A DNA stretch of 30,832 nucleotides from a virus. Both the position numbers and the translations under genes were made by a program. Shown here one piece after another: positions 1-30,832 of this stretch; the first letter of the stretch is position 1, and the number at the start of each line of letters is the position of its first letter. The notes under the pieces were generated by a model. It was not told the DNA's origin and made no database searches. It saw only the letters and a list, made by a program, of their open reading frames with translations. The stretch is from positions 1-30,832 of IMG/VR virus record IMGVR_UViG_3300009422_000028, one strand, 5' to 3'.

Positions 1-2
1 GG

Positions 3-656
3 AAAAAACGTTCATATGTATTCCAAGGTTTTGTAGTTGAAGACCCGTTAAACGAAGACAAGACTCCGGAAAACCCAATCCGTAGATTTATTATTGGCCC
101 ACAGATCTTCCAGATCATTAAAGGTGCATTAATGGATCCTGAGTTAGAAGAACTGCCAACAGACTATATGCGTGGCGTTGACTTTAGAATTAAGAAAACT
201 TCTAAAGGTGGCTATGCAGACTATTCTACATCAAACTGGTCACGTAAAGAACGTGCATTAGAAGATGTTGAAAAGGCAGCTATTGATACACACGGGTTGT
301 TTAACATGTCAGATTTCCTTCCAAAGAAACCAGGCGAAGTTGAACTGAAGGTAATGAAAGAGATGTTTGAAGCGTCAGTAGACGGTGAAGCATACGATAT
401 GGATCGTTGGGGTCAATACTTTAAGCCAGCTGGCATGAGTCAGAACACTGGTGATCCTAACAAAAAATATACACCACCTACAGCATCAACACCTGCGCCA
501 GCGGCGGCACCTGCTCCAGTAGCAGCGGCAGCACCTGCTCCAACACCAACACCAGAGGCAGCACCTGCAACAGCAGAAGCGGCACCTGCAGATGACGGTG
601 CTAATAGAGCGCAAGATATTCTTGCAATGATTAGAAGCAGAAACGGCAACAGCTAA
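3..656 (+). CDS. 32: Single-stranded DNA-binding protein gp32, 5'-truncated by window edge
   Basis: The reading frame is open from the first complete codon and the true start lies upstream, so 217 C-terminal residues are visible. The visible part resembles the core of marine T4-like gp32 (segments such as RRFIIGPQIFQIIKGAL, then YADYSTSNWSRKERALEDVE). gp32 coats single-stranded DNA and coordinates replication, recombination and repair proteins. After residue ~150 comes a low-complexity Pro/Ala-rich linker, then an acidic and polar end (DDGANRAQDILAMIRSRNG). This matches a flexible tail carrying a short C-terminal protein-interaction peptide. An ATG at 132 lies inside the conserved core and is not the start. 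uvsX follows after a 71-nt gap containing a hairpin. The identification is from remembered family sequence, not a search. Confidence 0.9.
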   Translation, partial: KKRSYVFQGFVVEDPLNEDKTPENPIRRFIIGPQIFQIIKGALMDPELEELPTDYMRGVDFRIKKTSKGGYADYSTSNWSRKERALEDVEKAAIDTHGLFNMSDFLPKKPGEVELKVMKEMFEASVDGEAYDMDRWGQYFKPAGMSQNTGDPNKKYTPPTASTPAPAAAPAPVAAAAPAPTPTPEAAPATAEAAPADDGANRAQDILAMIRSRNGNS

Positions 657-664
657 TTTAATAC

Positions 665-696
665 GTGCGGGATATTTACATTCGACTATCCCGCAC
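665..696 (+). terminator. Hairpin between gp32 and uvsX
   Basis: A perfect 10-bp inverted repeat (GTGCGGGATA / TATCCCGCAC) encloses a 12-nt loop. It lies 9 nt after the gp32 stop and ends 31 nt before the uvsX start. There is no clean T-tract (TATTACTTTAAT follows), so it may be an attenuator or an mRNA 3'-end stabiliser rather than a strong intrinsic terminator. It would let the abundant gp32 be expressed differently from uvsX. Confidence 0.6.
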
Positions 697-727
697 TATT
701 ACTTTAATCTAACGAGAGGAAATATAT

Positions 728-1804
728 ATGGCGAAAGCATTTGACGTAAGTAAATTTAGAAAGACAATTACTAAGAGCATTTCTGGTCTTGGCATTGGCT
801 TTAACGACCCAACTGATTGGGTTAGCACAGGCAACTTTGCACTGAACTATCTTGTTAGTGGAGACTTTAATAAAGGAGTTCCGCTAGGTAAAGTAACAGT
901 GTTTGCCGGAGAATCGGGTAGTGGTAAGAGTTATTTTTGTTCAGCAAACATTGTAAAGTCTGCTCAAGAACAAGGTATCTTTGTAGTACTAATTGATTCA
1001 GAAAACGCACTTGACGAAGCATGGTTACATGCATTAGGTGTAGACACTTCAGAAGAAGCACTTCTTAAACTAAACATGTCCATGATTGATGATGTTGCTA
1101 AAACAGTATCTGAGTTCATGAAAGAATACAAAGAAATGCCAGAAGAAGAACGTCCTAAAGTGTTAATTGTAATTGATAGCTTAGGTATGTTACTAACACC
1201 TACTGATGTTGATCAATTTCAAGCTGGTAATATGAAAGGTGATATGGGTCGTAAGCCTAAGGCATTGACTTCACTTGTTCGTAACACCGTTAACATGATT
1301 GGTAGTTACAATGTAGGTATGGTGTGTACTAACCACACTTATGCATCACAAGACATGTTTGACCCTGATGATAAGATCAGTGGCGGACAAGGGTTTGTAT
1401 ATGCATCTAGTATTGTAGTTGCTATGAAGAAACTTAAACTTAAAGAAGACGAAGACGGAAATAAAACTACTACTGTACAAGGTATTAGAGCAGCGTGTAA
1501 AGTAATGAAAACACGTTACGCAAAACCGTTTGAAAGTGTTCAAGTTAAGATTCCGTATGAAACAGGTATGAATCCTTATTCAGGACTTGTTGAGTTGTTT
1601 GAAGCAAAAGGTCTTCTTAAGAAATCAGGTAATAGACTTGAGTATACTAGCCCACTAACAGGCGAAGTTATGCTAGAGTATCGTAAGCAATGGGTTGGAG
1701 AAAAACTTGATGTGGTTATGAATGATATTATAAATACACCTGTACAGGTTGAACCAATTGTAGATAACGTTGAGTTTGAGCTGGAAGAACAACCAACTGA
1801 ATAA
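728..1804 (+). CDS. uvsX: UvsX RecA-like recombinase
   Basis: This 358-aa protein is a RecA/UvsX-family ATPase, slightly shorter than T4 UvsX (~390 aa). It has Walker A GESGSGKS at residues 61-68 and a Walker B strand VLIVIDS at about 145-151. The following region with SGGQGF and the basic stretch is typical of DNA-binding loops. UvsX forms filaments on gp32-coated DNA and carries out strand exchange, which T4-like phages use for recombination-dependent replication and repair. The ATG follows AGAGGA by a suitable distance. It lies downstream of gp32 and upstream of two small genes with short spacing, so it probably leads a small recombination operon. Confidence 0.95.
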   Translation: MAKAFDVSKFRKTITKSISGLGIGFNDPTDWVSTGNFALNYLVSGDFNKGVPLGKVTVFAGESGSGKSYFCSANIVKSAQEQGIFVVLIDSENALDEAWLHALGVDTSEEALLKLNMSMIDDVAKTVSEFMKEYKEMPEEERPKVLIVIDSLGMLLTPTDVDQFQAGNMKGDMGRKPKALTSLVRNTVNMIGSYNVGMVCTNHTYASQDMFDPDDKISGGQGFVYASSIVVAMKKLKLKEDEDGNKTTTVQGIRAACKVMKTRYAKPFESVQVKIPYETGMNPYSGLVELFEAKGLLKKSGNRLEYTSPLTGEVMLEYRKQWVGEKLDVVMNDIINTPVQVEPIVDNVEFELEEQPTE

Positions 1805-1819
1805 TGGAGATTATAGCTT

Positions 1820-2068
1820 ATGGGATCTGACCTAATTGCTGATATTTGGAACGCTGTATCAGAACATATACCTGATAAAGATAAACAGGAAGTAGCAAAA
1901 ACTTTTATTACTACTCTTGTAGATCATGGAGTATCTGAAGTTACTATCAACGAGCTTTTTGGCGTTGATACATTTTTAGATACTGCTATCGAGTATGCCA
2001 CTGACGAAGACGACAGTGAAGCATATGATGAAGATGTTGAAGATGCAGTTTGGGATGACGAGGATTAA
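1820..2068 (+). CDS. Small acidic protein downstream of uvsX
   Basis: An 82-aa protein I do not recognise. The first ~60 residues look like a compact helical domain. The last ~25 are strongly acidic (DEDDSEAYDEDVEDAVWDDED). Acidic tails of this type often mimic DNA or bind ssDNA-binding or recombinase proteins, but that is inference. It sits 15 nt after uvsX and directly abuts the next gene, whose ATG follows its TAA, which suggests co-translation and a recombination or replication accessory role. Confidence 0.75.
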   Translation: MGSDLIADIWNAVSEHIPDKDKQEVAKTFITTLVDHGVSEVTINELFGVDTFLDTAIEYATDEDDSEAYDEDVEDAVWDDED

Positions 2069-2524
2069 ATGAATTGGTACGATAGAGTTTCTAAAGATAT
2101 TTCGAACATTCCTGCCGCAGTGCAGTACTATGAGGGTGAAATTCTTTTAGCAAAAAAAGAAACAAACGTTCATGGTAGTATTGAACAGGCGGCAGCTAGA
2201 ATGCCAGGCATTGTAGAAACTAGATTCGGCCAATTACAAGAGATCGAAGCAATACTCGAATACTTAAATATCGAACTTCGCCGTTTACGAAGTCAACATT
2301 TTAGAAAATATGTTGAAAACTATCAGCGTCAACTTAGCTCACGAGATGCTGATAAATTTGTAGACGGCGAAGCCGATGTTGTTGATTTTGAGAAAATTAT
2401 CAACGATTTTGCACTATTACGCAATAAGTGGCTAGGCATTATTAAAGGCTTAGACATTAAACAATGGCAACTTTCAAACATTGTTAAGCTCAGAACAGCT
2501 GGGCTAGATGACGCATCCATATAA
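2069..2524 (+). CDS. Conserved helical protein next to UvsX (UvsY-like candidate)
   Basis: This 151-aa, mostly alpha-helical protein has charged segments (YLNIELRRLRSQHFRKYVE; SRDADKFVDGE). I recall close relatives in marine T4-like phages, usually unnamed and near uvsX. Length and the C-terminal pattern (a helix with KWLGIIKG, then NIVKLRTAG) loosely resemble the recombination mediator UvsY (T4 UvsY is 137 aa), which loads UvsX on gp32-covered DNA. That similarity is weak and by eye, so it is a candidate only. The ATG directly follows the previous stop. It is the last gene before the late promoter at 2547. Confidence 0.7.
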   Translation: MNWYDRVSKDISNIPAAVQYYEGEILLAKKETNVHGSIEQAAARMPGIVETRFGQLQEIEAILEYLNIELRRLRSQHFRKYVENYQRQLSSRDADKFVDGEADVVDFEKIINDFALLRNKWLGIIKGLDIKQWQLSNIVKLRTAGLDDASI

Positions 2525-2546
2525 TTTTACTGAGATAAACTGCGCA

Positions 2547-2554
2547 TATAAATA
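2547..2554 (+). promoter_or_regulatory. T4-type late promoter TATAAATA, fused to start codon
   Basis: The octamer TATAAATA is an exact match to the T4 late promoter consensus (recognised in T4 by sigma gp55). It ends 5 nt before the ATG at 2560, so the expected transcription start falls on the A of ATG. No ribosome-binding site lies between. Confidence 0.7.
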
Positions 2555-2559
2555 CTAGT

Positions 2560-3342
2560 ATGAAAAGAATCGTACTAGTCACAGGCGGATTTGATCCGCT
2601 ACACTCCGGGCATATTGCCTATTTCAAAGCAGCTAAAGAACTTGGAAACGAGTTATGGGTTGGCGTTAACAGCGACGAGTGGTTAACGAACAAAAAGGGT
2701 ATGCCGTTTATGCCCGTCCAAGAAAGAATTGCTATTATTAAAGAACTTGCTGTAGTAGACAATGTTATTACATTTAAAGATGATGAGGAAGGATCTGCAT
2801 GTGGTGCGATAGACGTAGCACTTAGAACATCTGAAACAATGCATGACAGAATAGTGTTTGCTAATGGCGGCGACAGAGGTGAAGGCAATTCACCAGAAGT
2901 AGAAAAATTTTCCAACAACGATAGAGTAGAATTTGAATTTGGCGTTGGTGGGACAGACAAAAAGAATTCAAGCAGTTGGATTTTAGGAGAATGGAAAACA
3001 CCTAAAACAACACGCAAATGGGGTTGGTATAGAGTACTAGATCATCAACCAGAAAATAATTTTAAAATTAAAGAACTAGTAATTGAGCCAGGTGCATCTC
3101 TTTCTGATCAAAGACATTTTAAAAGATCAGAACATTGGTATGTACTAAAAGGCAAAGTTAAAATAGATACTCAATGGAATGACATTAGTAATAGTGTAGA
3201 ACTTTTACCCTTGCAACGAGGGTATGATATTGCAGTAGGCACTTGGCACAAAGCAAGTAACCCCACAAACGAATTAACACATATACTAGAAGTTCAATAT
3301 GGTGAATCTTGTATCGAAGAGGATATTGAAAGACGTGACTGA
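2560..3342 (+). CDS. Cytidylyltransferase-like / cupin (mannose-6-P isomerase type) fusion
   Basis: A 260-aa two-domain protein. Residues 1 to ~140 form a nucleotidyltransferase of the HxGH superfamily: GGFDPLHSGH at 9-18 holds the signature HSGH, and the segment resembles the RfaE/HldE C-terminal adenylyltransferase and TagD-type enzymes. Residues ~150-260 resemble the type II mannose-6-phosphate isomerase cupin, with an SEHWYVLKGK strand and an ending LEVQYGE..EEDIERRD. Only part of the usual His-rich metal site is visible (RHFKRSEH). The expected role is to activate a sugar or polyol phosphate as a nucleotide sugar, with the cupin isomerising or binding a sugar. It is the first gene of the glycan block and follows a late promoter motif with no visible ribosome-binding site. 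Confidence 0.85.
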   Translation: MKRIVLVTGGFDPLHSGHIAYFKAAKELGNELWVGVNSDEWLTNKKGMPFMPVQERIAIIKELAVVDNVITFKDDEEGSACGAIDVALRTSETMHDRIVFANGGDRGEGNSPEVEKFSNNDRVEFEFGVGGTDKKNSSSWILGEWKTPKTTRKWGWYRVLDHQPENNFKIKELVIEPGASLSDQRHFKRSEHWYVLKGKVKIDTQWNDISNSVELLPLQRGYDIAVGTWHKASNPTNELTHILEVQYGESCIEEDIERRD

Positions 3343-4144
3343 TTGGATCTTCATAAGCAAGGGAAATAAAGATCCCTACATCAATCGTTTTGCTAGAGGT
3401 TGCAATTCAAGTGTGGTAGATTCTAATACCTTTGATTATGACGACTCGGAAAATCCAATTGTGCTACGTGGTATCTTAAAAAAGAAATGGATGCATCGTT
3501 GTATGGAAGATGCTAGAGACTTTTACTATATGGACACTGGATATTTTGGTAATGAAATTACTAAAAGCAATCCTAATGGTTGGAAGTTTTGGCATAGAAT
3601 TGTTAAAAACAATTTGCAACACAACAAAATTATTGAACGCCCATCGGCAAGATTTGAAGGATTTGGCAAGAAGTTTGTACCGTGGAATAAAAAAGGAAAG
3701 AAGATTCTTATTGCTGCGCCTGATGAAAAACCGATGAAATTTTACGATACTGATTTAGATACATGGTTATCTGAAACAGTTGAAACTATAAAGCAATACA
3801 CTGATAGACCTATAGAAATTAGACAACGATCTAAACAACGTGCAGATAGAATGGTGAGTAATACGCTTGAACAAGCATTAGCTGATGATGTATTTGCATT
3901 AGTTACATTTAATTCTAATGCAGCAGTTGAGTCTGTTTTCCAAGGAATACCAGTATTTACACTAGCACCTGTTAGTGCAGCACTACCTGTTGGATCAAAC
4001 GATTTAACAAAAATTGAAACACCGCATTACCCAACTCAAGACGTACTTTGGGCATGGGGATGTCATTTAGCACACGGTCAGTTTCACGATAGTGAATTAA
4101 GGACTGGCAAAGCTAAAGCATATTTGGAGGAAACATGGACTTAA
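3335..4144 (+). CDS. GT-B-like capsule-type glycosyltransferase homologue, paralogue A
   Basis: A 269-aa protein starting at GTG 3335, which overlaps the previous stop by 8 nt behind a GAGGA motif. An in-frame ATG at 3299 would overlap the previous gene by 44 nt and seems less likely. It belongs to a family present five times here. Shared marks are (Y/W)xxDTGYF...KxWHRIVKN in the first half, PWxxxGxxIL at mid-protein, YTDRPIEIR, and a final NSNAAVESVFQGIPVFTLAP block. That last block resembles the donor-sugar site of GT-B and capsule-synthesis proteins (invariant Ser/Asn before a small-residue helix and G-(I/V)-P). The closest named relatives I can suggest are KpsC/KpsS-like proteins; no function has been shown. 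Confidence 0.8.
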   Translation: MTDWIFISKGNKDPYINRFARGCNSSVVDSNTFDYDDSENPIVLRGILKKKWMHRCMEDARDFYYMDTGYFGNEITKSNPNGWKFWHRIVKNNLQHNKIIERPSARFEGFGKKFVPWNKKGKKILIAAPDEKPMKFYDTDLDTWLSETVETIKQYTDRPIEIRQRSKQRADRMVSNTLEQALADDVFALVTFNSNAAVESVFQGIPVFTLAPVSAALPVGSNDLTKIETPHYPTQDVLWAWGCHLAHGQFHDSELRTGKAKAYLEETWT

Positions 4145-4821
4145 AAGTATTCGTAGGATACGACACTAAAGAAGATATAGCTTATCAAGTTTGTAAGCAC
4201 AGCATTGAACGTCATAGCCCTACAGCAATAGTTAAACCACTAAAACAGTCTGAACTTAGAAGTCAAGGCTGGTATACAAGAGGCAACGATAAACTAGCAA
4301 GTACTGAGTTTACTTTTACTCGCTTCCTAGTACCAGAGCTTAGTAACTTTAATGGCTGGGCAGTATTTATGGATTGTGATATGTTGCTTACTACAGATAT
4401 TAAAGAACTGTTTGATCAAGCAGACGACAAGTATGCTATTATGTGTGTACATCACGACTATGCACCTAAAGAAGGCATTAAAATGGACGGACAAAAACAA
4501 ACAGTGTATCCACGTAAAAACTGGTCAAGTGTTATGTTGTTTAATTGCGGCCATCCTGCTAACAAAGCATTGACTATGGATTTAGTTAACGAACCAGAAA
4601 TTAACGGTGCATACTTGCATCGCTTTAGTTGGTTAGCAAGTGATGACTTAATTGGTGAAATCTCGCCCGAATGGAATTGGTTAGTAGGACACTACCAAGA
4701 GCCAACAGACGGCACACCAAAACTAATACATTACACGGAAGGTGGCCCGTGGTTTGAAAACTATCGTACATGCGAATACCATAAAGAGTGGAAAGCTGAA
4801 TTACAGGACATGATGAGATAA
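4135..4821 (+). CDS. GT8-like (GT-A fold) glycosyltransferase
   Basis: A 228-aa protein resembling family 8 or LgtC-like glycosyltransferases. It opens with LKVFVGYDTKEDIAYQVC, the typical first strand and helix of that fold. FTFTRFLVPEL at ~60-69 is followed by VFMDCDMLL, where D80-C-D82 is the metal-binding DxD motif. The later WNWLVGHY and KLIHYTEGGPWF segments match the acceptor side and the late His ligand of such enzymes. It would transfer a hexose from a nucleotide sugar, retaining its configuration. The ATG has a strong GGAGGA site and overlaps the previous gene by 10 nt; the next start overlaps its stop as TAATG. Confidence 0.85.
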   Translation: MDLKVFVGYDTKEDIAYQVCKHSIERHSPTAIVKPLKQSELRSQGWYTRGNDKLASTEFTFTRFLVPELSNFNGWAVFMDCDMLLTTDIKELFDQADDKYAIMCVHHDYAPKEGIKMDGQKQTVYPRKNWSSVMLFNCGHPANKALTMDLVNEPEINGAYLHRFSWLASDDLIGEISPEWNWLVGHYQEPTDGTPKLIHYTEGGPWFENYRTCEYHKEWKAELQDMMR

Positions 4822-5597
4822 TGACACTAAGCCCTGAAGAAATCTTAGTTAAGGGATCTGGAGACAAACTAACAGTTGAGTCTTCTAACTTATCCAAACC
4901 TATGGTTATTAGAGGTGTAATTAAAAAACAACATGCTGACAACTGTGTAAAAAATAATAGAGACTATTGGTACATTGACACAGGTTACTTTGGTAATTTT
5001 CCTAGTACAGGAAATAAAAAAGGCAATAAGAAGTGGCACAGGATTGTTAAAAATGAAAATCAACTATCTACGTTTAGACCAAATTTGCCACAAGATAGAT
5101 GGAACAACCTTGTTAAAGATGATCCAAGAATTCAATGGTCAGGCTGGAAGAATCACGATAAAAAGATTCTATTAGTAATGCCTAATCCTAAAGCATGTGC
5201 ATGGTATAATGTTGACTATAACAAATGGGTCAAACAAACTACAAAACAGATTAAACAACATATTGATTTACCAATTGAAGTAAGAATTAAAGGTTCACGT
5301 ACAGCACGTAACTTCGAATACTCAATTTACGATGCTTTTAATTCTGGAGTGTATGCTACAGTAACAATGAATAGCATGGCTGCACTTGAATCTGTTCTAT
5401 ACGGTATTCCAGCATTTGTTACATCGCCTTGCGCAGCTACACCTTTAGCGTCAACGGACCTAAGTCAGCTTAGTAGTCCTTACTATCCTGAATTGGATAA
5501 AATACAACAGCACTGTCATAGCCTTGCGTATGGACAGTTTACATTTGATGAAGTTGAGTCTGGTGCTGCATACAACTTAGTGGAGAAATACAGCTAA
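4821..5597 (+). CDS. GT-B-like capsule-type glycosyltransferase homologue, paralogue B
   Basis: This 258-aa protein is closely similar to paralogue A across its full length. It shows VIRGVIKK, WYIDTGYFGN, KKWHRIVKN, an IL..MPNPKA segment, IKQHIDLPIEVR, then NSMAALESVLYGIPAFVTSP and LSSPYYPE. The shared order suggests a tandem duplication later split by the GT8 gene. Its N-terminal half is as short as in A, so both lack the longer first domain seen in paralogues D and E. They may act with a partner subunit or be minimal enzymes. Start and stop overlap both neighbours as TAATG, indicating translational coupling. Confidence 0.8.
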   Translation: MTLSPEEILVKGSGDKLTVESSNLSKPMVIRGVIKKQHADNCVKNNRDYWYIDTGYFGNFPSTGNKKGNKKWHRIVKNENQLSTFRPNLPQDRWNNLVKDDPRIQWSGWKNHDKKILLVMPNPKACAWYNVDYNKWVKQTTKQIKQHIDLPIEVRIKGSRTARNFEYSIYDAFNSGVYATVTMNSMAALESVLYGIPAFVTSPCAATPLASTDLSQLSSPYYPELDKIQQHCHSLAYGQFTFDEVESGAAYNLVEKYS

Positions 5598-6703
5598 TGA
5601 AATTGCTGATGAACGATAAAGAAATTGCAAACTTTTTACTGTCGTTAGTGCCAGTGCCTGAAGAGTTATTCAAATTTAATATGCAAGACAGATACTGTGC
5701 AACTTATATTCAAGACCATCTTAGTAAAAAAGCTAAATGGAAAGAACCAAATCGCAAACTGGAACCAGATGAAAAGAAGAAATTTAGAGATAAACTTCTT
5801 AAAGCTGTACGCAGAGATTTAGATGAATGGGTTGATGTAGTTAACAAAAACAAAGGCGGAATACGTGATAACTATTTTCACGCAATACATAATAACATTG
5901 AATATTTTATTGATGCATTTGGCATCGACGAAATCTTTGCAAAATATAAAGTTGCTGAATATAAAAACTTTGTAAAAGGTACTGGCGCACATCTTGGTGC
6001 CGGTGCAAACAACGAATTTATTAGAAGAAAAGAGTTTACTTCGTTTACTGATGATTGTCTAATTAGAAACACAGTTGGTAATGAAGATCTGCTTGTTACA
6101 AAAATTGATAACAACTATCCTTTTTGGTTTATTGATAGCGGTTATACAAACTTCCTCGAATCAAATAAAAAATGGCATAGACTAGTGCGTAGTCATTTAC
6201 ACTACGGCAAGTCTTTTGATGCACCTGCAGACAGATTAGGTAATTTTAAAAAGTTTCCTAGACCTTGGAGGAAAGACGGAGAAATTATTTACGTAATTGA
6301 ACCTGGACCGTTTGCAGCAAGTATTATGCACGTAGATCTAAAAACTTGGAAGTATGATGTAGCAAAAGAGTTACGTAAGTATACTGACAAGCGCATTAGA
6401 TTTAGATCTAAGGCACCTAAAAAGAAAAGAACTGACCTACATAAAGAATTGTTAAATGACGATTATTACTGCTTAGTAAACATTAATAGTAACGCAGCAA
6501 CAGAAGCTATATGGGCCGGAGTTCCAGCTATAACGCTAGATACACACATAACAAACCCAGTAACACGCAATAAATTATCAGATATTAACAACCTTTATCG
6601 TGATAATATTGGATCTTGGTTATGTATGTTAAGCTATTCTCAATTTACAAAAGAAGAACTACTTAACGGAAAAGCAGCGTCAGTTGTAAAGAGACTTCCA
6701 TGA
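5597..6703 (+). CDS. GT-B-like homologue with extra N-terminal domain, paralogue C
   Basis: A 368-aa protein, longest of the five paralogues. Residues ~150-368 carry the family marks: FWFIDSGYTNF, KKWHRLVRS, RPWRKDGEIIYVIEPG, YTDKRIRFRSK, INSNAATEAIWAGVPAITLD and a YSQFTKEELLNGKAA end. The first ~140 residues form a separate charged helical domain rich in Lys and Asp that the others lack; I do not recognise it. Loss of the usual Pro in T-D-(R/L)-P (here TDKRI) and altered post-site residues show divergence. The start overlaps the previous stop and the end overlaps the next gene by ATGA. Confidence 0.78.
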   Translation: MKLLMNDKEIANFLLSLVPVPEELFKFNMQDRYCATYIQDHLSKKAKWKEPNRKLEPDEKKKFRDKLLKAVRRDLDEWVDVVNKNKGGIRDNYFHAIHNNIEYFIDAFGIDEIFAKYKVAEYKNFVKGTGAHLGAGANNEFIRRKEFTSFTDDCLIRNTVGNEDLLVTKIDNNYPFWFIDSGYTNFLESNKKWHRLVRSHLHYGKSFDAPADRLGNFKKFPRPWRKDGEIIYVIEPGPFAASIMHVDLKTWKYDVAKELRKYTDKRIRFRSKAPKKKRTDLHKELLNDDYYCLVNINSNAATEAIWAGVPAITLDTHITNPVTRNKLSDINNLYRDNIGSWLCMLSYSQFTKEELLNGKAASVVKRLP

Positions 6704-7617
6704 CGTTAACAGCAGTAGCATACTATGCTGGCATTCCGCCACATAATAACAATCCAGAAAAGCCACTAATCTTAGATAACTTTCTAGCAGGTGTTAAGGC
6801 AGCTGGTGATAATGCTATTGACCATCGACAGTTAAGTACAATTCCACATGCTGATGTTGCATTGATACAAGGGTTTGTACACGAACACGGAAAAAATGCA
6901 CCTCATCTTGTTTTAAGAAAAAATGCAGTAGAACAACAACAGCAACCAGGTAAACGATCTTTAATAGTTGACAGTAATTTATTTTTAGCATACGATCAAG
7001 GAAATACAAATCGTTATTTACGATATAGTTACGATGGAGTATTTCCCACTACAGGATTTTATTTTGATACAGATGTTGATCCTACTCGCTGGCAAAAAAT
7101 TAGTAGCAGATTAAATATTCAAATGAAACCTTGGAGAACTGAAGGTAATCATATTCTAGTATGTTTGCAACGCAACGGCGGTTGGAGTATGCGTGGGTAT
7201 AATAGTGTACAATGGGCGAACGATACTATTGCAACTATTAGAAACATAACTGATAGACCAATATTAGTTAGAGGACATCCAGGCGATAAAAAGACAAGAT
7301 ACTTTCCGCAACATAAAGATGTATTTGTAAGCAATTCACCTAGTATTCTACAAGATTTAAAGAACGCATGGGCAACTGTGCTATATAATAGTAGTCCTAG
7401 TGTTATTAGTGCAATTGAAGGAGTTCCGGTATTCTTAACTGATCCTAGTCCAGAACACAGTCAGAGTCACGAAGTAGCAAATACAAAAATTAAAAGATTA
7501 AATGATCCAAAACTTTTTGATAGGCAGGAATGGATAGAAAAGTTGGCAATGTGCCATTGGAACTTTCAAGAACTAGCCTCAGGAGAGGCATGGAAACACT
7601 TTAGGAGATACATATGA
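6700..7617 (+). CDS. GT-B-like homologue, paralogue D
   Basis: This 305-aa member keeps a fuller N-terminal half (VAYYAGIPP...KPLILDNFLAGVKAAGD). That resembles the acceptor-side Rossmann domain of GT-B proteins and is shared in outline with paralogue E. The second half shows KPWRTEGNHILVCLQR, ITDRPILVRGHPGDK, NSSPSVISAIEGVPVFLTDP and a WNFQELASGEAW end. HPGDK parallels HPR in paralogue E and is the typical RxHP element of capsule-type transferases, absent from A-C. It therefore looks closer to the ancestral form. It overlaps both neighbours by ATGA. Confidence 0.78.
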   Translation: MTLTAVAYYAGIPPHNNNPEKPLILDNFLAGVKAAGDNAIDHRQLSTIPHADVALIQGFVHEHGKNAPHLVLRKNAVEQQQQPGKRSLIVDSNLFLAYDQGNTNRYLRYSYDGVFPTTGFYFDTDVDPTRWQKISSRLNIQMKPWRTEGNHILVCLQRNGGWSMRGYNSVQWANDTIATIRNITDRPILVRGHPGDKKTRYFPQHKDVFVSNSPSILQDLKNAWATVLYNSSPSVISAIEGVPVFLTDPSPEHSQSHEVANTKIKRLNDPKLFDRQEWIEKLAMCHWNFQELASGEAWKHFRRYI

Positions 7618-8360
7618 TTAAATTAGACAATGGATGGCATATGCCAGACAACGAAGTAAAGATGACTAGACATATTCAAGAAGATACTGATATGTATAAT
7701 CCTAATTACGAAAGAAAAATTAGAGATGCTATTTTAGCAGCCATTCCGATCAAAGGAATATTTGTTGATGTTGGTGCTAACGTAGGACTTTGGTCAATGG
7801 ATATGAAAAAACATTTTAGAAAAGTAGTTTCTTATGAGCCTAGTGAAAGAGTTCACGAATGCCTAGTAAAAAACTTAGGTGAGTATGATACCATTAACAT
7901 TAGACGTAAAGCATTAGGCGATAAAGCTGTAACTGTACAGTTTCATGACGGGATTAAAAACTGCGGTGATAGTAAAATTGCAATGTGGGAGTCTGATGCG
8001 TTTTATTATGTTGATGTTGTAAAATTAGACGATGAAGGTATCAAGAATATTTCATTAATTAAAATTGATGTGCAAGGATACGAATTACCGGCAGTTTTAG
8101 GAATGGAAAAAGTTATTGAAGAGCAGCAACCGTGGGTAGCATTTGAAATTAATAATGATGTTGACGTTATTTGTAAGTTTTTAGAAGATAGAGGTTACGA
8201 CCAAATATACATGAAGTCAAAAAGAGTGTTAATTTATGCACCAAAAACAGGACCTATGGCGCCAGCAAGTAAATTTATGGGTAGATACTTAGGACCAGGA
8301 CCTTATGAAAAATTAAGTGGTAAAAGTGGTAAAGTAATTCCGTTGCAACAAGGAAGATAG
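7614..8360 (+). CDS. FkbM-family methyltransferase 1
   Basis: A 248-aa SAM-dependent methyltransferase of the FkbM family. Motif I is FVDVGANVGLW (DVGANVG at 52-58), the acidic end of strand 2 is VVSYEPS (~71-77), and the family mark IKIDVQGYE is at ~149-157, followed by a strand ending in FEIN. FkbM enzymes methylate hydroxyls, often on sugars or polyketides, so within this operon O-methylation of a glycan is likely. The last ~45 residues, rich in Gly and Pro (GPMAPASKFMGRYLGPGPYE), lie beyond the usual domain. The ATG overlaps the previous stop. Confidence 0.88.
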   Translation: MIKLDNGWHMPDNEVKMTRHIQEDTDMYNPNYERKIRDAILAAIPIKGIFVDVGANVGLWSMDMKKHFRKVVSYEPSERVHECLVKNLGEYDTINIRRKALGDKAVTVQFHDGIKNCGDSKIAMWESDAFYYVDVVKLDDEGIKNISLIKIDVQGYELPAVLGMEKVIEEQQPWVAFEINNDVDVICKFLEDRGYDQIYMKSKRVLIYAPKTGPMAPASKFMGRYLGPGPYEKLSGKSGKVIPLQQGR

Positions 8361-8361
8361 T

Positions 8362-8781
8362 GTGAACAAGGCTGCGAAACGTATTCAAAAATGTGCTTTT
8401 AAAAGACCGTTTGTTGATTGCTTAGTAATCGGCACAGGCATGGGTGCATTTGACGAATTATTTGATTTATTTGACACTGTTTTTGTATATGACAAAGGAG
8501 CACCTAGAGTAAGACGATCTAATGTAGTATACAAAGCAAAATTAAAAGATTGCTCACTGTCAACAATCACTACTGTGTTTATAGATAGAGAATTAGTAAA
8601 AGTTTTAGACCACTTAGGCGCTATTTTAGCAAACCCTTCACCTGATGTATTCATAGCAGGAGAAGAGCCTATTGATAGAAACCAAAGTGCCAATTTGTAT
8701 AGGCACAAATATAATTGTAAAATGACAACAGGAACATTTCATGTTTGGACCTGTATGAAAAACGGAGAATTTTTCCAATGA
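8362..8781 (+). CDS. Short Rossmann-like protein, possibly a reduced methyltransferase fold
   Basis: A 139-aa protein starting at GTG one base after the previous stop; AGGAAG lies just upstream. I do not recognise the family. VDCLVIGTGMGAFDELFDLFDTVFVYDKG reads as strand, Gly loop, helix, strand with a terminal Asp, as in a SAM- or nucleotide-binding Rossmann fold. SNVVYKAKLKDC and TTVFIDRE could be the next strands. It stops after about half the length of a full methyltransferase, so it may be a reduced or regulatory relative. The TGA overlaps the next ATG (ATGA), so it is coupled to the GT-A gene. Confidence 0.7.
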   Translation: MNKAAKRIQKCAFKRPFVDCLVIGTGMGAFDELFDLFDTVFVYDKGAPRVRRSNVVYKAKLKDCSLSTITTVFIDRELVKVLDHLGAILANPSPDVFIAGEEPIDRNQSANLYRHKYNCKMTTGTFHVWTCMKNGEFFQ

Positions 8782-9590
8782 CAATAAGTGTAGTAACAAC
8801 ATTCCACGCAAAAGGCTTACAACAGTACGGACAACGTATGATTGATAGTTTTATTGATAATTGGCCTTCAGAAATTAAGTTGCATGTATACGCAGAAGAT
8901 TGTAACCCTAAAATTAAGGATCATAGCAGAATTGAATTGTATGATCTACATTCAAGTGTGCCAGAGCTAGTTGCATTTAAACAAAGATGGAAAGATGTCC
9001 CTAAAGCAAACGGTGATGTAAGTGGTGACCCTATTCGTAGTAGAAGACGTGACTCGGGTAAAGGATTTAAATGGGACGCAATTCGTTTTGCACACAAAGT
9101 ATACAGTATTTTTCACTGTGCTACTATATGCGATACTGAAAGACTTATGTGGATGGATGCAGACACTTTTTGCCACAGTCCGATATCCTATAGTCGAGTA
9201 AACGATCTTGCTCCACCACACAAAGATATTTGTTTTCTTGGAAGAAAAGGTAAGTTTTCAGAATGTGGACTATATTCAATGACGCTAGGTAACAAGCAAA
9301 CAACACGCTTTATGAGAGAATTTAAAAGGGTATACGAAGAAGCAGAAAACAATGGTATCTTTCAAATGGAAGAGTGGCATGACAGTTATGTATTTGATGT
9401 AGTTCGATCAAGAGTACCTATGAACGAGTGGAATTGGGCCGAAGGCCTAGTTACTGGTGAAGGCCACCCGCTTATTAATTCGATGTGGGGAGCATATCTT
9501 GATCATCTCAAAGGTGGACGTAAACAATTAGGTAAAAGTAAACGCACAGATTTACTTGTGCCTAGAACTGAAGCATACTGGAATCAGTAA
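8778..9590 (+). CDS. GT-A-like glycosyltransferase, paralogue 1
   Basis: A 270-aa protein; I place the start at ATG 8778, overlapping the previous stop as ATGA, rather than the in-frame ATG at 8745. The first strand, TISVVTTFHAKGLQQYGQRM, suits a GT-A fold. WMDADTF near 125-131 contains a DxD motif for metal and nucleotide-sugar binding. It shares several marks with the gene at 14141: VPELxxFKxR, an (R)FxHKxYxIxHCA helix and a W-(M/I)-D-(A/S)-D strand. Residues ~74-96 form an Arg-rich insert absent from that paralogue. It probably transfers a sugar in the same pathway. Donor and acceptor cannot be read from the sequence. Confidence 0.8.
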   Translation: MTISVVTTFHAKGLQQYGQRMIDSFIDNWPSEIKLHVYAEDCNPKIKDHSRIELYDLHSSVPELVAFKQRWKDVPKANGDVSGDPIRSRRRDSGKGFKWDAIRFAHKVYSIFHCATICDTERLMWMDADTFCHSPISYSRVNDLAPPHKDICFLGRKGKFSECGLYSMTLGNKQTTRFMREFKRVYEEAENNGIFQMEEWHDSYVFDVVRSRVPMNEWNWAEGLVTGEGHPLINSMWGAYLDHLKGGRKQLGKSKRTDLLVPRTEAYWNQ

Positions 9591-10453
9591 TGTGGATGTC
9601 TATGAAGTTTAGGATATGGAGGGAGTATGGCGCACTTAATAGTAAACCTATTTTTGATGCTTTTGAACACAGCATTATATCTAGTGGGCACAGCGTTGTT
9701 AACGATGATACTAGTGCCGACGTTAATGTTATTTGGAGTGTTTTGTTTAATGGTAGAATGGGGCCTAATCAAACTATCTGGAATCAGTCCAAACCCACCA
9801 TCGTCCTTGAGGTAGGTGGTATCAAACGAGGCACTACATGGAAGGTAGGAGTAAATGGGATTAATAGAGATGCTTACTTTGGGCCCAATAATAATAACAG
9901 TGATCGCCATCGTTTACTCGGTTTATCGTTAAAGCCTTGGAGTACTGACGGAGAATTTATTCTCATAGCAGGACAGCACGATAAAAGTTTACAATGGAAA
10001 AACATGGTACCAATGAGCAGTTGGGTCATGGATACTATTGATACTATTCGAACACACAGTGACCGCCCTATACTATTCCGACCACATCCTAGATGCCCGT
10101 TACATTCTATAGAACATCAGTTTAAAAACGTATATAGGCAAAACCCAATACAACTGCCAAATAGTTACGATGACTTTGACCTAGATTTTAACCGCATATA
10201 CGCTACTGTAAGCTGGAGTAGTAACCCGGGTACACATAGTGTCATAGATGGCGTTCCAGCGTTTGTAGGGCCCAGCTCGTTAGCGTATGACGTGGCTAAT
10301 ACCGACTTATCTCAAATAAACAATCCGCTAATGCCAGATAGACAGCAATGGCTTAACGATTATGCACACACCGAATGGACAGTTACTGAAATTGCAGACG
10401 GACTTCCATTAACACAATTAGAAAATTACCTAGAAACTAAAATTACTTCTTGA
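9590..10453 (+). CDS. GT-B-like homologue, paralogue E
   Basis: This 287-aa member is separated from the other four by three genes. Its marks are KPWSTDGEFILIAGQ, HSDRPILFRPHPRC, SWSSNPGTHSVIDGVPAFVGP, LSQINNPLMPDRQQWL and an AHTEWTVTEIADG end. RPHPR and the S-W-S-S-N block fit the nucleotide-sugar site of capsule-type GT-B enzymes better than in paralogues A-C. The N-terminal half (REYGALNSKPIFDAFEHSI) is full-length, as in D. The ATG overlaps the upstream stop as TAATG; ATG 9602 is an alternative start. It is the last gene of the first glycan block, and a promoter follows directly. Confidence 0.78.
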   Translation: MWMSMKFRIWREYGALNSKPIFDAFEHSIISSGHSVVNDDTSADVNVIWSVLFNGRMGPNQTIWNQSKPTIVLEVGGIKRGTTWKVGVNGINRDAYFGPNNNNSDRHRLLGLSLKPWSTDGEFILIAGQHDKSLQWKNMVPMSSWVMDTIDTIRTHSDRPILFRPHPRCPLHSIEHQFKNVYRQNPIQLPNSYDDFDLDFNRIYATVSWSSNPGTHSVIDGVPAFVGPSSLAYDVANTDLSQINNPLMPDRQQWLNDYAHTEWTVTEIADGLPLTQLENYLETKITS

Positions 10454-10478
10454 TTTATATCGTTAACTGTTGTATAAT
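10450..10478 (+). promoter_or_regulatory. Sigma70-like promoter, fused to start codon at 10485
   Basis: TTGATT (10450-10455), a 17-nt spacer and TATAAT (10473-10478). Six nucleotides separate the -10 box from ATG 10485, so the predicted transcript begins at or next to the start codon. No ribosome-binding site is present. Confidence 0.75.
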
Positions 10479-10484
10479 AGTATT

Positions 10485-11681
10485 ATGAGACAGCATAGTT
10501 ATACAGAAGATTTATTCATCGATTTTGTCGAAACAGTCGAAAGAGAATTCTATTCATTGCAGTATCAAGATAGATCTGCAGCGCATAGTTTTCACACGGC
10601 TCTTGTTGAAGGCAGACATCTAACAGAAAAACAAGCACAGTATGTTTTAAAGATTCTTTTCAAATACAGAAAAACAGTTGGGAAAGAACTTGACTATGCT
10701 AATCATATGGAGATGCCTCAATGGAAACATCCGTTTAGACAAATAGACAATTCAAAGAAAGTATGGATTGAAACAGTAGGCAAAACACCAGCCATTGTAC
10801 TTAAATTTCCATTCGGTTTCAAACAAGAGTTTGATGACTTTATTAAAGAAATTAAATACAACACAGATTATAAAAAGAATCAGTGGGATGCTGAACGTAA
10901 GGTAAGACTGCTAGGCTTTTATGATTACAACGTACTCTTATTAAAAGAATTTTTAGTAAACGCAGGATTTGAACTATCTTTAGAGTTTCATGATGCTGTT
11001 GATAGAGTTGAAGAAGTATTTCAAGACCAAACCGAATATGTTAAACGTTGTAAAATTGTAGAAGGTAGTGTTGAACTAGTTAATCCTAGTGAAAGTGCAG
11101 AAATATATTTTAGAAGAAACAAAACTACAAGTTTAGACAACAACTTAATTTTAGCTAAATCTTTAGGTCATACACTTCATCAAAAGACTGGCAAACTTAG
11201 TATTGCTAAGAAAATTGCTTCGACTCCGTCAAATGCATTTTGGATTAAAGATCTAGCTGAGTTTATAAAATTAGGGTATTTGGTAAATGGTAGAATTGGC
11301 ATTATTTTAGATCGTACTAGCCAAGCAGGAACATGGTTAGAAGACTTGTTAGAAACTATTGCTATTAATAATTTTAACAAATCTGATTTTAGAGTTTGTT
11401 TTAGAGCCGGAAAACATGATGATCCAAAATTTAACAATTGGGTAAGAGATAACGGCTTAGGCGGTAAGATTGATGGTGCTAAGTTCTTAATCTTCAATCA
11501 AAAACCTCCAAAGTGGTTGTATAAGGATGAAAACGATGTTATAATACTAGCAAGTAATCAGTTGTTTGCACCTACTAACACTATGGCAAGACATCTGTTT
11601 AAAAACCATAACTGTGTAGTGTATGTTGGCGACATACAACCTACAAGAGACCAACGTGAGGAAGACCTAATTGAATTGTAA
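10485..11681 (+). CDS. Conserved unknown protein upstream of uvsW
   Basis: A 398-aa protein. I choose ATG 10485 because the alternative TTG at 10470 lies before the -10 box and could not be in that transcript. I do not recognise the family. The first ~230 residues look helical and charged. The C-terminal ~150 suggest an alternating strand/helix domain (GIILDRTSQAGTWLEDLLE, FRVCFRAG, KFLIFNQKPPKWLY, DVIILASN, CVVYVGDIQP), loosely like a helicase or Rossmann fold, but no intact Walker motif is visible. It overlaps uvsW by 11 nt, so a role with UvsW in branch processing or replication is the best guess. Confidence 0.8.
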   Translation: MRQHSYTEDLFIDFVETVEREFYSLQYQDRSAAHSFHTALVEGRHLTEKQAQYVLKILFKYRKTVGKELDYANHMEMPQWKHPFRQIDNSKKVWIETVGKTPAIVLKFPFGFKQEFDDFIKEIKYNTDYKKNQWDAERKVRLLGFYDYNVLLLKEFLVNAGFELSLEFHDAVDRVEEVFQDQTEYVKRCKIVEGSVELVNPSESAEIYFRRNKTTSLDNNLILAKSLGHTLHQKTGKLSIAKKIASTPSNAFWIKDLAEFIKLGYLVNGRIGIILDRTSQAGTWLEDLLETIAINNFNKSDFRVCFRAGKHDDPKFNNWVRDNGLGGKIDGAKFLIFNQKPPKWLYKDENDVIILASNQLFAPTNTMARHLFKNHNCVVYVGDIQPTRDQREEDLIEL

Positions 11682-13122
11682 ACTTATTATCAAAGACGAG
11701 GTGAACATTAAAGTAGATGGTCTTGCCATTGAGACACGAAGAAAGATTGCTAACAAGTTAAAATATGACTTGCCGTATGCTAGGCACATGCCTGCATATA
11801 AGTTAGGCCGCTGGGACGGTACTATGACTTTCTTTGGAATTGGCGGAACAGGGTTCCTTGCACACTTAGATATTATTATTCCTACTATTACCGGTGACGG
11901 ATATGAAATTGAAGTAATAGATCATCGTACTGCTCCAGAGTTAACGTTTACACCTATTACAGAAAACTATTGGGCCGATCAAGGAAAAGTATGGCCTAAA
12001 GGACATCAGTTAGAAGGACAGCCTATTGTACTTAGAGATTATCAATATGATGTTGTTAACCAGTTCTTAGAAAATCCACAAAGTTTACAAGAAGTAGCAA
12101 CCGGAGCAGGTAAAACTATTACTACTGCTACACTGAGTCACTTGTGCGAACCTTATGGACGTAGTATTGTAATTGTTCCTAACAAAAGTCTTGTTGTGCA
12201 AACAGAAGAAGATTATCTTAATTTAGGACTTGATGTAGGTGTATACTTTGGTGATAGAAAAGAACTAGGAAAGACACACACTATCTGTACATGGCAAAGT
12301 CTTAATGTATTAGATAAAAAAGGCAAATACAATGACGCACTAACATTAGCAGAATTCTTAGAAGGCGTTAATACAATTATTATTGACGAAGTGCATCAAG
12401 CAAAAGCAGATGTTCTTAAAAAACTGCTTACAGTAAATTTAAAAAATGCTCCAATTCGTTGGGGACTAACTGGAACTGTACCTAAAGAACCTTGGGAATT
12501 TCAAGGCATACTTGCAGGCATTGGTCCAGTAATTAACAATGTTTCGGCACACGATTTACAAGAGAAAGGTGTACTTGCAAAGTTAGATATACAAATTTTA
12601 CAAACAAAAAATATTGAGGAATTTAGAAACTATCAAGAAGAATATACTTGGTTGGTAACAGATCCTAATAGAATATCTTGGATATCTTCTAAAGTGAAAG
12701 AATTTTCACTAACTGGTAATACATTAGTATTAGTAAACAGAATTGATACAGGTAAAAAAATTATAGAACATATACCTGAAGCAGTTTTTGTTGCTGGCGA
12801 AATGAAATTAGCTGATAGGAAAGATGAGTATGATGAAATTAAAACAAGTGATGGCAAAATTATCATTGCTACCTATGGCGTGGCTGCTGTCGGGATTAAT
12901 ATCCCTCGCATATTTAATCTGGTGCTTATTGAACCTGGCAAAAGTTTTGTTAGGGTAATTCAAAGTATTGGACGTGGGGTACGTATTGCTGAAGACAAGG
13001 ACTTTGTACAAATATGGGATATTACATCAACGTGTAAATATGCAAAACGCCATTTAACTGAACGCAAGAAGTTTTATAGAGATGCAAAATATCCGTTTCA
13101 TATTACAAAGGTAGATCAATAA
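11671..13122 (+). CDS. uvsW: UvsW superfamily 2 helicase
   Basis: A 483-aa SF2 helicase, close to T4 UvsW (~500 aa). It shows a Q-tip LRDYQ near 121-125, Walker A ATGAGKT at 143-149, DEVH at 239-242, LTGT at 266-269, and a C-terminal motif VI with IQSIGRGVRI. The first ~100 residues form the small N-terminal DNA-binding domain typical of UvsW. UvsW unwinds R-loops and branched DNA and drives fork regression, which in T4 switches origin-dependent to recombination-dependent replication. The start is TTG at 11671, inside the previous gene behind GAGGAA; an internal GTG (11701) would cut the N-domain. Confidence 0.95.
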   Translation: MNCKLIIKDEVNIKVDGLAIETRRKIANKLKYDLPYARHMPAYKLGRWDGTMTFFGIGGTGFLAHLDIIIPTITGDGYEIEVIDHRTAPELTFTPITENYWADQGKVWPKGHQLEGQPIVLRDYQYDVVNQFLENPQSLQEVATGAGKTITTATLSHLCEPYGRSIVIVPNKSLVVQTEEDYLNLGLDVGVYFGDRKELGKTHTICTWQSLNVLDKKGKYNDALTLAEFLEGVNTIIIDEVHQAKADVLKKLLTVNLKNAPIRWGLTGTVPKEPWEFQGILAGIGPVINNVSAHDLQEKGVLAKLDIQILQTKNIEEFRNYQEEYTWLVTDPNRISWISSKVKEFSLTGNTLVLVNRIDTGKKIIEHIPEAVFVAGEMKLADRKDEYDEIKTSDGKIIIATYGVAAVGINIPRIFNLVLIEPGKSFVRVIQSIGRGVRIAEDKDFVQIWDITSTCKYAKRHLTERKKFYRDAKYPFHITKVDQ

Positions 13123-13137
13123 GAAGATAAAAAATAC

Positions 13138-13166
13138 TTGACTTAGATGGATTAATCTGTTATAAT
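13138..13166 (+). promoter_or_regulatory. Sigma70-like promoter after uvsW
   Basis: TTGACT (13138-13143), exactly 17 nt, then TATAAT (13161-13166). Predicted transcription starts near 13173, giving a ~60-nt leader before ATG 13235, with a GGAG-type site (ACGGAGAATAA) just before the start. It likely drives the second accessory and glycan block. Confidence 0.8.
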
Positions 13167-13234
13167 ACAGTATAAAGTATCTAGTAAAAAACTATAAAAG
13201 TGATACAGTTGCGTATTACTATAACGGAGAATAA

Positions 13235-13744
13235 ATGAGTAGAATATTAACATTGGAAAACAAGGCGTTTAATCTAAACGAACTGCCGGACGAAGTCGAA
13301 GAAGATGCAAGATTTAGTGTACTAGATAATTCGGATGCAAGTTATCCTGATTTCTACTTTATGCCTTTGATATTTCTTGAGTCTTTTAACAGCCCAGCTA
13401 TCTTAATGAATATTGGTGGATATGAAATACAGATGCCACTAGATTGGTGTATGCTTGTTGGAGATAGTGACTGCGGAACAGACCCTGAGGTATTGCCGTT
13501 AACTTCAATTAATGAACGTGGATTTGAAGCATTTGTTATAAACCCTATTAAAGGTTACAGATCAGAATTTGCAGCAGTAGAGATTATTAACATCTATCAA
13601 GATGTTCGTTGGTACTTTCCTAAGATGAAAAATGGACAACTGCTAAGTGTGCCATTACATGATGGGCATAATCCATTGTGTGCATATTTTGTTAAAGAAA
13701 TTAGCAGGCAGTCAGAACAGCTCGAATTGGCTAACCTACTCTGA
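13235..13744 (+). CDS. Conserved marine T4-like phage protein of unknown function
   Basis: A 169-aa protein. I recall similar sequences in cyanophage and pelagiphage genomes, unnamed. Distinctive segments are PLDWCMLVGDSDCG, EVLPLTSINERGFEAFVINP, IYQDVRWYFPKMKNGQLLSVP and CAYFVKEIS near the end. The composition suggests a compact mixed alpha/beta soluble protein with no signal peptide or membrane segment. It has its own leader with a good ribosome-binding site behind a near-consensus promoter, so early expression is likely. The conserved DW and WYFPK patches could serve protein binding; no reaction can be proposed. Confidence 0.82.
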   Translation: MSRILTLENKAFNLNELPDEVEEDARFSVLDNSDASYPDFYFMPLIFLESFNSPAILMNIGGYEIQMPLDWCMLVGDSDCGTDPEVLPLTSINERGFEAFVINPIKGYRSEFAAVEIINIYQDVRWYFPKMKNGQLLSVPLHDGHNPLCAYFVKEISRQSEQLELANLL

Positions 13745-13784
13745 TAATTAAGTTAGTACATTATAAAATGTTTTTAGGAGAATT

Positions 13785-14144
13785 ATGATGAGCATAAAAG
13801 CAGGTAAAATTTGGGGTTCTACAGAATTAATTCACGCTAATGGCGTACTTGAGTTCCACCGAATTGAATATAAAGCTGGATTTAAATGCAGCGAACACGA
13901 ACATGAATTTAAATGGAATGGCTTCTTTGTAGAGTCAGGAAAGATGATTGTACGTGTATGGCAAGAAGATCAAGAAGGATTAGTAGATGAAACTATTCTT
14001 GAAGCAGGAGACTTTACACAAGTTAAGCCTGGTAAGATACATCAGTTTGAAGGTGTAGAAGATGGCGTTGCATTTGAGTTGTATTGGGCAGAGTTCAATC
14101 ACAATGATATTAAACGTAGGTCTGTAGGTTCTTCTGTAAAATGA
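13785..14144 (+). CDS. Single-domain cupin
   Basis: A 119-aa cupin (118 aa if the second ATG, 13788, is used; that one has the better 7-nt distance to AGGAG). Metal-ligand candidates in motif 1 are in SEHEHEFKWN (His 38, His 40), and motif 2 is EAGDFTQVKPGKIHQFEG with His 86. Small cupins next to glycosyltransferases usually act on nucleotide sugars or sugar phosphates as isomerases or epimerases. Metal binding here is predicted from pattern only. It overlaps the next gene by ATGA, placing it as first gene of the second glycan block. Confidence 0.8.
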   Translation: MMSIKAGKIWGSTELIHANGVLEFHRIEYKAGFKCSEHEHEFKWNGFFVESGKMIVRVWQEDQEGLVDETILEAGDFTQVKPGKIHQFEGVEDGVAFELYWAEFNHNDIKRRSVGSSVK

Positions 14145-14890
14145 AATTAGGTGTTGTATCGACATTTAGCGATAAAGGTTATCATGAATACGGTAAGCAT
14201 TTCGTAGAGAGCTGTAGACGATTTCTTGATCCTAATATAACAGTTTACATTTATGTAGATAATATTGTAATTGAAAACCCGCCAGCAAATTTTGTTATTA
14301 GAAAATTAGAACCTTCAGTACCAGAGCTTACAGAATTTAAAAAACGTAATGCTCATAGAGTACCGGGTAAATTTATATATGACGGTGTAAGATTTAGTCA
14401 CAAAAGTTATTGTATATGGCATTGTGCAAACAACGCTGATGTTGATACGTTATGTTGGATTGACAGCGATGCTGAAATATTCAACCGTATTACTAAAGAA
14501 TATCTTAAATCATTTTTGCCAGACGGATTATTTGTAAGTTATTTAGGAAGACCGCATTATACAGAAACAGGGTTCCTTGCGTTTGATTTAACGCACAAGC
14601 ACTCTAAAGAATTTTTTGATGTGTGGAAAGAGTATTATACAAACGATACCATCTACGACCTAGCAGGACAATTAGATTGTCATGCGTTTGACGCTGCGAG
14701 AGAAAGACTTGAACAAGAAGGAAAGATACACAATTTTGATATTGCTGGTGTACGTTTCCCAGGGTTAGGTAAAAATCATTTTAATGCAGCACTTGAAAAT
14801 CACATTATACACTACAAAGGTGATCGAAAATTAAAGAGAGACGAGCAATTAGCTCGTGCATTGAAACGAATGAACAAAGGTAAAAACTAA
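14141..14890 (+). CDS. GT-A-like glycosyltransferase, paralogue 2
   Basis: A 249-aa protein homologous to the gene at 8778. Both start with a V(S/T)TFxxKGxxxYG strand-helix and share VPELTEFKKR, DGVRFSHKSYCIWHCA and CWIDSDAEIF, where D108-S-D110 is the DxD motif. It lacks the ~20-residue Arg-rich insert of paralogue 1. Late residues FPGLGKNHFNAALENHIIHYKG contain the acceptor-side His region expected of GT-A enzymes. The C-terminus is basic (RKLKRDEQLARALKRMNKGK), which could contact a polyanion or membrane surface. It is coupled to the cupin by ATGA. Confidence 0.8.
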   Translation: MKLGVVSTFSDKGYHEYGKHFVESCRRFLDPNITVYIYVDNIVIENPPANFVIRKLEPSVPELTEFKKRNAHRVPGKFIYDGVRFSHKSYCIWHCANNADVDTLCWIDSDAEIFNRITKEYLKSFLPDGLFVSYLGRPHYTETGFLAFDLTHKHSKEFFDVWKEYYTNDTIYDLAGQLDCHAFDAARERLEQEGKIHNFDIAGVRFPGLGKNHFNAALENHIIHYKGDRKLKRDEQLARALKRMNKGKN

Positions 14891-14891
14891 G

Positions 14892-15107
14892 ATGAGTGTT
14901 AAAGGAATCAACGGACTGAAGCATAAAAAAGAAGCAGAATTTATTCTTCAGATAACTCGTACAGCAACAATTAGAGAAGAAAAAACTTTTGTTGTTGATA
15001 TGTACGAAGGTAAAGATTTAATTGAAAGTCGTAAGTTGCCCGGATATAGTAAAGCGTATGCAGAAAGCTGTGCTGAGAACTGGGAAAACGGTGTTATTGA
15101 AAAATGA
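14892..15107 (+). CDS. Small unknown protein between glycan genes
   Basis: A 71-aa soluble protein not recognised. It reads as a short basic N-terminus, a central beta-type segment (EAEFILQITRTATIREEKTFVVDMYEG split into two strands) and a helix with AYAESCAENWENG. Coupling is tight: 1 nt after the previous stop, and its TGA overlaps the next ATG. It is thus probably translated with the epimerase. It may be a regulatory or chaperone-like partner, but nothing in the sequence shows that. Confidence 0.7.
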   Translation: MSVKGINGLKHKKEAEFILQITRTATIREEKTFVVDMYEGKDLIESRKLPGYSKAYAESCAENWENGVIEK

Positions 15108-15961
15108 AAGTAGTACTAACAGGTCATAAAGGGTTTATTGGTAGTCACTATCATGATTACATTAAAGGCTCCAATGACGTTACTACATACGATTTAGCAT
15201 CAGGACAAGACTTGTGTAATTTAGAGATAGTTTCTCAAACACCAGATGCTGATGTTGTAGTGCATATGGCTGCAACAAACGGAACTAGATTATTCTACGA
15301 AACGCCTACAGCAGTTGCATTTAATAATACAATTCCTACATTTAACTTAATCCAACGCTACATTAACACCAACGCAAAGTTTGTGTTTACTAGCACATGC
15401 GAAATTTTTAATGGAGCAATTGACAACGGTTATTACGATGTTCCAACAGACGAAAATGTTCCAGTAATGTTTAACGACATTATAAATCCACGCTGGAGTT
15501 ATAGTATTCCTAAAGCACTAGGTGAAAACTTAGTAGCTAACTCAGGACTTAAATGGTTAGTCATACGTTACTTTAATATATATGGTCCGCGACAAAAGGA
15601 TCATTTTATTAGTGAATTTGTAGAACGTGTAGCAAAAGGCGAGTATTATATCAAAGGTGACGACACTCGTAGTTTTTGTTATATAGACGATGCTGTTAAG
15701 TTAACACACGAACTTATTGAAAACCACGACAATCAGATTATCAACGTTGGTAGACAAGAAGAAAATAGTATCAGTGATGTAGCTAGAATTATTATGGACA
15801 TTATGGGAGTTGACCCAGCTAAACTTGAAGTACTACCTGGACTAAAAGGTAGTGCAAAACGCCGTTGTCCAGATACATCTAAATTACTTTTATCAACAGG
15901 CCCTTTTGAGTATACACCATTAAAAGTTGGTCTTAAACAAACAGTGGAGTCATTATTATGA
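15104..15961 (+). CDS. NAD-dependent sugar epimerase/dehydratase (extended SDR)
   Basis: A 285-aa extended short-chain dehydrogenase. The dinucleotide-binding loop is TGHKGFIGSH (residues 6-15), followed by a conserved HMAA at 54-57, the catalytic Ser/Thr region TSTCE at 96-100, and Tyr133-SIP-Lys137. NIYGPRQ and the late GDDTRSFCYIDDAV are also typical. Such enzymes epimerise or dehydrate nucleotide sugars (UDP-glucose, GDP-mannose, dTDP-glucose); the exact substrate cannot be told. It is short for the family (usually 310-350), losing part of the C-terminal substrate domain. It shares a coupled operon with the UDP-sugar dehydrogenase, suggesting consecutive steps. Confidence 0.88.
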   Translation: MKVVLTGHKGFIGSHYHDYIKGSNDVTTYDLASGQDLCNLEIVSQTPDADVVVHMAATNGTRLFYETPTAVAFNNTIPTFNLIQRYINTNAKFVFTSTCEIFNGAIDNGYYDVPTDENVPVMFNDIINPRWSYSIPKALGENLVANSGLKWLVIRYFNIYGPRQKDHFISEFVERVAKGEYYIKGDDTRSFCYIDDAVKLTHELIENHDNQIINVGRQEENSISDVARIIMDIMGVDPAKLEVLPGLKGSAKRRCPDTSKLLLSTGPFEYTPLKVGLKQTVESLL

Positions 15962-16755
15962 AATTAGGAATCATAGGTGCTGGTACAGTTGGCACTGCAA
16001 ATAAACTAGGATTCGAACACATCGGGCATAAAGTTGTGTCGCACGATATTAAACTTGATACAAAAATTACAGATATCATGGACACAGATATTTGTTTTTT
16101 GTGCGTTCCAACACCTAGTACTGACGATGGAGATTGTAATACTTCGATTATTGAAAGTGTAATAGACGAACTTGCTAGTATTGAATACAAAGGTATTATT
16201 GCTATTAGAAGTACAGCCGTTCCAGGGTTTACACAAAGTATGATCGAAAAACATAAAAACTTAACTATTGCGTTTGTTCCAGAGTTTTTACGTGAGCGTT
16301 GTGCATTAGATGACTTCCTTAACAATCATAAATTACTTGCAGTAGGCACACATGACATTTGGGTACACAGAAAAATGGTCGAGTGTCACGGAGATTTACC
16401 ACAGAATATAGTACACTTAACACCGAACGAAGCAGAAGTGCTTAAATACTATAACAACGTTTATGCCGCAGTAAGGGTTACGTTTGCAAATGTTATGTAT
16501 GAAATTTGTGAAAAACTAAACTGTGACTACAATACTATTAAGAATGCATATATTAAAACAGGCAAAGCAATTGACATGTACTTAGATGTTTATCCGGATC
16601 TAAGAGGATACGGTGGTGCATGTTTACCTAAAGATACTAAAGCTCTTGCAGGGCTTATTAAAAAATTAGACTTGCCTTTTGACTTGTTAGATGTTGTCAC
16701 GGAGGACAACAGCAAAGTAAAAAAGACCGTGTTTAATGGAATGAGGGAAGATTAA
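15958..16755 (+). CDS. Short UDP-glucose/GDP-mannose 6-dehydrogenase
   Basis: A 265-aa member of the nucleotide-sugar 6-dehydrogenase family. The NAD loop GAGTVG is at 7-12, the conserved VPTPS at 50-54, RSTAVPG at 84-90, FVPEFLRE at 107-113 and the catalytic Cys222 in GYGGACLPKDTKAL. The usual C-terminal UDP-binding domain (~130-150 residues) is absent: full-length enzymes have 390-450 residues. The protein stops soon after the central helix. Such short forms may still oxidise a nucleotide sugar to a uronic acid or may use another protein as lid. It overlaps the epimerase by ATGA and the next gene by TAATG. Confidence 0.88.
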   Translation: MKLGIIGAGTVGTANKLGFEHIGHKVVSHDIKLDTKITDIMDTDICFLCVPTPSTDDGDCNTSIIESVIDELASIEYKGIIAIRSTAVPGFTQSMIEKHKNLTIAFVPEFLRERCALDDFLNNHKLLAVGTHDIWVHRKMVECHGDLPQNIVHLTPNEAEVLKYYNNVYAAVRVTFANVMYEICEKLNCDYNTIKNAYIKTGKAIDMYLDVYPDLRGYGGACLPKDTKALAGLIKKLDLPFDLLDVVTEDNSKVKKTVFNGMRED

Positions 16756-17417
16756 TGGACCACGTAGCTGCTGAAGATTTAAAAGATATTATTAAATGGC
16801 CAGGTGGCGTACGTCCTCACATCTTAGATATAGGAGCAAACCAAGGGCAGTTTGCTAGAGAGATGAGAGAAACATTTGGCAATGCATTTATCTATTCCAT
16901 TGAAGCTAATCCCATTTGTGAAGTTAAATTGCAGAAAGGAATGAAACACGGTACTGTTAACGAATATCAAATTGTTGCATTAGGCAAAGAAGAAGATACA
17001 TTAGATTTCTTTCGAAATAAAACTAAGCCACAAGGAAAAGGTGCAAGTTTTTATCCTGAGATTACAGATACAAATCTTGAGTGCGTAAAGATTCCTGTTA
17101 GGAGATTAGATGATGTAATTCCAACTGACCATTATCATTTAATTAAAATTGATGTGCAAGGTGCTGAAGCAGATGTAATCACCGGTGGCGAAACTACAAT
17201 TCAAAAAGCAAAATATGTTATACTGGAATTAGCAATCACTCCGTACAATGAAAATGCTCCACTAGGTATGGAATTAGTTGAGCAAATGAATAACTTAGGA
17301 TTTGGTTTAATATCATGTATTACTGAACATTCAAATGACGGAAACGTAATTCAAATTGACGGTGTGTTTGGTAAAGAACAAGAAAACAACACAGCAGTTA
17401 TGGAATATTTTAATTAA
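16755..17417 (+). CDS. FkbM-family methyltransferase 2
   Basis: A 220-aa SAM-dependent methyltransferase. It has PHILDIGANQGQFA (motif I at 25-31), IYSIEANP at strand 2, VRRLDDVIP and the family mark IKIDVQGAEAD at ~131-140, followed by YVILELAI. It differs from the FkbM protein at 7614 in sequence and lacks the Gly/Pro tail, so the two are not a recent duplication. O-methylation of a sugar in the same glycan pathway is the likely role. Both ends overlap neighbours as TAATG. Confidence 0.88.
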   Translation: MDHVAAEDLKDIIKWPGGVRPHILDIGANQGQFAREMRETFGNAFIYSIEANPICEVKLQKGMKHGTVNEYQIVALGKEEDTLDFFRNKTKPQGKGASFYPEITDTNLECVKIPVRRLDDVIPTDHYHLIKIDVQGAEADVITGGETTIQKAKYVILELAITPYNENAPLGMELVEQMNNLGFGLISCITEHSNDGNVIQIDGVFGKEQENNTAVMEYFN

Positions 17418-18154
17418 TGCATTATAAACTAGACTACGAAAAACAAGTGCATTCACAGCACGGCGAAGATGGTATCATTGAACAAATGACTAATGCTATC
17501 AAAAACCCAGATCTAACTTTCTTAGAACTTGGCTGGGGAGATGGCGGCACAAATATGACTAACTATCTACAGTTTGATAAAGGCTGGACCGGTATAGGTG
17601 TTGACGCAAAAGAAAATCCTAAAGGTGCTAATAGGTTTACTGATAAGTTTACACACGTTAACTCTTTTGTGTATCCGCATAATGCAAAGACATTTATTAA
17701 AAATATTCCTTATAACCCAGACTTTTTTAGTTTAGACATTGATAGCTATGACTACGCTGTTGCACACGAACTATTTTTAAATTGTGGGTTTAGACCTAAA
17801 ACAGTGTGTGTTGAATTTGCAGATACATTTGGTCCAAATACAATTGGTAGTTTTCCGTATGTTGCAAGTATGCCATATAAGACTCTTAGAAAAGGTAAAT
17901 TAACAACGTCTGGATGTAGCTTAAAGAAATGGCAGTTGTTCTTTGAAAAATTTAATTATACATATTTTGGCTTCGACACAAGTAGTACAAACTGCTTTTT
18001 TTATAACCCGGACGAGTGTAACACAATCGATCTTAACATATTAGAAATTACAGAATTATCTTATACCAACGACACTGAAATAAAAAAACATATTCGTGCT
18101 AGTGTATGGAACGAACATTATGATAAAATTTTTAGTTTAGACTTAGGAGTCTAA
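17417..18154 (+). CDS. SQxGED-type methyltransferase-like protein
   Basis: A 245-aa protein with the N-terminal mark HSQHGEDGII (13-20). That motif is typical of a group of putative methyltransferases often found beside FkbM proteins and glycosyltransferases. A Rossmann-like beginning follows (LTFLELGWGDGGTNMTNYLQ), with a possible strand-2 end WTGIGVDAKENP, FFSLDIDSYDY and VCVEFADTFG. Motif I is altered (ELGWGDG rather than DxGxxxG), so SAM binding is not certain. It probably acts on a glycan or lipid-linked sugar with the preceding methyltransferase, to which it is coupled. Confidence 0.78.
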   Translation: MHYKLDYEKQVHSQHGEDGIIEQMTNAIKNPDLTFLELGWGDGGTNMTNYLQFDKGWTGIGVDAKENPKGANRFTDKFTHVNSFVYPHNAKTFIKNIPYNPDFFSLDIDSYDYAVAHELFLNCGFRPKTVCVEFADTFGPNTIGSFPYVASMPYKTLRKGKLTTSGCSLKKWQLFFEKFNYTYFGFDTSSTNCFFYNPDECNTIDLNILEITELSYTNDTEIKKHIRASVWNEHYDKIFSLDLGV

Positions 18155-18178
18155 TAATGCAACAAGAAAGGAACTGTC

Positions 18179-18367
18179 ATGCAACACAAAATAAGCGAAC
18201 TGTGCGACAAGGTCGCAGTTATCTATGTAAAGTCCGAGCAACTAAGAAAATTAAAATATAATGTACCTAAAGAACAGCAAGACAAAAGCCAAATAGATTT
18301 TCTTGTTGCAGATATACAGACTCTGTGCAGGGAGGTGGGTTACGACAGAGGCCCATACTCTAAATAG
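18179..18367 (+). CDS. Small unknown helical protein
   Basis: A 62-aa protein with a heptad-like Leu/Val helix early (ISELCDKVAVIYVKSEQLRKL) and ending YDRGPYSK. AAAGGA lies 8 nt upstream of the ATG. Not recognised. Its stop overlaps the GTG of the next gene by one base, so the two small genes are coupled. Confidence 0.65.
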   Translation: MQHKISELCDKVAVIYVKSEQLRKLKYNVPKEQQDKSQIDFLVADIQTLCREVGYDRGPYSK

Positions 18368-18549
18368 TGGATGTAAGCGATAAAGAGATTGCTAGATTGT
18401 TTTTTATAACTAAAGGACATCTTGTACAAATGAAGACAATGGCTGAGTGCTATGACGGATACTTTAGACGCATGTGGAACAATCACGAAGCAACATATCG
18501 CGAAGAAGGTTTTGAAGAAGCATGGAGAAAATATAAAAATGATATCTAA
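18367..18549 (+). CDS. Small unknown protein, GTG start
   Basis: A 60-aa helical, charged protein (DVSDKEIARLFF; YFRRMWNNHEATYREEGFEE). The GTG start overlaps the previous stop (TAGTG), and the end overlaps the next start by 11 nt. I do not recognise it. It is short, sandwiched and coupled; it may be a host-targeting or regulatory protein, but that is only a guess. Confidence 0.65.
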   Translation: MDVSDKEIARLFFITKGHLVQMKTMAECYDGYFRRMWNNHEATYREEGFEEAWRKYKNDI

Positions 18550-19090
18550 AGAATACCAAGAAGTACTTTCACTAATACACAGTGGAACTAAATTTGGAAA
18601 AAGATCAAAGATACCAGAACATTTGAAAAAGTTCATTTCAAAAAATCATATTAGATCTATGATCGATTTTGGCTGCGGCAAAGGTCAGTTAATTGACGTG
18701 CTAAAGCACAACTACCCTACTATAGATATTATGGGCTATGATCCTTGTAATCCAAAATTTAATGTACCATTAAAGAAAGTTGATTTAATCTTTTCAACAG
18801 ATGTGTTAGAACATATCGAACCCAATCACCTCGACAAAACACTACAAGAAATCAAAGAACACAGTGATTATGTGTATCATCTAATAAGTTGTGCGCCAGC
18901 CAAACTTATACTTCCAGACGGGCGTAATGCACATCTTATACAGCAAGAGCCAGAATGGTGGAAACAGAAGCATTTGGATTTGGGATACGAGATACTCAAA
19001 GAAGAATACCGATCTTTTAGCAAATATTCAAAACAACTTGGCAGATCTATCCCAGTTAAAAACTATTTTATAATGGCAAAACTAACTTAA
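18539..19090 (+). CDS. Class I SAM-dependent methyltransferase
   Basis: A 183-aa protein starting at ATG 18539, behind GGAGA and overlapping the previous stop. The in-frame ATG at 18452 would run 98 nt into the preceding gene, so I reject it. Motif I is SMIDFGCGKGQLIDVL (GCGKG at 45-49), strand 2 ends IMGYDPC, and FSTDVLEHIEP is the post-motif typical of Methyltransf_11-type enzymes. A likely substrate is a small molecule or sugar, given the operon; a protein or nucleic acid is possible. It is the last gene of the second glycan block. Confidence 0.8.
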   Translation: MISKEYQEVLSLIHSGTKFGKRSKIPEHLKKFISKNHIRSMIDFGCGKGQLIDVLKHNYPTIDIMGYDPCNPKFNVPLKKVDLIFSTDVLEHIEPNHLDKTLQEIKEHSDYVYHLISCAPAKLILPDGRNAHLIQQEPEWWKQKHLDLGYEILKEEYRSFSKYSKQLGRSIPVKNYFIMAKLT

Positions 19091-19097
19091 AAACTTC

Positions 19098-19126
19098 TTG
19101 CTTTTATCGTATTATGATAGTATACT
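19098..19126 (+). promoter_or_regulatory. Sigma70-like promoter, fused to start codon at 19133
   Basis: TTGCTT (19098-19103), 17 nt, TATACT (19121-19126), then 6 nt and ATG 19133. The geometry is identical to the promoters at 10450 and 23439. There is no ribosome-binding site before the ATG. Confidence 0.65.
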
Positions 19127-19132
19127 GTATAT

Positions 19133-19291
19133 ATGATTAGAATAATATTTGTATCATTGTCTTTATTGCTTACAGGGTGTAGCACCACAATAGCAGTGTT
19201 AGACGTTACTGCTTCTACAGCTATCTACGCAGGTAAGACAGTTGTAAACACAGTTGATATGATTACACCAGATATAATAAACAAGGACTAA
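19133..19291 (+). CDS. Tiny predicted lipoprotein
   Basis: A 52-aa protein with a classic type II signal peptide: one Arg, then FVSLSLLLTG and a lipobox Leu-Thr-Gly-Cys (cleavage before the Cys at residue 16). The mature part is ~37 aa, Thr/Ala/Val-rich. It would be lipidated and anchored in the host inner or outer membrane. Phage lipoproteins of this size include superinfection-exclusion and receptor-masking proteins (such as T5 Llp and Cor-type) and Rz1 spanins. The low Pro content and lack of a nested Rz argue against Rz1. It has its own predicted leaderless promoter, so early or independent expression is likely. Confidence 0.75.
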   Translation: MIRIIFVSLSLLLTGCSTTIAVLDVTASTAIYAGKTVVNTVDMITPDIINKD

Positions 19292-19292
19292 C

Positions 19293-19754
19293 ATGTCAGG
19301 CTTAAAACTAAATGAAATTCTAGCAGCAGTAGATATGAACGCAAAACATTTGTGGGATGAGCTAACAGCTGATCAACGCAAAAGTGTTGTTTACTTTACA
19401 CTTAATCGTTACATAAGCAATGTAAATGGGCCTAGAGAGCTAAAAGAACATTACGTAATGCTAGGTAACGAACGCTTTAATAAACATTTATTTTTGCTTT
19501 TAAACAAACATAACAAGTTACTTTGGCAACTTGCATGTAGTTGTGGGCATGAAGAGAAAAACATTCACAGGCATGAGTGGCTAGGGCTTAAAAGAGAAAA
19601 GAATAAAAAAGAAGAGTTCTTAAAGACGTTGTTTCCACAGATGAAAAGTGCAGACGTTTCTACAATGGCTGCAATTACTGACAACAAAGAAATTAAAGAA
19701 TACTGTAAAGATTTGGGCTGGGATAAGAAGCAGATAAATGCAATTAAATTATAA
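19293..19754 (+). CDS. Conserved unknown protein; gp62-like clamp-loader subunit is one possibility
   Basis: A 153-aa helical soluble protein (FTLNRYISNVNGPRELKEHY; LLNKHNKLLWQL; CKDLGWDKKQIN near the end). The pattern of an NRYIS helix early and a short acidic plus Lys-rich final helix is loosely like the small clamp-loader subunit gp62 of marine T4-like phages. I cannot confirm this by eye, and gp44 is not in the window. The ATG follows an AAGGA site, 1 nt after the lipoprotein stop. The next gene starts 17 nt before its end. Confidence 0.72.
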   Translation: MSGLKLNEILAAVDMNAKHLWDELTADQRKSVVYFTLNRYISNVNGPRELKEHYVMLGNERFNKHLFLLLNKHNKLLWQLACSCGHEEKNIHRHEWLGLKREKNKKEEFLKTLFPQMKSADVSTMAAITDNKEIKEYCKDLGWDKKQINAIKL

Positions 19755-20421
19755 ATGTGATTATTGCAAAAAAGAATTTGCAAAAGAAAAAACATTATTC
19801 GTACACGTATGTGAGCCGAAGAGACGTCACTTGGCTAAAAATGAAAAGCATGTACAGTACGGTTTACTTACATTTAGAAGATTTTATGAGTTTAACAATC
19901 CAACTGCAAAAGCAAAAACATTTGATGATTTTGTAGGAAGTCCTTACTATAATGCCTTTGTAAAGTTTGGCAGTTTTATGGTTAATACAAATCCTATATA
20001 CCCAGAACGTTTTTTAGACTTTGTTGTTAAGAGCGGAGTTAAACTAGATCACTGGTGTCGCGATGCAATGTATGATACATATGTTGAAGAGCTTCTAAAG
20101 ATTGAGCCAGCCGACGGAGCAATACAACGTAGTATACAAACTATGATGGATTGGGCTGACAACAACGATGCTGAATGGAATCACTACTTTAGCTATTGCA
20201 ATATGAATAGAGCAACACATGATATTAAGGAAGGTAAGATTAGTCCGTGGATATTATTAAATTCTAAAGCAGCAAAAAAAATGATGCAGAGCATGACTGA
20301 CGAACAATTAAACATTATTGGTCCTGTTGTTAATCCGCAATTTTGGATGTCACGATTTAAAAGATTGCCTGCTGATGTAGAGTTAGTAAGAGAAGTTATT
20401 AAAGAGGGTAACATATCGTGA
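19738..20421 (+). CDS. Zinc-finger protein conserved in marine T4-like phages
   Basis: A 227-aa protein with an N-terminal C2HC-type finger: Cys7-x2-Cys10, then His23-x-Cys25 (YKCDYCKKEF...FVHVCEPKRR). After it come segments I remember from cyanophage proteins of unknown role: FRRFYEFNN, FVGSPYYNAFVKFGSFM, LDHWCRDAMYDTYVEE. The finger and the basic RRH region suggest nucleic-acid or protein binding. The start lies within the previous gene, and the stop overlaps the next GTG as GTGA, so it belongs to a coupled string of small conserved genes. Confidence 0.8.
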   Translation: MQLNYKCDYCKKEFAKEKTLFVHVCEPKRRHLAKNEKHVQYGLLTFRRFYEFNNPTAKAKTFDDFVGSPYYNAFVKFGSFMVNTNPIYPERFLDFVVKSGVKLDHWCRDAMYDTYVEELLKIEPADGAIQRSIQTMMDWADNNDAEWNHYFSYCNMNRATHDIKEGKISPWILLNSKAAKKMMQSMTDEQLNIIGPVVNPQFWMSRFKRLPADVELVREVIKEGNIS

Positions 20422-20600
20422 AGACGAAGCAAAGAAAACTATTAAGTGGTAGAGAAGTACCGCAACTTGAACGAGTTGCTAATCTTAGTATAATAACAAA
20501 GTGTCCTGAAAAGTGGAAGATAGTTGATATGGAAACAGGCGAAGAATATGTTGCTAGTGGGTCGTTTGAACTCTACAAGCAATGGACAAGGATAAAATGA
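20418..20600 (+). CDS. Small conserved unknown protein, GTG start
   Basis: A 60-aa basic protein. CPEKWKIVDMETGEEYVASG reads as two short beta strands with a turn and is familiar from unnamed small proteins of cyanophages. It overlaps the upstream stop as GTGA and the next small gene as ATGA. No function can be proposed. Confidence 0.7.
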   Translation: MKTKQRKLLSGREVPQLERVANLSIITKCPEKWKIVDMETGEEYVASGSFELYKQWTRIK

Positions 20601-20683
20601 TTTTAGCAATCTCATTTACACTATTATGCTATGTATTACCGATATATATGTTAGTGAAGATGAATAAAGAAGAACCAAAATAA
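20597..20683 (+). CDS. 28-aa membrane peptide
   Basis: A 28-aa reading frame: one membrane segment (ILAISFTLLCYVLPIYMLV) followed by a charged tail (KMNKEEPK). Its ATG overlaps the upstream stop as ATGA, and its TAA overlaps the downstream start as TAATG. The double coupling and clean topology support a real gene. It could be an inner-membrane micro-protein. No relatives are recognised. Confidence 0.6.
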   Translation: MILAISFTLLCYVLPIYMLVKMNKEEPK

Positions 20684-21249
20684 TGCCAGATATTGATATA
20701 GATTTTGTTAACAGAGATGAAGCACTGAAGCATTTTAAGCACATCAGAGCAAGTCGTATTGACGATAATAAACTAGTCAAACATAATACTGGTGTGTATA
20801 TGCACGAAGTTCCAGTAAACGCTGAAACAAATTTATGCGCAATTCCGCATAAAGAAGCAGAGGATGTTGGATATTTTAAACTAGACTTTCTTAACGTTGG
20901 CATATACAAAGATGTTAAAGATGAAAAGCATTTAGATGAATTAATAGAAAAAGAACCTGTGTGGGAGTTACTACTTGAAGATGACTTTACAGACTTGCTT
21001 TTTCATGTTAACGGACACGGCGACTTGTTACGTAAACTAAGGCCTGATACAGTTGAAAAACTTGCAGCAGTACTAGCAATGATACGTCCTGCAAAAAGAC
21101 ATTTAGTTGACGAAGGTTGGAATATCATTATGTCTGAAGTATGGAATAAGCCTAGTGACGATGCATACTTTTTTAAGAAGTCACACGCAACTGCGTATGC
21201 ACTTGCAGTTAAGGTACAGATGAATTTATTAAGCGAGGGAGTAAAATGA
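20683..21249 (+). CDS. Miniature DNA polymerase III alpha (DnaE)-like protein
   Basis: A 188-aa protein that keeps, in order, landmark segments of bacterial DnaE: PDIDIDF..RD (2-12; the Asp-rich motif of the palm), KHNTGV (33-38, as KHAGGV), GYFKLDFLNV (63-72, as GLVKFDFLGL), LRKLRPD...AMIRPA (116-137, as IKRLQPD...ALFRPG) and FKKSHATAYAL (165-175, as FNKSHSAAYAL). The segment carrying the other two catalytic aspartates of DnaE, and the finger, PHP, HhH and beta-binding regions, are missing. It is therefore not expected to polymerise on its own. It could mimic or inhibit the host replicase. I recall similar unnamed proteins in cyanophages. Confidence 0.8.
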   Translation: MPDIDIDFVNRDEALKHFKHIRASRIDDNKLVKHNTGVYMHEVPVNAETNLCAIPHKEAEDVGYFKLDFLNVGIYKDVKDEKHLDELIEKEPVWELLLEDDFTDLLFHVNGHGDLLRKLRPDTVEKLAAVLAMIRPAKRHLVDEGWNIIMSEVWNKPSDDAYFFKKSHATAYALAVKVQMNLLSEGVK

Positions 21250-21590
21250 AACTAAGCATTGAAAACATTGGTGGAGAAATCGCAAAAGAAGATTCAAGAT
21301 ATATTGTTAGAGATAACAAGACTCTTAAAAACTTAGTATTAAGTAGTACATTTTTAGAAGCAAACAAGAGTACTACAGGACATGCACATGTTGGCCAAGA
21401 AGAAATTTATTTCTTTATTAAAGGCAAAGGTGAGATGGAACTAATAAACACCAACGGAGAACGTACCGTAGAACAAATACAAGATGGTGATGTTGTTTTA
21501 ATTCCAGATGGACACTTTCATAGAGTACATAACACAGGAGACTACGGATTATATTTTGTCTGTGTCTTTGATGGAAAGAGGAACCATTAA
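21246..21590 (+). CDS. Cupin_2-type sugar-binding protein
   Basis: A 114-aa single cupin with textbook motifs: GHAHVGQEEIYFFIKGKGEM (His46, His48, Glu52) and GDVVLIPDGHFHRVHN (81-96). These fit G(X)5HXH(X)3-4E and G(X)5PXG(X)2H(X)3N, so metal binding is well supported. Phage and bacterial relatives are often phosphomannose or glucose-6-phosphate isomerase-like. It lies between the mini-DnaE and the 2OG oxygenase, overlapping upstream by ATGA with a strong GAGGGAG site and downstream by TAATG. The exact substrate is unknown. Confidence 0.82.
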   Translation: MKLSIENIGGEIAKEDSRYIVRDNKTLKNLVLSSTFLEANKSTTGHAHVGQEEIYFFIKGKGEMELINTNGERTVEQIQDGDVVLIPDGHFHRVHNTGDYGLYFVCVFDGKRNH

Positions 21591-22126
21591 TGGAAAATTT
21601 TATACACACGTTTCAAGTAGGTGAAAAAGTATGCGATGACTTAATTGCGTACCATGCTCAAAACGACGAATACAAATCTGCAGGTGTTGCAGGAGGCATA
21701 GTAGATCACAACATTAAAGAATCTACTGATGTAATTTTTTATAACAGCAGTCAAGATGACAGAGTACAAAGATATTTTCAACAGTTACAAATGGGCTTTG
21801 ACCAATATATTACAAAGTTTAATTTACAGCATTTACATCTTTCAACAGAAGATCATAATTTAATTCAGCACTATCCTATTGGAGGTGGCTTTAAAGTTTG
21901 GCATTTTGAAAGAGACAAAGGTGACGAATCTCGACAACTAGTCTACATGACATACCTTAACGATGTACCAGACGGTGGCACAGCATGGAAGTACCAAGAC
22001 TTTGAAATTGAAGCCAAGAAAGGCTTGTCAGTTATATGGCCTAGTGATTTTACACACACGCACAAGGGAATAGTGTCACCAACTTCAGAAAAGTGGATCG
22101 CTACAGGATGGTTTAACTATCAGTAG
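21590..22126 (+). CDS. 2OG-Fe(II) oxygenase (prolyl 4-hydroxylase-like)
   Basis: A 178-aa double-stranded beta-helix oxygenase, similar to those common in cyanophages. Iron ligands: H105-F-E107 in FKVWHFERD, where the common Asp is replaced by Glu, and His156 or His158 in PSDFTHTHKG. A lysine (K168, in SEKWIATGW) lies where the 2OG carboxylate is usually bound by Arg/Lys. LVYMTYLNDVPDGGTAW is the typical strand pair. Such enzymes hydroxylate protein side chains, nucleobases or small molecules. Its 3' end overlaps the convergent reverse gene by 14 nt. Confidence 0.85.
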   Translation: MENFIHTFQVGEKVCDDLIAYHAQNDEYKSAGVAGGIVDHNIKESTDVIFYNSSQDDRVQRYFQQLQMGFDQYITKFNLQHLHLSTEDHNLIQHYPIGGGFKVWHFERDKGDESRQLVYMTYLNDVPDGGTAWKYQDFEIEAKKGLSVIWPSDFTHTHKGIVSPTSEKWIATGWFNYQ

Positions 22127-22496
22127 GTTTCGGTTTACGGACTAATGTAATTGACTTACGTTTGATTCTTTTAGTAATAATTGCGTTTAAACTTGTTATT
22201 GGTCCAAACAATACAGCAACATCTTTACTAGTAAAGTTACGAATAGCATACTTAAACTTATAAATTTCTGAAGATAAAAATATGTTGATAGGTATCATTC
22301 TGTTCGATTCCCACCACCACGCTTCACCTAGTTCGATAAATTCGTCTCTAGCTGTTTGTGTTTTTAGTTTCTCATAGTCGTAAAACGATGTGACGTTATT
22401 ATCCTGATTAATAATAATGCCGACATACTCTTTATCAGCATGTGTTAACACACTAATAAACGGGAAGTTTTCTTGTAAGTTATCTGTTATTCTCAT
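22113..22496 (-). CDS. Reverse-strand conserved phage protein of unknown function
   Basis: A 127-aa protein read on the minus strand, starting at ATG 22496. An upstream in-frame extension to 22715 would overlap the next gene's coding strand. I recall relatives in cyanophages, unnamed: FIELGEAWWWESNRMIPINIFL in the middle and a basic C-terminus KRIKRKSITLVRKPK. It lies alone on the reverse strand between a convergent oxygenase and a divergent structural gene. The basic tail could bind nucleic acid. No function is assigned. Confidence 0.78.
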   Translation of the reverse strand: MRITDNLQENFPFISVLTHADKEYVGIIINQDNNVTSFYDYEKLKTQTARDEFIELGEAWWWESNRMIPINIFLSSEIYKFKYAIRNFTSKDVAVLFGPITSLNAIITKRIKRKSITLVRKPKPTDS

Positions 22497-22509
22497 ATTT
22501 TTGTTTTTC

Positions 22510-22517
22510 GATAAATA
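22510..22517 (+). promoter_or_regulatory. Late-type promoter GATAAATA, fused to start codon
   Basis: GATAAATA differs from the T4 late consensus TATAAATA at the first base. It ends 5 nt before ATG 22523, the same spacing as at 2547, 27993 and 29355. No ribosome-binding site is visible. Confidence 0.6.
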
Positions 22518-22522
22518 CCTAT

Positions 22523-23428
22523 ATGCAAAGTCATTCAATATATTTATATCCAAATTTACTCGACGTATACGATAATGGTATTTCGGGCAATTGGATTGTG
22601 GAGAGAAAACGTATGGTCTATAATAGAGGACTGATTGCTTACCGTAGTGTCGACAATAGAATCGATTTACAAGTAAGGAACAGTAATGAAAAAAAGTATA
22701 ATATAACAGGTTCAACTGTTGTGTTTAACATCGTGAACAAAGAGAACAGCGATCTTATTCTTAGTAAAGATTGTGCAGTAGATGATCTAACACTTGGAAG
22801 AGTTTACGTAGTATTAACAGCAGACGAACTAGCAGCACTAGAACCAGGGTTTTATAGCTATAGCATAGTAAAAGAAGTTAGAGCAGTAGTTGACTCCACC
22901 GACTACAAAGTAACTTCGAGAACACCGCTATTCTTTGATCCTCATTACGGTGCTTTAGGCAACTTACATATTATGGGCGATGTGCTTGGAACTCCATACA
23001 ACACTGTTGAAGTTTACAAGTTTAACAAAAATATTGACTGGAACTCGTCAACATTTGTTCCGTCGAATACTCCACAATTTGATAATCCTAGACCAAACTA
23101 TAACCAAACTAACACATCAAATACAGTCTATGAAGAACATCATTTTAGCAGTTTAGTTGATGCACAGCCAAACATGTCTAGCCCAAACAGTTTGCATACA
23201 TTCCAATTTTATTTTAAAGATTATACTGGCAATGTAGTAATACAAGCAAGTCTAGGTGACGGCGGTAAACCAAGCGAACAGAGTTTCTTTGACTTACAAG
23301 ATTTTGATATTACTGCATCAGAATCAAATGTATTCAAAAATCAATCTGGAAAATATAACTGGTTTAGAATTAAGCACACCCCAACTAATACTAACACAGG
23401 CGCACTAGATAAATTTTTAGTACGTTAA
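22523..23428 (+). CDS. Probable virion or baseplate-type structural protein
   Basis: A 301-aa, beta-rich protein. The N-terminus (SIYLYPNLLDVYDNG..., then NRGLIAYRSVDNRIDLQVRNS...YNITGSTVVFNIVNKE) matches a beta-sandwich module common in marine myovirus structural proteins and like BppU-type baseplate domains. The C-terminal half, rich in Ser/Thr/Asn, has EEHHFSSLVDAQPN and KYNWFRIKHTP, suggesting another strand-rich domain. Low charge and no signal peptide fit a virion protein. The late-type promoter at its start codon supports expression with the structural genes. The exact virion location is unknown. Confidence 0.7.
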   Translation: MQSHSIYLYPNLLDVYDNGISGNWIVERKRMVYNRGLIAYRSVDNRIDLQVRNSNEKKYNITGSTVVFNIVNKENSDLILSKDCAVDDLTLGRVYVVLTADELAALEPGFYSYSIVKEVRAVVDSTDYKVTSRTPLFFDPHYGALGNLHIMGDVLGTPYNTVEVYKFNKNIDWNSSTFVPSNTPQFDNPRPNYNQTNTSNTVYEEHHFSSLVDAQPNMSSPNSLHTFQFYFKDYTGNVVIQASLGDGGKPSEQSFFDLQDFDITASESNVFKNQSGKYNWFRIKHTPTNTNTGALDKFLVR

Positions 23429-23438
23429 CCGAAAAAGG

Positions 23439-23466
23439 TTGACTTTAATACTAAAGATGCTATACT
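23439..23466 (+). promoter_or_regulatory. Sigma70-like promoter, fused to start codon of primase
   Basis: TTGACT (23439-23444), 16 nt, TATACT (23461-23466), then 6 nt and ATG 23473. No ribosome-binding site is present. A weak inverted repeat (AACC GAAAAA GGTT) overlaps the -35 box and may end the upstream transcript. Confidence 0.7.
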
Positions 23467-23472
23467 AGTTGT

Positions 23473-24483
23473 ATGACTCTGGTATTAGATAAGTTTAGAA
23501 CTCTCATTCCTGCTCGTGCAAAAACTAGCCCTAGTGGTTGGACTAGTTTTAATGCTCCGTGCTGTCATCATCGCGGCCACAGTACTGATAAACGTAAACG
23601 TGGCGGATTACGATTTGACATGGGTGTTGTATTCAATTGCTTTAACTGCAAGTACACTGCAAGTTGGCAACCAGGTCGGCCGATATCAGGCAAGTTTAAA
23701 TCGCTGTGTATATGGTTAGGTGCTAACGAACAAGATATTAATCAATTAATATTTGAAGCACTAAAAACAGAGTCGCCTGAGTATCAACCTCGAGAGGTAT
23801 CTGAAACAGTTACATTTACACCTAAAGCACTTCCAGAGGGTGCATTAGCAATTAGTGAATGGCTTGATGCAGACCTTTCAACAGATGAAGAAGCTAGTCT
23901 AGCCGAAGTAGTAAAGTATGTTGTAGATAGAAACTATGATCCATTAAGTAACAATTTTTACTGGACATCCGAACCCGGGTATAATGATAGAGTTATTATT
24001 CCTTTTAGGTACAAAGGAGTTGTAGTTGGTAATACTGCTAGGAAAGTTTCTAATGGACGTCCTAAGTATCTGTCAGACCACCATCCTCATTTTGTTTTTA
24101 ATATTGACGAACAAAAAGAAGATCAGAAATATATATTTGTAACAGAAGGTCCGTTTGATGCACTAGCAATAAACGGTGTTGCTTTGTTAACTAATAATAT
24201 ACACGAGCAACAAGCACAAATTATTAATGGGTTAGGCCACCAAGTAATTGTTATTCCAGATCAAGATGAAGCTGGAGGGCAGCTTATTACTAAAGCTAAC
24301 GAGTACAACTGGCATATTGCATTTCCTAATTGGAGCAATGATGTTAAAGATGTTGCAGATGCAGTAAGTAAATACGGTAAGATGTTTGTATTAGTAGATG
24401 CAATAAAAACAGCAGTACAAGGCTCTATTAAAGTAACAATGGCAAAACAAAACTTTGAGAGAAAACTTAATGAAGAAAATTAA
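23473..24483 (+). CDS. 61: DNA primase gp61
   Basis: A 336-aa T4-type primase. The N-terminal zinc-binding domain has Cys30/31 with a His-rich CCHHRGH, then Cys56-x2-Cys59 (FNCFNCKYT). The Toprim core shows EGPFDA (225-230) with the catalytic Glu, and PDQDEAG (262-268) with the acidic metal site. It makes RNA primers on the lagging strand and functions with the gp41 helicase, encoded 1.8 kb downstream. Transcription is predicted to begin at the ATG itself. The next small ORF starts 14 nt before its stop. Confidence 0.93.
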   Translation: MTLVLDKFRTLIPARAKTSPSGWTSFNAPCCHHRGHSTDKRKRGGLRFDMGVVFNCFNCKYTASWQPGRPISGKFKSLCIWLGANEQDINQLIFEALKTESPEYQPREVSETVTFTPKALPEGALAISEWLDADLSTDEEASLAEVVKYVVDRNYDPLSNNFYWTSEPGYNDRVIIPFRYKGVVVGNTARKVSNGRPKYLSDHHPHFVFNIDEQKEDQKYIFVTEGPFDALAINGVALLTNNIHEQQAQIINGLGHQVIVIPDQDEAGGQLITKANEYNWHIAFPNWSNDVKDVADAVSKYGKMFVLVDAIKTAVQGSIKVTMAKQNFERKLNEEN

Positions 24484-24580
24484 ACAACTATGGTCTAATA
24501 TCAAAGAACGATATTATACATGGAAAATTAAAAGGAAACTGAAAAATAAAGATTCTTCAGATCCTTTTATATACAAGTAA
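24470..24580 (+). CDS. 36-aa basic protein with DPFIYK end
   Basis: A short reading frame with a GAGAG motif upstream, overlapping the primase end by 14 nt. It is very basic (KKIKQLW...WKIKRKLKNK) and ends SDPFIYK. A similar ending occurs in unnamed tiny proteins of marine T4-like phages as I remember them, which supports a real gene. It may be an amphipathic, membrane- or nucleic-acid-associated peptide. Confidence 0.6.
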   Translation: MKKIKQLWSNIKERYYTWKIKRKLKNKDSSDPFIYK

Positions 24581-24587
24581 GGAAGGT

Positions 24588-24833
24588 ATGGTGATTAGAA
24601 TGAAGACGGAATTTGAAACAGGAATATTTGAAGTTCTGAAGAATTTACTAAAAGGCAACAGTGTAGTACTAGCAGGAATTTATACTCTAGGACATATTGT
24701 TATTGCAATGACAGTTGTTAGCTTAATGACTAAGGCAAGCCTATGGGAAGCAGGAACTGTTGCGTTAGTAGAACCAATGATTAACGGAGTATGGTTTTAC
24801 ATACTACATAACTTATGGAAAAAATATAACTGA
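24588..24833 (+). CDS. DUF2061-like small membrane protein
   Basis: An 81-aa protein with two likely membrane segments (~28-46 and ~52-72). The end ALVEPMINGVWFYILHNLWKK fits the E...K...Y..HE.VW pattern of DUF2061 membrane proteins. ATG 24588 sits only 1-4 nt from AAGGAAGG. GTG 24591 or ATG 24600 may be used instead, so the N-terminus is uncertain. The stop overlaps the carbamoyltransferase start (TGATG). It may anchor or modify something at the inner membrane, but the family's function is unknown. Confidence 0.72.
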   Translation: MVIRMKTEFETGIFEVLKNLLKGNSVVLAGIYTLGHIVIAMTVVSLMTKASLWEAGTVALVEPMINGVWFYILHNLWKKYN

Positions 24834-26290
24834 TGATAACTTGGGGAATATCAGCTAACAGCCACGATGCAGCATTGGCAGTGTTTAAAGACAAGGAATT
24901 AGTCTTTGCAAGTCACGCTGAACGATTCAGTGGAGTTAAGAACGATGCTCACCTAAATTCTAAATTAATTAATTACGCTAAACAATGGGGAGAACCTAAT
25001 GAAGTGGTATGGTATGAAAGACCCTTTAGAAAAACTCTTAGACAACTTAGAGCAGGGCAAGGCTGGAACTATAACGAAAATAATATTGAGCAGTACCTTA
25101 AAACTTATAATATCACTGCTCCTATTAGGTATGTTGGTCACCACCATAGCCATGCTGCCGCAGGTTATTTTACTAGCCCTTTTAGTGATGCTACTGTCGT
25201 ATGTATTGACAGCATTGGAGAATTTGAAACTCTAACTATTTGGGAAGCAAACGGATACGAGCTAAAGAAAGTTCATAGCCAAGGGTATCCGCATTCAATA
25301 GGACTGTGGTACAGTGCAATGACTCAGCGTATTGGACTAAAGCCTAACGAAGATGAATACATTCTTATGGGCATGGCTGCATATGGCGATCCGTGGAGAC
25401 TGTATGCTGACATACATAAAGACTTTATTTCGTTCAACGAAGTTAACGTTAAATTTAAAAAGAACTTGCATAAAGGTTGTAAAGATTGGCGGCCTGATTT
25501 AACTAGTGAACAAGACATGTATGACATTGCAGCAGCAACACAGAAGCTGTACACGCACTTATTATCAGAAATACTAGTATGGACCAAGTATAACTGTCCT
25601 AGTAAAAATTTAGTATTAATGGGAGGGTGTGCATTAAACTGTAGTGCAAACAACCAAGCAAATAACATCTATGGAGATAATGTTTGGATTATGCCTAACC
25701 CAGGCGATGCAGGCAGTGCTATTGGAGCAGTGTTAGCATATCATAACTATCATATTAATTTTGACTCACCCTACTTAGGATACAATATAGAAGGACCTTA
25801 TCCAATTGACAAAGTTATCGAAGAACTTAAAAATACAGGAATATGTGGAGTGGCGAACGGCAGAGCAGAGTTCGGTCCGCGGGCGTTGGGCAACCGCAGC
25901 TTGTTTGCTGATCCTAGGGGGATTGACATTAAAGATCGGGTTAATGACATTAAACAACGGCAGCGATTCAGACCTTTTGCTCCAGCAGTACTTGAAGAAC
26001 ACGCAGCAGAATTGTTTTCTGGACCAAGGAACGGTTTTATGCAGTATACCTCCCGTTGCAAAGATCACAGTAACTACCCTGCCATAGTTCATGTAGATGG
26101 GACTAGTAGAGTGCAAGTAGTGAACAAACACCTGCACACGGGCTTGTATGAGCTTCTAAGGCGGTGGTTTGACGCTACAGGATGTCCTATGTTATTAAAC
26201 ACAAGTTTAAATATTAAAGGAAAACCTATGGTAAATGACGAGTTGGATGTAAAAGAGTTTGCTCAAATGTATGGTGTGAGTGTATACTAA
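24833..26290 (+). CDS. Carbamoyltransferase (NodU/CmcH family)
   Basis: A 485-aa protein similar to NodU, CmcH and TobZ. The N-terminal ASKHA-type domain opens with WGISANSHDAA; HHHSH (103-107) is the metal and active-site cluster; CIDSIGEFETLTIW and GGCALNCSANN complete it. The C-terminal domain carries GRAEFGPRALGNRSL (~343-357) and the CPMLLNTSLNIKGKPMV end. Such enzymes transfer a carbamoyl group, made from carbamoyl phosphate and ATP, onto hydroxyls of sugars or natural products. Here it may decorate the glycan made by the transferases in this window, or a modified base. It is shorter than NodU (~570 aa). GC rises sharply within the C-terminal domain. Confidence 0.9.
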   Translation: MITWGISANSHDAALAVFKDKELVFASHAERFSGVKNDAHLNSKLINYAKQWGEPNEVVWYERPFRKTLRQLRAGQGWNYNENNIEQYLKTYNITAPIRYVGHHHSHAAAGYFTSPFSDATVVCIDSIGEFETLTIWEANGYELKKVHSQGYPHSIGLWYSAMTQRIGLKPNEDEYILMGMAAYGDPWRLYADIHKDFISFNEVNVKFKKNLHKGCKDWRPDLTSEQDMYDIAAATQKLYTHLLSEILVWTKYNCPSKNLVLMGGCALNCSANNQANNIYGDNVWIMPNPGDAGSAIGAVLAYHNYHINFDSPYLGYNIEGPYPIDKVIEELKNTGICGVANGRAEFGPRALGNRSLFADPRGIDIKDRVNDIKQRQRFRPFAPAVLEEHAAELFSGPRNGFMQYTSRCKDHSNYPAIVHVDGTSRVQVVNKHLHTGLYELLRRWFDATGCPMLLNTSLNIKGKPMVNDELDVKEFAQMYGVSVY

Positions 26291-26323
26291 TAATATAATT
26301 ATGAACATAAAAGAGAAGAATTA

Positions 26324-27763
26324 ATGGCGACAACTAAAAATTACGATTACGAAGTCCAAAAAGTATATTTGGAAATGATGATGAGTGACGCTGAGACATT
26401 TGTAAGATGTCAGGGTATTTTTGATCATACTTTGTTTGACAGAAAATTACAAGATGCTGCCGAGTTTATTAACGAGTACACAAAGCAATATAACACATTA
26501 CCAGACTTTGACACAGTAAATGCAAGTTGTCGTACAGATTTAAAACGTTCTGAAGATATGAAAGATGGTCATGCACAATGGCTTATGGATGACTTCGAAA
26601 GTTTTTCAAGACACAAAGCATTAGAACGTGCTATCTTAAAAAGTGCTGACTTGTTAGAAAAGAACGAGTATGGCGAAGTTGAAGCACTTGTAAAAGAAGC
26701 AGTACAAATTGGCCTTGCAAGAGATATGGGTACTGATTATTTTTATGATCCAAGAGCAAGACTTGAAGGACTCAAAGACAAGAACGGACAAGTTACTACA
26801 GGTTGGGCATCGCTAGATCAAAGATTGTTTGGTGGCTTTAACCGAGGTGAGCTTAACATTTTTGCAGGTGGATCAGGAGCAGGTAAGAGTTTGTTTTTAG
26901 CAAACTTGGGTGTGAACTTTGCACAAGCAGGACTTAATGTAGTTTACTTAACACTAGAGCTTAGTGAAAGTTTAGTTGCTATGCGTGTTGATAGCATGGT
27001 TACTGGAATTAGTACAAGAAACATTTTTAAGAATCTTGATGATGTTGAGATGAAAGTTAAAATGATTGGCAAGAAGTCAGGCATGATGCAAATTAAATAT
27101 ATGCCTAGTGGTAAGACTGCTAATGACATTAGAGCATACTTAAAAGAATATGAAATTAAAGTAGGTAAGAAAGTAGATGTATTATTAGTAGACTACTTAG
27201 ACTTGCTTATGCCAATTGGTAAAAAGATTAGTGCAGAGAACTTGTTTGTTAAAGACAAGTATGTATCGGAAGAGTTACGTAACCTAGCAATGGAATTACA
27301 GTGTGTGTTTGTTACTGCGGCACAGTTGAATCGTGGAGCAGTTGAAGAAGTAGAATTTGATCACTCACACATATCAGGTGGACTTAGTAAGATTCAAACT
27401 GCGGATAACGTGTTTGGTATCTTTACAAGTAGAGCTATGAAAGAACGTGGACGTTATCAAATACAGTTAATGAAAACACGTTCAAGTAGCGGCGTAGGTA
27501 TGAAAGTTGACTTAGGGTTTGATATTGATACATTAAGAATTTATGATATCGATGAAGACGATCAAGAATCAACTAACGGAGCACGTTCAGGTAATTCAAG
27601 TATTATCGATTCGATTAAACGTAAAACAAATACAGAAGCAGCACAAGCAACGCCCACTGATAATCCTACAGAAGGTGCATCAGTTGGTAAAATCCGAGGC
27701 AAAGTTGAATCAACTAAGCTGAGAGAAATTTTATCAAATATGGGCTCCGATGAAGAATACTAA
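26324..27763 (+). CDS. 41: Replicative DNA helicase gp41
   Basis: A 479-aa DnaB-type hexameric helicase, close to T4 gp41 (475 aa). The N-terminal helical domain (residues 1-140) is followed by the RecA core: Walker A GGSGAGKS (182-189), LTLELSESLVAMR (motif 1a with the catalytic Glu), Walker B VDVLLVDYLDLL (~285-294), SGGLSKIQTADNVF and a final RSSSGVGMKVDLG. It moves 5'-3' on the lagging strand and works with the gp61 primase. The C-terminal ~70 residues are low-complexity with a conserved end (TKLREILSNMG). The next gene starts 14 nt before the stop. Confidence 0.95.
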   Translation: MATTKNYDYEVQKVYLEMMMSDAETFVRCQGIFDHTLFDRKLQDAAEFINEYTKQYNTLPDFDTVNASCRTDLKRSEDMKDGHAQWLMDDFESFSRHKALERAILKSADLLEKNEYGEVEALVKEAVQIGLARDMGTDYFYDPRARLEGLKDKNGQVTTGWASLDQRLFGGFNRGELNIFAGGSGAGKSLFLANLGVNFAQAGLNVVYLTLELSESLVAMRVDSMVTGISTRNIFKNLDDVEMKVKMIGKKSGMMQIKYMPSGKTANDIRAYLKEYEIKVGKKVDVLLVDYLDLLMPIGKKISAENLFVKDKYVSEELRNLAMELQCVFVTAAQLNRGAVEEVEFDHSHISGGLSKIQTADNVFGIFTSRAMKERGRYQIQLMKTRSSSGVGMKVDLGFDIDTLRIYDIDEDDQESTNGARSGNSSIIDSIKRKTNTEAAQATPTDNPTEGASVGKIRGKVESTKLREILSNMGSDEEY

Positions 27764-28001
27764 AGTAGAAGTATACAAGTGGGAACACAAAGCTCATCCA
27801 TTTGAACCTGTTGATGGTCAATATGATATTGATTGGCCACTAATAAGAAATGCAATAGGCGACGAACTTGATTGGCTATTGAAACACGATCAAAAAGATT
27901 TACAATTAATGCTAGAAGTTAACGGTGGTGAAAGACAACTAGTTGCTGATTTTTATAATAAAAGGACACTTGTTGAATATCATTTAATGTGGGCTAAATA
28001 A
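27750..28001 (+). CDS. Small unknown protein downstream of gp41
   Basis: An 83-aa soluble protein (EVYKWEHKAHPFEP; DIDWPLIRNAIGDELDWLLKHD; LTLMLEVNG-type strand; RTLVEYHLMWAK). Not recognised. It overlaps gp41 by 14 nt, so it may be translated with the helicase as an accessory. Its TAA lies within the late promoter region of the next gene. Confidence 0.72.
   Translation: MKNTKVEVYKWEHKAHPFEPVDGQYDIDWPLIRNAIGDELDWLLKHDQKDLQLMLEVNGGERQLVADFYNKRTLVEYHLMWAK
27993..28000 (+). promoter_or_regulatory. Late-type promoter GCTAAATA, fused to start codon
   Basis: GCTAAATA keeps the TAAATA core of the T4 late consensus and ends 5 nt before ATG 28006. It overlaps the stop of the previous gene. No ribosome-binding site is visible. 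Confidence 0.45.
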
Positions 28002-28005
28002 TAGT

Positions 28006-28716
28006 ATGCGCATTAATGAACTACTAACTGAAAACGTAATGACTGTTAACCGTACACTGAATCCAGTGCTATGGGTCGATGGCGATCTTAAGCCAGAAAT
28101 AACTAGCAAGTTAATTGAGATTGCAAAAGTGTTTGAAGAGTTTATAGGTGTTGAACTTGACATTGTTGATTATACATTAACAGGATCAAACGCAAACTTT
28201 ACCTGGACTGAGTATAGTGATTTAGATTTACACTTACTTGTTCGCGGAATGCCTAGTGAAGAACAGCGTGAACTATACAATGCAAAAAAAGCATTATGGG
28301 CAGAAGAACACGACATTACTATTAAAGGTTTGCCAGTGGAATGTTATGTACAAGGTGAAGACGAACCTCATCATAGTACAGGTGTGTATAGTCTTGCTCG
28401 CAAAGGTTGGTTAGTTAAACCTAAAAAAACTAAACCTAATATTAATGACGCTGCTGTAGTTGCAAAGAAAAGTAGTGCAATACACGATATTGAAACTGCA
28501 TTAATAAGTAAAGATCTTCCTAAGATGCAACTAGCAAAACAAAAACTTACTAAGATGCGTAAAGCTGGATTAGAAAAAGCAGGTGAATGGTCAACTGAAA
28601 ACTTGGTGTTCAAACAGTTGAGAAACCTAGGTATGATCGATCAACTTTCTAAAGAAATTAGAAACCTTGAAGACGAACAACTTAGCCTAGAACAAGTAGC
28701 TCCAGAATTAAGATAA
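28006..28716 (+). CDS. Nucleotidyltransferase-fold protein
   Basis: A 236-aa protein of the Pol beta-like nucleotidyltransferase superfamily. The signature is GSNANFTWTEYSDLDLHLL (60-78), with metal-binding aspartates D72 and D74 in the SDLDLH strand. The following helical region matches the MNT fold, and VECYVQGED (~111-119) offers a third acidic residue. The basic, helical C-terminal half (KMQLAKQKLTKMRKAG) could bind nucleic acid. Relatives occur in marine T4-like phages. It may add a nucleotide to RNA, protein or a small molecule. Its start is predicted leaderless from a late-type promoter. Confidence 0.82.
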   Translation: MRINELLTENVMTVNRTLNPVLWVDGDLKPEITSKLIEIAKVFEEFIGVELDIVDYTLTGSNANFTWTEYSDLDLHLLVRGMPSEEQRELYNAKKALWAEEHDITIKGLPVECYVQGEDEPHHSTGVYSLARKGWLVKPKKTKPNINDAAVVAKKSSAIHDIETALISKDLPKMQLAKQKLTKMRKAGLEKAGEWSTENLVFKQLRNLGMIDQLSKEIRNLEDEQLSLEQVAPELR

Positions 28717-28731
28717 ACTTCTAAGACTACT

Positions 28732-28739
28732 TGTAAATA
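28732..28739 (+). promoter_or_regulatory. Late-type promoter-like TGTAAATA before GNAT gene
   Basis: TGTAAATA carries the TAAATA core, with transcription expected near 28745. Unlike the four start-codon-fused motifs, it leaves a ~20-nt leader containing AAAGGA (28750-28755) before the start codon. Confidence 0.4.
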
Positions 28740-28763
28740 TAGTTTTAGCAAAGGATATCGAGC

Positions 28764-29213
28764 GTGATGCTTAAAGTTATTAACACAGTTGACGATTGGG
28801 TAAGAGAAATAATCAAGGACGATCCTGTCCGCCCTCACTTAACAACAGAATACAGAATAAACGAAAACAGTGAAATGTTTGGCCTCTACGACGAAAAATC
28901 GTATCTAGGAGCCGTGTGTTGTGTACGCTATACAGAAGGTGTTCCCTTCAGCGTAACAGACATGAGCGACCGTAGTAGCTTGTTTAGCGATACTGCTGTA
29001 TTCTATACTATCTGGAGTTATCAGAAAGGTGCAGGGAGAAACTTAATTGTAGATGCTAGTGAGTGGATTACTGCTAACAGGCCTACAATTAAAAATCTAG
29101 TTACACTAAGTCCAAAGACCGAAATGGCAGAACGTTTTCATATTAGAAACGGTGCTGTTAAATGGCGTGAGAATGAAGACAGTGTAAACTATGCATATCA
29201 GCTTAGAGCCTGA
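28764..29213 (+). CDS. GNAT-type N-acetyltransferase-like protein
   Basis: A 149-aa protein (148 if ATG 28767 is used instead of GTG 28764; AAAGGA fits both). It reads as a GNAT fold: GLYDEKSYLGAVCCVRY as the central strand pair, FYTIWSYQKGAGRNLIVDAS as the acetyl-CoA loop and helix with a (Q/R)xxG-like GAGRNL, and LVTLSPKTEMAERFHIRNGAVKW as the late strand-helix. Relatives are frequent in T4-like marine phages. Substrate unknown; a protein or small amine is possible. The reverse-strand tRNA gene lies just downstream. Confidence 0.75.
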   Translation: MMLKVINTVDDWVREIIKDDPVRPHLTTEYRINENSEMFGLYDEKSYLGAVCCVRYTEGVPFSVTDMSDRSSLFSDTAVFYTIWSYQKGAGRNLIVDASEWITANRPTIKNLVTLSPKTEMAERFHIRNGAVKWRENEDSVNYAYQLRA

Positions 29214-29233
29214 TTCTATAAGCATAATGTAAA

Positions 29234-29310
29234 TGGTGCGCTTGAAGGGACTCGAACCCCTGACCCCAACTTTCGCAAAGTTGTACTCTATCCGGCTGAG
29301 CTACAAGCGC
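29234..29310 (-). tRNA. tRNA-Arg(GCG) with encoded CCA
   Basis: Read on the minus strand from 29310: acceptor GCGCTTG pairs perfectly with CAAGCGC (29238-29244). The D-arm has GG and A20, and a 5-bp anticodon stem CAACT/AGTTG encloses loop TTGCGAA, giving anticodon GCG (plus-strand 29274-29276). The T-arm is AGGGG/CCCTT with one G-U pair and loop TTCGAGT. Discriminator A is followed by encoded CCA (29234-29236). A20 and C35 fit arginine identity. GCG would read CGC and CGU; bacteria usually use an inosine ACG species for these codons. Confidence 0.9.
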
Positions 29311-29318
29311 ATAATGTT

Positions 29319-29347
29319 ATTATATCACATTTACTAAAATAAGTCAA
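29319..29347 (-). promoter_or_regulatory. Sigma70-like promoter of the tRNA
   Basis: On the minus strand: TTGACT (29347-29342), 17-nt spacer, TATAAT (29324-29319). Transcription is expected at about 29312, only ~2 nt before the mature tRNA 5' end. It sits back to back with the plus-strand late motif at 29355. Confidence 0.8.
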
Positions 29348-29354
29348 GAGGTTA

Positions 29355-29362
29355 TTTAAATA
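29355..29362 (+). promoter_or_regulatory. Late-type promoter TTTAAATA, fused to start codon
   Basis: TTTAAATA ends 5 nt before ATG 29368. The only purine-rich site (AGAGG) lies 17 nt upstream of the ATG, too far to help initiation. Confidence 0.5.
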
Positions 29363-29367
29363 AACAT

Positions 29368-29721
29368 ATGGAACAATCACAAGTAGTATTTGCACTAACA
29401 AGTTGGATCTTTTTGGTTGCTGTAGTATACACACTAACAGGCTGGCGTAATATCCTCAACTGTTATAAATTATGGTTTACTAGAGAATACTGGACCAACT
29501 ATAATGTTATTGAAGCAGCAAGTTGGATTGCAAAAGCTGCTATTATTATACCTGCACTAATTTTTGGTATTAACATATGGCAGTTATACATTGTAGCACT
29601 TTTTACAAGTCTGACGTTAATTTGGGCTAGTAATAAAAAACTGTTGCCCACACTGGTTGCATTTAACACACTGTGGATTTGGTTAAGCATGATGGTAATA
29701 TCACAGCACGTGATTGGATAA
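29368..29721 (+). CDS. Multi-pass membrane protein of unknown function
   Basis: A 117-aa very hydrophobic protein with about four membrane segments: ~8-26, ~48-66, ~70-86 and ~92-112. Trp-rich edges (YTLTGWRN; WTNYNVIEAASWIAK) and few charges mark it as an integral membrane protein. It is not recognised as a holin by motif, though its size and topology would allow holin-like or host-envelope functions. A late-type promoter fused to its ATG fits late expression. It converges on a reverse-strand gene 13 nt away. Confidence 0.75.
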   Translation: MEQSQVVFALTSWIFLVAVVYTLTGWRNILNCYKLWFTREYWTNYNVIEAASWIAKAAIIIPALIFGINIWQLYIVALFTSLTLIWASNKKLLPTLVAFNTLWIWLSMMVISQHVIG

Positions 29722-29734
29722 GATCTAACTTTTA

Positions 29735-29920
29735 TTATATAGAACGATAGTGTACCGGCTTTCCGTCTACAAGCACTAGATCACCTGTGTCACGATAAGC
29801 AGCAACCATAACACCAGCACCACCACGTGAGCTAACAAACTTAGATGCCATTATAGCTCTACCTTGATGTTCACGGATTCTGTGTTTGGTTAGGATACCT
29901 CGTTTTTTAAATCCTGCCAT
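29735..29920 (-). CDS. Small reverse-strand protein, Gly-rich core
   Basis: A 61-aa protein on the minus strand. The start at ATG 29920 is set by AAAGGA 6 nt upstream; a start further upstream at 29944 lacks such a site. It has a basic N-terminus (AGFKKRGILTKHRIREHQ), then FVSSRGGAGVMVAAYRDTGD and a short strand pair ending VHYRSI. Not recognised. The basic region could bind nucleic acid. TATAAATG (29969-29962, minus) upstream resembles a late promoter and would give a ~35-nt leader. Confidence 0.65.
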   Translation of the reverse strand: MAGFKKRGILTKHRIREHQGRAIMASKFVSSRGGAGVMVAAYRDTGDLVLVDGKPVHYRSI

Positions 29921-30201
29921 AAATTCCTTTAGTGTAGTTATCACTAAGGTTATTTAAGAGCCATTTATAAAATAGGCACTACATATAGTATTAAAAACGC
30001 TGTTGTAGGCACTATAACTAGTGGTTTAAACAGCCCTAGCAGCACGTTTAACAGGTTCATATACTAATTAGTACACATACACGTTACAACGCACTAGCAC
30101 CTGTTTAAATGCGTTTTAAGAGCCATTAAAATAACTGTTGACACAACAAGTGTTTGTGTGTATAATGTATATGTATACCGTTGAATCAAAGGACCCCCAT
30201 T
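29921..30201. other. Divergent intergenic region rich in repeats and palindromes
   Basis: No coding sequence is seen here. It contains a 13-nt direct repeat TTTAAGAGCCATT (29953-29965 and 30115-30127) and a 9-nt direct repeat TAGGCACTA (29973-29981 and 30006-30014). It also has an inverted pair TTTAAACAG (30025-30033) / CTGTTTAAA (30101-30109), and the palindromes GTTTAAAC (30024-30031) and ACTAATTAGT (30063-30072). A consensus promoter closes its right side. It could be an operator region, a small RNA locus or a replication origin; I cannot choose. Confidence 0.6.
30138..30166 (+). promoter_or_regulatory. Perfect-consensus sigma70 promoter
   Basis: TTGACA (30138-30143), exactly 17 nt, TATAAT (30161-30166). 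Both boxes match the sigma70 consensus fully, so strong early host-driven transcription is expected. The leader (~30 nt) holds AAAGGA before ATG 30202. Confidence 0.85.
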
Positions 30202-30621
30202 ATGAAAGTTGGAATGAGTTTTAGCAGATGTCTACGTGATGTTGTAGAAGCACGAGTTGACATTGTAGACGTGTTAGTTATTATTGCACGTACAGATTTT
30301 GATCCTCACAATGATCTACATTGGAACAGCATTTGGACCAATTATCGCTACGGCGGTTTAAGCAATCCTGAATGGGCTGACGCTGAACCTAACATGAGTG
30401 ACGCTGACGCTAGTGCTGTCTATCGCAACATTGCTATACAGTTGTATGACGGTGGCAAACTACATCAACCTCGGCAGTTTGGCACAACTCCTGTGCGTGT
30501 CCACTCATCTTATATCTGGTTAGATGTAGAACTGCAACCACAAGATAGAACTCCAGTGCAACAAAAGGCATGGGAACAATATCAAATTTTATCAGGACTA
30601 TCAAAGGTGTCAACAAGATGA
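30202..30621 (+). CDS. Unknown early protein under a consensus promoter
   Basis: A 139-aa soluble protein starting at ATG 30202, with AAAGGA ~9 nt upstream; an in-frame TTG at 30181 lacks such a site. It has an N-terminal helix (FSRCLRDVVEARVDIVDVLVIIA), then WNSIWTNYRYGGLSNPEWAD, an acidic stretch and VRVHSSYIWLDVELQP. Not recognised. The perfect promoter implies strong, early expression, as for host-takeover proteins. It overlaps the next gene by ATGA. Confidence 0.75.
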   Translation: MKVGMSFSRCLRDVVEARVDIVDVLVIIARTDFDPHNDLHWNSIWTNYRYGGLSNPEWADAEPNMSDADASAVYRNIAIQLYDGGKLHQPRQFGTTPVRVHSSYIWLDVELQPQDRTPVQQKAWEQYQILSGLSKVSTR

Positions 30622-30832
30622 AAATTAAAATTGGTGAGTATCCCAACAGACTAACGTGTAACATACACACACGCCATATGGAAAAGAAGTACGGAGTTGT
30701 AGACTGGTCTGAGCCATCACAACACGAAGACTATGTGTTCGAAGCTATTGAAGACAGTGTACAATGGGTCTACAATGTGTTTAACTGGATATGGTTTGAC
30801 AGACGCACACAAAAGATTAAAGTACGCATTGA
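30618..30832 (+). CDS. Conserved small phage protein, 3'-truncated by window edge
   Basis: The start ATG overlaps the previous stop (ATGA), and 71 codons are visible before the window ends. Segments KIKIGEYPNRLTCNIHTRHM, EKKYGVVDW and FDRRTQKIKVRI match a protein I remember as widespread in marine phages and unnamed. It is basic at the ends with an aromatic-rich helix between (WVYNVFNWIWF). The stop codon lies outside. Function unknown. Confidence 0.78.
   Translation, partial: MKIKIGEYPNRLTCNIHTRHMEKKYGVVDWSEPSQHEDYVFEAIEDSVQWVYNVFNWIWFDRRTQKIKVRI

Follow-up and report, generated by a model that had tools for sequence, protein, structure and literature searches.

What could a phage build with 16 sugar-type genes set among its recombination genes, and onto which acceptor? 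We addressed this question for a stretch of viral DNA of 30,832 nt (the window, meaning all of the DNA analysed), for which an earlier note had described about 15 sugar-type enzymes in coupled operons. That description is borne out: we count 16 such genes within positions 2560-19090, every named reading frame is present on the + strand, and neighbouring genes mostly overlap by 1, 4 or 10 nt. Two slots in a replication gene array hold them, slot A between uvsY and uvsW and slot B between gene 13235 and gene 19293; in some lineages sugar genes fill these slots, which in others are nearly empty.

728-1804 (+): UvsX recombinase, conserved core, left flank (PF00154, 5.5e-17; 66% to Sinorhizobium phage Phosso)
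2069-2524 (+): UvsY homologue, left border of slot A (46% to an annotated recombination protein, PF11056, of Vibrio phage 2.275.O)
2560-3342 (+): NT-cupin, a fusion of an RfaE/TagD-type nucleotidyltransferase and a cupin like type II mannose-6-P isomerase (PF01467, 8.6e-15; PF01050, 3.1e-18)
3299-4144 (+): GTB1, GT-B-like, homologous to the modelled GTB4, no (K/R)XHP
4135-4821 (+): GT8-type glycosyltransferase (PF01501, 26.9 bits against a cut-off of 24.3)
4821-5597 (+): GTB2, GT-B-like paralogue (38% to GTB1)
5597-6703 (+): GTB3, GT-B-like paralogue with an N-terminal extension (28% to GTB1)
6700-7617 (+): GTB4, GT-B with a predicted beta-Kdo-transferase-like fold (AF2 model and motifs)
7614-8360 (+): FkbM-type methyltransferase 1 (PF05050, 6.6e-12)
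8362-8781 (+): small protein inside the block; weak homologues adjoin GTA1 in relatives
8778-9590 (+): GTA1, predicted retaining GT-A type (AF2 model, DxD and HxK motifs)
9590-10453 (+): GTB5, GT-B, homologous to GTB4 (Q-H-D-K-S and R-P-H-P motifs)
10470-11681 (+): conserved gene before uvsW, no assigned function; homologues are detectable at many empty sites too
11671-13122 (+): UvsW helicase, right border of slot A (PF04851, 2e-17)
13785-14144 (+): small cupin (PF07883, 1.3e-7)
14141-14890 (+): GTA2, GT-A paralogue (31% to GTA1)
15104-15961 (+): SDR nucleotide-sugar epimerase/decarboxylase-like protein (PF01370, 7.8e-30)
15958-16755 (+): short UDP-sugar dehydrogenase-like protein, 265 aa (PF03721, PF00984)
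16755-17417 (+): FkbM-type methyltransferase 2 (PF05050, 1.4e-15)
17417-18154 (+): SQHGED-motif protein, putative methyltransferase (motif only)
18452-19090 (+): class I methyltransferase (PF13489, 1.6e-9)
24833-26290 (+): NodU/CmcH-type carbamoyltransferase (PF16861, 1.4e-48; PF02543)

The best UvsX and gp23 matches are to jumbo myoviruses of the Rak2/PA5oct kind (Phosso, Vibrio 2.275.O, PA5oct and Rak2-like phages) and T4 proper is not the closest, which removes the T4-like placement given in the earlier note. Phages that carry the gene set are some large marine and freshwater phages, and related phages lack it entirely. One relative, a 335-kb contig, was binned with a Neomarinimicrobiota MAG, an assignment that may be wrong.

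Glycosyltransferase folds and motifs

The proposed set of eight glycosyltransferase-like proteins (one GT8, two GT-A, five GT-B) is backed by PF01501, AlphaFold models and paralogue alignments; both the motifs and the predicted folds are typical of glycosyltransferases. The GT8 protein exceeds the PF01501 cut-off and, in an alignment of 15 phage homologues, carries a DxD motif and a C-terminal His-Gly-Pro-Trp (H-G-PW) motif. None of the five GT-B-like and two GT-A-like proteins scores above the cut-off of any Pfam family, and profiles built from the GTB and GTA alignments matched no PDB sequence; fold comparison alone succeeded. Confident models of one member of each class, GTB4 and GTA1, match solved enzymes, and the paralogues align to these. 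The pooled GTB alignment was too diverse for scanning viral contigs.

GTA1 probably starts at ATG 8778, which has GGAG upstream, rather than at TTG 8745. Its model (pLDDT 90.9) matches GT6 with Z 14.7 and the PBCV-1 capsid glycosyltransferase with Z 14.3, and D138, D140, H254 and K256 are found in 21 of 21 aligned sequences, making DxD and HxK invariant. Together, the predicted GT-A fold, the DxD and the C-terminal HxK place GTA1 and GTA2 with retaining, GT6/GT8-like GT-A enzymes.

The GTB4 model (pLDDT 90.7) has the modified GT-B fold of GT99, GT107 and GT140. It aligns with KpsC at Z 15.2 over 244 residues (rmsd 3.7), then with WbbB (Z 13.6) and KrkA (Z 12.1), with the next unrelated GT-B enzymes at Z about 11. 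The CMP-binding (K/R)XHP motif (R191-x-H193-P194) and the phosphate-binding S231 occur in 30 of 30 aligned GTB4/GTB5 sequences, as does the Gln of QXXXD (Q157 in GTB4). A QXXXD motif with an Asp nucleophile defines the retaining beta-Kdo transferases (PMC12887879, PMC10148158), and here the +4 Asp is present in only 1 of the 30 sequences and never in the window's GTB4 and GTB5, which read QRNGG and QHDKS. It is kept in two phage relatives, as QLGGD in one contig (L033) and QVPQD in the homologue from podovirus MW202713. KpsC (GT107), WbbB (GT99) and KrkA (GT140) share with GTB4 the predicted fold, the Gln, the (K/R)XHP and the phosphate-binding Ser, whereas their Asp nucleophile is missing from the window's proteins. 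From the model we infer a GT-B enzyme with a CMP-ulosonate-type pocket, for which Kdo transfer from CMP-Kdo is a putative activity. Genes for KdsA and KdsB, the latter a CMP-sugar synthetase, lie beside the cupin in slot B of two relatives. GTB1-3 have neither the Gln of QXXXD nor (K/R)XHP, and show P141 and R-x-(K/R) instead (GTB1 and GTB2 read from the alignment, GTB3 from paralogue comparison).

Sugar-activating and tailoring genes

Profiles also uphold the nucleotidyltransferase-cupin fusion, epimerase, cupin and class I methyltransferase named in the earlier note. In NT-cupin the HxGH motif reads HSGH and is invariant in 26 sequences; the protein scores 68 bits against TIGR02199, the HldE/RfaE domain II equivalog, whose cut-off is 181.5. 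The small cupin is mostly 78-90% identical among block-bearing relatives, and the best PDB matches of the epimerase are UDP-Glc 4-epimerase and UDP-GlcA decarboxylase. The claim of a nucleotide-sugar dehydrogenase stands in part: PF03721, PF00984 and the catalytic GGACLPKD are present, with 161 bits against TIGR03026 (cut-off 190), but the C-terminal UDP-binding domain (PF03720) is absent, and the protein lacks the three-domain architecture of UDP-sugar dehydrogenases. Likewise, two of three proposed FkbM/SQxGED methyltransferases (7614-8360 and 16755-17417) belong to PF05050, whereas the third, at 17417-18154, has its motif only and matches nothing in Pfam, PHROG, NCBIfam or PDB sequences. 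A profile search with the small protein at 8362-8781 found no family, and no sugar kinase was recognised. The epimerase, dehydrogenase, FkbM 2 and SQHGED genes occur in the closest relatives only.

The uvsY-uvsW genes are gained and lost as a block

Using UvsW and UvsX as non-glycan bait, we collected 61 loci that span uvsY-uvsW. The interval is nearly bimodal: 22 of the 61 carry a 6-10 kb glycosyltransferase block and 35 an empty site of about 1.2 kb, while four have the NT-cupin gene alone. GTB4 and GTB5 are present at 22/22 filled sites and GT8 and GT-A at 21/22; none of the remaining 39 loci has a glycosyltransferase. With these empty sites in view, we rejected the block as a core gene set of the whole phage group, an impression that had arisen because loci had been baited with NT-cupin.

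Block state requires 4 changes on the UvsW tree, against a shuffled mean of 22.5, and core-gene and glycosyltransferase distances are correlated (r 0.64-0.92). All block genes have dN/dS values of 0.016-0.156, indicating purifying selection. The set recurs, with the same genes at the same place, in dozens of independent contigs, which is above chance and answers the call for a neighbourhood search. About 3 kb away, the small cupin goes with the block, being found at 22 of 24 loci with it and 1 of 28 without; in an independent-pairs test, 1.7 of 3 pairs ran in the same direction and never the opposite, too few for significance. The carbamoyltransferase exists, as had been claimed, but does not co-occur with the block (8/9 block-bearing and 9/12 block-less loci), and we rejected carbamoyl capping as a linked step of the pathway. 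We also looked for a tag for glycosylation in the major capsid protein and saw no obvious difference between block-bearing sequences and the one block-less sequence recovered and aligned, which counts against a virion acceptor.

Proposed role and alternative explanations

Predicted folds, motifs and block-wise gain and loss support glycan assembly as the joint role of these genes, with the glycan probably built on the virion particle or the host cell surface. The earlier note's "plausible complete pathway" survives as this joint role; its completeness was overstated, because no sugar kinase is recognised, the dehydrogenase is truncated, several genes occur in the closest relatives only and the carbamoyltransferase is unlinked. 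That independent sugar genes simply piled up in a plastic region is very improbable: the variable content of slot B among relatives and the few contigs with NT-cupin alone would fit such a history, but the near-constant set at filled sites, its absence from the 39 others and the distance congruence do not.

We propose, at a rough probability of 0.43, that these genes serve a jumbo myovirus lineage as a module dedicated to glycan assembly, with a virion protein as the preferred acceptor. NT-cupin and the small cupin would make or tailor an NDP- or CMP-activated sugar. A soluble cytosolic relay of GT8, GT-A and GT-B enzymes, the last with the CMP-ulosonate-type pocket, would then assemble a short branched glycan, which the FkbM-type enzymes may O-methylate. 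The virion protein would receive its glycan in the cytosol, either ahead of assembly or while it proceeds, much as in a flagellin glycosylation island; slot A would account for the conserved core, and slot B for decoration that differs between lineages. Neither a flippase (PF01943) nor an initiating sugar-phosphate transferase (PF02397) was found on the 335-kb contig or other phage contigs, in searches that recovered their controls. This result makes a self-contained lipid-linked polymer less likely and, as no membrane segment is predicted in any glycosyltransferase (FkbM1 is borderline), a soluble acceptor easier. In Caulobacter phages, homologues of the GT8, GT-B and methyltransferase genes come directly after tail genes; in two podoviruses they sit with capsid, terminase and stabilisation genes. 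Against a virion acceptor, the block lies among recombination genes, and on the 335-kb contig about 60 kb separate it from the capsid gene; its closest folds, KpsC and WbbB, act on capsule or LPS; and NT-cupin is a cellular gene found in SAR86 surface-polysaccharide clusters.

Some of these points favour remodelling of the host envelope, which we regard as quite possible, though we would not bet on it. Here the soluble glycosyltransferases, working at the inner leaflet, would add a Kdo-like or methylated glycan that extends or caps the host's LPS core or capsule, so that rival phages fail to adsorb or the cell is shielded during a long infection. The folds nearest to GTB4 are capsule and O-antigen beta-Kdo transferases; KdsA/KdsB adjoin the block in relatives, and in Synechococcus phage S-SCSM2R they lie next to the GT8 homologue; NT-cupin is common in SAR11 and SAR86, within polysaccharide clusters in some SAR86 contigs; and similar genes of pelagimyophages (PMC7029224) and jumbo cyanophages (PMC7824862) have been read in this way. 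Set against this are the missing flippase and initiating transferase, the virion modules that house homologues in unrelated phages, and a strong purifying selection and block-wise inheritance at odds with the reported "sporadic presence and polymorphisms".

DNA, another acceptor that had been suggested, is a most unlikely one. Phage DNA is glycan-decorated in T4 and other hypermodified phages, the block neighbours replication genes, and glycosyltransferases of other phages are known to hypermodify DNA, as cited in PMC12619734; but sister phages without the block retain these replication genes. T4 dCMP hydroxymethylase has the thymidylate-synthase fold, and no protein of that fold was found on the 335-kb contig, not necessarily complete, or in 20 other related records, in searches that recovered their controls. 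A search for Tet/JBP proteins, an alternative route to hydroxylation, gave no match, but no positive control was recovered either. A soluble product unrelated to virion, envelope or DNA, such as a small glycoside or exopolysaccharide precursor, also seems improbable. A secondary-metabolite-like cluster of jumbo cyanophages does contain cupins, methyltransferases and carbamoyltransferases (PMC7824862), yet eight glycosyltransferases per genome suggest a glycan of several residues, and the block has no recognised gene for release or export.

Returning to a virion acceptor, a bolder and distinctly doubtful version would make the block the equivalent, in jumbo phages, of a flagellin glycosylation island. 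The phage would glycosylate its own virion with a new CMP-ulosonate transferase family that has kept the fold and CMP pocket, lost the covalent nucleophile and adopted another mechanism.

Comparison with known systems

Flagellin glycosylation islands occupy a fixed site, measure 0.9-30.4 kb, are present or absent, and carry CMP-sugar genes and FkbM (PMC5109656). The phage system shares the fixed site, the present/absent state, glycosyltransferases, CMP-ulosonate genes and FkbM methyltransferases; the islands, however, are bacterial with a known acceptor, and the phage block has no identified Maf or Pse/Leg pathway. Pelagimyophages have a host-recognition cluster and scattered LPS genes, with GT8, rfaE, UDP-glucose dehydrogenase and several glycosyltransferases in common with our phage (PMC7029224). 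Theirs are mainly neighbours of tail fibres within a hypervariable structural island, or are dispersed, whereas ours form a syntenic uvsY-uvsW block in another phage lineage. Capsular-polysaccharide modification clusters of jumbo cyanophages share cupin isomerases, HIGH-superfamily nucleotidyltransferases and paralogous glycosyltransferases but are described as sporadic and polymorphic (PMC7824862), in contrast to a block at one site under purifying selection. Mycobacteriophages, by the account of Freeman 2023 cited in PMC12619734, have both phage glycosyltransferases and glycans on virion proteins; the block studied here has eight glycosyltransferases of two fold classes plus methyltransferases. 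The aquatic "moraphages", likewise an aquatic jumbo lineage, have four putative glycosyltransferases in their shared genome (PMC12619734). They infect Bacteroidota and are described as distant kin of marine-sediment huge phages, and the available part of that account describes no fixed-site block.

Phage glycosyltransferase clusters are already known; the fixed-site, block-wise module and the motif-variant glycosyltransferase family are new variations. The GT-B family offers a test of the relationship between retaining Kdo transferases that have a covalent nucleophile and enzymes with the same pocket but no such nucleophile. Phage glycosyltransferase genes are usually catalogued as scattered accessories, but here several genes at one site together behave as a single selectable unit. 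Sister phages with and without the block provide a natural control, making the target of phage glycan clusters directly testable.

Gene content and phage lineage

The window is one complete IMG/VR record of 30.8 kb; being linear, it is probably a fragment. The earlier note's claim of a sugar-type gene run at 2560-19090 is borne out by ORF listing and family searches, which find 16 such genes, all on the + strand and most overlapping by 1-10 nt. They fall into two runs, slot A (whose genes we call the block), flanked by uvsY on one side and by conserved gene 10470 and uvsW on the other, and slot B.

Genes of the two runs, in order (GTB, GT-B-like; GTA, GT-A-like; FkbM, FkbM-type methyltransferase)
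2560-10453, +, slot A: nucleotidyltransferase-cupin fusion (NT-cupin), GTB1, GT8, GTB2, GTB3, GTB4, FkbM1, gene 8362, GTA1, GTB5
13785-19090, +, slot B: cupin, GTA2, epimerase, dehydrogenase, FkbM2, SQHGED, class I methyltransferase

GTA1 most likely starts at 8778. The proposed nucleotide-sugar dehydrogenase gene is present but lacks the UDP-binding domain, and the putative SQHGED methyltransferase exists as an ORF but no profile supports its family. At its N-terminus GTB3 (5597-6703) is extended by ~110 aa, where a Csm6 HEPN profile scores below threshold (E 1e-3, 19.2 bits vs 23.4).

The nearest UvsX matches are jumbo phages (Phosso 66%, Vibrio 2.275.O 63%, Atu_ph07, Rak2-like), and gp23 on block-bearing contigs is 65-70% identical to that of Phosso, Vibrio 2.275.O and PA5oct. 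By these matches the phage belongs to a marine/freshwater lineage within the jumbo superclade of these phages. In Vibrio 2.275.O the genes run gp32-uvsX-uvsY-x-uvsW-...-primase-gp41; Phosso shares this order from gp32 as far as 20683, and sugar genes are absent there in both. The conserved 188-aa protein at 20683-21249 starts with PDIDIDF, which marks the active site in bacterial DnaE/PolC polymerases, with the remainder of the polymerase missing; its Phosso homologue (54% identity) is annotated DnaE-like. Within the replication region, 22523-23428 encodes a BppU_N-like protein (sub-threshold) whose Phosso homologue is annotated as a virion structural protein. A tRNA-Arg (gcg) at 29234-29310 lies on the - strand, against all neighbouring genes.

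Distribution and inheritance of the block

Among loci baited with NT-cupin, a biased sample, the block lies between uvsY and uvsW in most. Baiting with UvsW and UvsX gave 61 loci covering the whole interval, some sharing one contig. The interval is filled in 22 (6.1-9.9 kb; GTB4 and GTB5 in 22/22, GT8 and GT-A in 21/22), empty of sugar genes in 35 (~1.2-1.3 kb), and intermediate in four (L271, L278, L279, L295; ~2.0 kb), with NT-cupin only and no glycosyltransferases. On the UvsW tree (69 rows) block state requires 4 changes, against a mean of 22.5 when states are shuffled. Two clades with strong support (13 and 15 rows) are entirely block-bearing, and two block-bearing rows sit among block-less ones. 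Pairwise distances of block genes track those of UvsX and UvsW (r 0.64-0.93, taxa mostly NT-cupin-baited), and block genes have a dN/dS of 0.016-0.156 between two sister groups, with uvsX at 0.058 and uvsW at 0.044. Given the few changes, the parallel distances and the low dN/dS, the block is a stable, selected unit at one site, gained or lost rarely. In many relatives (L029, L030, L036, L051, L061, L078) GTA1 stands at its usual position but is encoded in the reverse direction relative to the other block genes.

The small slot B cupin occurs in 22/24 block-bearing vs 1/28 block-less loci and the remaining slot B sugar genes in 17/24 vs 0/28, an association behind which, after correction for relatedness, lie few independent events. 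Epimerase, dehydrogenase, FkbM2 and SQHGED were seen in the closest relatives only. The cupin (13785-14144) is mostly 78-90% identical among distant relatives, in some comparisons more conserved than UvsX; a search for a close solved structure found none. The carbamoyltransferase, which the earlier note had as a capping enzyme, occurs with the block (8/9 loci) and without it (9/12), and so should not be counted in the pathway. Directly before it, 24588-24833 encodes an 81-aa DUF2061-like membrane protein (5/9 block-bearing vs 0/12 block-less loci).

Candidate donor chemistry

The predicted GTB4 model (pLDDT 90.7) best matches the retaining beta-Kdo transferases KpsC (Z 15.2), WbbB (Z 13.6) and KrkA (Z 12.1), with other GT-B enzymes lower, at Z about 11. 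In enzymes of this type QXXXD provides both the Gln that binds the carboxylate and the nucleophilic Asp, and CMP is bound by (K/R)XHP (PMC12887879, PMC10148158, PMC9587256). Across 30 aligned GTB4/GTB5 sequences the Gln, R-x-H-P and phosphate-site Ser are invariant, and Gly or Ser replaces Asp at +4 in 29; L033, a relative, and MW202713, a homologue from a podovirus, retain the full QXXXD. We infer that GTB4 and GTB5 may use a CMP-ulosonate-type donor by an altered mechanism. GTB1-3 have lost the Gln and HP. The GTA1 model (pLDDT 90.9) matches GT6 enzymes (Z 14.7) and the PBCV-1 capsid glycosyltransferase (Z 14.3), with DxD and HxK invariant.

KdsA and KdsB homologues lie in slot B of two relatives; a third relative has a NeuA/KdsB-like CMP-sugar synthetase there, and in S-SCSM2R KdsA/KdsB adjoin the GT8 homologue. 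Cellular relatives of NT-cupin are numerous in SAR11 and SAR86. In SAR11 the gene follows a polA-like gene; some contigs from SAR86 and gammaproteobacteria have Wzz-, UDP-sugar dehydrogenase- and NeuA-like genes in its vicinity (neighbours named by sequence starts and tblastn).

Candidate acceptors of the proposed glycan

A 335-kb contig (L133, G031:C57) binned in a Neomarinimicrobiota MAG (PBPT01000016.1) is jumbo-phage DNA from the lineage of the window's phage, with a capsid gene and the full block; a second contig (C77) alongside it has the same block. On the 335-kb contig, possibly incomplete, searches that were positive in control genomes found no thymidylate-synthase-fold protein, Wzx-type flippase or initiating sugar-phosphate transferase, which argues against both T4-style DNA glucosylation and a self-sufficient lipid-linked polymer. 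Homologous GT8/GT-B/methyltransferase sets immediately follow tail genes in Caulobacter phages, and two podoviruses have theirs amid capsid/tail or terminase genes; those of Mosig and DLP_6 are not placed among such virion genes. We narrowly favour glycosylation of the virion, at a probability of roughly 0.4; that the module instead remodels the host envelope is only slightly less probable.

Phage sugar clusters are already known and have been interpreted as O-antigen modification (PMC7029224, PMC7824862), and core glycosyltransferases have been noted in an aquatic jumbo lineage (PMC12619734). As far as the sources searched show, what is new here is a fixed-site, nearly bimodal block with empty-site sister phages, and a GT-B family with a predicted Kdo-transferase fold and the CMP motif but without the nucleophile.
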